Assembly (NCBI GenBank): GCA_009829735.1
Contig: CM020618.1
Span: 40,291,030-40,355,029, forward strand
Direction: 5' to 3'
Length of the DNA stretch: 64,000 nt
Source: Pyropia yezoensis
Taxonomy: Eukaryota; Rhodophyta; Bangiophyceae; Bangiales; Bangiaceae
A model generated the notes under the pieces. The model did no database searches. It had not been told where the DNA came from and worked only from the letters and a program-made list of their open reading frames with translations. Numbering within the stretch: position 1 is the first letter of the stretch; each line of letters opens with the position of its first letter. A program made the translations under genes and the position numbers. This document shows, piece by piece, positions 1-64,000 of this stretch.

Positions 1-1521
1 CAAGTTGGGAAGCATCTCGCCAACGCCACGCGCAATCGGCATGGGTACCGGAGTTCGGACCCGTAGCGAACCCAACGCCACGTCGGGGAAGGGCTCGAGG
101 AACTGGAAGGGTGGAGCCTGAGTCGGCTCCACACCCCCCGAGGTCGGAGTCGCGACCCGCGGGGAAGTCGTCGGCACAGCTCGCCCGCGGCTTCGAGGGG
201 CTCCTCGATGAGCACCACGACGAGTCGTCGCCGATGATGTCGCCCACCCAGAGCCAGGGGGCGACGTAGAGGGAGTAACCCCCTCTGCGTAGGGAAGGGA
301 AGAGTCCCCCAACCCCTCACGCAAGAACAGCTGTCCCTGCACCAGAGTATGGGTGACATGGACGAACTCCCGGGGTGGCTCACTCTCCAACCCCGGCTCT
401 GGACGCTTGTTGCGGCGGAGGAAGGGTTCCAGCTGCGCCCAATCGAGTCGATTGTGCAGGGTGACCATACCCTTAAGGAGGAACGGAGCCAGGTCCCCCG
501 CGCCCAAGGCTAACCAGTGGAAGCCAAGGGTTTCCATACCCTCCACCAGAGCCGGTGGGAGGTGCCACAGGTAACCCCGATGGACTACATCGGAGTACCA
601 GCCCCGAGTCACCACGACCACCCAGTGCGTGGCGAGGTAGGCGAAGACCCGGTTACCCTCCGAGCTGGAGCGTAGCACGGAGCCAAAGTAGGCAACGAGG
701 AGGGGGATCCGAGCCGGAAACCCACAAGGTACCTCCCCTGTCTCCCACCACCCTGGGAGAAAAGGGTACTGGTGCTCACGCTCCTCCAGAGGTACGTGGG
801 TGAACTCCACCCGCGACCCGTGGATGAGGAAGCCCGAGGAGCCCCGGAGTCGGAACTCCTCTCGCACCACGCCGTGTTGGGCGTGGGCGTCCTCTCCGCC
901 CAGGTAGGGACGGGGAAGGGCACACCACTCGGTAGACACAACCGCGTGGGTGTCGTCGATCTCCTTGTCGCCCGACCCCAAGGCGAGGGAGGTTGACAAC
1001 GCCTGGACTTCAGGCGCGTCCGCCAGGCAGAGTAGCGCTGGTAGGTCGCAGACCACCCCATCAGGTAGAGTCACCTGGTTGGGGTACCGACGAGTCCGGC
1101 GGTACCATACGTCGGTCCGCCGTGGCTCGGGGATGATCAAGTAGACATCCTTGAGCTTGCAGTCGGGAAGCTCCCCGACTGACTTGGGAGGCGCCCAGGC
1201 TCGGGGCCCCATAGGAGGACGGGGCCGCGGCGGGAGTAGCAGCCGTGACTCAGGAAGGCGGGGGATGGGAGTCACATCCCCTTCCGCCACCGGGTTGGAA
1301 GACCCATCCCCCGGTGGGACCACGGCCGAGGGGGCAGTAGGAGGTGATGCGGCGGGGACGGCTGAGGCGGCCGCCTCCGACCCTCGCCCGGGACGAGTCG
1401 TCTCCATGGCCGACCCCCGGCTGAGAGACTCCTCAGTCCCGAGGGCCTCCTCTCCCGTCCGTCGCTTGTCCGACAGAGACGTCGGAGACGGGGACAAAGG
1501 CCGACTCGGCTCACCCGCCAT
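1..1521 (-). CDS. Antisense ORF of a left-edge LTR element ('D'), partial
   Basis: Translating the minus strand from the ATG at 1521-1519 gives an uninterrupted frame of 507 codons down to base 1, with no stop, so the C-terminus lies outside the window. The first ~110 residues are Pro/Ser/Ala/Glu-rich. A more ordinary globular sequence follows. Residues ~278-283 read YFGSVL (bases 690-673) and residues ~318-322 read LWHLP (570-556). The same pair, with similar spacing, occurs in the antisense ORF of element C (YFGSVL, LFHLP), and a weaker version in element B (WYF..., LWFLP). I infer the homologous extra ORF of a third LTR element lineage, whose pol would lie left of the window. There is no transmembrane hairpin or signal peptide suggesting env. 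Function is unknown. Confidence 0.6.
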   Translation of the reverse strand, partial: MAGEPSRPLSPSPTSLSDKRRTGEEALGTEESLSRGSAMETTRPGRGSEAAASAVPAASPPTAPSAVVPPGDGSSNPVAEGDVTPIPRLPESRLLLPPRPRPPMGPRAWAPPKSVGELPDCKLKDVYLIIPEPRRTDVWYRRTRRYPNQVTLPDGVVCDLPALLCLADAPEVQALSTSLALGSGDKEIDDTHAVVSTEWCALPRPYLGGEDAHAQHGVVREEFRLRGSSGFLIHGSRVEFTHVPLEEREHQYPFLPGWWETGEVPCGFPARIPLLVAYFGSVLRSSSEGNRVFAYLATHWVVVVTRGWYSDVVHRGYLWHLPPALVEGMETLGFHWLALGAGDLAPFLLKGMVTLHNRLDWAQLEPFLRRNKRPEPGLESEPPREFVHVTHTLVQGQLFLREGLGDSSLPYAEGVTPSTSPPGSGWATSSATTRRGAHRGAPRSRGRAVPTTSPRVATPTSGGVEPTQAPPFQFLEPFPDVALGSLRVRTPVPMPIARGVGEMLPNL

Positions 1522-2509
1522 CACGCGACCAACCTTGACCGACTCGGTGAGGTTGAGCACGGGGGGGGACACGACCCGCTCCCCCTCCGACGACAACCAA
1601 CCTTGACCGACTCGGTGAGGTAGAGCAAGGGGGGGGGACACGACCCACACCCCCCACCGACAACGAAGAAGCCCGACACAAGGGGCAGCGCGGGGAAGAC
1701 ACAACCCCGCCAACGAGGACAAAGGGGGGGGAACACGACCCGCGCCCCCACCGACAACGAAGACGCCCGACACAGGGGCGGAAGGGGGAAGACACCACCC
1801 CAACCAACGACACCAACCGCACGGCGGGAAGAGACAGACCCGCCGACGCGAGGGAGCAGCGGCGGGAAGGCACACACCCGCCCGCACACACGAAGGGGAG
1901 AGAAGACCCCGCACCGGCGGCCGAGTCCCACCGCCGGCGACCGAGTGCAACACCCCCAACTCGGGGTGCGCACACCCCTCAACCCTGACTAGAAAGGGGG
2001 GGAAGGAGTGAGGAACACCCCGCAGAGAGCCAGCTGGGGGTGGATCGAGCTGAAGGGGGGGACACAACCCGACCCCCCGAGAGTAACCGTACCCCAACTG
2101 AAGGGGCAGGTGCAGGTCGACGTTCCGAGTGAGAACGTCGACGCCCTACTCCTCCAGTTGAGGGGCAGGGGGTGTGGCGGAGGTACGCCGACACCCAGAT
2201 TAGGGGGCTCACCCACACGTGAGTCCACCCGTGGAGCACCCTGACCAGGTGGGGGACGACTTTCCCCCACACCTGTTTCGCGTGGAGGGGGCTCCTCTAC
2301 CCAGTGTCAGGGCAGAGAGCGCACCCCACGGAGAGGGACTGCCTCTCCCGGAGGGCCCCGCCGGACGCGAGTGCAACCCCGGCGTAACCCTGGTGCACGC
2401 TAGACGCCAGCGATGCACCGTACTTTGCATCTCAACTCGGGAATTGCATCCTCCTCTCCCGGTCACTGCGACTCGCCGCTGATTGGACGTCCACCGGGAC
2501 GGCTGGACT
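1522..2509. other. Non-coding 3' region of element D with A/C-rich imperfect repeats
   Basis: This strand-asymmetric stretch is rich in GGGGG and ACACGACCC motifs. A unit of about 66 bp beginning ACCAACCTTGACCGACTCGG occurs twice in tandem, near 1530 and 1596. Degenerate relatives containing ACACGACCC and GACAACGAAG follow up to about 1,960. The overlapping ORFs here are proline/glycine/cysteine-rich shadows without family features. By position it corresponds to the sequence between the antisense ORF start and the 3' LTR in elements B and C. Confidence 0.4.
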
Positions 2510-2533
2510 TTTGAGAAGGGGGAAATGTGGGAG
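2510..2533 (+). other. Candidate polypurine tract and start of 3' LTR of element D
   Basis: A purine run (GAGAAGGGGGAAA, ending at 2525) directly precedes TGTGGGAG at 2526. A PPT followed by TG is the expected junction with a 3' LTR. I could not find the LTR's CA end or a second copy, so the boundary is tentative. Confidence 0.35.
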
Positions 2534-3011
2534 ATTGGGCCGGAATTCGGTACCAATACTTTGAAGATTCGGGTCAAGTGGACCTGACCGGAAGTCGAAA
2601 TTCACCCGACCCACGATGGTGAAACTTCTGACTTCTGGACGGAAATTCGACTAGGACTTCCGACATACTAGAGCAGGGTAATGCTGCTGGTATTTGTTTC
2701 TTGGGATTTTTGCACGGGAGCCAGACGGATTTCTACGCTTTGAGTTCTTTGCATGTGGAGTGATATGATTGGTTTGTTTGAGGGTTCATTTTCTGAGTGT
2801 TTTGAGGGGTTGCGTGAGCGTGTGAGGAGGGTTGATAAGGAGGGACAGCAAGGCGGGGAGGGCCCACCTTGGCTGGCCAAGCAAGAAAACACCGTCTGGC
2901 TCCGACACATCTTGTTCGTGCCTTGGTGAGTGGACCCGCTCACCACACGCAAGTTCCGTGTTCGGCTGTGTGGAGGTGCTTGCTTCCGGTGTCCCAAGTT
3001 GGGATATCGGC

Positions 3012-3396
3012 AATACTCCTCTTCCTTCCCTGACTCGGGGTTGGTGGTTGGGAGTACTGCTACAATCATGTTCATGAGATGCGGCTTGACGGCCATCTTG
3101 ATCTGCGCCAAAGCCCGCACGTTCTTGCGCTTCCAGACCTTGACCTCCTTGAGCTGCTTCTCGTGTAGCTCCATGGCCAGCTTCTGGGCGGCGGCGCTCG
3201 CGGCCGCCGACCCCGCCGGCTCGCCCTCGGGTGACGCGGCTGCCGTCGCCAGGGGGGTGACCACCGGGCACGGCGTCTCGATCGCGTCCCAGGTGCCGTT
3301 GTCCTGCAGGTACGCCTCAGCGTAGTTCGACCAGCCGCGGTAGTTGCCGTCCAACAGGTCGTAGCCAAACTTGGAGCTCCGCGTCTCGTCCTCCAT
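3012..3396 (-). pseudogene. Copia-type gag N-terminal relic
   Basis: From the ATG at 3396 the minus-strand frame contains GNYRGWSNYAEAYLQDNGTW followed by DAIE. This is the signature of the N-terminal Gag region of Ty1/copia elements (UBN2/DUF4219 type: a substrate-like Asn-Tyr-x-x-Trp, then W-x-x-I-E). A Lys-rich helix (KEVKVWKRKNVRALAQIKMA) also fits. Similarity fades after about residue 125. The frame then runs on to 2668 through unrelated sequence, and no zinc knuckle, protease or RT follows. It is best read as a truncated fragment. A domesticated host gene is possible but less likely given the abrupt loss of similarity. Confidence 0.5.
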
Positions 3397-3429
3397 GGTT
3401 AGGGGAGCGACGGGGCGAGGCCCCACGGG

Positions 3430-5730
3430 TCACACGTCCGCACTGATCTAGTCCCCCGTTAAGGGGAGAACGCGCCGCCTCCGCTACCGCGTGGATCTTT
3501 CACCGACGAGGTCAGAAGAGACAGATGACACGATCCCAGCGACAATCTGGGCCCATAACCTGTTACAATGCAAACGAAGGCGCGTTGTCTCTTTCTTCCT
3601 CGGACCCTCGGTCCCTCGCCGTGCCCTTAAAGGGCCACACTCGCCTCCCTAAATCCCGACCAAATCTACCCGCCATCGGACCGATCGCGGGGTCAAACAA
3701 ATTGCCGTGGACACTCTGTCCTACGGCGGGGTCACCAGGGCCGTACAGACCGTACCCCACAACACCCTCCCCGCTGCCGTGGGCACCCCCGCTCAGCCCG
3801 CGGGGACCCTCCCCCCCCCGCGCCCCCCTTCCTCCCACCGTCCATCGTTGCTCAACCCCTACCACCCAGACCGCTCTCGCTTTCCGCGGCGGCGGCGGCG
3901 GCGGGCGGCGGCGGCGGCGGCGGCGGCAGCCACCCCCGCCGGCCGCCCCCGCCGCATCTCCTCCCCCGCGGGGTGCCCCCCGCGGGCGGCCTGGACGCGC
4001 CGCCGCCGCGGCCGCCCGGACGTGACGGCCGCCGCGGCCGCCGGCGTGGCCGCTCGCGTGCGGCGGCGGCGGCGGCGCCCACGGTGCCGCCCGCGGGTGG
4101 CTCCTCACGCCGGGAGTGGCGGTGGCGGCGGCGCCCCATCCCTGCCAGGCCGTCCCCAGCCTCGCCGTCGCCACCGCGGGTGGCGCGGCGGGCGGGGTGG
4201 CGGGAGTGGCGGCAAGGGGGGGGGGGGGGGGGGGGCGCTACCAGTCCCCACCGCCCCCGACGGGGTCGCACGCACCCCGACACGCGGGGTCGGCTGCTCC
4301 CCGCTTGTGGGCACTGCACCGCCGCCCGCGGCGCGACGCGTGCAGCGGCAGTGGGCACACGCACAACACATAGCGGCGGCCGCCCGCTTGCACGCCCGCC
4401 CGCCAGCCGCTAGCCGCCGGCGCCCGGGCGAGCCGCCCATGTACTGTGCCGCCTGTGGCAACCCCCCGCCGCGGGTGTCACACAGTGGGGCGATGGGGGG
4501 GGACGACCGCGCCGTGCTCTTTTCGGAGGGGGAGCTCGTTCGCCCCGGCCCTGGCTCCCCCCCACCCCGCCGCGGTGGCGCCATGGGGCGCCACAGGCCA
4601 GCCGCCCCCGCCGGGCCGCGAAGGGTGGCGGCGGCGACCCCCTCCTCGACATGCCCATCGCCGCCGCCCGAGCGGCAGTGCCGCGACTCGCCCCACGCAC
4701 AAGCAGGGGGGGGGGGGGAGGAGGGGCGGGCGCCCGCGCCGTGCATGACGCCGCCCCCCACCGGCCGCGGCGGCGGTCGCGTTTGAGGTGGCGAGCCGCT
4801 GCGCCCGCATGGCGCGCGGCCACTCCGCTGCGGTGGTTGCTACCGCCACGGCGAACGCTCCCGCCGCTGCTGGCCGCTGCCGCCGCATCGGCGCGCGCGC
4901 GCTCTGCCCGTGGAGACAAGCGCCGTCGCCGGCGCCAGCGCCGGCGCGGTGACCGTTGCGCGCATGCCGCAGCAGCGCGCGCGAGCAAGGAAAGGGGATG
5001 GTCGGGGGGGGGGGGGGGGACCTGGCCGCTAGCGCCTGCAGGCGGTCCCGTGCCTCGAGTGTGTCGCCCCCACTGCGCCCCCCCTCCCGCCCAAATGGAA
5101 GCCATGCTCACGACAACAACATTGACTGCGGCAAGACGCGTTCCCACGGCGGTGTCGCAAGTACACTACCTACGAGAGTCCCCTTCTGGGGATCTTTGGG
5201 GGACCGGGGGGAATGAGCGACGCCCTGAGGGGAGGGGGGGGAGGGGGGGGGGGCACGCGACGGACAGGCTGCCAGCCTGCTCGCCTGCATCGTCCCCCCC
5301 CAAACCCTCCCATTGCGCGGAGTGCGCCGTCGGGTGGTCAGCTTGTCACGCATTGCCGGTCCCCACCCCACCGCAGCGCGCTGATGGAGCGCACGCCCGG
5401 TCGCTACGCGTTGGCGGCGGTGGCTGCTGGGCGGCGACGTTGGCAGAGGACAACCCCTCCCCCCTTGTCCTCCCGTCGAGCCGTACGTGGCCGGGTGGCC
5501 GATACGAGTGGCGTGACGGCGCACGCCACTGCCGGTGGTGCACAGTGCAGGCGGGGTGCCCGTCCCCGCCCTCCCCGGCCCCAGCACCACGCAGTCGCTG
5601 CGTCGTGGAAGCCTGGCGGCCCATGCCAAGGCCCGCAGACCGCCTCGCTGGCCGGCTTCTCTCGGTGCACCGCCGTGGGCTCTCCCTCCTCGGAGATGGG
5701 CCTTATGGCTGTCGTGTGGCCCGCCCCGCG
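3430..5730. other. GC-rich low-complexity stretch with no supported gene
   Basis: The region is dominated by GGC/CCG trinucleotide runs (about 3,889-3,930) and a 20-base G run (4216-4235). Overlapping Arg/Pro/Ala/Gly-rich open frames occur on both strands. Several exceed 200 codons, but they coexist in several frames and show no domain-like sequence, as expected at very high GC. No gene is called. Confidence 0.5.
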
Positions 5731-5734
5731 GGTG

Positions 5735-6785
5735 CTACTCCCGCCGCCGCTTTCGCGGGGGGTCCTCGCGACTGGCCGCCCCCGGCCCGTCTGCCCCCTG
5801 ACAGCCGCCGCCGCTACTGCGTCCCGTCGCAGCGGCCAGCAGCGCCTCACACGCTGCCACCTCTGCCGACGCTGCCGCTGCAGCCGCCACCCGATCCCAG
5901 TGGGCGGCATCGCACTTGACCACTTCGACCCGGGAGGAGCGTCCGGCGCGCGCCTCCTGAATGGTGGTGGTCCAGCCCGGCCCGGTGGCCGGGAGCGCCA
6001 AGGCCGCCGCCGCCCTGCGGGCATCGGCGATGCACGAGTAGCGGCCAATGGGGAAAAGTAGAGACTTGGGGGAAGCGTAAAAGGCGGCCAGCGCTGTCGC
6101 GCGGCGGGCGCCAACGGCGTGCGCCAGCGTGTCGGCCGGAGGGGGCGCCTATGGCCCACGACCAAGGGGGGGGGGGCGCTGTGGCCGCGGCCCGGTGGGA
6201 GCGGTGCGCCGCTGCAAGCGCTGCCAGGTGCGGGCCGGTCACGCCCGCCGGGGCGCCGTGCAGAAGAAGCGGCTTATCGCATAGGAGTGCCCACAGGATG
6301 CGCCGGGGGATGCTTTCCGCCTCGGCCGCCGCCGTCAGTGCGTTCAGGGAAGGCGGGTGAGCGGCGCGAAAGAGGAACCGCGCCACCTCGACGGCTTGCT
6401 CCATGCACGGTACGTCCCGGTATCCTATGCCAGCACTGCTGGCGGCCGCCTTTTGCCCGCAGCCACGACCGTCCAAACCCAGACCCACAGCAGCCATGGC
6501 CGTCGCCGCGAGCTCCCCAAACGCCGTCTCGTCGCTGCCACCCGCCGCAGCGACCGCCGCACCAACCGCCACCGTCGGCACTTGAGGTAGCCGCGACAAA
6601 GTCTCTGCCCGGCACGCCGAAGCGACGGGCGTTGGCGAGGGGCCAACGGCGGCGGCCTGGCCGGCCAGCACCGACCGCCAAGGGAGAGTGGCCGACGCGG
6701 CGTCCCAGGCGCTCCTCTCGGTCGCCAACCGCGCATCGCCCCTCAGCAGGTCGACGGCGGCGACGGCATGAGGGACGCTTGTTTG
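5735..6785 (-). pseudogene. Disrupted 3' continuation of the upstream helical-repeat gene
   Basis: Directly after the TGA at 6788-6786 the same reading frame continues with sensible protein, for example VPHAVAAVDLLRGDARLATE, and stays open to about 6,150. Coding character then moves to another minus frame (from ~6,130 to the stop at 5735), containing GRYSCIADARRA, VEVVKCDAAHWDR and AACEALLAAA. A TAG lies in that frame at 6151-6149, and an 11-base G run is nearby (6166-6176). The segment resembles the C-terminal part of the family described for the adjacent gene. The pattern is one ancestral gene broken by a nonsense codon and a frame change. Short introns are an alternative, but no splice pair I tested restores the frame with a realistic intron length. 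Confidence 0.4.
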
Positions 6786-8099
6786 TCAGCCCACCACGCG
6801 TACCAGGTAGCACGCCACAAACAATGGCACGTCTGCGGCAGCAGTGGCGGGGAGCCCCGCGGGCCCGCGCAGACGACAGGCGCTCTTACTCTCCTCCCCC
6901 TTTCCGATGCCGTCGACAGGTGTGCCCACCGCGCCCAGAAGGCCAATGGCCACGTCTGTATCGTCCGTCGTGGCAGCGGCCAGGAGCGCCTCTACTGAAT
7001 CGCGCAAAAAGCTCCAGCCCCAGGCCGCCACCGCGTTTGTGACTGCATTGACCGCCTGATCGGCGGCCCCGCCATGGGCGTACGCACCGGCCAACCGCGG
7101 CACCGCCGCTCGTACCAGCTCGACGCTCCCCAAGGCCGTGCCCAGCCGCATCAGACGGGTTATCTTGGCCACCGTCAGCCGGCTACCCTTTTGCAAACAG
7201 TCGAGGAGATTGTACACCCACTTGTTCCGCTGGACGGCAGGTATCCCCGCCTGCATCGATCCGTGACCCGCGTTGCCACCATCATGGTGGTCGCCGCCGC
7301 CTGGCTGCTGGGCCAGCTGCTGTTCCACGTGGTTCATTAGGTGGACCAGGCCGGCCTCCGTGGCGATGCGCAGCGACGCGGGGCGGGGCCATACCGCCAC
7401 CAGCGCCATCCGATAGCGGTGCGTCGCAGTGAAGGGCTCGGGGTCACCGTAGCGGTTCTGATCAAAATCCATGTCATCAAAGGCCCTGACGTTCTTGCCA
7501 ACGAAGGTGCTTTCGTCCCAGTCGACGCCATTGCCCACATGCAGGGCGACAGACGGCCATTGAAACGCGGAACGCCCAGTCGAAGACGCCTCTCCGTGCA
7601 GGCTAACCCAATGAGTGAAGGTGGTGCGGGACGTCACTTCTGAGTCGTCGTAGTACAGGTCGCAGTCTGAGTCGTCACTGCCATCACTGTCGGCACTGTC
7701 GGCACTGTAACCGCCACCGTACACTTTGTCGGGTCGATCGCCCGGCTGCCACTCCTCTGCTTGCTCTTCACGTTCAATTGTTTTGCTGATAGTCCTGTCA
7801 AGCACCGCCAGTCGCACCTCCAGCAGTCGCCGCCCGTCTTCCCCCTTCAAGTCTGCCAGCAGGTCGACCAGCTCCTTGTCCGTCGCTAGCAGCGCGTCCC
7901 GCATCAAAGACCGGCCTTGATAGGCGTGGCTGAGGCGCGCTGCCAGCAAGGTCGGCCCAGTCGGGTCCTCGGCCCAAGCAATCACGGCGCGGCGGACGGC
8001 CGCCCAGGGGGACGGCGGCGGCGCGAGCCCACCCCCGCCCATGTAAACTAATGAGTAGACGAGATGGACGAGGGTCCACGACGCCCACCCAGTCACCAT
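6786..8099 (-). CDS. Large uncharacterised protein, helical-repeat region related to 2OG-oxygenase-associated proteins
   Basis: The first ATG (8099-8097) opens a 437-residue protein ending at TGA 6788-6786; just upstream in the same frame is a TAG. Residues ~135-150 are an acidic Asp/Ser stretch. The following TFTHWVSLHGEA, a 'W-D-E-S-T-x-x-G' segment and RYRMALVAVWPRPAS resemble the segment after the oxygenase domain in large fungal, oomycete and plant proteins annotated as 2OG-Fe(II) oxygenase-like. There a conserved Tyr...Ala-Leu-Val-x-Trp-Pro motif precedes long helical repeats. The rest is Leu/Ala-rich and helical. The iron-binding oxygenase domain itself is not seen here. The assignment is from memory of family layout and moderate at best. 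See the downstream continuation for why the locus may be broken. Confidence 0.4.
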   Translation of the reverse strand: MVTGWASWTLVHLVYSLVYMGGGGLAPPPSPWAAVRRAVIAWAEDPTGPTLLAARLSHAYQGRSLMRDALLATDKELVDLLADLKGEDGRRLLEVRLAVLDRTISKTIEREEQAEEWQPGDRPDKVYGGGYSADSADSDGSDDSDCDLYYDDSEVTSRTTFTHWVSLHGEASSTGRSAFQWPSVALHVGNGVDWDESTFVGKNVRAFDDMDFDQNRYGDPEPFTATHRYRMALVAVWPRPASLRIATEAGLVHLMNHVEQQLAQQPGGGDHHDGGNAGHGSMQAGIPAVQRNKWVYNLLDCLQKGSRLTVAKITRLMRLGTALGSVELVRAAVPRLAGAYAHGGAADQAVNAVTNAVAAWGWSFLRDSVEALLAAATTDDTDVAIGLLGAVGTPVDGIGKGEESKSACRLRGPAGLPATAAADVPLFVACYLVRVVG

Positions 8100-9211
8100 T
8101 CTTTGCCAGCTTGCGGGTGTCAACTGTGCCGATAGCGTCAATCTCCCCTACGCGGAAGGAGAAACCGCGGTGGCGACTCACGAGGTGGCACCCGCACCGA
8201 CCGCCTTGGCCGTCGGCGCCGGCTCGCCACCCACGGAGCTCTTTTGGCCACCACACAGGCCCCTGGCTCGGCCAAGACCGCGGGCCAGGACGCCTGCTGC
8301 CGCCTTGACTGCCGCTTGGGCGCCGGTCCACCGCCGCCAAAACAGCGGTGGAGAGGGCAGCTCCAACCATGACTTGGCTCGTTGGTGTGGATGAGGTGTG
8401 CTTCCCACCCGCCATATCCACCGTTTTTGACTTCTTCCCCTCCGACTCCACAGTCCGCCTCTGCCCCCCCTTGCATCCCCCCCTCCCGCTGCGTCACAAG
8501 GCGTCTTTATGTAATTCCGCGCCGTGGGGGCGCCCGCCGGCTGGCTGCCGCCGCTTCGACCACCACCACCACCGCTGCCGCCGCCATCAACGCCGCTGTC
8601 ACCGCCGCCCACGGTGGCGACCTGCGGGCGAAAACAGTACGGCATCGTCGGCGTGTGACTGCGGCGCCACCCTTGCCAAGCACGGCATCGGTGGGCATGC
8701 CTACGCTCTGATTCGGGCAGGCAGGAAGCTCCGCCCGGTCGGGCGACGTGTATGGTCCAGGTATACAAGGGAGAGGGTCGTCCGGGACGAGGGCCCGCTG
8801 GCAACATCACTACTCTGTCTGTCGATATCCACGCACGGGGGGGAGGGGAAAGGAGAGTGTGAGCGCCGCCGCCGCTACCGCCGCCGATCGTGGGGACCCG
8901 TCGCTGTTGAGAGGTCAAAGTCCAACTACGCCATATGACCGATGTGACTGGCCAGGGGAGCTAAAGATCACCGCGCCGAGCCGTGGCGCATGACCATGGG
9001 CAGCCGGCTTTCCGGGCACAGTGCTGATCGGCATCCCTCGAGGTCAAAAACTTTCGTGGCGACCTGCAGCCGTTTTTCCCTCGTTGACGCGGGCGCCCTG
9101 CTTGGCCGGGTAACCCGCACCGCCAGCGATGGATCGTTGTTGGCACGTGCCCTCAGGCTCGTCGAGAAGGCTGGCTACGCACACACGACGAGCAAAGGAC
9201 GACAGCTCCAC
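8100..9211. other. Intergenic, low-complexity, no supported gene
   Basis: The stretch contains CCACCACCACCACC and CCGCCG simple repeats (about 8,555-8,615) and several overlapping open frames of biased composition. It could hold the 5' part of the minus-strand gene ending the previous interval, but no oxygenase motif (HxD...H) was recognised in any frame. Confidence 0.4.
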
Positions 9212-10354
9212 TCACTTGCCCCCCCCCCCGACGCGCGCCAGCAGCGGCTGTCCATCAGCCGCAGCGAGGATGTTGCCAACAGCCATCATGGCCATCGCCG
9301 TCCGGGTTTTTGCCGTTGCACTCCCCACGTGGGGCGTTACAAAGACGCGCTCGCAGCCGAGCAGCGGGTGGCCGACCGGGAGCGGCTCAGGGTCCGTCAC
9401 GTCCAAGGCGGCGCCGGCAAGCCCGACGCCCGGCACCCAGTCATCGACCAGCACCCGCACCAGCGCGGCGGTATCAACCAGCTCCCCCCGTGCGACGTTG
9501 ACAAACACGCTGCCGGCCTTCATGGCCCGAAAGGCGGCCTCATCAAACATGCCCGCCGTGGCCGGCGAAGCGGGGCACAACGGGAGCACCACGTCGGACC
9601 GGGCGAGCAGCTCGGGGAGGCCCACCCGGCCGACGCCCAGATCCGCCGCGGCGGCGACCTCCCGCGGCGCCGCGTAGAGGAGGGTGGTGTCAAAGCCGGC
9701 CAGCCGCTTGGCAACGGCCTGCCCAATGCGGCCGAGGCCCACAATCCCCACCGTCGCGCCCGTGAGGTCTGCGCCGAGGAGCCAGTCGGGGGACCACGCC
9801 GGCGGGCACGTGCCCCCAATCGACGCCTCGGTGCCGGCGCGGAAGCGGCGGAGGGCGGCGAGCGACAGGCCGACCGCCAGGTCCGCCGTCGAGGCGGTGA
9901 GGACGTGGGGGGTGTAGCCGACGGCCACCCCCGCGGCGGCCGCCGCGTCCAGCGCAATGTGGTCAAGCCCCACCGACAGGGTGGAGACGAGCGCCAGCCG
10001 TGGGCCCGCCGTGGCGAGCAGCTCTGGCGTGACACGGTCAGCGAGGGTGACGAGCATGGCGTCCACGCCAGAGGCAGCAGCGGCTGTCAGGTCAGCCGGG
10101 TCCATTGGCGCGGCGCCGCTGTGCGTGAGGACCTCCCCGATGGCGGGCGAGTCGGCCAGGGCGGCCATGGCGGGGGCGGGCAGCTGTCGCGTGACGAGCA
10201 CCCGCCAGCCGCCGCTCCCCGGGGAGGGGGTGCGGGGGGCCGTGGTCGCGACCATTCGGTGGGCGACGGCGGGCAGGGGGCGTCGACCAGGGAGCCGGGA
10301 TGCCACCCTGCCAAACAGCGGCGGGGGGAGGAAGAGCAGTCGCGAACTCGCCAT
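9212..10354 (-). CDS. GRHPR: D-isomer 2-hydroxyacid dehydrogenase, glyoxylate/hydroxypyruvate reductase type
   Basis: The protein of 380 residues starts at ATG 10354-10352. The frame is open further upstream, but only from a TTG. It should reduce hydroxypyruvate and glyoxylate with NAD(P)H, a photorespiratory/serine-pathway step. The Rossmann motif GLGRIG is at residues 206-211. Catalytic residues of the family are present: Arg289 in VNVARGELVD, Glu323 in DPEPLP and His342 in TPHVGSAT. Gly-Leu-Asp-His (SVGLDHI, ~128-134) and TADLAVGL follow the usual N-terminal lobe pattern. The first ~35 residues (MASSRLLFLPPPLFGRVASR...) are Arg-rich and lack acidic residues, so an organelle transit peptide is likely. 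Length fits the family plus a transit peptide. It is a single exon. Exact substrate preference among GRHPR-like enzymes is not proven. Confidence 0.85.
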   Translation of the reverse strand: MASSRLLFLPPPLFGRVASRLPGRRPLPAVAHRMVATTAPRTPSPGSGGWRVLVTRQLPAPAMAALADSPAIGEVLTHSGAAPMDPADLTAAAASGVDAMLVTLADRVTPELLATAGPRLALVSTLSVGLDHIALDAAAAAGVAVGYTPHVLTASTADLAVGLSLAALRRFRAGTEASIGGTCPPAWSPDWLLGADLTGATVGIVGLGRIGQAVAKRLAGFDTTLLYAAPREVAAAADLGVGRVGLPELLARSDVVLPLCPASPATAGMFDEAAFRAMKAGSVFVNVARGELVDTAALVRVLVDDWVPGVGLAGAALDVTDPEPLPVGHPLLGCERVFVTPHVGSATAKTRTAMAMMAVGNILAAADGQPLLARVGGGGK

Positions 10355-11017
10355 CGTTGGCACGCTCAGCGGGGGTGACAGCAACCAGGCGGGCGAAAGA
10401 AGCGGGGGGACCGGAATGGACGCGCGCTCCAGAAGAAAAAGCCGAGACAAGACGGTGTCGCCGAGAAGAAGAGGAGCGGGTCAGCCTCTGGGGTGGTCCA
10501 GCCGCACAGAGGGGGAGGCCGAGGAACGGTGGTGTTGCCGGGGTGACGATGAGCGGGTCGACCTTCGTCGCGCGTAGACGGAGTCTGGGAGCTGATGAGC
10601 TGATCAGGGCGCGCGAGGGCAGGGCGATCCGAAAAAGCCTTGCAAGCGAATGAGGGGCATCGGCCACTCCTTTTGAGCTGTTGGCCACGAATATAGACAC
10701 GTGGGTGAACGTGCATCGCTGGGCACCGACCGCTGCGTCCAATTCACGTGGCAGTCGCCCTCCACACCGACAGCGACTTGGCGGCTCGTCGTCGCTGGCC
10801 TTTCCCCGCCCATCCTTCCCACTCACCGCTGTTGCCACCGCGACCGCCCCCTTCCTAGCACCATCCCAGCTACTCTCGTCGCGCCCGCTGGCCTGCTCCG
10901 TCCACATCCATCCCATTCTCTGCTGACGGCCGTTGCCTGGTGTGGCGCCGCCCCCCTCTATCCATCCTTGTCACTAGTTCCTCTCCCCCCACCCACCCCA
11001 CCTCCCCCCCCGCAGCG
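10355..11017. promoter_or_regulatory. Divergent intergenic region between the reductase and PAM18 genes
   Basis: The reductase (minus) and the J-protein gene (plus) are divergently transcribed, so these 663 bp must hold both promoters and 5' UTRs. The last 50 bp before the PAM18 ATG are a C-rich pyrimidine tract. I see no convincing TATA box. Confidence 0.4.
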
Positions 11018-11449
11018 ATGGCCACCCCCATGCTGACGGCCGCCGCCGTCGCGGGCGTCGCGTGGCTTTCCCGGGCGGCGCTTCTCTCCTCCCGCTCCCT
11101 CCCCAGTCTGTTTGGCTCCTCCCCAGCTGCCGCCGCCGGGACGTCTGCCGCCGCCGCAGCCGCCGCCGCCGCCGCGGTGCCGCGCGCGTGGGCGGGCGGC
11201 TTTGAGGGGGCCATGGGCCGCGCCGAGGCAACGCACATCCTGGGCCTCCCGTCGGCCGGGCGCTCTGCGAGTGCCGCCCACCGGGGCGCGGCCTACCGGG
11301 AGGCGGTGGTGGCGGCGCACCGGCGGCTGATGCGGGCCAACCACCCAGACGCGGGCGGCAGCACGTACGTGGCGAGCAAGGTCAACGAGGCAAAGGACGT
11401 GTTGCTGCGAGGGGGGGGGGCAGGCTCGGGGGGGCGCTCTGTGTTTTGA
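11018..11449 (+). CDS. PAM18: Mitochondrial import motor J-protein Pam18/Tim14 (DNAJC19-like)
   Basis: This is a 143-residue single-exon protein. A short N-terminal hydrophobic segment (AAAVAGVAWLSRAALL, ~8-23) fits the inner-membrane anchor. A poly-Ala linker (~43-54) follows, then a short C-terminal J-domain: MGRAEATHILGL, a basic helix AHRRLMRANHPD with the HPD tripeptide at 109-111, and VNEAKDVLL at the end. Small size, N-terminal anchor and C-terminal degenerate J-domain are the hallmark of Pam18/Tim14, which stimulates mtHsp70 at the TIM23 translocon. I chose the ATG at 11018 because the longer frame upstream begins at a GTG in pyrimidine-rich leader sequence. The tail after the J-domain is Gly-rich. 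Confidence 0.85.
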   Translation: MATPMLTAAAVAGVAWLSRAALLSSRSLPSLFGSSPAAAAGTSAAAAAAAAAAVPRAWAGGFEGAMGRAEATHILGLPSAGRSASAAHRGAAYREAVVAAHRRLMRANHPDAGGSTYVASKVNEAKDVLLRGGGAGSGGRSVF

Positions 11450-11552
11450 GGAGGGAGTTTTGCGTGTGTATGAGTGTGTGTGTGTGCGCGTGGAGCGGAT
11501 GGGTCGGGGCTGCGCTTCCGTGTCGTTTTGTTTGCTTCTTTTTGTTTCGGGG

Positions 11553-11584
<32 letters not shown>

Positions 11585-12967
11585 CGCGCGGGGAGGGCTG
11601 TCGTCAATGTGGGAAGCGAGCGGGAGGGGGCTGGACCGGCCTGGTAGCTGGTGGTGACACCCACGTGTGGCGTTGCTGCTGCTTGCCAAGAAGGCCGGCA
11701 CGTGCGGCCTGGGACGGCGACGGGGCGTCAGCGGCGGTTGGGTCTGGGCTGGATGCCGACAGCTGGCGGCGGTGTTCCTTGCAAGGCGGCGGCTAACGGC
11801 GAGCCGCCGTCGGTGCTGGTGGGCTGTGGTTAACGCCTGGCTGCGGTAAACGTGGGGTTAGGGGGCGGGCTCACGTGGGGCTCCCGGGCGTTGCGCGGAG
11901 CGGCAGGTGCCGCGCCAAGACGCGGCGCCGCCGCTGAGCGGCACACGCTGGGCCGCGCCCATGCAGTTGGGCGTGGTGGCTTGGGGGGGGGGAAGCGGCG
12001 TCTGGTGGTGCCCACGCGTGGCCCATGCCTTTTTTGGTGGGGGAATGGGGGTAGTCGGCTTTTTTTTGAGAGAGGAGAGCGCGGTGTTTTGTTTCTATTG
12101 CTTGAGCTTGTCCCGTTGCGCTTGTGCCATGCTGGGTGCCGCCACCCCCACACGACCGGGTGCTGCCCTGCCGATCCCGCTCCTCGTGGTTTGGTCGCCT
12201 CGCTGCAGGCCCCCCCTCACCCCCACTGCCGCCATCGCAGAGGCAGCGTGGCTCTCCCGGGCGGCGGTGTCCTCGTCCCACACTCCCGGCCGGGCGCCCC
12301 TTGGCCCCCCAGCCGCCACGCGCCGTCTGCTCACGGGCGGCGGCAGCAGTGGAGGTGGGTGGCAGCGGCGGCGGCAGCGGCGGCGACGGTGGCTGCAGCA
12401 GCGACGGCGGCCGGGGCAGCGGGGGGAGGGGCGGCGGCGACGGAGGATGTGGCGGTGGGGGCACGGACCACCGTCGGCTATCTCCCGGAAGGGGGGACGA
12501 GGGAGGGGTGGCTCCCCACCGCCAGACCGCCGGGGCAAAGGCCGTGCAGCAGCCGCTGTCCCGTGCCTCGCAGGTGGTACGCAAGGGGGCGTGGGGGGTC
12601 CCGTCGCGCGTCTTCCTGCGCTTTCCGCCCCATGAGCTCGGTGAAGAGGGGCGGTGGTAGGGCCCCCAGCGCCGCCGATGCCCCTCTCCCCGTCCACCAC
12701 CCTCGCTCATCCACCGAGACAGTAGCCGCCACCCCACTCGAGCCACCAATGCACCCCCCCTAAGCTAGCGCATCCCCCCCGTCCCCAACCCCACAAAAAA
12801 GAACATACCCGTAACTGGACAGGCACCCTGGTTGCAGTGCACCCTACACCAGCCAGCAACCACACCCCCGCCCCACCCCCCTCATGTAGGGGAGGCATGC
12901 CTCCCCTACCCACTCCACCCACCCCCACATCCTCGGCCCTTCCCACATACAAAAAAACAAGAGCCGT
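11450..12967. other. Convergent intergenic region, PAM18 / OTU genes
   Basis: The region holds the 3' flanks of two convergent genes. It includes a 31-base G run (11554-11584), G-rich and T-rich stretches and GGC/GCGGCG repeats (12,340-12,470). Long overlapping frames are Gly/Arg/Pro-rich and occur on both strands without domains. No additional gene is supported. Confidence 0.45.
11554..11584 (+). repeat. G31 homopolymer
   Basis: Thirty-one consecutive G residues lie about 105 bp downstream of the PAM18 stop, within its probable 3' UTR. It is the longest of several G/C homopolymers in the window; others include 4216-4235, 15681-15705, 32010-32030, 45306-45324 and 63470-63491. Exact length is likely unstable and hard to sequence. 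Confidence 0.9.
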
Positions 12968-13210
12968 TCACTCCACCGGTATCACCTGGTTGTAGTGCTC
13001 GCCCAGTCCGTAGTACTTGCGGTGGTAGCTCACTCGCGCGACCCGCTCGGCAGAGGCGTCGCCCATGGCAACCACAGGCATGCCCACCGCGTACACCTCT
13101 ACCCGCACTCCCATGGCGCGCGCAAACGCAAGCAGCTCCAGCTGCCCGCCCCACACCTTTTCGCCACCCCCACGGGGCGCCCCGCGGACGCCCGCAACGT
13201 AGGCTGCCCA

Positions 13211-13242
<32 letters not shown>

Positions 13243-13921
13243 CCCCATCCACAAACGCCGCGTACTCGCCGGGGTGGCGTTCCAGTTCGGCCGCCACCGC
13301 CGACCGTACGGCGGACGCGTCGAGGCCCACCGCCGCCCCCACCGCCGCGTACGCACAGTCCCCGTCGGGCGGGACGGGCACGACGCGGAGGCCGGCGGCA
13401 GCCAGCAGGGACCCCATCGCCGCGTCCTCCACCTCCCGCGCCGACTCGCCGGCAGCGGCACGCTCCTCGTCGGCCGCTGCCGCTGCCGCGGCGGCGCGCT
13501 CAGACTTTTGCCGGCGCCGCCGGCGAGCCTTGGACTCTTTTGGAGCGGGGGGGGCGCCGCCACCGCTGCCGCCGCTGCCGCCGTCCCCACCACCACTACC
13601 ATCGCCACCATCGCCGTTTCCGTTGCCGCTGCCGTCGCCATGGCCATTGCCGGAGCCCCCCACCCCGTTGGCGTCCCCCCCCGCCAGCGGCGGTAGACCC
13701 GCCGCCGCCCGCTCCGCTGCGTGCCGCTCGTCGAGGGCGGCAGTGGCCTCGGCCGCGGCGGCGGCCACGGCGGCCTTTCCAGCCCGGTCCTTGCGGGGCA
13801 CCCGAGATGCCATGCGGGCGAGGCGGGCGGCCAGGGCGGCCGCCTCTGCCGCGTGGCGGGGGGGGATGGACGAGGGGGAGGGGGGGGGGGACGCGACGGG
13901 AGACTCGGGGGGAGTGCTCAT
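12968..13921 (-). CDS. OTUD6: OTU-domain deubiquitinase, OTUD6 type
   Basis: This is a 317-residue single-exon protein. The N-terminal ~170 residues are helical and charged with long Gly/Asn/Asp and Ala runs; RRRRRQK at ~134-139 is followed by an Ala/Glu helix, as in the basic coiled N-termini of OTUD6/OTU2 proteins. The C-terminal OTU cysteine-protease domain (~172-317) carries PPDGDCAYAAVG, with Asp186 and Cys189 of the catalytic triad. VYAVGMPVVAMG lies in mid-domain. The end, GEHYNQVIPVE, includes His309 and Asn311 of the catalytic site. The protein should cleave ubiquitin chains in the cytosol. A run of nine or more glycines (~228-237) is inserted in the OTU domain, between the helix after the catalytic Cys and the WAAYVAG segment. 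The ATG at 13921 is the only plausible start. Confidence 0.85.
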
Positions 13922-16463
13922 GGTTGGAGAGCAGGAAGGGGACAGGGAAGGGTGGGGGGAGGGGCGGAGGAGAAGCAGGGGAAGGCGGCGGAGCCAAGGA
14001 AGGAGAGCAGGGAGAAGGGGCAGTCGGAGCGGGCGAAGAGGGGGGCGGACGAGAGGCAGGGTGTGGGCGGAGGCTCGTGCGGCGCCGCCGACGCAGTGCG
14101 CCTCGTCTGCAGGAAGAGGGAGAGGATCAAGCCATCGGTGGAATTCTCATGTGAACGGTGGCAAGCGGCCACGGAAGTGTAGCGAGGTCGAGGAACATTG
14201 GTAAATACATAATTAACTTACTGCATTTGATTTTTCATCGTAGTCAGTGCGGGATCATTGACTCTTTCGCAAAAACAGTGCTCTGATGAATTGGGTACAG
14301 GTTGCTCTCCTGCGCCATGCAAAGGCGTCAGCTCGGCACGCGCACAAAACTCCTCCCAAGCACACCAGGTACGCAAGCGATCAGAGATAACAAGACCCAT
14401 GGCGAAGCTGGGCACATGAAGTCTTTCACGGTGAGCCGCAGGGTACGCGACGTCGCGGTCTGACGAGAAGTAGCTCAGAGCACTCTTCAACGGCTACCCC
14501 TTCTGCGCCGCTTCTTGAGCCTGCGCCACAATCGTTGCAGCGGTTTGGTGGATGCGAGAGTGAGGGCAGAGGTAATTCGATGGAGGCCTGTCGGTGGTAG
14601 TCCATGTGGGTACCGGGAGAGAGGTATCGAAACGGACCAGGGCGTACTGGCGGTGACATCATATGCTTGTTTCTTTGCTCGTTTCGCAAACTCAACGTTG
14701 CCCACCTGAGGCAGGCGAAAAAGATCAAAGATGTGACTGCGCACTATGTCGAGCTCACTGTGGAAACGGTTCCTTACATGGCGGTACCCTGCCATCGAAT
14801 CATGTGGGTCAGGCTCTGGGCTCTCAATTCACCTTATTGTCGCGCAGGGGGGATGCATCGCGCGTCCGTCTGTTGCTCTGTGCAGAACAGACGGGTGGGA
14901 ACGACACAAGAGAAGCATACGGCTGGAGTATTCAACGCGGCGCCCCTGGTGCCGTGCCCAACCCGTAACGGCGAGGGAGCAGACTGCCAGCTGATGCGGG
15001 TGGCTCGCCTGGCCAGAGCGCTCACGGGCCTTTCCGTGGTCGCAGACAGCCTAAAGGCAGTGCCTACCCAGCGTGGCGCTGCTCCGGTCGACCAAAGGCA
15101 ACGAGTGACCGCACCCCAAACTTTACGAGTGCAGTACGCCGCGGCCGCCACGGGAACGCGGCCATGGCTGCCGATCCGACGAGTGCCCGCTGCATGGACG
15201 TCCGCTGCGGGGGTGGCGCGTCTCTTACATATGATGCTTATCATGGGGAAGCGCATCGTGGGATGCGGTCCTCGCCACGCATCAGGGCAGGGTGCGCACC
15301 CTTCAGTCAAAAATTCTATTTATGCGTTGGCGGAGAGCTTAGGATTTGCTTGGTTGACAAACGATCCAAGACAGCGCTGCAACAAGGTCAGTTTTGGAGT
15401 ATATTTTCATGGGGTTTTCCCTGTTGTGACGCTCCTGTCCCACCCAACCACCCACGAGCTTCGATCGGCACGCGGGCGCTTTTTTTTTTCCTGACAGTGG
15501 CCTGCGTTGGCCACTTATTTTCCCATTTTCAACCACGCCCCCCTCGCTCGGCCTCGATTGGAGGGGGGTCCCCCGCCCAAACGAAAGGGTCCGCCCAATG
15601 CAAATTGCCGGGGCCTGTTGTCTGCCGTGTGCACGTTTTCAGGGACTCGCCGCGTCACCGTCGCATACCCACGACCCCCGCCCCCCCCCCCCCCCCCCCC
15701 CCCCCAGCCAGCCCACCCCCGAGCCCGTGGCCACCTCGCGCATCGTGCCCCCGCGCCCCTCCGCGGCGCGCGGCGCCGCTGGTGGTCGTGGCGTTTCCCG
15801 TCCCCCCCCGCCCCCCCTCCCTCCCGGCGTGAGCGCGCGCGCATACGGCCGCGCGTCGCGGCAGAGGCGGAGCACGTAGACCCCGCGCCGACCCTGTGTG
15901 TGGCGACTGTGCCCCGCCGCCCGCACGCACCTGCGGCGCACGCCCGTTTCCGGCTGCCGGTGGGAGGGGTTGGCCCCGGCACCCGCTGCGGGGCGGGGCG
16001 GGGCCGGGCGGGGCGCATCGGAGAGTGGGCCAGGCGGCTCGAGTCTGCAGGTGCGTTTTTGGCGTGCCCCTTTTTTTTTTTTTTTGCCCGTCTTCCCGCG
16101 TGTGGCTGTGTGGCTGTCTTGCTGTGGGGGTGGTCGTGCTGTTTTTGGGAGTCGCGCCGGTGCATCGTCGCCGTGGGTGACGCCCTGTGACCCGCTGGTG
16201 CGTATTTGTGCCCCGTGTGGGTGCCGGTGGTTGGTAGTGCGCCTGGACTTGTTCTGATCGCGCTGTCTCTCTGCCCTGCGTCCCACACCCCCCCTGCACC
16301 CTCGCGTTGCATGTATGTGTGTTTTTTTCTCCTCCCATCTCCCCCGGCTCGTCTTTGGTAGGGTTCTCCGAACGGTGTGACGCGCTGCGTCGGCCGGATC
16401 CGGCTCGTGCGCGGTGTTCCCCCTGTGGTGGATGGCCGCCCTTGGACTCGGGGCACCCCCACC
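13922..16463. other. Long intergenic region upstream of NOT2
   Basis: The first 250 bp are purine-rich. From 14,200 to 15,500 GC content falls. On the minus strand, 14,795-14,487 and 14,490-14,218 hold two short non-repetitive frames of protein-like composition (for example FHSELDIVRSHIFDLFRL and RLRTWCAWEEFCARAEL), in different frames; I do not recognise them. A 25-base C run lies at 15681-15705 and a T run near 16,072-16,085. The last few hundred bases must contain the NOT2 promoter and leader. Confidence 0.35.
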
Positions 16464-18800
16464 ATGAGCGGCGCCAACGGTGGCAATCCATCAGCCAACG
16501 CCTCTTCCTTTTTTTACCCCGCACCCGTGCCGTCGCGGTCGCCTCCTGGGGGTGTCTCCGACGCATACGCCGCGCAGATGCGAGCGGCCACTTCGGGGAT
16601 GCCGCCATCGGCGGCGGCGGGGGGTTGGGACCCGACGCCTGCGCCGCCGTCTTCGTTGAGATCCCAGGGTCTGGGGCTTTCCAACGGCCTACACGGTGCA
16701 AGACCATACGCCGGTGGGGGGGGAGTGGGTGGGGGGGGTGGTCCGTCGTCTACCTCATCCTCCGCGCCTGTCCTCGTGCCATCATCTTTGCAACCACCGC
16801 CTTCGGGAACGCGCAGCGGCGGTGGCGGTGGTGGTGGTGGTGGTGGCGGTGGTGGTGGCGCGGCCTATGGGAACGATATGTACTACATGCTGAACAATGG
16901 GGGGTTGCCAAGCGGGAGGAGCAAAGGCGATGGCTCGCGGGAGGGGAGAAATACCGTGGGTTCCCTTCCCGACGCCGCGGGTGCTGGCGGCGCCAACGTA
17001 TTCGACCTGTCGGATTTTCCATCCCTTGGCGGCGGAGGTGGCGGGGGAGGAGGGGGGGGGGGCGGCGGTGGTGGCACTGGCGCTGGCAGCGGTGGTGGCG
17101 CGGGTGGGGGCAATGCGCTCGTCGGTGGTCCGGGTGGCGGCTTGGGTGGGGCTGGCGGGGGCGGTCTTGGCGGCGCAGGAGGGCCGGCCGGTGGCGCCGG
17201 TAGCCTGGGCGGGGGTCTGGGCAACGCCGGCTCTGTCGCTGGCAGTGCTCCTGGCATGTCGTACACTGCCGCCGCGGAGCTCTACGCAGGGTATGGTAGT
17301 GGTGGCGGGGGCGGTGGCCGGTCCAAGGTGGTTGACGCGCTCGCGTCGTCGGTGGGCGAGTTCTCCATCCACTCGGAGGACTTCCCAGCACTCGGTGGCG
17401 GCCGGACGGGTGGCGGGGGGCTCCTGCCATCGCTGCCTTCAGATTTGTCGTCTGCGTTTGGGCCCCCGGCGGGCGGGCGTTTCGGCCCGCCATTGGGTGG
17501 AGGTGCCTCTGGTGCAGCTGCTGGGTCCGGCGCCGGTGCCGGTGGAGGTGGGCTGTATGGCCTAGCGAATGGAGAAGCAAGCAACGGCAATGGGAAGCTG
17601 GGCGGTGGACCTGTGGGGGGTGGAGCCCCTGGTATGGGCGCCGGCCCCATGGGCCTCGGAAATCCGTTTGACACCCTTTCTGGCGTGGGGTCTCTTCACG
17701 CACCACCGCACCTGGCCGGAGGGCTTCCAGGGCAGCAGCAACAGCAGCAGCAACAGCAGCAGCAGCATCAGCAGCAACAGCAGCAGCAACAGCAGCATCA
17801 GCATCAACAGCAGCAGCAGCAGCAGCAGCAGCAACAGCAACAGCAGCAACAGCAGCAGGCTTACTCATCCGCTTCGTTTGGCACTCAGTTTGCGCAGCCA
17901 GCTGCTCAGTCTTTCACGTCCAACCCGGCGGGTAGGTCTGTGGCGGTCTCGGCCTCGCCTGCAGCCATAGGTGGTGCCGACTACTATCCCCCGTCCGGGG
18001 CGGGCGGCATTGGCGGGTTTGGTGAGGCCGCCGCCGCGGTGGCCGCGGCGGCTGAGGCGGCGTCGAAGGCGTCCAAGGCGGATCTGGGCCCTGCGGGCGA
18101 GTATGGTATGAAGGGCCTTTTGAGAGTGCTTGCACCCGGGGCGAGCGGTCTCACCGACACGCTGTCATTAACGGGAAGCTCTCTGAGCGGGAGCAGTGCA
18201 AATGCGGCGCTGCTGCTAACACACGGGGTGGACCTGACGCAGCTGGGCTTGGACCTTAACTCCAACGTACCGCTCAACAACAGCTGGCTGTCCCCCTGGG
18301 ACGCGGGCACGGGCGTGCTACCAGTGGGTGCGGCGGCCGCGCCAGTGGGCGGGAGTGGTGGCGGCGGTGGCGGTGGCGGGCCCGGCAGCGGTTCGGCGCT
18401 GGCTGGCAGTGGCGGTAAGTTTGCCGGGGGCAAGAACGGAGAGCCCCCGTATGAGCTTCCAAGCTGCTACTTCACGCAGCCACCCCGGCTGAAGGCCGCC
18501 CACTTCTCCAAGTTCCAGCTCGAGACGCTCTTTTACATCTTTTATGAGCTGCCACGCGACGCGCTGCAACTGCTGGCCGCGAGGGAACTGTATGAGCGCG
18601 ACTGGAACTACCACGGCGATATGAAGCTGTGGTTTACTCGCGCTCCGGGTTCGACGCTCTCCGTGTACCCCGAGCGAGCTGCCTACATCTACTTTGACAT
18701 CAACTCGTGGGAGCGGAGGCCCTACCACGACGCGACGCGCTCGTTTGTGGCGGGCTTCCTGTCTGAGGACGAGGTGCGCTCGATGGCCGACCTGCTCTGA
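16464..18800 (+). CDS. NOT2: CCR4-NOT complex subunit 2 (NOT2)
   Basis: This is a 778-residue single-exon protein from the ATG at 16464 (context CACCATGAG; the frame is open upstream only from a GTG). The C-terminal ~115 residues (from ~663) form the NOT2/3/5 domain: LPSCYFTQPP, FSKFQLETLFYIFYELPRDA, then ARELYERDWNYHGDMKLWFT and AYIYFDINSWERR. Upstream are other NOT2 hallmarks: FDLSDFPSL (~182), FSIHSEDFPALGG (~300), YGMKGLLRVL, and the segment GVDLTQLGLDLNSNVPLNNS used to bind NOT1. NOT2 is a scaffold of the deadenylase complex that controls mRNA decay and transcription. Long Gly tracts (~115-265) and a 42-residue Gln/His tract (424-465) make the N-terminal part very low-complexity compared with yeast or animal NOT2. 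Confidence 0.92.
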   Translation: MSGANGGNPSANASSFFYPAPVPSRSPPGGVSDAYAAQMRAATSGMPPSAAAGGWDPTPAPPSSLRSQGLGLSNGLHGARPYAGGGGVGGGGGPSSTSSSAPVLVPSSLQPPPSGTRSGGGGGGGGGGGGGGAAYGNDMYYMLNNGGLPSGRSKGDGSREGRNTVGSLPDAAGAGGANVFDLSDFPSLGGGGGGGGGGGGGGGGTGAGSGGGAGGGNALVGGPGGGLGGAGGGGLGGAGGPAGGAGSLGGGLGNAGSVAGSAPGMSYTAAAELYAGYGSGGGGGGRSKVVDALASSVGEFSIHSEDFPALGGGRTGGGGLLPSLPSDLSSAFGPPAGGRFGPPLGGGASGAAAGSGAGAGGGGLYGLANGEASNGNGKLGGGPVGGGAPGMGAGPMGLGNPFDTLSGVGSLHAPPHLAGGLPGQQQQQQQQQQQHQQQQQQQQQHQHQQQQQQQQQQQQQQQQQQAYSSASFGTQFAQPAAQSFTSNPAGRSVAVSASPAAIGGADYYPPSGAGGIGGFGEAAAAVAAAAEAASKASKADLGPAGEYGMKGLLRVLAPGASGLTDTLSLTGSSLSGSSANAALLLTHGVDLTQLGLDLNSNVPLNNSWLSPWDAGTGVLPVGAAAAPVGGSGGGGGGGGPGSGSALAGSGGKFAGGKNGEPPYELPSCYFTQPPRLKAAHFSKFQLETLFYIFYELPRDALQLLAARELYERDWNYHGDMKLWFTRAPGSTLSVYPERAAYIYFDINSWERRPYHDATRSFVAGFLSEDEVRSMADLL
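17733..17858 (+). repeat. CAG/CAA repeat encoding a 42-residue Gln/His tract in NOT2
   Basis: There are 42 consecutive codons CAG, CAA or CAT in the NOT2 frame (38 Gln, 4 dispersed His counting by eye). CAG predominates with CAA interruptions. It lies between the Gly-rich N-terminal half and the conserved C-terminal regions. Confidence 0.9.
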
Positions 18801-19699
18801 GCGCCCTCCTCTTGTCTTTTTCTTTTTCCTCTTGTTGTCTGGGTGGATGGTGCTGTCTGCTTCTGATGTTTCTGTTGCGTGTGTGCTTGTGTGCGTGGAT
18901 GTGTGCGTGTGTGTGCAGCCGCTGGGTATGCAGCAAACGGTGGCACCCCCACAAGATAGGGCGTGTGGTAACAGTGTGAACAAAACCGCTTATCGCCCTT
19001 TTGTCTATCCGACCGTCTTTGATGGGGAAGCGAGAGGGGGGGGTGTCTACGACCGTTCGGGTAAGTCCTTTATTGACTTGAGAGACGTGCTTCCCCCGCT
19101 GCGACGATGTCCCAGCTCTCCGTGCTGTCCCTGGCGACGGCCTTCGAACATTGGCTGATAGCGAGCGTGCGGGGGAGGCACAACGCCATGCTCACAGAGA
19201 ACCGGCTACAATGTGCTTTCGAGCAGAGGGTAGAGATACAGGCCAAGTGGCGTGATGAAAGCAGAGGCAGGTCGCGACCCGCGTGGCGACGAGTGATGGG
19301 GAGCCAGAGCTGCGTGCGCGTTTTGCCGCAGCCGATGCACACTGGATCACGCAGTCCGCGTGTCGTGCGCACGCGCGGGCAGATGCTCTCTCTCGTGTGC
19401 AAAGACCCTCAGCGTGGTCGCTTCCCGCCGGCCGTACGGGTGCACGGGGTGCATGCAAACGAGCCAAACAATGGCTGCGGGACTGGAAGCCCCTGAGGGG
19501 GGCGGGGGAGGGACAGGGAATACAACAAAGGATTGTCGACGGGGACAGGTGGGATAGGAAGCGCATCGCATGCGCGCTCACGGGCAAGAGAAACTACACA
19601 GGCGACGGCAAGCGAACAAACGCTCGCCAGCCAGACTCTCCTTCCTGCAACCCCTTCCCCATTCCACCCCCCCCGTCCGCCCCATCCCCCCCTTTTCTC
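18801..19699. other. Convergent intergenic region, NOT2 / MFS genes
   Basis: The region starts with a T/C-rich stretch directly after the NOT2 stop (18,808-18,840) and a TG-rich segment (18,880-18,920), both typical of a 3' UTR in this window. Frames up to 216 codons are shadow-like; no domain was seen. A pyrimidine-rich segment (19,650-19,700) abuts the MFS stop. Confidence 0.4.
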
Positions 19700-21577
19700 T
19701 CACACGGCAACTGGCCGCCCCTTCCGTCGGCCCCCCCACCGCGCAGCGTCGCGGAGGACTCCGCCGCGGCGCCCCCCCCCACCCCCCCCCGCGCGGCCAC
19801 CCACCCCCGGGTCGAGCGCCAGCGCCAGCGCCCCCACAACGACCATCAGCCCCCCAAAGACGCCCAGCGCGGCAGCGTACCCCCCCGACGCTGCCACCGC
19901 CGCGGCAGCGGTCAGCGCCGAGCCGGCCTCTGAGCCGACGGCGCCGCCGCCCTCCCCCCCCGCGGCGGCGCCCCCCCGGCCGACGAGGGCGCCAACCAGC
20001 GCGGGCCCGACGTACCCCCCCACAACCCCCACCGAGTTAATGGCCGCAAACGCCGCCGCCGCCGTGTCCCCCGACAGCGCCGCGGTGGGCACCGCCCAGT
20101 AGGGCCCAAAGAGGGACCAGCACCCCGCCGCGGCGATCGACACGCCCATCACCACCCACCCCACCCCCGCAGCGGTGGCAACCGCGACCGCGGCGACGGC
20201 AAAGCCGACGGCCGACGCAAATGACGGGATGGCCAGGTGCAGCCGCCGCTCGCACGCCGCGTCTGACGAGCGGGCCACAAGGAGCATACCCACTGCGGCA
20301 GCGGTGTACGGCACCGCCGACGCAAGGCCAATGGCGGCCGCGGAGAGGCCGACGGGCGCCGTCGCCGCGTCGCTGGCGGGCGCCGCCCCTGCCGCCACCG
20401 CCGACGCCACAGACGATGCCTGCAGCAAAAGGGGCAGCCAAAAGATCAGTCCATAGTAGGCGCAGCTGTACAGCAGCCAGATGGCCACCAGCAGGCGCAT
20501 CCACGGCAGCCGCAAGGACGCCAGCAGCCCCCTGTCGCCGCCACCCTCGCCCGCCCCCGCACCCGCCGGCGGGGCGGTCCGCGCGGCCGCCTCCCGCGCC
20601 TGGCGGGCGACCAGGTGAGCGCGCTCGGGGGCGGTGAGGAAGCGGGCGCTGGCGGGTCCCGCGTCGAGGACGAGCGCCAAGACGACGGCGAGGACCATTG
20701 TCGGCGCTGCTTCGAGCACAAACAGCCACCGCCAGCCCGAGCCCGCGGCGGCCCCCCCCCAACGCCCCACCGCGCCAAGGATGGCGCCCGCCAGGGGCCC
20801 GCCCAGCACCCCACTCACCGCCGTGGACGTCATGATGGCGGTGTAGGAAAAGCCCATGTCTACCTGCCGGAACCAGCCGGTGAGGTAGTAGATGACCGAC
20901 GGGAAGAAGCCCGCCTCGGCGGCGCCCACCGCCAGGCGGGCCAAGTAAAAGCCCCGCACCGAGGTGATGGCGCCCATGCCCCCCGACGCGAGGGCCCAGC
21001 CGGCAAGCAGCGCCGGGAGGCCCCGGTGGGCGCCCACCCGCTTGACCACCAGGGCGGCGGGCACGCCGAGGCTGGCATACGTACAAAAAAAGACCGCTGC
21101 GCCCGTCCCGTACTGCCCGGGCGTGAGGCCCAGCTCGGCGTTCATCTCGAGGGCGGCAAAGCTTAGGTTGGTGCGGTCCAGGTAGCACAGCAGGGCGGCA
21201 GCGAAGAGGAGCGGCAGCAGCCGCCGCTGCACCTTGGCCATCACCACCGCGTCCAGGGCGGCGGTCGCTGGGTCTGCGTCGTCCCCTCTGCCACCCCCGT
21301 CAGAGCCGCAGGTTGAGCCCTCCACCTCCGCGTCATAATAGTCCCCGTCCCCGTCCCCATCCCCTCCGCCGACGCTGACAGCTGGCGACGCCCGCCCGCC
21401 GTTGCCACCAACCGCCGCCGGCTCCCCCCCTCCCACCACCACGCCGCGGTAGGCCTCCCCGCCTGGGCCACCGCCACCGCCGCCGCCAACGTTCCGGCCC
21501 GAACCCCCAATGGGCATGTAGCCGCCGTCAGAGACGGCCGCTGCCCCCCCCGCCTCGACGGGCAACAGGCCGCCCAT
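19700..21577 (-). CDS. Major facilitator superfamily transporter, anion:cation symporter (ACS) type
   Basis: This is a 625-residue single-exon protein from the ATG at 21577. Residues 1-~105 are a Gly/Asp-rich, probably cytosolic N-terminus. Twelve hydrophobic segments follow. The ACS-family pattern is clear: RRLLPLLFAAALLCYLDRTN with NLSFA at TM1, GAAVFFCTYASLGVPAALVV at TM2, FYLARLAVGAAEAGFFPSVI at TM4, then YLTGWF. DRTN near TM1 and RLAVGAAEAGF are characteristic of the tartrate/allantoate/organic-anion permease group (yeast Dal5-like, bacterial ACS). It probably imports an organic acid anion or a vitamin-like anion; the substrate cannot be told from sequence. The central loop after TM6 is Ala-rich. 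The C-terminus is Gly/Arg-rich after the last TM. Confidence 0.85.
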   Translation of the reverse strand: MGGLLPVEAGGAAAVSDGGYMPIGGSGRNVGGGGGGGPGGEAYRGVVVGGGEPAAVGGNGGRASPAVSVGGGDGDGDGDYYDAEVEGSTCGSDGGGRGDDADPATAALDAVVMAKVQRRLLPLLFAAALLCYLDRTNLSFAALEMNAELGLTPGQYGTGAAVFFCTYASLGVPAALVVKRVGAHRGLPALLAGWALASGGMGAITSVRGFYLARLAVGAAEAGFFPSVIYYLTGWFRQVDMGFSYTAIMTSTAVSGVLGGPLAGAILGAVGRWGGAAAGSGWRWLFVLEAAPTMVLAVVLALVLDAGPASARFLTAPERAHLVARQAREAAARTAPPAGAGAGEGGGDRGLLASLRLPWMRLLVAIWLLYSCAYYGLIFWLPLLLQASSVASAVAAGAAPASDAATAPVGLSAAAIGLASAVPYTAAAVGMLLVARSSDAACERRLHLAIPSFASAVGFAVAAVAVATAAGVGWVVMGVSIAAAGCWSLFGPYWAVPTAALSGDTAAAAFAAINSVGVVGGYVGPALVGALVGRGGAAAGGEGGGAVGSEAGSALTAAAAVAASGGYAAALGVFGGLMVVVGALALALDPGVGGRAGGGGGGRRGGVLRDAARWGGRRKGRPVAV

Positions 21578-22701
21578 GATGGGGGAGCGGGGGTGGGCGG
21601 GAGGCAGTGTCCGTCAACGACGCCAGACGCCCCGCCGGCAATGCGGGTCGGGGCCGGGGGTGCGGGTGGGTGAGAAGAGGAAGGACCGCGGCCGCCGGCA
21701 GCTCAGCCGCAGCCGCTGGGCGGGACGGTCATTCGCGGCCGCCGAGGCGATGGCCACACGCCAACGGGAAGAGCGGGGAGCAGGGCGGCCGGTCGCGCCG
21801 CTGTCAAGGCACGCAGGAGGAGGGGGCTGCGAGGCCGGCCAAACAACCGGCGTCGAGGGTGCCACAAGGGTGGCGGGCACACCACCACACACTGCAGCAG
21901 CTGTACATATAATACTATGTATTTAACGGGCCCGTTGACGAGGCAACGCGGGAGCCACGCCCCGTGGGCGGTGGCGGTGCAGTGGCCCGACGCGGTGCCT
22001 CGCACCACCACCCAATCAGGCAAACCCTCGTCTGTGGCACAGCAAGCTGTTCGGGGTAAGCAGAGGAGGTGTGCGGGATCCCGCATGCGTTCTTGAAAAG
22101 AAGTGAGGGATCTGGACAGCTTTCACGTCAAGAGCGGATCTTGGGAGGGGCATGCACAAACAATGCTACCAGCCCCGTTTGTCCGTATCATTCCAAATCG
22201 TACGTTAACTAAGCTGACTTGCAATGTGGACACCCCGGTACCGACCTATGGATTCTTAACCTCTCCAACTGTGGAGAAGGCACGGTGATCCTGTTTAAAA
22301 AAAAAGGCAGACCGGCAACCTCAGTGGTATATTTCCCCCTGAGCAGTACGCGCGACCCGGCGCACGCCGCCGCCATCGCGCCACTTGACCCGTCGGCCAC
22401 CGCCGCCGCCACCGCCGCGCCCACCGCCACGCCAGTCACCGCCTGCGACAGGCGGGTGCACCCGCAGGTTCGCCGCCACGCCGCCCCCAGCGGTCCGAGC
22501 TCGCCCCACGCCCAGCCCCCACCCCCCGCGCGGCGGTGACCATGGCCGCGGCCATGGTCACCGCGGGGGGTGCGCGCGCCGGCTCCCCTCCCGTCCCCCC
22601 CCCCCCGCCACCCCCCCCCCGCCCCTTCCTTGGTGGCAGCGCCTCCTTCGTGTCCATCCCCCCGGCGGTGACACCCGCCACCCCACCGGCGGCTGTGTAC
22701 G
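21578..22701. other. Intergenic region, no supported gene
   Basis: The region would contain the promoter of the minus-strand MFS gene. A short AT-rich island (ATATAATACTATGTATTTAA, 21,904-21,924) stands out in otherwise GC-rich DNA. From 22,370 to 22,690 it is C/G-rich with an inverted CCGCGGCCATGG-like segment near 22,545. No protein family was recognised in any frame. Confidence 0.35.
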
Positions 22702-23404
22702 TACAGTCGGTACCCAATTTTATCCGTACGGCCAATAACGAGATTCGTACGGAGCGATTTGACAGTAAGCAAGCCCTCGATTCCACGCACTGGGCCCATT
22801 AATACTTGGTGCTGGCGCCCTGAACGGCGATGACATCGCGCACACGACGGGGCATCGACTCGACCAGGGCCTTAAAAAAAAGGTATGTGGGATGGCGTCC
22901 CAGTCTTGGCAGAGGGCCCCAAACAGCTCGTCCTTGTTCTTGGGAACTGTGCGGCGCTTTCGCAGGCGCCTCTCCAGCTCAGCCCAAGCGTTCTCGATGG
23001 GGTTGATGTCGGGGCTCTGCCGGACCCAAGGAAGAACCCGCAGCCCAAGCTGGGCCTTGACCTCCTTCGACGCCTTGGCCGCGTGGCAGGGTGCTAAGTC
23101 CTCTTGCAGCCACGCAGCGTCCGGGGTGCCGCAGTCCGCACAAATCTGGTGCATGACGTAGTCCTCCAGCACACCGGAGTACTTGGCCGCATTCATGGAA
23201 TCTTCCACGCGCACCAGAGGCGTCCGGCCGCGCGCCGAAACCCCCCCCCAAACCATCACCGTCTGACGCCCGCTCTTGAAGGTGGGGCGCAGGCGATGCG
23301 GGGCGTACCGCTCGCCGTTGCGGCGCCACACGCGCGACGAGCTGGCGTCTCGCACCACGAACGAGCTCTCGTCGGTGAACAGCACGGAGGCCCACTCAGC
23401 CGTC
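22702..23404 (-). mobile_element. Tc1/mariner element relic, truncated at its 5' side
   Basis: The transposase 3' part is present on the minus strand, and about 100 bp of non-coding DNA follows to a possible terminal repeat end beginning TACAGTCGGTACCC at 22,702. The 5' part of the transposase and the other terminal repeat are missing, because unrelated LTR-element sequence begins near 23,410. No target duplication can be assessed. Confidence 0.6.
22799..23404 (-). pseudogene. Tc1-family DDE transposase fragment (DD34E), frameshifted
   Basis: The catalytic half of a Tc1-type transposase is clear. FTDESSF has the first Asp, and a degenerate EDLAPCH has the second (usually QDNAPCH). SPDINPIENAW has the Glu, with 34 residues between second Asp and Glu. 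AEWASV just upstream is also family-typical. After IPHTFF the similarity moves to another frame (LVESMPRRVRDVIAVQG..., ending at TAA 22801-22799). The shift is at an 8-base A/T homopolymer (22874-22881). The N-terminal HTH domains are absent because of truncation at ~23,404. Non-functional. Confidence 0.75.
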
Positions 23405-23409
23405 CAGCC

Positions 23410-23995
23410 CCGTATCCATGACCCTCTTCAGGTCATAGCCCCGTGGTTCGGTAACCCGATACCGGTGGGGGTTGGCCGTCGTCCCCGAGAGTGGGACTCT
23501 ACGGGTGGGGAGCGTGAGGTGTCCCGTCGTCGGGCGGAGTCCCGCCGGGTTTACGGTGGAGCCCGTTCCGTGGGGTCCTACCGTGCCTCGTATCCGGCGG
23601 CACCGGCTCCGGTGGTAGCCGTATCGGCTCCTGTGGCTCCTCTGGCCGCGCCAGTGTCTCCTTCCGTCCCTGTCATGCCTGACGGAGGTCCCCATCTATG
23701 GTATGAGGGCCTTGACGCCCTCATTACCCGCAAGCTGCGGGAGAGTGTCTCTGTTAGCTGGGGGGATATCCCCCCAGGTGCTGCGCTGGTTGGTACCGCG
23801 CGCTGCTTCGGTGGGCTGTTGGACCGCCTCCAGCTAGCTCTGGAGGAAGTGGAGGCTGGTCGCAGCACTCTCGTGGAGTTATGAACTGAGGTAACTCAGG
23901 TGATTCACCGTCGCGAGATTGCCGACCCGTGGAGCATGGAGATGTACGCGTCTACGCGTGAGCGGCGTCCTTCGGGCAGCGAGGGTACCCCCTGA
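23410..23995 (+). pseudogene. C-terminal fragment of the antisense ORF of element A
   Basis: The frame encodes HDPLQVIAPWFGNP, REWDSTGGEREVSRRRAE, VSWGDIPPGAALVGTARC and EEVEAGRSTLVEL. All have close counterparts in the C-terminal ~200 residues of element C's antisense protein. An in-frame TGA at 23882-23884 replaces the Cys codon of C. Homology continues beyond it (TEVTQVIHRREIADPWS) to a TGA at 23993-23995, matching the C-terminus in C. The upstream ~600 residues are missing. Close protein similarity on this strand in an independent copy supports the antisense ORF being a real gene. Confidence 0.65.
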
Positions 23996-24322
23996 AGAGT
24001 GCTGTTGCTATGAGGGAGAGGGACCCGGTGACCCTTATGGTGGCCGGGTAGTAGTGAGTATAAACTCATCCCCCGCTGGGGCGTTTGCATGATTCTGATG
24101 GCTGCCTTCGGGGAGTACCCCGTCTGCCTTAGCAGTGGCTTGCCTTGGTTTTTCTTGCGCCCCCAACCCATCCTGGCTGGGTAATACTCGTAAAGGTCAA
24201 CCTTCCTCGGTCCGTCACTTGCCCCATGGCTGAAGGTTTACCTTGGTGTAAGCCTCAGGTTACTTCGAAATTATCGGAGTCATTCATCTCCTTCAAGTTA
24301 GACTTGTTAAAGTCAGTAGCCC

Positions 24323-24365
24323 ACTTAGTTTGCCTAAGTCCGCTCCGACTTAGTGAACCTAAGTC
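24323..24365. other. Two perfect short hairpins between pol and antisense ORF (element A)
   Basis: ACTTAG-TTTGC-CTAAGT (24323-24339) and GACTTAG-TGAAC-CTAAGTC (24347-24365) have perfect 6- and 7-bp stems. Element C has four hairpins with the same stem family at the equivalent place but different loops, so the stems, not the loops, are kept. They lie about 80-120 bp past the pol stop, between convergent genes. Confidence 0.6.
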
Positions 24366-24444
24366 TTGCCGAATCCATGTGACACCCTACTAAGTAGGTA
24401 TAAGCCTCACCCCCCAACAGCCGAAGTCGGTGTCGGTTGGGTTG

Positions 24445-27400
24445 TTACAGGAGGCGTCGTCGCCTCATGTAAGGCATGAGCAGTTGGCGGTGTATATTCG
24501 CCGCCTGTTCCCAGGTGGGTGAGTCGTATCCGACCCACATCACCTTGACGTACCAGGGTCCTGGTAGGTCCGGGTCGGTGTGTCCGACCACGCTCTCTAC
24601 TTGGTATGGAATCCCATCCGGTCCCACCGGGTCATCTGACCGGTGGGTTGTAAGAGCTTCATGTAGCAACCCGGCCGGTACCGGCTGAGGCTGTTCCGGC
24701 TTCGGAGCAGGTGTCACATCATTGAGGTTGATGCGTTGTATCTCCGTATCGGAGTGCAGAATGACAGAGTGATCATCTCTGTGTAAGATCTGGTACGGTC
24801 CCTTGACCGGTTGCATAAGCTTGTTCCCTCGGAACTTCTGGTGTCTGATGTAGACCCAGTAACCTGTTACCAGGGTTGCGTTGCGTACCCGTAGCCGGGC
24901 GTCAAAGTTCTTCTTGTATCGAAGTTGTGTACGGTCAAGGGCACCCTTGAGCTTGGGTATCATCCACGATAGCTTGGCCAACCAAGCTAAGTGGATCCGT
25001 TCGGCCGGTCGGCCCTTCGGTATGTCATACCGAGTGCATCTGCCCGGTGGCAGTGTCAGGTTACCGACGCCCATCGGCATGACCCATTCCAGTGGGGCAA
25101 TGCTGGTACTCCGATGAGGCCTGGCATTACATGCCAGGGTCAAGACGGACAGAAGCCTGTCCCACGTCTTCGTGTGCTCCGCCACATAGCATTGGAGCAT
25201 CTTCACGATGGTGCGGTTGAACCGCTCCACTTGTCCGTTGGATTGTGGGTGGTAGTCGGATGCCCGACGGGGTTCGATACCGAACATGCCCAGGACCTTA
25301 GTGCAGAATGCTGACGTAAGGTTTGCTCCGTTGTCGGAGAGGAGTTGCTTCATTACCCCGTAAGCACTGATCCAGTGGTCGACCACTGCGTTCATGATCG
25401 TGTAGGCCGTATCATTCGGGATGGCTACTGCTCGTGACAGCTTAGTAAAGCGGTCCGACATGACCAGGATGTACCTGTTCCCTTCTTCCGTTACCGGAAG
25501 TGGCCCGAGTATGTCGATTGCGACTTGCTCGTTGGGCCCGTCCGGGGGGAACAGTTTCATAGCGGATGCCCGCCTATGAAGACTCATACGATTCTGTGCA
25601 CACGGGTGGCATCCCCGGATGTGGTCGACTACGTCAACGGCCATTGCTGGCCATTAAAAGAACCTTCGCATTGCTGCGAACATGCGCGAACCTCCCGGGT
25701 GTCCGGCTGTGGGGTTCTCGTGCTCTCGTTCCATGACGGCTTGTCGTAAGGACACGGGAACCACGACCTGATGCCGTCCATCGGCGGGTGCCCGCCGGTA
25801 TATGAGGCCGTCCTCATTCTCGGAGAAGATGCCGGCCGTGCCGGCCAGGAGGTTAGCACGATGGCGTTTATAGTCATCGTCATTGGCCTGTGCCTCGCGG
25901 AAGTCCGCGAGGGTCAATGGGCACGCCAGGTGTGCCATGGTATGGTCAACCATACCTTGGGTGGCATTACCCACCATGCAAACTGGTACAGCCGGGATGT
26001 CCTCGTCCACCTGTCGAGTATCCCCGCTCGGTGTATCGAGTCGCGATAGCGCGTCTCCCAGATGATGGGTAGAGCCGGCCTTATATATGTTCCGGTAGTC
26101 GTGCTCGGCCATCTTCAGCCTCCACCGGGCTAGCCGACCGTGGCTGTCGGAATCCTTGTCACCAAGGTTGAGAAGCCATCGTAAAGGTTCGTGGTCGGAC
26201 CTCACGATGAACCTGGAACCTTCCAGGTATGGCCGGAGCAGTTGCACTGCCCATATGACTCCGAGGCACTCGCACTCGGTGGCACTATAGTTGCGCTCAG
26301 CCGGGTTGAGTGTCCGGCTGAAGTACCCTACCGGATGTAGGTCCAGGATAGCATTATCGGTACCGATGATGGTCTCTCCCTGTAACAGGGTGCATCCCAC
26401 TTGGGTATCGCAGGCACCGACGTCGATGACGAAGGTCCCGTGTCTATGCGGCAACGCAAGCACGGGTGGGGCTAGCAGAGCTTGCTTGAGCAGCTCGAAT
26501 GCCTCTCCCTCGCTGGGCGAGGGCGGTTGGAGTACCTTTGGCAAGGCGCTGCTCGTCAGAACCGTTAACGGTTTGGCTATACGAGCGAAGTCCTTGACGA
26601 ACCGTCGGTATACGTTGCACATCCCCAGGAAGCTCTTCAGCTGTGTCTGGGTGGTTGGGTATCGCGCATCCCGGAGTGCCCGGGTATTAGCTTCGAGCAC
26701 TCCCAGTTTACCTGGTGTGATCTGGTGACCCAAATACTCGACTGTCTGCTGAAAGAAGGCGCACTTCTTGAGGCGCAGGGTTACCCCGGCGTTCCGCAAG
26801 AGGGTGAGTACCTCTTCGACATGTTGGACATGGTCATCCATGTTACGCGAGAAGATGATGACATCGTCCAGGTATACCAGGCAGTTACGCCACTTCACTC
26901 CCGACAGTAAAATGTCGATGGCCCGCTGGAATGTGGCGGGGGCGTTGGACAATCCGAAGGGCATCCTTAGGAACTCGTACACGCCACTGTGAAAGACGAA
27001 CACCGTCATGGGGATATCCTCCTCCGCAACTGGGATCTGCCAGTACCCGGCATTGCAGTCGTTAGTGGTAAACACTATGGCCTCCCCCAGCGAGTCGATG
27101 CACTCGTCCATGCTTGGTAAAGGGTAGGAGTCTTTCTTGGTAACCAAGTTTAGGCGTCGATAATCGATGCAGAACCGAGGGGTTTGATCCTTCTTCGGTA
27201 CGATAACGACTGGGGCGCCCCACTCCGACATCGAAGGTCGAATCACCTTAGCTTCGCTCACCCTCTTCGCTTCTCCATCAACGATCTCTCGTTGCATAGG
27301 TCCCGCGCGATGCGGTTGCGACCGCGCTGGTCGTGCACCTGGTACCAGGTCTATACGGTGTTGGGTTGCCCCAATGGTACCCAGCGCCCCGCCGGTCCAC

Positions 27401-28632
27401 ATGACGTCATGCTTTCTTAGCATCCGTCGTACCCCTTCAGCTACCGAAGGGGGAACGTGGTCGAGGTCAGCCTCGGCCAGTGCCTTCAAGGCTTCTTCGT
27501 CCTTTGGCGGAATGTCCGCCGGAGCTGTCCATGGGTTAGGCTTCCCGTCATCGGGTTGCTGCCGCTCGGTGGTCTCGGCGACCGCCAGTACCTCAAGTGG
27601 TTCCACTTGACCTTCCTTGTCAGGGGTAAGGATGTCTCCTTAGTAGAGCTCGGCAATCCCGAGGATAGTTCCTTTCGGAAGGGTGACTGCCTTACGGCGA
27701 TAGTTCGCCATCACGAGCAGTGATGACCCCCCCGCTGGGAGGTCTACGATACCGTTAGCCATGGTCAACCCATGGCGCTTGTAGGTTCGTAGGTTGGACT
27801 GGACTCTGCAGATGCCTGCGAGGTCACAGTTAACCGGGAGGACGGTCTCCGATAACGCCTCAAAGCGAGTCCGCTTGGCCAGCCGGAGTGTCTTCGGTTC
27901 TACGCTGGCGTATACCTCAGCCAAGTTAACGTGGCTCCCTTGTAGCGTCAGGTCCCTAACGATAGCTGTCTGTCCTCTCTTCGTCCCTTCGACCTCTTGC
28001 AGCTCGACGGTCCTCCGGCCCGGCCGGATTGCATCCACGTGAACGTTGATGAAGGTGCACCCCAGTATGCAGGGCACAGTTAGAGTCTCACACACCAGGA
28101 AGTCAACTTCCGTAGTGAACTCCCCGATGGTGACCCGCAGCGACATCGCTGCGGTCGTACGAATGAGACGACCATTCGCATCCTTGATCGTGGGTCCCCG
28201 AGCAACTCTGACTCGCGGGAGCCACTTGTCCGGGAGGGTATCCTTCCAGATCAGGTTAGGTCCAGCCCCTGTATCCAGTACAGGGTAATACGATCGGGTC
28301 GACTGGGGGTCAACCCCCAGTGTGGCTGATACCTTGAAGTTCTCCAAGGTGAACAGTACTTGGCCTACACCGATATCCGGTGTAGCTCGGGCATCCTGAA
28401 CAGGGCCCTTGTTTGGTTCCATGTGACGGGGCTTCCCGTCCTCTCCTCCCAACCTTGGTGGTTGGTCATCAATCCCCTGACGCCGTGTCGTCGGGGCTGG
28501 AAGGTGTACCCGGGGGTTGATGCGGCGTCGGTTCAACCGCGCTCTCCGTGGGGCTTTCCCCGCGGCAGTCCGGTGTGGCTTGCTAGGGTAACCCTAGCGA
28601 CCCCGGATCGTCCTTCCTCTTACTCGTTTCCC
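24445..28632 (-). pseudogene. pol: Pol of element A (protease-RT-RNaseH-integrase-chromodomain), degraded
   Basis: The reading starts at the frameshift heptamer (28632-28626). LDTGAGPNLI (protease), YRRLNLVTKKDSYPLP and YLDDVIIFSRN (RT), an RNase H region, H-H-C-C and DDE integrase motifs (SDNGANL, VERFNRT) and a C-terminal chromodomain (YQVESVVG...WEQAANI) are all recognisable. In-frame TAA codons interrupt it at 27642-27640 (after GIAELY) and near 25,654 (after AMRRFF, a Tyr codon in C). RT has FTTNDCNAGYW where C has FTTIDCNAGYW. The protein is therefore non-functional. It is otherwise collinear with the 1,388-residue product of element C. Confidence 0.85.
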
Positions 28633-30796
28633 GTACTCGGCCGGGTATTATCTTCCGGGATATCTGGGAGAGGAGGTGCCTTCTCGACTGCCAGTACTCC
28701 TCCTGGAGCTTGCTGCCTACCCGGTGCCGGGCCTCTGGCGGGATACCCCCCAATGGATGCCTTGCGTTGCGCCGCTGCCCGTCGAGACTCCTCCGGGATG
28801 AGCGGGTATGAGGACACCCAGTGTTGGGGGTCTCCGCACAGCATATATCCGGACGTGCCGGCCGTCCCGGGCGTCCGCGACGGGTTGGCTCCATAGGTCC
28901 GGTTGCCTGCCTCGGGCGCCCGAGTGCCTGCCCCTTGGTAGGCATTGGGTCCCGGTGCCAACCGGAACATGGACTCCCCTAGCCGGTTGGTTCTACCAGC
29001 GATGTGCGGAGGTGCCTCCGTACGCACTGCCCATGTCGGCAGGGGTTGGTGGGGGTTACCCGTAACCGGGGCATACCCGTAGTCCGCACATACGGTACGC
29101 GCCGTCCCGCACCCTCGTTGACCTGGAACTGGGTCCCAGCCGGGGCGATGTACGCTACTGTCCCATGCTCATCGCTCACCGGCGTCGCCGGTAGCAACAG
29201 GTGGCCCTGATGGTCGACTAGAGGTTCATCCTCACCCGTAGGGGTATGTTCGGTCGCCACCAGTACTGGTGCGGCCTTACGCTCCACCTTCTCTTGCCTC
29301 GTTACCGGGATAATATTGGGCTTGCCTCCCTCACCCTTGGGCTTCGGGGCCAAGGCGCATTCCGGGTGTAGCACCCGGTAGGCGTCCCCTAGAGACTTGC
29401 ACATGTGCATCAGTCGACTGAAGTTCGTCCGAGCCGTATTGGCTCCCCGTGCGGATATCCGCACATAGTTGGGTACTCCTGCGAACAGGATGGCCCGTAG
29501 TTCCCCTTCGCCGAGGAGCTTCCCCAGCTCGTAGTCGAGCTCTTGGATCCGGCGTCCGAACATCTCCTCATCCTCCCAGGACAGGGCGGTGGCGGTGCGA
29601 AGGGCCCGATAGTGGTCTTCGCACTTGTCCTCACTGAGGTAGCTGCTAAGCAGCTCCTTCAGTATACCACTGTAATCCATGGGGGTGGCTGCGACCCTCA
29701 TTCCCGGCATCGGGGATGCCTGGCGGAGGATGCCTCGGACCCGTTCATCCACAAAGAACGGGAGGATCTCCAGTGCCAGCCCCTCGTTGACGAGTGCCTT
29801 GTCCGCGGCTGCCTTGAAGCTAGTCAAGAAGCCAATGACTGCCAACGGGCGTCCGTTAGGGCCCCCGAACATAGGGATTCCCTTCACAAGGGTCTGCATA
29901 GAGCGGATCGCTCGGTGCGAGGTCGTACGCATCGATCCCGATACGGTAGTGGATCGGTCCTCCAAACGATAACGTTCAGGAGTCAGTACCGACCGGAAGA
30001 CTTCGTTGACAATCTCTCTATCAGCGTCCTGGATATCCAGTCGCTTGGCCAGTTGATGAGTGAACTCATCGGACTCCATCCGCTGCAGTAAGCTCGCAGT
30101 AACCTGCGCTGTCATCGCTTACACCAGTGACGCTGGAACTTCCGGCGTCGGCGCCTCGGGTACCCGAGTTGCTTGGCTTCCTTCATCGAGGGGGTACTGC
30201 GATAGGGTACCGCCCCACCCCATCGCCGACTCTGTTCCGGCGTAAGTGTCCGCCGGACCGTGTCCGCGGAGTCCGCTCTGACTGCTCCGAGCGTAGCGCT
30301 CCGTGTGGCTACGTTCCAACTCGGCTGACGAGTCGAATCCATAACCCGCCGTGTCCGGGGGTGGTCCAGGAGTAGCAACACCGGGGTTGACCCTGGTGGA
30401 CTCCGAAAGTAGTCCGGCCGGTTCGAATCGTACCGGTATGGGAGGAACCCGACGGGGTACCGTCGTATGGCGTGCTGACATCAGCACTGCCATTGCGTCC
30501 TCCGTACGCTCTTGACGTGCGACGAGCCCGGTGAACCGGGCCCCGATGCGAGCCAACGATGCCATCAGGGAGTCCCCTGGTGAAGGTGGCGGCGGCGTGA
30601 GGTCGGCAGAGGACAGTTGCGGCGGTCCGCCGCCCCCGGCCGTCCGTGCCGTACCAAACGTCGATCCGGCACCTGAGAGCATCGGCGTCTCAATGTTGTC
30701 GATCGGGTTACCGATCCCAGATCCCGGGTTCAGCTCCGGGATCGGCGTCGACGCCGATCCGTCATCTTGAACGTTCCCCGTCTCTTGGGTAGACAC
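28620..30796 (-). pseudogene. gag: Gag of element A, degraded
   Basis: Collinear with the gag of element C. The start codon ATG of C is GTG here (30796-30794). A TAA at 30121-30119 replaces a Glu codon just before AMTAQVTASLL. A frameshift near 29,000 moves the C-terminal part to another frame, where the CCHC knuckle survives only as CGDPQHWVSSY, with the last Cys changed to Tyr. The end TGNE followed by TAA retains the GGGAAAC heptamer. Confidence 0.8.
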
Positions 30797-31002
30797 AGTC
30801 ACAATCAGTCAACCGACGTAACAGTCACCACGAATAAGAGAGCGAGGGGGTAGTTGGGGGAGAGTAACCGTAGATCGCAGTCAAACGCAACCACTCAAAA
30901 CAATCAGACAGATCGCAGCACCACGAGTACAAGAAAAGGACTGGATCCCTATCCGTGTGCCAGGGCCGAAGACGGCGTCACCACAAGGGTGACGGAAACC
31001 CG

Positions 31003-31020
31003 TCCCCTGCTGCTCCACCA
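31003..31020 (-). other. Primer binding site of element A
   Basis: TGGTGGAGCAGCAGGGGA read on the minus strand, one base inside the 5' LTR. The same 18 bases stand at the same place in B and C, and sequence similarity to B ends right after them. An 18-nt complement to a tRNA 3' end starting with TGG is the canonical PBS. Confidence 0.75.
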
Positions 31021-31021
31021 A

Positions 31022-31384
31022 TGTAGCACAATAGGTATCCGCTGCACGTCCACTCTCAGGGAACACTCACCAAGGGGGATCGGCACCAACGTCACCGGGA
31101 GGCCAAGGTTGCTGTCCTTGGAGCGCAAGCCACGGGACCAAGATGGGAGCCCAAATGGGAGGAGTTCGTTGTTCTTCCTTGGCCGGCGGTGGATTCGCCG
31201 CCGGCCCCCTCGTTATAAACCCTCGGAGACACTACTAACTACCCTCCACCCCAAGATGCAAGTCCCTCTGGTCATACGTAACTTATAGATACCGTGACCA
31301 GTACGGACTCTCAAATTGAAAGTTAAGGGCAAGAAGTAGCCCCCTCTAATATAGGGTCACAATACGGTCAACCATATTGCTACA
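31022..31384 (-). repeat. 5' LTR of element A (363 bp)
   Basis: On the minus strand it begins TGTAGCAATATGG and ends ATTGTGCTACA, with the 6-bp terminal inverted repeat TGTAGC/GCTACA. It is the same length as, and closely similar to, the LTRs of element C. Mid-LTR GGGTTTATAACG is a possible TATA element. Its 3' partner is not in the window. Confidence 0.85.
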
Positions 31385-32218
31385 ACGTGTCTGTCGCATC
31401 GCCCTTTGCGGCGCGGCAGCTCGCGTAGTGTAGCTGCGCGAGGACAAGAAGGTGAAAAAGTACTTGTCTTCCTGCCCTCCCCCGCACCACGCCCCCGTCT
31501 GGGTTCTTCCCGCTGGTGCGGGAGACGTTAGGGCGGTTGGGGCCCAAGACGGAGGCCTCTCTCCGCGCGTTGCTTGCCGGTACCACTGTGCGGGCTGTGC
31601 GGACGGCGCTGCAGCGAAACGTGCCGGTCGCCATCTGCCGAGCGAACGCGGTGTGTGGCCCTTGGCTACAAGAACTCTTTTTCTGTTGGTGGGCGGGCTG
31701 GTGGGTCGGCTACCGGTCGAGGGGATGTGGGGGCTCTTGTGGACTGCATTGGTGAGTAGGACCCGGGGCCGATACGTTTTTTTGTTCAGGTGGTGGGCCG
31801 GGGGCACGCTACGCAACGCCAACGCACGGTCGGCCAAGGAAACGACTACGGACACAACGTGTAGAAGCATGGGAATGATCTATCCAAAACATGACACGCC
31901 TCCAACCCGCCCACATCTTTCACCATAGACAGAATATGTGGTCAAGTGTTGGCACAGAGGCGCTCCACACGCGACAAAGTAGCTCTCAGTGGTGGGGCAT
32001 CAGAATTCGCCCCCCCCCCCCCCCCCCCCCGCCCAAACAGAAAAGGCCGCATCCTTTACATGTTCACCGCGTACACGACCGAGAGAGTCCTCGTGTGAGC
32101 TCCCTTAGGCGCTCTTCACATCGGCCTTTTCCGGCACGGCGTGGGTGTATCGGGTGATGCATGGCATAGGGTCAAAGACAAAAGAAGGCGGGAGAGGTCT
32201 TTTCGACCCTTACCTCCA
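31385..32218. other. Intergenic region with C21 run, no supported gene
   Basis: The flank of element A. It contains mixed-composition DNA and a 21-base C homopolymer at 32010-32030. Open frames up to 174 codons show no recognisable family or coherent composition. Confidence 0.35.
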
Positions 32219-33004
32219 CTATCGCCCTCGTGTGTTGCGCATGGCCAGGCGCAGACTCCGGCGACGGGACGGCGGGATGGCTTCCTGGACCGTCGCCTCG
32301 TCGACATGCTGCCCTGTAGCCACTCCCGTGACAGCGGCCGCTGTCGCGGTGGTGCCAGCTTCCAAGACGAGGTGCATGTCAGGATACTTACTGACAACGG
32401 CCAGGTCCGCCGGGATCCAAACAGCAGAAGGCCGTGCACCCGTGCCCGTGCCAGTGGGAGCCATTGCCGCGTCCACGCAGCGCCGCATGGACGCAACGTC
32501 TGCGACGGAAACGAGCGAGGGGGCGCGCACGGTGGGATGGGCGTCCTGCCACTCCGCGCGGAGGGCCAGCTCGGCAATGGCGACGGACAGCCCCTCAGCC
32601 TCGTTGAACGCTATCAGAGAGTACATTAGCCGCACGGGCTGTTGATCGGCTTCCGCCGCGTCCGCCGCCAGGCCAAAACTCTGCAGCCGCCGACAGACGG
32701 CGCGACACGCAATGAGCAAGGCCGTGGGAGCGTGCTCGCAGGCCACCGGCTGCTACTGAGCCGGAGCGCACCCGACACTCGCACGGGCTGCCACACAGTA
32801 CAGGTTTTCCCACTGGACAGCCACGGCCACCGCTGCTAGGGCCATGCCGCCGTGACACATTGCCGCGGCGACCTCGCTGATACGGGCAGCGGCGGCGCCG
32901 GGGGCTCCCGTGAGCAAGCCAAAAAAGCGCAAGTAGTCTACAGACACATCGACAACCAAGTGAGCCGCCCCAACATGAAGGATGTGGGCTGCATGCCCCG
33001 GCAT
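32219..33004 (-). pseudogene. Unidentified ORF interrupted by one in-frame TAG
   Basis: From ATG 33004 a frame encodes ~83 residues (HILHVGAAHLVVDVSVDYLR, then FFGLLTGAPG...) to a TAG at 32755-32753. The same frame continues after it without interruption for ~177 residues to 32219 (HAPTALLIACRAVCRRLQSF, VRLMYSLIAFNEAEGLSVAI, ELALRAEWQDAHPT). The composition is non-repetitive, Ala/Val/Leu-rich and protein-like on both sides of the stop, which suggests one ancestral ORF of ~260 residues. I do not recognise the family. It lies between an LTR element and a minisatellite, so a degraded host gene or transposon-borne fragment are both possible. Confidence 0.3.
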
Positions 33005-33589
33005 GACGGCAACGCTCCCCGGGGGGGCTGCTGCTCTCAAAAACCTGTCTCACAGGCGACACACGCACCGCCACCACCACCCGCCGACTTGGCCACCACC
33101 TCAGGAGGCGGGCGAGGGGGGAAGGGCAAGGAGCAAGGAAGAGGCCATGCGGTTGAGGGGCGGGGGCGCGGCTCGGGGGCGGCCCGCCAGCAGCGGTGCG
33201 GGCGCGGCTCTAAAAACCGCGCTGGCCGTGCTGGCGCGACCCGCCCCGCTCCCTCAACCGAGCCGCCGCGCCCGTGCTCCCCCCCCGGCCAAGCCGCCGA
33301 TCCACCTCCCAGGCGCCCTCCCTCCCCACATCCTCGGGGCCTCCAGGAGACCCTGGTGTGGTCAAAAATTTGGAGAGCGGTCGACATGGCGAACAGGACA
33401 GCTACCACGTGTGTCGAGACCACGCGGCCACCCCTGCGACCACCATCGCCGCTCCGACGCCCACGCACTGCGGCCCCCATCGTCGTCACCGCCCGCCACT
33501 CATCTTGCTCGCTGCTCTCCCCCCGCCACCCCAGCTCCATCTTTTCGCCATCCCCGACGGCCAGCTGGGGTAGGCAGGCAACCGAATTT

Positions 33590-34800
33590 TGCCAATGGTG
33601 CGCACAAGACCGGCGCCGGTGGCCGGTTTGCGGGTGCGAGCAGCTTCGCGGGTGTTCTCGGCCTGCCGATGGATGGGGGCGGCCACCTGGGTGCGTTTTG
33701 TTGTTCGGCGGACCCTGCGGCGTCCGCCCAGCTGCCTTTTAGCCTCCCGGCGGGTCGCTGTGGCCTCCCTGGTGCTTTTTGGCCGGCCGGCGGGTCGCCG
33801 CGGGTGTGCGGCCGCTTCTGGACTCCTGGGGAATCGCGCCGGCCGGCCGGGTACTTCTGGCCGGCCGGCGGGTCCCGGAGGGTATGCTGGTGCTTTTGGC
33901 CGGCCGGCTGGTCTTTGCAGGTCACAACGGGTGCGCGGACGCTTTTCGCCGGCCGTGGGTGGCGGCGGGTGCTCGGCCGCTTTCGGCCGTCTGTTGGGTG
34001 CCGGCACGCGTGGGGGCGTCCTTTGCCGCCCGCCGGATCGTGACGGTTGCGCAAGTGCTTTGATCTGGCCGGCGGGTCGCCACTGGTGCGCCGTCGCTTT
34101 AGACCGTCCGCCGCGTCGCGGCGGGTGCTCGGCCACTTTCGGCAGGCGGTCGGGTGGCCGCGGGAGCTCGGCCGCTTGTGGCCTTCCGGCTGGTCGCCGC
34201 GGGTGCTCGGCCATTTTCGGCTGGTGGTCGGGTGGCCGCGGGTGCTTGCCCGCCTGTGGTCTCTCGTCTCGTCGCCGCGGGTGCGCTGGTGCTTTTGGCT
34301 GGCCGTCGGGTAACCGCTGGTGCTCCACCGCTATTGGACGGCCGTTGGTACCTGGCGAATCTTTCCACCGGTTCTTTCTGGGCGGCCGTCCGGTTGCGGC
34401 GGGTCGCGGTGCGTGCCTGGGCGCGCTTCGCCTTCTGGCTGGTCGCGGCGGGTGCTCGGCCTCGCTGTTCTGTCTGGCGGACTGCCACGGGTGCTCGGCC
34501 GCTTCTGGCCTCCCGCCCGGTCGTAGCGGTTGAGCGGGTGCGTTTGGCCACCCGGCTGGTCGCTGCTGATGCCCCGCCGCTTTAAGACAGCCGTGGGGTC
34601 CTGGCGGATCATGCCACGGGTGCGTTTGGCCCCCCGTTGGGTCTCCGCGGATGCGCCGTTGCGTTTGGCTGGCGGTCGGGTCGCCGCAAGTGCTCGGCCG
34701 CTGTTGGACGCCCGGCGGGTCGTGGCGGGTGCGCGCGCGTCCTTGGCCTCCCGGGGGGTCGCGGCGGGTCCGCAGGCGTGCTTGACAGGTTTGCACGGCA
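33590..34800. repeat. 39-bp minisatellite (about 30 degenerate copies)
   Basis: The recurring unit is close to GTCGCCGCGGGTGCTCGGCC followed by GCTTTTGGCCGGCCGTCGG. The period of 39 bp equals 13 codons, so several frames on both strands stay open and show 13-residue repeats. On the minus strand these are units like RRPAGRPQAAELP and RPPDRLPKVAEHP; on the plus strand units like RGCSATFGRRSGG. The long ORFs of 314-480 codons here are explained by this periodicity. I do not call a protein. Confidence 0.75.
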
Positions 34801-35057
34801 GAAGCTATACACGAACTCCCGTCGCCGGTCGACGCTGCAAGGCTGCTGGGCTTCTGCCCAACGCATCCGCTGGTGTACCTCGCTCGTATCCTGCAGGGGA
34901 CGCGTGAGCAGGTGGCATTGTGCACCAATCACGAGGTCCTTGTACACGGAGCCGACAGCACTGGCGCGTGGACACTCTCACACCCAATCGACATGTACTG
35001 TCACGGTTCTGTCCACGGCGGGCGTGGTCCCTCGTCCAGCGCACTGGACATGCACCT

Positions 35058-35630
35058 TGTAGCATCCCTGGCCCCGACTTGGCGCCGACCCGGGACTGCA
35101 ACCAGAGGGCACCAGGTGCCAGAACACGCCCGCCGTGTGGCGATGGTTGGCGGCCGTGGCCCGTGCCCGGCACTGGGATGCGGTGGACTACGCTATCCAC
35201 ACGCGAGAGAGGGATTTCTGATGTGTTTTTGCATATTTGTGAGGGACTTGATTTGAGAGAATTTGAGTGTGAGATTAGTGAGTGGGAATAGAATTAGTAG
35301 TGATAGTGGCCCCCGACCTGACGAGGTTAGACTCGGGTCGGGGCCACTCGGGGTTATGGGGGGGGCTACCGGGCCAACGTGCCGGGGTTCCCCCAGATGC
35401 ACGTTAAGAGGGACAGCGAGGCGCCCTCGGCCCGCGCCCTCAGGGAAAAAGACAACTGCGCGTTTGCTTTCCTCTTCCCCGTGTGCACTACCGTGCGTAT
35501 CTGTTTGCCCTGCAAGCAGGCACGTGAGGCAACAGGCATACCATTCTCGTAGTTCCCCTTTCTGCGTTACCTGTCCCTTTCCCCCGAGGGATATTGACAC
35601 GTGTCTGAGAGGATCGAGTTTTATACCACA
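35058..35630 (+). repeat. 5' LTR of element B (573 bp)
   Basis: Begins TGTAGCATCCCTGG and ends TTATACCACA. It matches 44136-44708 base for base as far as I can compare by eye. TGT...ACA ends give a short terminal inverted repeat. Confidence 0.93.
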
Positions 35631-35634
35631 TATT

Positions 35635-35652
35635 TGGTGGAGCAGCAGGGGA
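35635..35652 (+). other. Primer binding site of element B
   Basis: TGGTGGAGCAGCAGGGGA lies four bases after the 5' LTR. It is identical to the sites of A and C although the surrounding sequences differ. Confidence 0.75.
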
Positions 35653-35839
35653 TTGGAGTGTTGGAGAAGAGACATTTGGGAGCAGCGGTTGCGTTGTTCC
35701 TATTCTGTCTTTTTCTGTGGTTTGGGAATTATTTGCACCCGTTCACGGGAACCCCATTCCTGGCTCTCCAACCCCTCTCTTGTGGTCTTACGATCTTTGG
35801 ACACGCAGGTAACCGGACTGTGGCTGTCAAGAGACCAAC

Positions 35840-37600
35840 ATGGCTACCCTCCCTGGCACGACGGTGCCCGAAGGGGTAGACCCCGCGTCCCTTGACGCAT
35901 CCCTGGTCACCGCGGGGGACGGTGCCCAACCCGGCGTTCTCCCTACGGGTGAAGCAGACCTGGGCGTGACATCCGGTAGTGGACTGGAGTCTACAGGCGG
36001 CCAAGTACCCCCTGCTCCCGTTCCTCCGGCTGTTCCTCCTGTGGGAGCCACCCCGGGGTCAACGGCGTTTGAGTCCGCTCGCAGCAGACGTCTCCCTCCT
36101 GTCGGTTCTACTCTTCAACCTCCAGGGATAGCCCCTGGTGTGTTTACTCCTGGACCCACACATGGCAGCTGGGTGTATACACCTCTTCCTGTGGGCACTA
36201 GCAGTGCCAGAGGCACCGCTATGACTGGTTCTACGGGTCTTCCTGAGACTTCGACTCCTGGGACCGGCCAAGCTTTTCCTCCCCTTGCGTCCTATGGGGC
36301 GGGGAGCTCCAAGACCGGTGACCGGAGCAGCCGTAGGCGTCGGCGTCGTCGCCGCCGCTCTAGCACCAGCGAGACCAGTTCCTCCAGCTCTGAGGAGGGA
36401 TATGACTGGGATGCATCTCCCGGTCCTACCCGGCGCAGGCTAGTCGAGTTCGACTTCCCTGCCCACCAAGTGGGAGATGCCACCCTGAACAAGGTCACGT
36501 ATTGGGGTAACTACCGGCTGGAGAACCAAGACCAAGGTTACACCCGGAAGATGGCCAAGAAGATGGCATCCCTGAACCGGCGAATGCAGCCGAGCTTTGG
36601 GGGACATCCTAAGTTTTCCGGGAAGAGACCGGCGCTTATCTTTGCCTTCCTGCGCCGGTTTGTCAAGGCATGCAATGACAACGATGTGTCCGAGGGCAAG
36701 GCTCTCTATCTCCTGGTAAACTTCATGACCGGAGAAGCGGAACAGCGGTTTGCACAGGTTCTACCAGACTCTGCCGGGCACATTGTTGGACGTACCGTCG
36801 CGAGTTATCCGGAGGCGGTCAACTGGCTCCTGTCCAACTACGCAGACGCGGACTCCCTGCGTAAGGCAGTCGGTAGGCTGAACCGGGCAACCATGGAGAG
36901 ACAAGAGACTCCAGAGGCGTTCGCCCGTCGTGTCCGGGAGATGAGCGATGCTTGTGGCAACGTTTACCCTGAGGACAGGCTCAAGATGATCTTCTCGGAG
37001 GGGCTTCCTGAATATCTTCAAGTGGATGCGGAGAACTACAACCAGGAACATCAAGAACATACCTTCCAGCAGTTGATGGCCTACACCCAGGGCAAGCACC
37101 GGCAAGCCAAGGCCCTCCAGGCTCCTATGGTATCAACTCCCAAGCCGTTGTCGCGAGTTCGTCCCGGACCCGACAAGTATAAGGGAGGTGATAACCCTGT
37201 ACCGGTACTCGCAGTTGGCGAGGCCTCACCCATGGAGTCAAGGGACAAGTGGGGCGGCTTCGTTTCTAAGGAGCAACCTTCCCTGGTCGCCCCCAAGCAG
37301 ATCAGGAACCAGCGGTTCCGGTCTTGCTGGCTGTGCCAGAAGGAGGATCACATGTCCTACCAGTGCCCGACCATTCCCGAGGATCTCCAGGAGAAACTCA
37401 AGCGTCAAGGACTGGTGTTTGCAAAGGCGGTCAACTGGGCTGACCGGCGGGCACCCTCCAAGATGGACAAGGCACAGGTACATGCCATCCGAGTGGCAAC
37501 CTTACAGAGCATCACGGAGGCTCTGGCAAGGGAAGCTCCTACGGACTTTGACCTGGAGACCGAAACCTCTAAGGACTCCTCGGAGCCGGGAAACGAGTAG
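35840..37600 (+). CDS. gag: Gag polyprotein of element B
   Basis: This is a 586-residue Gag from ATG 35840. The N-terminal ~150 residues are Pro/Thr/Gly-rich, followed by a basic/Ser patch (SRRRRRRRRRSST, ~157-170). The capsid-like core (~200-400) has the Ty3/gypsy retrotrans_gag pattern: FSGKRPALIFAFLRRFVKAC, the ALYLLVNFMTGEAEQRF helix, and ESFARRV-like EAFARRVREMSDACGNV. A CCHC zinc knuckle CWLCQKEDHMSYQC starts at residue 496. Gag packages the element RNA into virus-like particles. The ORF ends GNE-TAG; the GGGAAAC heptamer overlaps the last codons, so a fraction of ribosomes should shift into pol. Confidence 0.9.
   Translation: MATLPGTTVPEGVDPASLDASLVTAGDGAQPGVLPTGEADLGVTSGSGLESTGGQVPPAPVPPAVPPVGATPGSTAFESARSRRLPPVGSTLQPPGIAPGVFTPGPTHGSWVYTPLPVGTSSARGTAMTGSTGLPETSTPGTGQAFPPLASYGAGSSKTGDRSSRRRRRRRRRSSTSETSSSSSEEGYDWDASPGPTRRRLVEFDFPAHQVGDATLNKVTYWGNYRLENQDQGYTRKMAKKMASLNRRMQPSFGGHPKFSGKRPALIFAFLRRFVKACNDNDVSEGKALYLLVNFMTGEAEQRFAQVLPDSAGHIVGRTVASYPEAVNWLLSNYADADSLRKAVGRLNRATMERQETPEAFARRVREMSDACGNVYPEDRLKMIFSEGLPEYLQVDAENYNQEHQEHTFQQLMAYTQGKHRQAKALQAPMVSTPKPLSRVRPGPDKYKGGDNPVPVLAVGEASPMESRDKWGGFVSKEQPSLVAPKQIRNQRFRSCWLCQKEDHMSYQCPTIPEDLQEKLKRQGLVFAKAVNWADRRAPSKMDKAQVHAIRVATLQSITEALAREAPTDFDLETETSKDSSEPGNE
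37588..37594 (+). promoter_or_regulatory. -1 ribosomal frameshift site GGGAAAC (element B)
   Basis: In gag phase it reads G GGA AAC, the X-XXY-YYZ slippery form, ending three bases before the TAG stop. The pol frame is -1 relative to gag and is open without a stop from the heptamer. It has no ATG for about 200 bp, so frameshifting rather than reinitiation is the natural explanation. Confidence 0.7.
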
Positions 37601-40600
37601 GGCAGGCGCTCTCCCCAAGTGTCTTCCCGAATCTCCAACGGCAGGGTACTTCTACCTGTTCTCCCCTTGCGTGCCGGGAGAAAGGACGGCAGTTACCTGC
37701 TCAACCGGTAGCCGCCTGGACACCCTGTTTGTTCAAGGGGACCTTGCTCGTCCTGCGTAAGGAAAACCTCAAGATTAATGCTCGTATGCGTGTGGGGGAT
37801 AGCCTTCCCCAAGCTGTTACGCCGGTGGTCGACACGGGAGCCGGACCAAGCGTCATCACTGAGAACCTGTTACCTCCGGGCTGGCGTCGACATGCCTGGA
37901 GAGCGCCTACCAAGACCCGGATTGTGGACGCATCAGGTCAAACCCTACGACCGCTTGGCCGTCTTCCCGTCGCCATCTATGTCAACAATGAACCAATGCT
38001 TTTTCCCTTTCTAGTAGTCAAGACCTTATCAGTCCCCCTCATCCTAGGCTGGGACTTCCAGAAGCAGCATGTCAAGAGCATCCTACCCGGAGAAGGAAAG
38101 GTGCAGTTCAACCATGGGTTTGTGTCACCAGTGCTGGAGCACCTGGACACCAAGGTTCGTGTGGCCAAGAACCAGAAGGAACGCATCCCACCCTCTACCT
38201 TGACCCTCATCAAACCGGTGCTCCTACCTCCTCGCTCGGAGACCAAGGTTCAAGTCACGACCCGGACTGCAGGTCAATGCCTGATCTACGGACGCAAGGA
38301 ATTTCTGGCGAAACACCGATTATACCTAGCCCACGGACACCACAAGAAGGTGGAGAGGCACACCCCGTTCTCGGTGCTGATCGTCAACGTGAGCCGGAAG
38401 CCAATAACCCTCGCCAAGGGCACTCGAGTTGGTACAGCAGAGCCTTACCGGGGGTCCGCCCGCGCTATGAGCAAGGAAGACCTCTTCAACCTGCAACAAG
38501 AGCTGGCATCCAACTTGACGGCCTTAGACGTATCTCCGGAACAAGAGCAGGCTGGCCGTACTACTCCGAAGCCGGAACAAGCACCGCCCGGGATGCCGAA
38601 GGTCAACCAAGAAAACGTCCCTCCCGACTTAAAGGAGGCACTGGAGAAGCTTCTCCACGAATATCGGCACCTGTGGTCTGGAGAGCTGGGCAAGATGGAC
38701 GCCACCCTACACCGGATTCAACTCAAGCCAGATGCCAAACCAGTGCACATGCACCCATACCGGGCTGGACCTCATCGCCGGGATGAGATTGAGAAGCAGG
38801 TTAACAAGATGCTCAAGATGGATGTTATCGAGCCGTCTGATGGCGAGTGGGCTTTCCCGGTGGTAGTCGTCCCGAAACCTGGCGGTCACTTCCGTTTCTG
38901 CGTTGACTACAGACGCCTGAACGAGATGACAGTCAAGGATGTATACCCGATACCCCGGATGGATGATTGCCTCGACTTTCTTGGTGATGCTACCCTCTTC
39001 TCGACGCTGGATTGTAATGCCGGTTACTGGCAGATCCCTCTGGCTGATGAGGACAAGGACAAGACTACCTTCACGTGCCACATGGGACTATTCCGGTGCA
39101 AGCGTCTCCCTTTTGGTCTCACTAATGCTCCGGCAACCTTCCAGAGAGCCATCGACATCATCCTGTCGGGGCTAAGGTGGAGAACATGTTTGGTCTACCT
39201 GGACGACATCATTGTTTTCTCCAAGACCCCAGCGGAACACCTGGAGCACCTTCGAGAGGTCCTGGCCCTCCTGTCCAAGGCTGGAGTTACCCTCAAGGCC
39301 GAGAAGTGCCACCTGTTTGAGACTGAGGTGGAGTACCTGGGGCACGTGCTGAGTCCGGGGGAGCTCCGAGTCAATGAGAAGAACATCAAGGCCCTCCGGC
39401 ATGCACGGCAACCTAAAACCCAGACGGAACTCAAGAGCTTCCTGGGTATGTGCAACGTCTACCGCCGGTTCGTACGAGACTACGCTCTGATTGCCCGGCC
39501 CTTGACCAAGCTTACTAGCAAGAAGCTTCCGGCACAACTCCCGGTGTTCGACGAGAAGCAGACAGCAGCCTTCGAAGAGCTCAAGAAGCGCCTGACCACC
39601 ACTCCAGTACTGGCGTTACCCAAGCGGGAGGGTCAGTTTGTTCTGGAGACTGACGCCTGTGGCGTCCAGGTGGGGTGCTCACTACTCCAGCAGCAACCTG
39701 ATGGGCACTTCCTCCCGATAGGCTACTACAGTCGCGTCTTGACTCCAGCCGAGAAGAACTATTCCACGACCGAGCGCGAGTGCTTGGCGGTCGTCTGGGC
39801 TTGCTTCCTGTTACGTCCATATCTTGAAGGACAAGAGTTCCTCATCCGGACGGACCACGCCAGTCTAAGGTGGCTGCTATGCATGGACAGCAGTCAAGGA
39901 AGGGTCGCCCGGTGGCGCCTACGCCTTTCGGAGTTCAAGTACAAGGTGTGCACCAGAGCAGGGAGGGAGCACCACTGCGCCGACACCATGTCCCGGCTGG
40001 AGACTCCTGCAGCCGATACCGGTCCTATCCCGGAGGAAATACCTTGCTTCATCCTCCCGAATGTCGGACGTGGCTGGCACGCTCCCCTGTACGAGACACC
40101 TGACGCTCATCAACCGGTAACCATTCACCGGATGCTGGAGGCACAATTGACGGACCCTCAATGCTTGGAGCTTCGCCACCAAATGGACCTGAACCGGAAC
40201 AGTCGCTTCTCCGAGTCTACAGACGGACTCCTGGTACGGGTGTCACCCTTCGATGGGGCAACTCAAGTCTACGTACCCCGGAGCCTACGGACTGACATCC
40301 TACGCCTGGAGCACTCGTCTCCCCAGGCCGGGCATCCTGGTATCAATCGGATGTATGCTTCCATGAGACGACATTATTACTGGGAAACCATGGCCAGTGA
40401 CGTCCATAAGTGCCTGGAGGCTTGTATTTCTTGTGCAAGGAACCGGTTGTCCCAGAGGAAGAAGACTTCTAAGCTACGCCTATTCCCTGCGGCGGAGCCC
40501 TTTGCAAGCTTAAGCATGGACATCCTGGGGCCCCTACCTGAAACATCCAGTGGCAACATATACCTGCTCATCATTTGTGACCGGTTCTCCAAGTTCACTC

Positions 40601-41688
40601 GAGCAATCCCGCTGAGGACCATCACGGCTCTGGATGTCACGTCAGCCTTCTGCGAGTACTGGATAGCTGCCTATGGCCCTCCAGACTCCGTCTTAACCGA
40701 CAACGGTCCCCAGTTTGCATCCCTGTTCTTCCAAGGAGTCTGTGACCTGATGGGCATCAAGAACTTGTACACCACGACGTACCACCCTCAAACGAACGGC
40801 CAGGTGGAACGATTCAACCGGACCCTAGTGGACATGCTACGGCACTATGTGGAGGAGCACCAAGAAGACTGGGACGAGCTCCTGGCTGTCCTCACTCTAG
40901 CCTACAACTCCCGAGTTCACCGGACAACGGGAGTCGCTCCACTCGACTTTGTCACCCCGAGGCGGCTGACCAACTTCTCCCTGGAAAGAATACCGGATGG
41001 TCTCCAGCCTGCACTGAAGTCAGGTCCCAAGGCAAAGGATGAGTTCCTGGAACAACTAAAGCTCCTGCTCCCAAGAGTCAAGGAGTCAATTTCAAAGACC
41101 CAGGAGCGATACAAGCGGGACTATGACAAGGGTGTCCGGGAAAAGAACAAGGAACTGGGTGGTGGCGACTGGGTTTTTGTGGACAACCATAGCAAGACCC
41201 GGGGGAAGCTGGACTCTAAGACGGATGGACCTTATGAGATTCTCAATACGGATGGCTGGACCTTCCTTCTAGACGTGGATGGCTCTCCGTACCGGGTGAG
41301 CAGCGACCATGTCACCCGAGCTCCACCGCCAAGCCAACGGGACTTGACCCGGCGTAAGCGGACTGCGATACCCTGGCTATCCCAAGAAGAAGGTCGGGAA
41401 TTTGTCTACGTCAAGTTTGTCGACCATGCCTGGAGAGATGGACGCCTGTACCTGCGAGTACGCTGGTTCGGTTTCAACCCGGCAGATGATACATGGGAAC
41501 CCTCAAACCGGCTACCCATCGCGGACGTCTGTGCCTACACGCGACGGAACGGGATTGAGGGCACTCCCGTGGCCAGAGCCGGCAAGATTCTGGAGTCGGA
41601 CACGGAGGAGGACCAAGAGGACGGGGCCAACCAAGACCCTCGAGACGAGACGAGCTCACCCGCAACGGATGCGGAACAAGAGGATTGA
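37588..41688 (+). CDS. pol: Pol polyprotein of element B with chromodomain
   Basis: Translated as a Gag-Pol fusion after -1 frameshifting. Residues are counted from the TTG at 37729. Domains in order: protease (VVDTGAGPSVI, Asp35); reverse transcriptase (YRRLNEMTVKDVYPIPRMDD, LPFGLTNAPATFQRA, YLDD at 490-493); RNase H (ETDACG, Asp642); integrase with HHCC zinc finger (His869...CISC) and DDE core Asp931, Asp991, Glu1027 with 35 residues between the last two. A C-terminal chromodomain follows (~1224-1275: EFVYVKFVDHAW, LYLRVRWFGFNPADDTWEPS). RT precedes integrase, which is the Ty3/gypsy order; the chromodomain marks a chromovirus that may target heterochromatin. An acidic Asp/Glu-rich tail ends the protein. 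All key residues are intact. Confidence 0.93.
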   Translation, partial: GKRVGQALSPSVFPNLQRQGTSTCSPLACREKGRQLPAQPVAAWTPCLFKGTLLVLRKENLKINARMRVGDSLPQAVTPVVDTGAGPSVITENLLPPGWRRHAWRAPTKTRIVDASGQTLRPLGRLPVAIYVNNEPMLFPFLVVKTLSVPLILGWDFQKQHVKSILPGEGKVQFNHGFVSPVLEHLDTKVRVAKNQKERIPPSTLTLIKPVLLPPRSETKVQVTTRTAGQCLIYGRKEFLAKHRLYLAHGHHKKVERHTPFSVLIVNVSRKPITLAKGTRVGTAEPYRGSARAMSKEDLFNLQQELASNLTALDVSPEQEQAGRTTPKPEQAPPGMPKVNQENVPPDLKEALEKLLHEYRHLWSGELGKMDATLHRIQLKPDAKPVHMHPYRAGPHRRDEIEKQVNKMLKMDVIEPSDGEWAFPVVVVPKPGGHFRFCVDYRRLNEMTVKDVYPIPRMDDCLDFLGDATLFSTLDCNAGYWQIPLADEDKDKTTFTCHMGLFRCKRLPFGLTNAPATFQRAIDIILSGLRWRTCLVYLDDIIVFSKTPAEHLEHLREVLALLSKAGVTLKAEKCHLFETEVEYLGHVLSPGELRVNEKNIKALRHARQPKTQTELKSFLGMCNVYRRFVRDYALIARPLTKLTSKKLPAQLPVFDEKQTAAFEELKKRLTTTPVLALPKREGQFVLETDACGVQVGCSLLQQQPDGHFLPIGYYSRVLTPAEKNYSTTERECLAVVWACFLLRPYLEGQEFLIRTDHASLRWLLCMDSSQGRVARWRLRLSEFKYKVCTRAGREHHCADTMSRLETPAADTGPIPEEIPCFILPNVGRGWHAPLYETPDAHQPVTIHRMLEAQLTDPQCLELRHQMDLNRNSRFSESTDGLLVRVSPFDGATQVYVPRSLRTDILRLEHSSPQAGHPGINRMYASMRRHYYWETMASDVHKCLEACISCARNRLSQRKKTSKLRLFPAAEPFASLSMDILGPLPETSSGNIYLLIICDRFSKFTRAIPLRTITALDVTSAFCEYWIAAYGPPDSVLTDNGPQFASLFFQGVCDLMGIKNLYTTTYHPQTNGQVERFNRTLVDMLRHYVEEHQEDWDELLAVLTLAYNSRVHRTTGVAPLDFVTPRRLTNFSLERIPDGLQPALKSGPKAKDEFLEQLKLLLPRVKESISKTQERYKRDYDKGVREKNKELGGGDWVFVDNHSKTRGKLDSKTDGPYEILNTDGWTFLLDVDGSPYRVSSDHVTRAPPPSQRDLTRRKRTAIPWLSQEEGREFVYVKFVDHAWRDGRLYLRVRWFGFNPADDTWEPSNRLPIADVCAYTRRNGIEGTPVARAGKILESDTEEDQEDGANQDPRDETSSPATDAEQED

Positions 41689-41833
41689 GAAGAAGGGAAC
41701 GGGTATATCAAGGAGAACACGCAATGCAAGCATGGAACAATCAAGGAAACCAAGCACCCGCTCGAGCAACCCTTCTTTCCGCCTCTTCCCTCCTCGCTTC
41801 TCCCAAGACCCTCACCCTCCTTGCCTCCAACTA

Positions 41834-44143
41834 CTACTCTCGGCGCGGACGCTGAGCCGAGGGAGTGTCCTCCGGCGCTGCCCCCGCGGTACGACGGGAA
41901 CCGGAGGAAGACGGGATGACGTAGTGCGGTGGACGCGGCGCATCCCGGTATGACGCCATCGGAGTAGTACCAGTAGTTGCCGGTGGCTCCCGCTCATCCA
42001 GATATGTCCGTCGGCGCCGCTGGAAGCCCGTGAAGGTCTCTGACCACTGCTGGGCCAAGCCATGCCGCGTCAAAGTCGCCAGAAGTTCGCCAACCACCGG
42101 GTTGTTCGACATCTGACCGCTGTCCGCGCAAGCAAACACCCGGTCGACCACGTCGTTCAAGACACTGGCGTAAGTGCCCAGCACCAGGGAGGACCCGACG
42201 CCTTCAACCTGCACCGGAAGACGACCCAGCTGGTCTTCAATCATGCCGACGTCGTACTGGTCGCATGTTGGACCACCTTGGTTCAGGTACCAGTCAGGCA
42301 CCCGGAAGCGGGTAAGGCGCAGAGTCGGCGCCGGAATCTCGAACCGGCCCGAGGATGACACTACCGGACGGTCCACAACGGCCCCCGAGACCGGAGTGCC
42401 CAACTCCAGCGGAGGCACAGCGCCGCCGGCGTTGGAAGAAGGCGTCCGGGGTAGAGCGGCCGGAGTAATCGGCGACCGCACGGCCACTCCCAGACTCGCC
42501 GCAGACAAGCGCGGTGCCGGAGGAGCTTGAAGTACTGGCACAGCCGGAACAGGGCGCGGACGTGCCGGTGACGGTTCAGGCGAGGCGACCGGGGCGACAG
42601 GGGCAACCGGAGGAAGCGGAGCCGCCGCAGACGCCCGACCGACCGCCGCGGCCCATCCCGACTCCTGCACCGGCGGCCCAACTGGCAGAAGATCAAGGGC
42701 GGCCGGAGCAGGAAAGCTACCTAGCTGCGGCCACGCCGGAAGCGGCGTCGCCAGCTGCACCTTGGCCGGAGAAGACTGGTAGACCACCTGCGCCCAACCG
42801 AAGCCATCCCGACGCGGGCGGTTCTGGTCGGCAATCGCGTTCAAGAAGTTCCGGTCATGCACCGGCACCAGACGCCGGAAGTCGATCATCGCCTGGAAGA
42901 GCTCCTTGTACTCCTCGTCCTGGCTGCACAGGAAGTCGACGGTCAACTTGTCGACAATCCAGACCATCAGGAGGTCAGGGAGAAACCAAAGCCGGTTGGA
43001 CACCAAGACCTCATGAAGCCAGTGGTTGGCCGCCAAGACTGTCATCTCGGACGTGTACATCATGTACGGGATTGAGTGGAAGAAGCCTTTGATCGACACC
43101 TGAGTCAAGGCGTCCAAGAAGTACCAGGTGCAAGGGATGCTGGAAGGAGCAAACCCGACCGGGATCTCGACTTCCTGCTGCTGCGGGATGACCTTGGGGT
43201 AGTATGCCGCCCGGTTAGCCTTGTCCAGCTTCCAGAACTCCTGGTGGTTGCAGCTTACAAGGAAGTCACGCTGACGCCCGCGTCGCTCACCCTGCTCCCG
43301 TGCCGGCGACAACTTGGAGTATTTCCGGGTCAAGAAAGGCGGCTCCAGAGCGACCATGCTCGGACGGGGGTCGCAGTTCAAGCTTCCCGACCCCTTGAGC
43401 GCCTCGTCCCAGACCTTGAGCGCCCGGTGGACGTACCCTTCCTCCTCCGGCCACCGGAGAACGGACGCGGACACGCGACGCTCGGTCAAGGGTAGATCCA
43501 GTACCAGCGCGAAGGGGAGATCCTCCAGACGAGCAACCCAAGAGGAACCCGAGAAGCTCTGGGAGCGGTCTTGTGCCAGGCGCATCTGGTCCGCCGTATG
43601 AAGACGTGCCTTGTCCATCTCGGTCAAGACCCCGCGCTGGAGTTCCTTGCGCCAGAGGTCCATGCAATCCTGCTGGCACTGGGCCGCGCCGGCGTTGCCG
43701 ACCACCGTGGAGTAACGCCGGGCCGCCAGAGGGTCCTGCCCAAGAAGCATCTCCGGGAGACCCTCCGGGGGGGCCTCGACCGGGTGCATCGCGGAAGCCG
43801 GGGGAACTCGATCCGTCCCCGCCGTGGCGACCGGCGCCGGCACCGACATCCGAGGAACCGGAGGCAGGAGAGGGGCACGACGACCCGAGTTCTCCTCCGC
43901 AACACTCGCCGCCGGAACCACGGGCCCAGCTTGGATCTCGGAACTGGACATACCGTCCAGACTCCGGGGAACGAGAGGGCCAAGGTGAAGGAGCGGAGGG
44001 GGGGGGGCAGAATCGGGGCAGGTGATCGTGACCGGGTGAAGACGCTCGACCTCGGCACCGGTGTGGACGTGCTCGAGGCTGTGCACGGTGGCACCTGGTT
44101 CGGCCCGAGGACGTGCCGGACTAGGGAGGGAGCTATGTAGCAT
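41834..44143 (-). CDS. Convergent antisense ORF of element B, unknown function
   Basis: This 769-residue ORF lies opposite to pol, 145 bp past the pol stop. The ATG used (44143-44141) lies in the first bases of the 3' LTR; an internal ATG at 43951 would give 705 residues, and the frame extends into the LTR to a GTG at 44278. The first ~200 residues are Pro/Ala/Ser-rich. The middle is a well-mixed, probably folded region: PVGFAPSSIPCTWYFLDAL, EMTVLAANHWLHEVLVSN, then RLWFLPDLLMVWIVDKLTVD (LWFLP at ~385). A Pro/Ala-rich linker and a C-terminal segment (LATLTRHGLAQQWSETF) follow. There is no env-like signal/TM arrangement and no catalytic motif I know. The LWFLP region has counterparts in the antisense ORFs of C (LFHLP) and D (LWHLP). 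Confidence 0.7.
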   Translation of the reverse strand: MLHSSLPSPARPRAEPGATVHSLEHVHTGAEVERLHPVTITCPDSAPPPPLLHLGPLVPRSLDGMSSSEIQAGPVVPAASVAEENSGRRAPLLPPVPRMSVPAPVATAGTDRVPPASAMHPVEAPPEGLPEMLLGQDPLAARRYSTVVGNAGAAQCQQDCMDLWRKELQRGVLTEMDKARLHTADQMRLAQDRSQSFSGSSWVARLEDLPFALVLDLPLTERRVSASVLRWPEEEGYVHRALKVWDEALKGSGSLNCDPRPSMVALEPPFLTRKYSKLSPAREQGERRGRQRDFLVSCNHQEFWKLDKANRAAYYPKVIPQQQEVEIPVGFAPSSIPCTWYFLDALTQVSIKGFFHSIPYMMYTSEMTVLAANHWLHEVLVSNRLWFLPDLLMVWIVDKLTVDFLCSQDEEYKELFQAMIDFRRLVPVHDRNFLNAIADQNRPRRDGFGWAQVVYQSSPAKVQLATPLPAWPQLGSFPAPAALDLLPVGPPVQESGWAAAVGRASAAAPLPPVAPVAPVASPEPSPARPRPVPAVPVLQAPPAPRLSAASLGVAVRSPITPAALPRTPSSNAGGAVPPLELGTPVSGAVVDRPVVSSSGRFEIPAPTLRLTRFRVPDWYLNQGGPTCDQYDVGMIEDQLGRLPVQVEGVGSSLVLGTYASVLNDVVDRVFACADSGQMSNNPVVGELLATLTRHGLAQQWSETFTGFQRRRRTYLDEREPPATTGTTPMASYRDAPRPPHYVIPSSSGSRRTAGAAPEDTPSAQRPRRE

Positions 44144-44708
44144 CCCTGGCCCCGACTTGGCGCCGACCCGGGACTGCAACCAGAGGGCACCAGGTGCCAG
44201 AACACGCCCGCCGTGTGGCGATGGTTGGCGGCCGTGGCCCGTGCCCGGCACTGGGATGCGGTGGACTACGCTATCCACACGCGAGAGAGGGATTTCTGAT
44301 GTGTTTTTGCATATTTGTGAGGGACTTGATTTGAGAGAATTTGAGTGTGAGATTAGTGAGTGGGAATAGAATTAGTAGTGATAGTGGCCCCCGACCTGAC
44401 GAGGTTAGACTCGGGTCGGGGCCACTCGGGGTTATGGGGGGGGCTACCGGGCCAACGTGCCGGGGTTCCCCCAGATGCACGTTAAGAGGGACAGCGAGGC
44501 GCCCTCGGCCCGCGCCCTCAGGGAAAAAGACAACTGCGCGTTTGCTTTCCTCTTCCCCGTGTGCACTACCGTGCGTATCTGTTTGCCCTGCAAGCAGGCA
44601 CGTGAGGCAACAGGCATACCATTCTCGTAGTTCCCCTTTCTGCGTTACCTGTCCCTTTCCCCCGAGGGATATTGACACGTGTCTGAGAGGATCGAGTTTT
44701 ATACCACA
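44136..44708 (+). repeat. 3' LTR of element B (573 bp)
   Basis: Matches the 5' LTR along its full length. It is preceded by a purine-rich AGGGAGGGAGCTA and followed by the target duplication CACCT. Its first bases, read on the minus strand, supply the first ATG of the antisense ORF. Confidence 0.93.
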
Positions 44709-46758
44709 CACCTGCCACAACTGTGTGTGGCGCGGCCCACATATCCGCACAGACACACACGGGTAGAAATGTCGGATGGTAAACGATGCCAGTGTATCGT
44801 TATTGCTCAGTGAACACAAGTGATCCAAGTACGCGTCAAGCATTCAAGTACTCACGTTGCACTCCACGTGGCATGAAATGTGTACGACGATCAATTACTA
44901 CGTGTTCCGACGGTATCTAAGACAGGGAACCAGGGCGGGTCCGTGTTATGTACATAACGACACGAGTGCGTGTTGGTCCTCCAGGTCGCTCTTTGCGGCC
45001 ACACTCGTTATGTACAAAACACAACCACATAGACCTTTCTTCATTTAACCACAAAGAAACGCGTTCCGCATCATGCGCCATCGTTATCGACTGCACAAAT
45101 GGGCACGACCGTCCGTATTTTTGTCTGTATGTCGACTCCGCAGGCTGCTTCTGCCCACCATCTTCTCCTGCCACTCCTCCCGGTTGCACCTGGGGTGCGG
45201 CAGCTCGCCTCTGCCGACTACCAGCACGCGTGCAGGTACTGGCACACTTTGGACTCTTAGATGGCTCTTTAATGGCTCCTCGAGTGGTCGACCCTTGAAA
45301 ACGAGCCCCCCCCCCCCCCCCCCCGTTACCCGGCATCTAACGATGAACCTGACGCCGAGAGTTGTTATATGGAGACTTCTTTTGCACGGCGGAAGGACAT
45401 GGATGAGGTGATGGAGAGAGGGGTGGTCCATCTGAAAGAGCTTCTAAGTCGCTCTTGTTAGCTTCCGCGAGCCCAAGACCGCCGCTACCGACCGCCGCAG
45501 GCATCCCCGCATTGACCACTGCCACCAGCCGCCACAGCTGGCCTCCACCACCGGCCCCTGTCGCCGGCCACGAAAGCGGCCCCCTGCAGCGGCCCACCAC
45601 CACAGTGCACCACCGCCGGCCCCTGCAGCCAGCCACCGTTGTGTACAATCGCCACAAGCCACCACCACCGGCGAACGCCGCCAGATACCCCCGCCGGCCA
45701 CCGCTGCTCGCCACGGCGGCCGGCCACTGCCGCACGCCGCCCAAGTCGGCCGCCGCCGCACGCCACTCCTGCAGACCGCTCCCGTCGGCAATCGCCGCGG
45801 GCAAGCCCCTCCGGCCGCCCCTGCCGGTGATCGCCGCAGGCAATAGGCACAGGTAAGCCCCTCCGGCCGTCCCCGCCGGCCATCCCCACCGGCCGTCCCC
45901 GCCGGCCATACCGCGCGGGCCATACCCCGCCTGAACGACGGCAGAACACACCTTTTCTTACATCTTCTGGTACGCACCGTCGCTGTGCGTCTTGGCTTTC
46001 CCTCATAAAAAATGGTGGGAAGGCGACATCTGTAGGCAATTGACACGCCTCATAGAAGAAGACAATAAACAGTCGGCCCGTACGGTGGTGCGGAGGGGAG
46101 TTCAGGGGGCCACGTGACAAGTCGCGGAGAGGCGTAGCGGCTGAAAAACAGGCTTGGCGAGGATCCCGGTTCAAGGATCACTACGCGGGCGGCACACGCC
46201 GTGTGCCCCACAGCGCAGTGGCCACAAAGCATTCGGCGAGGGGATAGGGCGCAGTTTGAGAGTGTGCCACCCTCTCTTGACGCAATCACGAATGTGGTCA
46301 AGCACGCCTTTCAACCCTGTGTTTGAGTGAGGTCTGTCCTGTCGGCCCAGCACAAGAAACACGGGACGTGCTTGGGCCTGGGCATGGCATCACCGGCTCC
46401 AAATCTATTGTACAGTCATTGTCCATTCTTGTCCCTTCCTTTGCTATCACCGGGTGATAGTATCCAAAGTAGGTCGACCGACCGTCGGGACCAGATGCAG
46501 CGATCGATCGCAACGAGAACTTAGAAACGAGTTACTGGCTATGTAGATCAATTTACTATCGCTCGATATGCCAGCCAGCGGCTGGCATGTGACGCAGGGC
46601 ACCCACCGTCGTCGCACTCACCCACGCCGCGCCCACCGTCGTCGCACCCATCCTCGTCGCGCCTACCGTCGTCGCTCACACGGCTGTTTCCCCCACCGAC
46701 CCCGACGAGCCCCCGCCCCCCCCGCCTTCTTCCTCGGTCGGCACTGTGCGTCCCCACA
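44709..46758. other. Intergenic region between element B and the pogo transposase gene
   Basis: Near 44,945-45,015 two copies of GTTATGTACA-type sequence border CGAGTG motifs. A 19-base C run lies at 45306-45324. From 45,470 to 45,900 there is GCCGCC-rich DNA with degenerate CCACCG/GCCGGCC repeats and open frames of Gly/Ala/Arg bias. Just before the transposase ATG, CACCGTCGTCGCACCC-like units recur four times (46,603-46,675). No gene is supported. Confidence 0.35.
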
Positions 46759-48798
46759 ATGACCACGCCAGAACCACCGGCACCCCCGTTAACATCCCGA
46801 GGCATCGCGATTGCGGCGACCGTCGAGGCTGCGATTGAGAGGGCTGTACCAGTATTGACGCATGAGTGGCCCCATGCTGTCCGGGTAGCAGCGAGAGCGG
46901 CGGCTGCGACCTGTGAGGGTCTGCTGGCTGCCGGGAACGAGGATCCTGCGCGAGCCTACAACGCCGAGGAGGCCAATGGGTCACGGCCAGCCATGATGGT
47001 AGCCGGGCAGCGGCGGGCTCGGCACCGCCAACAAATACCAATGGGGGTCAAGAAGCAAATTGCTCGGCTACGGGATGCTAACGTGCCGTGGGCCGTCGTC
47101 TTGCAACAGCTCTCCACGCCGGTCACGAAATCTACTGGCAAAGGCATCATGCGCCATGCTCAGCGATACCGCGATATGCAGGATGACGCCCACACTCTTG
47201 CACGAGTGAACAGCCGAGGGAGCAAGTGGCCCGAGCTGGATACTCGACTATACGATTGGTACATTGCCCTCTATTGCCTTGGCCACCGCCGAATTCCCAT
47301 CACCACGGCGATGCTTCAGGAGGCGGCAAGCGTGATTGCGACCGACCTATCCATCACTGATTTTGCGGCCAGCCACGGCTTTGTGCGCGGCTTTTTGAAG
47401 CGTCGCAACATATGCAATGTGGCGATGCATGGCCAGGCGGGAGCGGTCAATCTCGCTGCCGCCGCTGCCGCCATCGCGGACATCAGACGTCGCCTGAAGA
47501 GCTACCCTCCCGATCACATATACAACATGGACGAGACGGGATTGCTTTACCGGTGCCTTCCCTCCCGTTCCTACACCCCCCGCCGGGACCGCACGCGCGC
47601 GCGTGGCACGAAGGCAATGCGGAACATGGACCGCGTGACGCTGGTGCTCTGCGCCAACGCCACAGGCACGCACAAGCTGCCCGTGGCGATGACTGGGACG
47701 TCTGCGGTACCCCTGTGCTTCAGGGGGGAGGGGAACGCCTGCCCGCTGCCATACTTTTCACAAAAGAAGGCATGGATGGACAGGCATGTTTACAAGCAAT
47801 GGTGGGAAGACGTGTTTTTGCCGGCCGTGCGGACACGCCACGGCGGTGAGAAGTGTGTGCTGATTGTGGACAATTCAGCCACCCACGATGTCGAGTTGGC
47901 GGCTCCTGACGTTGAGCTGATCCTCCTGCCGCCAAATACAACTGCTGTGTACCAGCCGAGGGACGCCGGCGTGATTGCGGCCCTCAAGCGACGGTACAAG
48001 CGCCGGCTTCTGGCCATCATCGTGCGGTCCCTCCCAGCTCCCCTCATCCCTTCTGCTCCCCCCCTCCCCCAACCACCCCCCTCCCAACCACCCCCTCTCC
48101 CACCCCCCCCCCATCAAGCCAATTCCCATCCGTCCCCCCCCGTGACCCCCGCTGTACCCCTTTTCCCTTCCATCCCGGCCCTCACGGCGCAGCGGCTGCC
48201 CTTCGGCGTGGGGGCTCCTCTTCGCGGCTTTAGCGCTTGGGTTGAGCGTGCGTGGCTCGTACAAGCCAGCGACGCGCGCAGATACGGCCCCGCAAGTGTC
48301 CCTTCTCAAGAGGTTGTCGACGAGACGACCAGTGACGCCGCGGACGCAGAAGTCCAGGCGGACCTCATCGCTGCTGTGCTCCCGCCGGCGGGACCGCAGG
48401 TACGGCCGGCAAGAAACTGCGGTCTCGCGGGTCGTGGGAGTGCACACCTGCTGGACGCAGCTCGCCTCATCTGGGAAGAGTGGGGCGCCATAACGCCTGC
48501 CTCCATCGTGCACTGCTGGGTAAAGTCGACTATTCTTCCTGCGTCGATGTCTGCTGTTGTTGTTTCCACTCGCTCAGAGTACACGGGGGGGGGTGAAGCT
48601 ATTTCGAGGGATGTGGACGAGGTGCTTTCTCTTTTGAGGAATACAACTCTTGGTACGCATGCTTCTTCTGGCGAGAGCGTGTGTGATGTGCGGGACGGGG
48701 TGATGTCTTGGTTTGCCGCCGAGGACGGCGAAGATGTTATCCTGGACACGGCCGACGTGCTAAGCACGTCCGCGGAAGATCAGCCCACAGAAACATGA
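46759..48798 (+). CDS. pogo/Tigger-type DDE transposase (CENP-B-related), intact
   Basis: This is a 679-residue single-exon protein from ATG 46759. A first helix-turn-helix of Psq/CENP-B type lies at ~90-138 (PMGVKKQIARLRDANVPWAV). A second, Tc5/CENP-B-like DNA-binding region spans ~156-218 (KWPELDTRLYDWYIALYCLG, FAASHGFVRGFLKRRNI). The DDE_1 core has all three acidic residues: Asp258 in YNMDETGLLYRCLP, Asp371 in LIVDNSATH and Asp402 in LLPPNTTAVYQPRDAGVI. A Pro-rich linker (~424-455) precedes a tail with ARLIWEEWGAITPASIVHCW, the usual C-terminal helix of Tigger/Jerky proteins. It may be an active transposase or a domesticated CENP-B-like gene; no terminal inverted repeats were identified. 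AATAAA lies 38 bp past the stop (48836). Confidence 0.85.
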   Translation: MTTPEPPAPPLTSRGIAIAATVEAAIERAVPVLTHEWPHAVRVAARAAAATCEGLLAAGNEDPARAYNAEEANGSRPAMMVAGQRRARHRQQIPMGVKKQIARLRDANVPWAVVLQQLSTPVTKSTGKGIMRHAQRYRDMQDDAHTLARVNSRGSKWPELDTRLYDWYIALYCLGHRRIPITTAMLQEAASVIATDLSITDFAASHGFVRGFLKRRNICNVAMHGQAGAVNLAAAAAAIADIRRRLKSYPPDHIYNMDETGLLYRCLPSRSYTPRRDRTRARGTKAMRNMDRVTLVLCANATGTHKLPVAMTGTSAVPLCFRGEGNACPLPYFSQKKAWMDRHVYKQWWEDVFLPAVRTRHGGEKCVLIVDNSATHDVELAAPDVELILLPPNTTAVYQPRDAGVIAALKRRYKRRLLAIIVRSLPAPLIPSAPPLPQPPPSQPPPLPPPPHQANSHPSPPVTPAVPLFPSIPALTAQRLPFGVGAPLRGFSAWVERAWLVQASDARRYGPASVPSQEVVDETTSDAADAEVQADLIAAVLPPAGPQVRPARNCGLAGRGSAHLLDAARLIWEEWGAITPASIVHCWVKSTILPASMSAVVVSTRSEYTGGGEAISRDVDEVLSLLRNTTLGTHASSGESVCDVRDGVMSWFAAEDGEDVILDTADVLSTSAEDQPTET

Positions 48799-48894
48799 AC
48801 AAAACGTGCCGCCATAACACCTTTTGTGGAAAACAAATAAAAATGAAGCGGCGGCGCTGGCAACGATGGGTGATGGAAAGGACGAAAAGGGGCG

Positions 48895-50767
48895 ACGCGC
48901 AGACCACAACAGTGGTGCAAGAGGGCGGGGCGAGGCGCCAGACAATGGTTGGTAGGGTGGGGGGGCGACGCCCATACCGCTACAGTGGTGCAGGTGGGCG
49001 GGGAGAGGCGCTAGATAATGGTTGGAAGGGTGCGGGGGCAACGCCCAGACCGCCGTGTTGGTGCTGGTGGGCGGGGCGACGCGCAAGATAATTGTTGGGA
49101 GGTCGGGGGGCGACGCCCAGACCGCTACAGTTGTTCTGGTGGGTAAGGCGACGCGCCATACATTGGTTGCGAGGGATGGGGGCGACGCCCACACAGCCGT
49201 TGTAGCGGACATGGGCGGGGCGACGCGCCAGATAATGGTTGGGAGGGTGCGGGGGCGACGCCCAGACCACCGTGGTAGAGTTGGTGGGCGGGGCCACACG
49301 CCAAATACTGGTTGGGAGGGATGGCGACGACGCCCACACCGCCGTTGTAGCGGTGGTGGGTGGGACAACGCGCCAAAAAATGGTTGGGAGGGTGCGGGAA
49401 CGACGCCCAGACAGCCGTGTTCGTGCTGATGGGCGGGGTGACAGGCCAAATAGTGCTGGGGAGGGAGGGGGACAACGCCCGGACCGCCGTGGTAGTACTA
49501 GTGGGCGCGGCGACACGCAAAATTGTGGTTTGGATGGAGGGGGGCAACGCCCAGACCGCCGTGGTAGCACTGGTGGGCGGGGCGACACGCCATACATTGG
49601 TTTCGACGGATGGGGGCGACGCCCACACCGCCGTTGTAGCGGACGTGGGCGGGGCGACGCGCCAGATAATGGTTGGGAGGGAGGGGTACAACGCCCAGAC
49701 CGCCGTGGTAGCACTGGTGGGCGGGGCCACACGCCAAATACTGGTTGGGAGGAATGGCAACGACGCCCACACCGCCGTTGTAGCGGTGGTGGGTGGGACA
49801 ACGCGCCAAAAAATGGTTGGGAGGGTGCGGGAACGACGCCCAGACAGCCGTGTTCGTGCTGGTGGGCGGGGCGACAGGCCAAATAATGGTTGCGAGGAGG
49901 GGGGACAACGCCCAGGCAGCCATGGCAGTACTTGAGGGAGGTGCGACACGCCAAATTGTGGTTTGGATGGAGGGGGGCAACGCCCAGACCGCCGTGGTAG
50001 TACTGGTGGGCGGGGCGACACGCCAAAAATAGGTTGGGAGGGATGGGGGCGACGCCCACTCCGCCGTTGTAGCGGTGGCGGGCGGGACGACGCGCCAAAT
50101 AATGGTTTGGAGGGAGGGGGACAACGCCCAGACCGCCGTGGTAGTATTGGTGGGCAGGGCGACACGCCAAAAACTGGTTGGGAGGGAGCGGGGCAACGCC
50201 CAGACTGCCGTGGTCGTGCTTGTAGGCGGGGAGACACGCCAAATTTTGGATGGGAGGGAGTGGAGCGAAGCCCAGACCGCCGTCGTAGTGCTTCTGGACG
50301 GGGCGACGCCCAAATACTGGTTGTGAGGGAGGGGGGCGACACCCAGACAGCCGTGGTAGTGCTTGTGGAAGGTGCGACACGCCAAAAAATGATTGCGAGA
50401 GAGGGGGACAACGCCCAGACCGCCGTGGTAGTATTGGTGGGCCGGGCGACAGGCCAAATAATGGTTGGGAGGAAGGGGGACAACGCCCAGACCGCCGTGG
50501 TAGAACTGTCGGGCGGGGCGACACGCCAAATATTGGTTGGGACGGAGGGGGGCAACGCCCAGACCGCCGTGGTAGTGCTTGTCGGCGGGGCGACACGCCA
50601 GATAATTGTTGGGAGGGATGGAAGCGAAGCCCTGACCGCCGTGGTATTGCTGGTGGACAGGGCGACGCGCCAGATATTGGTTGGGAGGGAGGGGGGCGAC
50701 ACCCAGACAGCCGTGGTAGTACTTGTGCGCGGCGCGACACGCCAAACAATGGTTCGGAGGGAGGGGT
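48895..50767. repeat. 72-bp minisatellite array, left part (about 26 copies)
   Basis: The unit resembles GGGAGGGAGGGGGGCAACGC followed by CCAGACCGCCGTGGTAGTGC, then TGGTGGGCGGGGCGACACGC and CAAATAATGGTT. Copies differ by substitutions and a few indels. 72 bp equals 24 codons, so long ORFs (425-589 codons minus; 191-269 plus) appear in several frames with 24-residue repeats (NAQTAVVVLVGGATRQIMVG on plus; RRSGRCPPPSQPLFGVSPRP on minus). The array is interrupted by element C and resumes at 61,593. Confidence 0.85.
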
Positions 50768-51130
50768 TGTAGCAATATGGTTGTCCGTATTGTGACCCTA
50801 ATATGAGGGGGGCTACTTCTAACCCTTAACTTTCAATTTGATAGTTCGTACTGGTCACGGTATCTATAAGTTACGTATGACCAGAGGGACTTGCATCTTG
50901 GGGTGGAGGGTAGTTAGTAGTGTCTCCGAGGGTTTATAACGAGGGGGCCGGTGGCGAATCCACCGCCGGCCAAGGTAGAACAACAAACCCCTCCCATTTG
51001 GGCTCCCATCTTGGTCCCGTGGCTTGCGCTCCAAGGACAGCAACCTTGGCCTCCCGGTGACGTTGGTGCCGATCCCCCTTGGTGAGTGTTCCCTGAGAGT
51101 GGACGCGCGACGGATCCCTATTGTGCTACA
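50768..51130 (+). repeat. 5' LTR of element C (363 bp)
   Basis: Begins TGTAGCAATATGG and ends ATTGTGCTACA, a perfect 6-bp terminal inverted repeat (TGTAGC/GCTACA). GGGTTTATAACG around 50,930 is a possible TATA element. It differs from the 3' copy at one base. Confidence 0.95.
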
Positions 51131-51131
51131 T

Positions 51132-51149
51132 TGGTGGAGCAGCAGGGGA
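51132..51149 (+). other. Primer binding site of element C
   Basis: TGGTGGAGCAGCAGGGGA, one base after the 5' LTR. The 18 bases map onto tRNA structure as CCA + discriminator A + 7-bp acceptor strand + 5-bp T-stem + 2 bases, the length of a classical PBS. It is not the TGGTATCAGAGC initiator-Met site usual in plant gypsy elements. Confidence 0.75.
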
Positions 51150-51354
51150 CGGGTTTCCGTCACCCTGGTGGTGACGCCGTCTTCGGCCCTGGCACACGGA
51201 TAGGGATCCGGTCCTTTTCTTGTACTCGTGGTGTTGCGACCTGATCGATTGTGTTGAGTTTTTACCTTTGACTGTGATCTACTGTACTCTCCCCAATCTA
51301 CCCCCTCGCTCTCTTGTTCGTGGTGATTGATACGTCGGTTGACTGATTGTGACC

Positions 51355-53538
51355 ATGTCTACCCAAGAGACGGGGAACGTTCAAGATGACGGATCGGCGT
51401 CGACGCCGACCCCGGAGGTGACTACGGGAACCGGGATCGGGAACCCGATCGATAACATTGAGACGCCAATGCTTTCCGGTGCCGGATCGACGTTTGGCAC
51501 GGCTCGGACGGCAGGAGGCGGGGGCCCGCCTCAACTGTCGTCGACCGACCTCACTCCGCCGCCTCCTTCACCAGGGGATTCCCTGATGGCATCATTGGCC
51601 CGCATCGAGGCCCGGTTTTCCGGGCTCGACGCCCGTCAAGATCGGACGGAGGACGCAATGGCAGTGTTGATGTCAACACGGCACACGACGGGACCCCGTC
51701 GTGTTCCTCCCACACCGGTACGGTTCGAACCGGCCGGACTACTTTCGGAGTCCACCAGGGTCAACCCCGGTGTTGCTACTCCTGGACAACCCCCGGACAC
51801 AATGGGGTATGGGTCCGACTCGTCGGCAGAGTTGGAACGGAGTCACACGGAGCGATACGCTCGGAGCACCCGAAGCGGACTCCGCGGACACGACCCGGCG
51901 GATACGTACGCCGGGGGAGAGTCGGTTATTGGGGGAGGAGGTACCCTCTCGCAGTACCCCCACGACGAAGGAGGCCAAGCAACTCGGGTTCCCGAGGTGC
52001 CGACGCCTGAAGTACCATCTTCAGTGGTGGAAGCTATGACCGCGCAGGTAACTGCGAGCCTACTGAAGCGGATGGAGTCCGATGAGTTCGCTCATCAACT
52101 GGCTAAGCGACTGGATATCCAGGACGCTGACACGGAGATCGTCAACGAGGTCTTCCGGTCGGTTCTTACTCCGGAACGTTATCGTTTGGAGGACCGCTCT
52201 ACCACCGTATCGGAATCGATGCGTAATACGTCGCATCGGGCGATCCGCTCTATGCAGACCCTTATGAAGGGAGTCCCTATGTTCGGGGGGCCGAACGGAC
52301 GTCCGTTGGCAGTCATCGGCTTCTTGACTAGCTTCAAGGCAGCCGCAGACAAGGCGCTCGTTAACGAGGGGCTGGCTCTGGAGATCCTTCCGTTCTTTGT
52401 TGATGAACGGGTGCGAGGCATCCTCCGCCAGGCATCCCCGATGCCGGGAATGAGGGTCGCGGCCACCCCCATGGATTACCGTGGGATATTGAAGGAGCTG
52501 CTGAGCAGCTACCTCAGTGAGGACAAATGCGAGGACCACTATCGGGCCCTTCGCACTGCCACCGCCCAGTCCTGGGAGGATGAGGAGATGTTTGGACGCC
52601 GGATCCAAGAGCTCGACTACGAGCTGGGGAAGCTCCTCGGAGAAGGGGAGCTACGGGCCATCCTGTTCGCAGGAGTACCCAACTACGTGCGGATATCCGC
52701 ACGGGGCGCCAACACGGCACGGACGAACTTCAGTCGACTGATGCATATGTGCAAGTCCCTAGGGGACGCCTACCGGGTTCTACACCCGGAGTGTGCCTTG
52801 GCCCCGAAGCCCAAGGGTGAGGGAGGCAAGCCCAGTCTTACCCCGGTACCGAGGCAAGAGAAGGTGGAACGTAAGGCCGCACCAGTACTGGTGGCGACCG
52901 AACATACCCCTATTGGTGAGGATGACCCTCTAGTCGACCAACAGGGCCACCTATTGCTACCGGCGACGCCGGTGATTGATGAACATGGTACGGTAGCGTA
53001 CATCGCCCCGGCTGGAACCCAGTTCCAGGTCAACGAAGGCACGGGACGGCGCGTCCCGTATGTGCGGACTACGGGGTACTCCCCGGTGACGGGTAACCCT
53101 CACCAACCCTTGCCAACATGGGCGGTGCGCACGGAGGCACCTCCGCAGATTGCGGGCCGACCCAACCGGTTGGGGGAATCCATGTTCCGGTTGACCCAAG
53201 GACCCAAGGCCTACCAGGGAGCAGGCACTCGGGCGCCCGAGGGAGGCAACCGTAGCTACGGGGCTACCCCGATGCGACCTCAAGGGGGGACCGGCACGTC
53301 CGGGTGTATGTTGTGTGGGGATCCCCAGCACTGGGTGTCTTCCTGCCCACTCATCCCCGAGGAGTCTCGGCGGGCAGCGGCGCAACGCAAGGCATCCACC
53401 GGGGGGTATCCCGCCCGAGCACCCGGACCCGCACCGGGTAGGCAGCCAGCTCCAGGTGGAGTACTGGCCGTCGAGGGGGCACCTCCTCAGCCGGAGGTCC
53501 CGGCGGACAGCACCCTACCAAGGGCGGGAAACGAGTAA
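51355..53538 (+). CDS. gag: Gag polyprotein of element C
   Basis: This is a 727-residue Gag from ATG 51355 (the frame opens six bases earlier at a GTG). The N-terminal ~220 residues are Gly/Pro/Thr-rich and disordered, apart from a helical stretch (SLMASLARIEARFSGLDAR). The capsid-like core spans ~225-480: EAMTAQVTASLLKRMESDEF, FLTSFKAAADKALVNEGLAL, the DYELGKLLGEGELRAILFAG helix, and RTNFSRLMHMCKSLGDAY. A CCHC zinc knuckle CMLCGDPQHWVSSC begins at residue 651. The terminal tail is Pro/Gly-rich. The stop TAA (53536) follows GAG, with the slippery heptamer just before it. Element A's gag is the same protein with stops. Confidence 0.9.
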   Translation: MSTQETGNVQDDGSASTPTPEVTTGTGIGNPIDNIETPMLSGAGSTFGTARTAGGGGPPQLSSTDLTPPPPSPGDSLMASLARIEARFSGLDARQDRTEDAMAVLMSTRHTTGPRRVPPTPVRFEPAGLLSESTRVNPGVATPGQPPDTMGYGSDSSAELERSHTERYARSTRSGLRGHDPADTYAGGESVIGGGGTLSQYPHDEGGQATRVPEVPTPEVPSSVVEAMTAQVTASLLKRMESDEFAHQLAKRLDIQDADTEIVNEVFRSVLTPERYRLEDRSTTVSESMRNTSHRAIRSMQTLMKGVPMFGGPNGRPLAVIGFLTSFKAAADKALVNEGLALEILPFFVDERVRGILRQASPMPGMRVAATPMDYRGILKELLSSYLSEDKCEDHYRALRTATAQSWEDEEMFGRRIQELDYELGKLLGEGELRAILFAGVPNYVRISARGANTARTNFSRLMHMCKSLGDAYRVLHPECALAPKPKGEGGKPSLTPVPRQEKVERKAAPVLVATEHTPIGEDDPLVDQQGHLLLPATPVIDEHGTVAYIAPAGTQFQVNEGTGRRVPYVRTTGYSPVTGNPHQPLPTWAVRTEAPPQIAGRPNRLGESMFRLTQGPKAYQGAGTRAPEGGNRSYGATPMRPQGGTGTSGCMLCGDPQHWVSSCPLIPEESRRAAAQRKASTGGYPARAPGPAPGRQPAPGGVLAVEGAPPQPEVPADSTLPRAGNE
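53526..53532 (+). promoter_or_regulatory. -1 ribosomal frameshift site GGGAAAC (element C)
   Basis: In gag phase it is G GGA AAC, then GAG TAA. The -1 frame is open directly into pol. An ATG in pol frame occurs at 53547, eight bases after the gag stop, so reinitiation is a competing explanation here. TGACC...GGTCA starting at 53548 could form a small stem about 15 nt downstream. Confidence 0.65.
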
Positions 53539-56500
53539 GAGGAAGGATGACCGGGGGGCGCTGGGGTCACCCAAGCAAGCCACCCCGGAGTACCGCGGGG
53601 AAAGCCCCACGGAGAGCGCGGTTGAGCCGACGCCGCATCAACCCCCGGGTACACCTTCCGGCCCCGACGACACGGCGTCAGGGGATTGATGACCAACCTC
53701 CAAGGTTGGGAGGAGAGGACGGGAAGCCCCGTCACGTTGAACCAGACAAGGGCCCTGTTCAGGATGCCCGAGCTACACCGGATATCGGTGTAGGACATGT
53801 GTTGTTTACCTTGGAGAACTTCAAGGTATCAGCCACCCTGGGGGTTGACCCCCAGTCGACACGATCGTACTACCCTGTACTGGACACAGGGGCTGGACCC
53901 AACCTTATCCGGAAGGATACCCTCCCGGACAAGTGGCTTCCACGAGTCAGAGTGACCCGGGGACCCACCATCAAGGACGCGAATGGTCGACTCATTCGTA
54001 CGACCGCAGCGATGTCGCTGCAGGTTACCATCGGGGATCTCACCACGGAAGTTGACTTCCTGGTATGTGAAACGCTATCGGTGCCCTGCATACTGGGGTG
54101 CACCTTCATCAACGTTCACGTTGATGCAATCCGGCCAGGCCGGAGGACCGTCGAGCTTCAAGAAGCCGACGGGACGAAGCGAGGACACACGGCTATCGTC
54201 AGGGACCTGACGCTACAAGGAAGCCACGTTAACGTGGCTGAGGTGTACGCAAGCGTCGAGCCGAAGACACTTCGGTTGGCCAAGCGAACTCGCTTTGAGC
54301 CGTTGTCAGAGACAGTCCTCCCGGTTAACTGCGACCTCGCAGGCATCTGCAGAGTCCAGTCCAACCTACGGACGTACAAGCGCCATGGGTTGACCATGGC
54401 CAACGGTCTCATAGACCTCCCAGCAGGAGGGTCGTCCCTCCTAGTGATGGCGAACTACCGCCGTAAGGCAGTCACCCTCCCGAAGGGAACTATCCTCGGG
54501 ATTGCCGAACTCTACGAAGGAGATATCCTTACCCCTGATAAGGAAGGTCAAGTGGAACCACTTGAAGTACTGGCGGTCGCCGAGACCACCGAGCGACAGC
54601 AACCCGATGACGGGAAGCCTAACCCATCGGCGGCTCCGGCGGACCTGCCGCCAAAGGACCAAGAGGCCTTGAAGGCACTGGCCGAGGCTGACCTCGACCA
54701 CCTTCCCCCTTCGGTAGCCGAAGGGGTACGACGGATGCTAAGAAAGCATGACGTTATGTGGACAGGCGGGGCCTTGGGGACCATTGGGGCAACCCAACAT
54801 CGTATAGACCTGGTACCAGGCGCACGACCCGCCCGCTCACAACCGCACCGAGCGGGACCTATGCAACGAGAGATCGTTGATGGAGAAGTGAAGAGGATGA
54901 GTGAAGCTAAGGTGATCCGACCTTCGATGTCGGAATGGGGTGCCCCAGTCGTTATTGTGCCGAAGAAGGATCAAACCCCTCGGTTTTGCATCGATTATCG
55001 ACGCCTCAACTTGGTTACCAAGAAGGACTCATACCCTTTACCAAGGATGGATGAATGCATCGACTCCCTGGGGGAGGCTACGGTGTTTACCACCATCGAC
55101 TGCAATGCCGGATACTGGCAGATCCCGGTGGCGGACGAGGATATCCCCAAGACGGCATTCGTCTGTCACAGTGGAGTGTACGAGTTCCTAAGGATGCCCT
55201 TCGGATTGTCCAACGCCCCCGCTACATTCCAGCGGGCTATCGACATCATACTGTCTGGGGTGAAGTGGCGTAACTGCCTAGTGTACCTCGATGACGTCAT
55301 CGTCTTCTCACGTAACATGGATGACCATGTACAACATGTTGACGAGGTACTCACCCTCTTGAGGAACGCCGGGGTAACCCTGCGTCTGAAGAAGTGCGCC
55401 TTCTTCCAACAGACGGTCGAATATCTGGGCCACCAGATAACCCCTGGTAAACTAGGGGTACTCGAAGCCAATACCCGGGCACTCCGGGATGCCCGGTTCC
55501 CTAACACCCAGACGCAGCTCAAGAGCTTCCTGGGAATGTGCAATGTATACCGACGGTTCGTCAAGGACTTCGCTCGGATAGCTAAACCGTTAACGGTTCT
55601 TACGAGCAGTACCTTACCCAAGGTACTCCAACCCCCTTCGCCTAGCGAAGAGGAGGCATTCGAGTCGCTGAAGCGAGCCCTACTAGCCCCACCCGTCCTT
55701 GCGTCACCGCATAGACGGGGTACCTTCGTCATCGATGTCGATGCGTGTGATACACAAGTGGGATGCACCCTGTTACAGGGAGAGACGTTGATCGGTACCG
55801 ATAACGTTATCCCGGACCTACGTCCGGTAGGGTACTTCAGCCGGACACTCAACCCGGCTGAGCGGAACTATAGTGCCACCGAGCGTGAATGCCTCGGAGT
55901 TATATGGGCAGTGCAACTGCTCCGTCCATACCTGGAGGGCTCCAGGTTCATCGTGAGGTCCGACCACGAACCCCTACGATGGCTCCTCAACCTTGGTGAC
56001 AAGGATTCCGATAGCCATGGGAGGCTAGCCCGATGGAGGCTGAAGATGGCCGAGCACGACTACCGCACGGTGTATAAGGCTGGGTCAACCCACCACCTCG
56101 GAGACGCGTTGTCTCGACTCGACACACCGAGCGGGGATACCCGCCCGGTGGACGAGGACATCCCGGTAGTACCGGTGTGCATGGTGGGTAATGCTACCCA
56201 GGGTATGGCTGACCATACCATGGCACACCTTGCGTGCCCATTGACCCTCGCGGACTTCCGCGAGGCACAGGCCAACGACGATGACTGTAGACGTCATCGT
56301 GCTAACCTCCTGGCCGGTACGGCCGGCATCTTCTCCGAGAACGAAGACGGACTCATATACCGGCGGGCACCCGCCGATGGACGACATCAAGTCGTGGTTC
56401 CCGTGTCCTTACGGCAAGCCGTCATGGAACGAGAACATGAGAACCCTACAGCCGGACACCCGGGAGGTTCACGTATGTTCGCAGCAATGCGAAGGTTCTT

Positions 56501-57713
56501 CTACTGGCCAGCAATGGCCGTCGACGTGGTCGACCACGTACGGGGATGCCACCCCTGTGCACGTAACCGCATGAGTCTACATAGGCAGGCGTCTGCCATG
56601 AAGCTATTCCCACCTGATGGGCCCAACGAGCAAGTCGCTATCGACATACTCGGGCCACTTCCGATAACGGAAGAAGGGAACAGGTACATCCTGGTCATGT
56701 CTGACCGCTTCACTAAGCTGTCAAGAGCGGCAGCCATCCCGAATGATACGGCATACACGATCATGAACGCAGTGGTTGACCACTGGATCAGTGCATACGG
56801 AGTCATGAAGCAACTCCTCTCCGATAACGGAGCAAACCTTACGTCGGCATTCTGCACGAAGGTCCTGGGCATGTTCGGTATCGAACCACGTCGGGCATCC
56901 GACTACCACCCGCAGTCCAACGGGCAGGTGGAGCGGTTCAACCGCACCATCGTAAAGATGCTACAGTGCTACGTGGCCGAGCACACGAACACTTGGGACA
57001 GGCTTCTGTCCGTACTCACCCTGGCATACAATGCCAGGCCACATCGGAGCACAAACATTGCTCCGCTGGAGTGGGTCATGCCACTAGGCGTCGGTAACCT
57101 GACGCTGCCACCCGGCAGGTGCACTCGGTATGATACACCGAAGGGCCGACCCGCCGAACGCATCCACCTAGCTTGGTTGGCCAAGCTATCGTGGATGATT
57201 CCTAAGCTCAAGGGTGCCCTTGACAGAACACAACTTCGGTATAAGAAGAACTTCGACGCCCGACTACGGGTGCGCAACGCAACCCTGGTAACAGGTGACT
57301 GGGTCTATATCAGACACCAGAAGTTCCGAGGGAACAAGCTTATGCAACCGGTCAAGGGACCGTACCAGATCCTCCACAGAGATGACCACTCTGTTATCTT
57401 ACACTCCGATGCGGAGATCCAACGCATCAGTATGAATGATGTCACACCTGCTCCGAAGCCGGAACAGCCTCAGCCGGTACCGGCTGGGTTGCTACATGAA
57501 GCTCTTACAACCCACCGGTCGGATGACCCGGTGGGACCGGATGGGATTCCATACCAAGTAGAGAGCGTGGTCGGACACACCGACCCGGACATACCAGGAC
57601 CCTGGTACGTCAAGGTTATGTGGGTCGGATACGACTCACCCACCTGGGAACAGGCGGCGAATATACCCCGCCAACTCCTCATGCCATACATGAGGCGACG
57701 ACGCCTACTGTAG
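53526..57713 (+). CDS. pol: Pol polyprotein of element C with chromodomain
   Basis: Residues are counted from the in-frame ATG at 53547 (1,388 residues). Protease LDTGAGPNLI (Asp113). Reverse transcriptase with YRRLNLVTKKDSYPLPRMDE, MPFGLSNAPATFQRA and YLDDVIVFSRN (YLDD 580-583). RNase H with DVDACDTQVGC (Asp732). Integrase with an HHCC finger (AGHPGGSRMFAAM... CHPCARN) and DDE core Asp1033, Asp1093, Glu1129 (35 residues between the last two). A C-terminal chromodomain spans ~1336-1376 (YQVESVVGHTDPDIPGPWYV, MWVGYDSPTWEQAANI), ending MRRRRLL. All catalytic residues are present, so the enzyme set looks functional. Expected product is a Gag-Pol fusion processed by its own protease; cDNA is integrated in the nucleus. 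Confidence 0.94.
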   Translation, partial: GKRVRGRMTGGRWGHPSKPPRSTAGKAPRRARLSRRRINPRVHLPAPTTRRQGIDDQPPRLGGEDGKPRHVEPDKGPVQDARATPDIGVGHVLFTLENFKVSATLGVDPQSTRSYYPVLDTGAGPNLIRKDTLPDKWLPRVRVTRGPTIKDANGRLIRTTAAMSLQVTIGDLTTEVDFLVCETLSVPCILGCTFINVHVDAIRPGRRTVELQEADGTKRGHTAIVRDLTLQGSHVNVAEVYASVEPKTLRLAKRTRFEPLSETVLPVNCDLAGICRVQSNLRTYKRHGLTMANGLIDLPAGGSSLLVMANYRRKAVTLPKGTILGIAELYEGDILTPDKEGQVEPLEVLAVAETTERQQPDDGKPNPSAAPADLPPKDQEALKALAEADLDHLPPSVAEGVRRMLRKHDVMWTGGALGTIGATQHRIDLVPGARPARSQPHRAGPMQREIVDGEVKRMSEAKVIRPSMSEWGAPVVIVPKKDQTPRFCIDYRRLNLVTKKDSYPLPRMDECIDSLGEATVFTTIDCNAGYWQIPVADEDIPKTAFVCHSGVYEFLRMPFGLSNAPATFQRAIDIILSGVKWRNCLVYLDDVIVFSRNMDDHVQHVDEVLTLLRNAGVTLRLKKCAFFQQTVEYLGHQITPGKLGVLEANTRALRDARFPNTQTQLKSFLGMCNVYRRFVKDFARIAKPLTVLTSSTLPKVLQPPSPSEEEAFESLKRALLAPPVLASPHRRGTFVIDVDACDTQVGCTLLQGETLIGTDNVIPDLRPVGYFSRTLNPAERNYSATERECLGVIWAVQLLRPYLEGSRFIVRSDHEPLRWLLNLGDKDSDSHGRLARWRLKMAEHDYRTVYKAGSTHHLGDALSRLDTPSGDTRPVDEDIPVVPVCMVGNATQGMADHTMAHLACPLTLADFREAQANDDDCRRHRANLLAGTAGIFSENEDGLIYRRAPADGRHQVVVPVSLRQAVMEREHENPTAGHPGGSRMFAAMRRFFYWPAMAVDVVDHVRGCHPCARNRMSLHRQASAMKLFPPDGPNEQVAIDILGPLPITEEGNRYILVMSDRFTKLSRAAAIPNDTAYTIMNAVVDHWISAYGVMKQLLSDNGANLTSAFCTKVLGMFGIEPRRASDYHPQSNGQVERFNRTIVKMLQCYVAEHTNTWDRLLSVLTLAYNARPHRSTNIAPLEWVMPLGVGNLTLPPGRCTRYDTPKGRPAERIHLAWLAKLSWMIPKLKGALDRTQLRYKKNFDARLRVRNATLVTGDWVYIRHQKFRGNKLMQPVKGPYQILHRDDHSVILHSDAEIQRISMNDVTPAPKPEQPQPVPAGLLHEALTTHRSDDPVGPDGIPYQVESVVGHTDPDIPGPWYVKVMWVGYDSPTWEQAANIPRQLLMPYMRRRRLL

Positions 57714-57791
57714 CAACCCAACCGACACCGACTTCGGCTGTTGGGGGGTGAGGCTTATACCTACTAAGTAGGGTGTGACATGGTTATGGCA

Positions 57792-57879
57792 GACTTAGGT
57801 TTCTAAGTCAAATCAGACTTAGGTTTCTAAGTCGAACCAAGCTTAGGTAACTAAGTAGAGCTAAGCTTAGGTAACTAAG
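57792..57879. other. Cluster of four short hairpins between pol and antisense ORF (element C)
   Basis: Two copies of GACTTAG-GTTT-CTAAGTC (57792-57809, 57816-57833) and two of CTTAG-GTAA-CTAAG (57842-57855, 57866-57879). All stems are perfect. They lie 79-166 bp after the pol stop and some 300 bp from the antisense ORF stop. Possible roles are bidirectional transcript end formation or RNA structure; this is inference. Confidence 0.6.
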
Positions 57880-58194
57880 TAAAAACCTGAACCTTAATAA
57901 GTTAACTTAAAGGTAAAGGCTAACTCCGATAATATCGAAGTAACTAGGGAGCTTACACGGGAGGATGACCTCCCCAAGCCAAGACACAAAGTGAGGGAGG
58001 ATAACCTCCCCAAGCATGAACCAACCGGAAGAAGTTGGGCGGGAGGCAAGGCACCACTGAGCCAGAAGGGGTACTCCCCAGGGCAGCAAACAGAGGCAAG
58101 CAATGCCCCCAGCGGGGGATGAGTTTATACTCACTACTACCCGGCTACCATAAGAGTTGCCGGGGCCCTCTCCCTCACAAACAAATAGCACTCC

Positions 58195-60642
58195 TCAGTG
58201 GGTAGACCCACTGCCCGAGGGAGGCCACTCACGCGTAAGCGCGTATACCTCCGTGCTCCACCGGTCGGCAATGTCACGATGGTCGACCACCCGAGTTACC
58301 TCGGTGCATAGCTGGACGAGGGTGCTGCGGCCAGCCTCCACGTCCTCCAGAGCTTTCTGGAGGCGGTCCAGCACGCCACCGAAGCAACGCGCTGACCCAA
58401 CCAGCGCAGCACCTGGGGGGATATCCCCCCAGCTAACAGAGAGACCCCCACGCATGGCGCGGGTAACAAGGGCGTCAACGCCCTCATACCAGAGACGGGG
58501 ACCCCCGTCATGTAGGACAGGGGCGGGAGGTGATACTGGCGCAGCCAGAGGAGCCATAGGAGCCGACACGGCTACCACCGGAGCCGGTGGCACCTGATAC
58601 GAGGCCCGGTAGGACCCTACCGAAGGGGCTCCACCGTAACCACGGCGGTACTCCGCCCGACGACGGGACACCTCACGCTCCCCACCCACAGAGCCCCACT
58701 CTCGGGGACGACGGCCAACCGCCGCCGGCATCGGGTTACCGAACCACGGAGCAAGGACCTGAAGAGGGTCATGGATAACCATGGGAATACCCAGGTCAGG
58801 AACGGCCTCGGTGGACGCCCACCCATGGCAACTAGGCTCACCCGGCTGAGTACGCCGGACTCGCAACGAGTGACGAGGCAAGGGGGAAGCCCCAGCCTGC
58901 GGGTCCCGGTACGGGGGAAGGGCCAACACCCCAGCCCAGTTCACGGCATCGTGAACAGCCAGCAGGGCTTCGAACTCCCGGGCCAACCCGGTCTTGGCAG
59001 CTATCAGATCCACGCCCAACTGCGCGATGTGCCGACGGACACCCATCGGAAGATGAAACAGACGACCCTGCCGGCGGACGGACAGCAAGAAGGATGAAGC
59101 CTGCCCGAGGGTAACCTCAAGGGTGAAGGTACCCTGCAACGGGTGGACCGGCCGGGAGGCCAACACACTCCCGAAGTAGCGAAGGCAGGAGCCGGTGTCA
59201 AACCGGAAAGCAGGGGCGGGTTCCCACCCCTCCTGCCATAGCGGCGGGCGTACGGGAGTATATACCGGAGCACGACCGTTGCCGGTCTGCAACGCACACG
59301 TTATATCCGTGCGGAACGCATCCGCCATGACACCATGGTTACGTCGCCAACTCGACGCCGACTTCAACCCCGCCATGGGCGGGTAGGGAGCCGTCAACGA
59401 CAGATACGGGGGTACCCCCGGGTAGTAGTCAAAGTCGGGATACCGACCGGTACGGCTCACCGTCTCCCCAAACGCAACCGGCTCCGCCACCGCCGCAATC
59501 CCCCGAGCACTAGCCGGGTAGTCAATCTCCCGCGGCAACGCGGGGGCAATCAAGTCGCAGACCCCGAAGTTGGGGTCGAGGTAGACCTCACCCCGTCCCA
59601 CCCGGGTGCGCCAGAGCTGCGCATGCCGGTCGTCCGGCTGACTCAGGATCCAATGGTGTTCCACCCGGACCGCGTTCGGCTGGTTGACCAGCCGCACCAA
59701 CTCCCGCTCCCAGCACGGGTCCACCTTGACGCGCCGGGAGGATTCTCCACGGGGATGCACCAGGTGGAAGTCCACCCGCATACGCCCATCGGACTCCATC
59801 GACTCTTGCACCGTGAGGCCTCGAACCCGAGCCACCAAGTCGGACACCGACATGGCGGGTTGACCCGCCGCCACGGCGACGCCGCCACCCAACGGGGCAA
59901 CCCGGGCAGGACCAGGAAGAATCGGGGGCGCCGGGGGACGCACCACCGGCAGAGGGGCCGACGTCGGAGATGGACGAGGCCGAGGAGGAAGAAGAAGGGC
60001 GGGCGCCCGCCCGGAGTAACTCCCGGTGTCAACCGCCATGGGAGAAGGAGCGTCTTGACCGCTCGACGCCCGCGGCACCGCAGGTACGGCGCCGGCGCCG
60101 GCACCACCCGTCGGCGTAGCCCCCGCCTCGGAAGTGGAAGGCACTGGGACAGCCTCCGGAGCCGGAGCCCCGGCCGTGCGGACACCCGCACCGTCTTGAC
60201 CCACCGCACCGGGTGTCGCACCGCCACCACCACCCGCGTCAACGTCGGGACCACCTCGAGGAGTCACCGCCCGGACACCCGGACCACCTTGACCAGCCGG
60301 AGTCGGCTGCGGGTCGCCACCTCCGCCGCAGGGCGGACCATCTTGAGGTAGCTGCGGTGAGCCGGCACCGGCACCAGGCCCCATCCGGGCAGCCGGCAGA
60401 GAGGGGGTAGAAGCCGCCACGCGCGGTTGACCGCCGGGTTGACCTCCGGCCGATGGCACCGTCGTGCCGCTGCACACGGACGACAGTCCTCCGGCCGACA
60501 GACGGACGGACACCGCAGGCCCGTCGTCGTCAGACGAGCTCACCCCGTAACGCGCGGCGTCGGGACCGACAGGCGCGTCGTCCTCCATCTCCTCCCCGAT
60601 CAGGAGGTCTTCCTCCTCTTCAAGCACCTGGGGATAGGACAT
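58195..60642 (-). CDS. Convergent antisense ORF of element C, unknown function
   Basis: This is an 815-residue protein from the ATG at 60642; the frame is open further to a GTG at 60924. The N-terminus is acidic (VLEEEEDLLIGEEMEDDAPV), then Pro/Gly/Ala-rich to ~250. A folded-looking region follows: SVSDLVARVRGLTVQESMES, FHLVHPRGESSRRVKVDPCW, VYLDPNFGVCDLIAPALP, FDTGSCLRYFGSVL (YFGSVL ~489), and GRLFHLPMGVRRHIAQLGVD (LFHLP ~528-532), then LAREFEALLAVHDAVNW. The C-terminal ~200 residues are conserved with the fragment in element A (VSWGDIPPGAALVG, EVEAGRSTLV). No signal peptide, TM pair or known enzyme motif was seen. Extra ORFs downstream of pol, some antisense, are known in plant Ty3/gypsy elements; whether this one is related is unknown. 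Confidence 0.72.
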   Translation of the reverse strand: MSYPQVLEEEEDLLIGEEMEDDAPVGPDAARYGVSSSDDDGPAVSVRLSAGGLSSVCSGTTVPSAGGQPGGQPRVAASTPSLPAARMGPGAGAGSPQLPQDGPPCGGGGDPQPTPAGQGGPGVRAVTPRGGPDVDAGGGGGATPGAVGQDGAGVRTAGAPAPEAVPVPSTSEAGATPTGGAGAGAVPAVPRASSGQDAPSPMAVDTGSYSGRAPALLLPPRPRPSPTSAPLPVVRPPAPPILPGPARVAPLGGGVAVAAGQPAMSVSDLVARVRGLTVQESMESDGRMRVDFHLVHPRGESSRRVKVDPCWERELVRLVNQPNAVRVEHHWILSQPDDRHAQLWRTRVGRGEVYLDPNFGVCDLIAPALPREIDYPASARGIAAVAEPVAFGETVSRTGRYPDFDYYPGVPPYLSLTAPYPPMAGLKSASSWRRNHGVMADAFRTDITCALQTGNGRAPVYTPVRPPLWQEGWEPAPAFRFDTGSCLRYFGSVLASRPVHPLQGTFTLEVTLGQASSFLLSVRRQGRLFHLPMGVRRHIAQLGVDLIAAKTGLAREFEALLAVHDAVNWAGVLALPPYRDPQAGASPLPRHSLRVRRTQPGEPSCHGWASTEAVPDLGIPMVIHDPLQVLAPWFGNPMPAAVGRRPREWGSVGGEREVSRRRAEYRRGYGGAPSVGSYRASYQVPPAPVVAVSAPMAPLAAPVSPPAPVLHDGGPRLWYEGVDALVTRAMRGGLSVSWGDIPPGAALVGSARCFGGVLDRLQKALEDVEAGRSTLVQLCTEVTRVVDHRDIADRWSTEVYALTREWPPSGSGSTH

Positions 60643-61229
60643 GATAACGGGTGCGGAGTCCCCCGCGCCCACAAGCCGTCGACGGCTACAACCCGGTACG
60701 GCGGGATAACCGGGACGAGCCAGGGAAGCGCGGACACCCGCGCTTATGACCACAAACGGCCACGAGAAGCGCCGCAGGCACGCGGGTCGACCCGCGCCCC
60801 ACGGGGCTACGACCGCGCTCCACCCAGGCACCTGGGCGGGACGGGGCCACACCCACACACGGGGTAAGTAAGGGGGGTCACCCCCAACCGCCCCCACGCA
60901 ACGCGGGCAGCCCCCGCCCCCCACTCAATCGTCCACACGAGAGGGGCCCCCCTACCACCAGGCACCTGGTGGCGGATCCGCTTGCACCACCCCTCGGAAA
61001 GGGGGGGCGTGAACAGCAACCCGCATCGGGAATTTAACGGTCCGGAAAACGGATCGTGTGTGTGTACCACGCAAAGGGGGGCACCCCCCTGAGACAACCT
61101 CGAAAAGGGGTGTCTGTCGCGACGGGGCGCAAAGCCCCACCCGACGGGTAAACGGTCACGCGACCCACTTACATTCGGTACCCCGAATGCAACTCGACCC
61201 GAGGACGGGCCGAATCTAAGGGGGGGATA

Positions 61230-61592
61230 TGTAGCAATATGGTTGTCCGTATTGTGACCCTAATATCAGGGGGGCTACTTCTAACCCTTAACTTTCAATT
61301 TGATAGTTCGTACTGGTCACGGTATCTATAAGTTACGTATGACCAGAGGGACTTGCATCTTGGGGTGGAGGGTAGTTAGTAGTGTCTCCGAGGGTTTATA
61401 ACGAGGGGGCCGGTGGCGAATCCACCGCCGGCCAAGGTAGAACAACAAACCCCTCCCATTTGGGCTCCCATCTTGGTCCCGTGGCTTGCGCTCCAAGGAC
61501 AGCAACCTTGGCCTCCCGGTGACGTTGGTGCCGATCCCCCTTGGTGAGTGTTCCCTGAGAGTGGACGCGCGACGGATCCCTATTGTGCTACA
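61230..61592 (+). repeat. 3' LTR of element C (363 bp)
   Basis: Same ends and length as the 5' LTR with one substitution. It is preceded by the polypurine tract CTAAGGGGGGGA and followed by the GGGGT target duplication and resumed minisatellite. Confidence 0.95.
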
Positions 61593-62400
61593 GGGGTGCG
61601 ATGCCCAGACCGCCGTGGTTGTACTGGTGCGCGGGGCGACACGCCAAATAATGGTTGGGAGGGATGGAAGCGACGGCCACACCGCCGTTGTAGCGGTGGT
61701 GGGCGGGACGAAGCGCCAAATAATGGTCGGGAGGGTGCGGGGGCGGCGCCCAGACAGCCGTGTTCGTGCTGGTGGGCGGGACGACAAGCCAAATAATGGT
61801 TGGGAGGGAGGGGGACAAGGCCCGGACCGCCGTGGTAGTACTGGAAGGCGGGGCGACACGCCAAATAATGGTTGAGAGGGAGGGGGGCCACGCCCAGACC
61901 GCCGTGGTAGTGCTTGGCGGCGAGGCGACGCGCTAGATAATGGTTGGGAGGGTGGGGGTCGACGCCCAGACCGCCGTGGTACTACTGGTTGGCGGGGCGA
62001 CGCGCAAGATAATGCTTCGGAGGGTAGGGGGGCGACGCCCAGACCGCCGTAGTAGTACTGGTGGGCGGGGCGACATGCCAGATAATGCTTCGGTGGGTTG
62101 GGGGGCGACGCCCTCACCGCCGTGGTAGTACCGGTGGGCGGGGCGACATGCCAAATAATGGTTGGGAGGGAGGGGGGCAATGCCCAGACCGCCGTGGTAG
62201 TGCTGGTCGGCGGGGCGACGCGCCAGGTAATGGTTGGGAGGGTAGGGGGGCGACGCCGAGACCGCCGTGGTAGTGCTGGTGGGCGGGGCGCCGCGCCAGA
62301 TAATGGTTGGGAGGGACGGGGGCGACGCCCAGACCGCTTCAGTGGTGCAGGTGGGTGGGGCGAGGCGTCACACATAGGTTGGGAGGGTGGGGGGGCGGTG
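61593..62400. repeat. 72-bp minisatellite array, right part (about 11 copies)
   Basis: The same repeat unit and phase as 48,895-50,767, resuming immediately after the element C target duplication. The repeat decays near 62,400. Open frames across it (up to ~200 codons, joined on the minus strand to LTR sequence) reflect the 24-codon periodicity. Confidence 0.85.
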
Positions 62401-63118
62401 CCTAGACCGCAACGGCGGGTCAGGTGGACTGGGCAGATGGCCGAGTGTGTGTATGAGGGGAGGGGGGGGGCACCCGGACCGCCGTTGTGGTGCAGGCGGG
62501 CGGTGCAAAGTGTCGAGTTGTGGTCGGGTGGGTTGGCGGTGAGCAGCGTTCTGAGCGCCGGCGTGCGTCTGTGGGGTGATTGGCCAAGCGAAAGGCCAGG
62601 AGTCGTGGTGGCACTCGTTTCGCACCAAGTCAATCGTCCTTTCCCGTGCCCAGACGCGCCTTCCACATGTGGTCAAGGGCCGCCGATAGCCACACCACTG
62701 GTGCTGACGTGCAGAGCATCCCGGAATTTTCTTGCTTGTCGCCTTTAATTCGTCGCGATGTGTCAATCGTAAATCTTCCAAGGCTTGGGAGTCCGCGTCT
62801 TGATCGCTGTGGCAATCGGTCGATTGGCCTATTTTAACAGTGGACCCGCGAGAGACGGACACCTTTCTGAGGACATCTGGCCCAGAACATGGATCGACCG
62901 CAGCGCATTTTCGCCGCCCTCGAGAGCGACGATCAACGAAAGGGGGTGATAGTATTGGAGAAAGACTGCATTAAGAGCTGACCTGATCTGCCTCGTGCAA
63001 GGCGCCTCTCGGATTATCAGGGAGGAGACGCGTGGCGTTGCCGGCGTCGTCCTTCTGCACTCCACCCCGCCAGTGTCGGCGGCGGCGGGTCTTGAGACGG
63101 CGGGTCTGGAGACGGCGG

Positions 63119-63165
<47 letters not shown>

Positions 63166-64000
63166 AGCTAGACGGCGGGTCAAGACGGCGGGCCACGGTC
63201 GTCACCGCCGTTGCCGGCGGCGGCGGCGAGTCGAGCCGGCGAGAAACCGCAGCCGCCACCGTCAGCTGCCGCTGCCGCGGCCGCCGCTGCCGCGGCCGCC
63301 GCTGCCGCCGCCAGCTGCCGCTGCAGCGGCGGGGGAGTAGCACCGCCGCCGTCACCGCCGCCGTCCCGTGCGGCAAGGGAGGGCGTCACCCCCCCCCCCC
63401 CCCCCCACAACCGTGACCACCCCCGTCGGCGGTGACGGCGGCCGCCAATGGCCGCCGCCCACCGCGACTCCCCCCCCCCCCCCCCCCCCCCTCTCGTGGC
63501 GGTCGCCACCTCGGCTGCGCCGCCGCCCCGCCTGACCCCCCCCTCCGACGAATTGGCCGCGCCCGCGGGGGCGTGGCACGTGTGTCCCCAATCAGCAGCC
63601 CGCCACATGCAGAGGGCGGCGGGGCTCTGCCCACCCGCCGTGCCAGCGACGCAACCGGGGCGCGCGGGGGGTCTGCCGCGCCCTCGGTGGAGCGCGTGGG
63701 GACACTGACGTAGCGGCCACCGGTTGGGCGCTATCCTCCTCCTCCCCACCCACCCCAACAACCCCCCCTTCCCCCACCCGCAACACCCGCCGTCCGGCGG
63801 TCTCCAAACCGACGGCCGCTGCGGCGGGGGCGGAGGCACGACCGCCGGGTCGTCGTCGTCCCCCCCCCCATCCTCCACGACCCCCGCCCCTTCTTCCGCC
63901 GCGCAGATGCGCCAATGTCTTTCCCTTGGCGGCGACCGTGCGGAGCTCCCCCCTGGGCTCCTGGTGACGCCCGGGTATGGGCGGCGGCGGCCAACGATTT
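62401..64000. other. Right end: decaying repeat flank and GC-rich simple sequence, no supported gene
   Basis: 62,400-62,560 still contains diverged minisatellite-like motifs. 62,570-63,020 is unique-looking DNA of moderate GC with only short frames. From 63,060 onward it is dominated by CCG/GCC repeats and two long C runs (63389-63406, 63470-63491). The overlapping Gly/Arg/Pro/Ala frames of up to 232 codons lack domains. Confidence 0.4.
63117..63160. repeat. (CCG)n microsatellite
   Basis: About 13-14 perfect GCC/CCG units, within a longer GC-rich trinucleotide-biased tract. Confidence 0.85.

What the first reader, a model, noticed from the sequence alone, without database searches (positions are those of the whole stretch)
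41834..60642. A shared, unassigned antisense ORF in four LTR retrotransposons
Elements B and C each carry an intact ORF of 770-815 residues on the strand opposite pol, between pol and the 3' LTR. Element A has a decayed piece and the left-edge element D has another. By eye the B, C and D proteins share a domain: an aromatic pair (YFGSVL in C and D, WYFLDAL in B), then 39-44 residues later LFHLP / LWHLP / LWFLP. B and C/A belong to clearly different pol lineages, so retention of an antisense gene implies selection. Known families: plant Ty3/gypsy elements can carry extra ORFs, including antisense ones, but I recognise no match to this domain.
Basis: partly seen in the sequence, partly recalled or inferred. 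Interest (0 to 1): 0.85.

Follow-up and report, generated by a model that had tools for sequence, protein, structure and literature searches.

The report
Conserved antisense gene in seaweed retrotransposons
Jumping genes of a nori-type red seaweed carry an extra, so far unassigned protein gene written backwards relative to their other genes, and the core of that protein appears to be protected by evolution much like their replication enzyme, so it probably helps them spread.

Summary
Confirmed and extended. The window, from a Bangiales-like red alga, holds three young Ty3/gypsy-type LTR elements (B, C, D; LTR mismatches 0, 1, 0; 5-bp target duplications) and a decayed one, A. Pol proteins of B, C and D are 40-44% identical. 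Each element carries a long ORF on the opposite strand, convergent with pol, before the 3' LTR. D is complete: its gag and pol lie just left of the window. The antisense proteins form one remote family: C-D and D/E-B profile matches beat every shuffle; direct B-C does not. No significant Pfam or PDB match; relatives in Pyropia vietnamensis. The genome holds at least 55 (B), 50 (C) and 105 (D, part query) match rows, mostly without stops. Of 38 loci found by this gene, 37 have pol opposite and convergent. dN/dS in the core is 0.14-0.23; pol is 0.12 in the one pair where both were measured. So this is a constrained protein gene. The architecture is known (plant Retand, Grande, RIRE2; fungal Boty); the protein family and red-algal setting look new. 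Function is inferred: a regulatory or anti-silencing factor. Expression was not tested.

The parts
35058..35630 (+). Element B 5' LTR (573 bp); target duplication CACCT at 35053-35057 and 44709-44713
   Evidence: identical to 44136-44708
35840..37600 (+). Element B gag (weak CCHC match)
   Evidence: zf-CCHC E 0.018, under cut-off; 28% to C gag over 252 aa, E 1e-20
37729..41688 (+). Element B pol (PR-RT-RH-IN, C-terminal chromodomain-like)
   Evidence: Chromo E 4.8e-4, under Pfam cut-off
41834..44143 (-). Element B antisense gene, 769 aa from first ATG (open to 44278)
44136..44708 (+). Element B 3' LTR; minus-strand TATAAA at 44698-44703
50768..51130 (+). Element C 5' LTR (363 bp); target duplication GGGGT at 50763-50767 and 61593-61597
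51349..53538 (+). Element C gag
53547..57713 (+). Element C pol
   Evidence: 43% to B pol
58195..60642 (-). Element C antisense gene, 815 aa from first ATG (open to 60924)
61230..61592 (+). Element C 3' LTR; minus-strand TATAAA at 61395-61400
1..1521 (-). Element D antisense gene from first ATG; continues left of the window to a stop at L039:9604 (whole open frame 846 codons from 2145)
2526..3064 (+). Element D 3' LTR (539 bp, identical to L039 2828-3366); target duplication ATCAT
   Evidence: gag and pol in L039 3669-5447 and 5486-9475
31022..31384 (-). Element A 5' LTR (minus-strand element, relative of C)
24445..30802 (-). Element A gag and pol, broken into several ORFs
23414..23989 (+). 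Element A antisense remnant: last 192 codons, one stop

Best explanation
Shown: the antisense ORFs are multi-copy protein genes of one remote family, carried by at least three distinct gypsy-type lineages (a fourth, E, in decayed form) of a red alga. In 37 of 38 loci found by this gene, pol lies on the opposite strand and converges with it. The core is under purifying selection which, in the one directly compared pair, is close to that on pol. Inferred: the gene was present in the common ancestor of these lineages and is transcribed from a promoter in or beside the 3' LTR. Its product has a conserved aromatic- and Leu-Pro-rich core of about 280 residues, a low-complexity linker and a tail predicted helical, no membrane-strength hydrophobic stretch in the four proteins checked, and no enzyme motif that I recognise. 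I think it works as an accessory regulatory factor that raises the element's own spread, by acting on its LTR or RNA or by countering host silencing, as has been proposed for plant antisense genes.
For: Frame statistics. dN/dS of core 0.14 and 0.23, 0.15 and 0.18 in pooled young copies; pol 0.12 in the same B-L044 pair. Shared family. Open in young elements with identical or near-identical LTRs. Rows without a stop: B 37 of 55, C 47 of 50, D 87 of 105. Arrangement in 37 of 38 loci, and again in E in L040. Pyropia vietnamensis relatives, P0006 about 61% identical to C over residues 401-700. Highest 19-residue mean hydropathy 1.29-1.54 in four proteins. Arg-rich patches after the core in B and C, not found by the same pattern in D. 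A linear motif (PM.VD...GR..LLLPPRP) recurs in C, P0005, two P. vietnamensis proteins and P0020, only its end in D.
Against: No expression data. Structure models too poor to use (mean pLDDT 36.8 and 27.8), so no fold and no DNA-binding evidence. A minus-strand TATAWA occurs in the B and C LTRs (shuffles with that box and no sense one: 6.1% and 6.8%) but none in D. Parts outside the core are loosely held: B-L044 residues 110-176 1.65 (not significant), C-L040 linker 0.64 (not significant), D young copies N-terminal part 0.81, linker 0.55, tail 0.57 (none significant), A-C tail 0.60. 18 of 55 B rows carry a stop. The loci were found by the antisense gene, so how many pol-bearing elements lack it is unknown.
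Confidence: 0.5

Rival explanations
1. Chance or GC-driven open frame opposite unconstrained sequence.
For: The window is 56-77% GC in 2-kb steps, where long spurious ORFs occur.
Against: 0 of 1000 shuffles reach the observed length in B, C and D; dN/dS 0.14-0.23 in this frame; the other frames hold 8 to 23 stops in C-L040 and the opposite strand 16 to 23 in B-L044.
Confidence: 0.02
2. The antisense transcript acts as RNA (double-stranded RNA, small-RNA source, or interference with pol transcription), and the protein is incidental.
For: Convergent layout; the idea is in print for plants (PMC7264820 section 8).
Against: Selection is on amino acids, with substitutions concentrated at third codon positions. 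An RNA role may exist in addition.
Confidence: 0.1
3. A structural or Env-like/particle accessory protein rather than a regulator.
For: Core constraint close to that on pol; env-like genes also sit between pol and 3' LTR (PMC7264820, passages).
Against: No membrane-strength stretch in four proteins; antisense orientation.
Confidence: 0.15
4. Independent captures: B obtained a different gene that merely resembles C/D, or the gene moved between lineages by recombination rather than by descent.
For: Direct B-C profile match is not better than controls (25.5, reversed 25.6, 1 of 60 shuffles as high); C+D with D leading versus B 26.7, 1 of 100.
Against: D and D+E match B in the register expected from C; same site and orientation; gag and pol are homologous too.
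Confidence: 0.15
5. Anti-silencing factor specific to its own element family (works like VANC of plant VANDAL elements; recalled, no call).
For: Conserved core without a recognised enzyme motif, Arg-rich patches in B and C; constraint among copies.
Against: No DNA-binding or methylation evidence; repeats beside the gene are short and differ between B and C.
Confidence: 0.15

Closest known systems
Plant Retand elements with antisense TRP28 (PF04195) ORFs (PMC11963269: passages including abstract, and the Discussion section)
   Same: Antisense ORF between pol and 3' LTR, TRP28 in 97% of clusters of recently active elements; unknown function; tandem repeats frequent in that region (here four 24-nt units at 57790-57885 in C).
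   Different: No PF04195 match in 21 of 21 members; Retand is non-chromovirus, whereas B and D pol end in a weak chromodomain match; host is a red alga.
Maize Grande gene23 and rice RIRE2 antisense ORFs (PMC7264820: passages and sections 5, 7, 8)
   Same: Same place and orientation; gene23 has an upstream promoter and its protein is nuclear.
   Different: Sequence relation not tested: no gene23 or RIRE2 sequence was at hand; no expression data for the red-algal gene.
HTLV HBZ (named in PMC11963269, passages)
   Same: Antisense gene; PMC7264820 places HTLV's antisense promoter in the 3' LTR.
   Different: HBZ is a bZIP protein (recalled); none of the 21 members matches a bZIP family in Pfam.
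Boty of Botrytis cinerea (named in PMC7264820 section 5)
   Same: Non-plant LTR element with an antisense ORF between pol and 3' LTR.
   Different: Sequence not at hand; relation untested.

Membership tests
LTR retrotransposon, Ty3/gypsy order (elements B, C, D) | Paired LTRs, target duplication, PBS, gag, and pol in order PR-RT-RH-IN | tested here: met
   LTRs 573/363/539 bp, 5-bp duplications, TTGGTGGA within 3 bases of the 5' LTR end in all three, Pfam RVT_1, RNaseH, H2C2, rve; protease match weak in D
Chromovirus | C-terminal chromodomain in integrase and RT phylogeny | tested here: inconclusive
   Chromo E 4.8e-4 (B) and 0.0069 (D), both under Pfam's cut-off; none in C; RT tree not made
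aORF-3R (antisense additional ORF between pol and 3' LTR) | ORF opposite gag-pol between pol and 3' LTR, conserved like other element proteins | tested here: met
   B, C, D in the window; 37 of 38 loci; core dN/dS 0.14-0.23
aORF-3R (antisense additional ORF between pol and 3' LTR) | Present in most copies of the element family | not tested
   copies were found by the antisense gene itself, not by pol
TRP28 / Transposase_28 (PF04195) antisense proteins of Retand | Match to PF04195 | tested here: not met
   0 of 21 members at E up to 10, HMMER filters on; a fold comparison was not possible
Env-like accessory ORF | Sense orientation and transmembrane segment | tested here: not met
   antisense; highest 19-residue hydropathy 1.54 in four proteins
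Element-encoded regulator or anti-silencing factor | Expressed, nuclear, alters element transcription or silencing | not testable with these tools
   needs experiments
Nested DNA transposon or recent gene capture | Terminal inverted repeats round the ORF, or a host source gene | tested here: inconclusive
   no inverted pairs flanking the ORF in B or C; no free-standing host gene noticed, but the genome lists are capped to best candidates and the context of most copies was not seen

The most novel reading that the evidence does not exclude
Red-algal gypsy-type elements ancestrally carry an essential antisense gene whose protein recognises its own family's LTR or RNA and protects that copy from silencing. 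That would give selection a handle on each copy, as cis-packaging does for gag-pol, and would explain why the core is nearly as constrained as pol although its mRNA runs opposite to the genomic RNA.
Probability: 0.18. Interest if true: 0.82.

Novelty: new variant of a known kind. Interest (0 to 1): 0.62.

Why it matters
Antisense genes in LTR retrotransposons have been described in flowering plants and a fungus as ORFs of unknown role. Here one protein family spans three pol lineages at 40-44% identity in a red alga, with purifying selection measured on its core. That makes it likely that such genes do something needed for propagation, and gives a young, multi-copy system in which their role can be tested. 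It also suggests that some 'hypothetical proteins' annotated in Pyropia vietnamensis are transposon antisense proteins.

Tried and rejected
Structure prediction of the C and B proteins: too low in confidence; no fold search was run because it would be meaningless. Pfam, PDB, viral contigs and genome contigs gave no relative (57 and 58 used two short peptide patterns of the C family each). Weak Pfam rows among the 21 members (DUF6214 in 2, HTH_IclR in 1, DUF3545 in 1; best E 0.014-0.27) were not pursued. tRNA and Rfam scans of the window: none. Antisense TATA box: in the B and C LTRs, not in D, so not used as evidence. A versus C dN/dS 0.60: weak, reported. The D versus L041 pair, 77-84% identical by protein match, differs by few substitutions plus indels and gave no information. 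In one search, 2 of 7 B copies (L003, L008) were dropped because a short anchor was not found, and the B pol-tail control failed (0 copies). In one search the C LTR slices were cut one or two bases off; the 3 gap columns come from that. One search timed out and was rerun with fewer shuffles. Proteins from ENA, Logan and EukProt came without DNA or organism, so they served for homology only. Papers PMC2774666 and PMC5408684 were opened for passages only and gave nothing on this point.

Full report
Setting. The window lies at G000:C1:40291030-40355029 of a 107,475,971-base assembly in 11 contigs. The named relatives of the antisense proteins are from Pyropia vietnamensis, a Bangiales red alga. 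From recall, the size and the three large contigs fit Pyropia yezoensis; no call names the host. Host-type genes in the window include a 2-hydroxyacid dehydrogenase, an OTU protease, a NOT2/3/5 protein and an MFS transporter.

The elements. B: LTRs 35058-35630 and 44136-44708, 573 bp, no mismatch, duplication CACCT. C: LTRs 50768-51130 and 61230-61592, 363 bp, one mismatch, duplication GGGGT. D: LTRs L039 2828-3366 and window 2526-3064, 539 bp, no mismatch, duplication ATCAT. TTGGTGGA lies within 3 bases of the 5' LTR end in all three, as a primer-binding site. Each has one gag ORF and one pol ORF with RT, RNase H and integrase matches. Pol identities: B-C 43%, B-D 44%, C-D 40%. B and C gag are 28% identical over 252 aa, E 1e-20. 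A is a decayed minus-strand relative of C (91% identical DNA over pol) whose match to C stops at 23413. The near-identical LTRs mark B, C and D as recent insertions.

The antisense ORFs. Each runs opposite to pol; 145 (B), 481 (C) or 128 (D) bases lie between its stop and the pol stop. The first ATG is just inside the 3' LTR in B, about 0.6 kb before it in C and about 1.0 kb before it in D. The longest open stretch exceeds all of 1000 dinucleotide shuffles in each region. Codon usage learned from three host genes and the B and C pol prefers the antisense frame in 4 of 5 segments tested; the C tail is the exception.

Copies in the genome. B: 55 scored matches at 94-100% identity, 37 without a stop. 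C: 50 scored matches at 98-100%, 47 without a stop. D, by a 400-residue query: 105 rows down to 48% identity, short pieces included, 87 without a stop. These are lower bounds, since only the best candidates were scored. Of the 38 loci cut out by the antisense searches (8 B-type, 30 D-type, the window's own B and D included), 37 have pol on the opposite strand and convergent; L005 had only two shorter pol matches, none of 80 residues. Since these loci were found by the antisense gene, the share of elements that lack it is not known. L040 shows a fourth lineage, E, with pol 55-70% and antisense protein 50% identical to D in the same arrangement; its antisense piece has three stops.

One family. 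HHalign scores with shuffled-column controls: C versus D 50.8 (0 of 60), B versus D 30.1 (0 of 60), C versus B 25.5 (1 of 60, reversed 25.6); C+D versus B 35.5 (0 of 100) when C leads the profile, 26.7 (1 of 100) when D leads it; C versus D+E 49.7 (0 of 80), D+E versus B 40.9 (0 of 80), C+D+E versus B 34.8 (0 of 80). The B alignment falls in the same register through C and through D, at the aromatic pair and the L-x-x-LP motif. The link B-C thus rests on D and E. The P. vietnamensis protein P0006 is about 61% identical to C over residues 401-700, and further Logan proteins form additional branches.

Selection. B versus the diverged copy in L044, which is itself decayed (stops in its antisense gene and 3 in pol): core dN/dS 0.14 (332 codons, p 1e-18), linker 0.26, tail domain 0.16, pol of the same pair 0.12 (1313 codons); residues 110-176 (1.65, p 0.44) and 761-814 (0.59, p 0.19) show no constraint. 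C versus the copy in L040: core 0.23 (p 3e-6), whole 0.33 (p 9e-9, 625 codons), linker 0.64 (not significant). Pooled single-base variants: B, 5 of 7 copies used: core 0.15 (p 3e-5), linker 0.16, tail 0.07, residues 110-176 0.79 (not significant); D, 29 copies: core 0.18 (p 3e-4), N-terminal part 0.81, linker 0.55, tail 0.57 (none significant). A versus C over the last 191 codons: 0.60 (p 0.03), against 0.08 for pol and 0.15 for gag. One opposite-strand frame also shows a lowered ratio (0.45 in C, 0.32 in B) because its third positions coincide with those of the real frame, but it holds 19 stops in each.

What the protein looks like. A low-complexity N-terminal part with a short recurring motif, a core of about 280 residues with conserved aromatic and Leu-Pro positions, a Pro/Ala/Gly-rich linker (Arg patches in B and C), and a tail predicted as helices, the only place where 10-residue blocks of the C model average above 80 pLDDT. 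No membrane-strength stretch in the four proteins checked. No significant Pfam or PDB match.

Comparison with what is known. Plant Retand elements carry antisense ORFs between pol and the 3' LTR; 97% of their clusters encode TRP28, which the author thinks probably can bind DNA (PMC11963269: passages and Discussion). Grande, RIRE2, Retand, PvRetro13 and the fungal Boty are listed cases; Grande's gene23 is transcribed from an upstream promoter and its protein is nuclear (PMC7264820: passages and sections 5, 7, 8). The layout here is therefore a known kind. What looks new: the protein family (no PF04195 match in 21 of 21 members), the red-algal setting, the spread over three pol lineages and the measured constraint. 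A 2012 survey found no retrotransposon chromodomains in the red algae it checked, Porphyra yezoensis among them, and said limited data might be the reason (PMC3350952, passages); B and D have weak chromodomain matches. I found no paper on antisense genes in red-algal LTR elements in the listings of ten full-text searches of an open-licence library; most subscription papers are not held there.

Mechanism. Selection on amino acids argues against a purely RNA role. The lack of a membrane-strength stretch and the antisense orientation argue against an Env-like role. I favour a regulatory accessory factor (about 0.5 for the whole statement), with an anti-silencing version as a distinct possibility (about 0.15-0.18) and a particle-associated protein next (0.15). 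No expression, localisation or binding data exist here.

Noticed in passing
48923-50766 and 61592-62410: Element C sits inside a minisatellite of 72-nt units (about 25.6 and 11.3 copies on the two sides), so it inserted into a tandem array.
   Followed up: partly
2668-3426: Element D is inserted (at 3064/3065) into a minus-strand ORF that looks by eye like a Ty1/copia gag (YDLLDGNYRGWSNYAEAYL...); Pfam gave no match.
   Followed up: partly
34114-34325: 78-nt tandem repeat inside a long minus-strand reading frame (33486-34928) with a repeated RRPAGRPKAAEHP-like peptide just upstream of element B; unexplained.
   Followed up: no
57790-57885: Four 24-nt tandem units shortly after the C pol stop, between the convergent genes.
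   Followed up: no
L005: A B-type antisense gene, open over 845 codons, with only two short pol matches beside it: truncated element or a separated copy.
   Followed up: no
L039:5486-9475, residues 1114-1168 of D pol: Weak Pfam match to DUF5954 (E 4e-4, under cut-off) between integrase core and chromodomain-like end.
   Followed up: no
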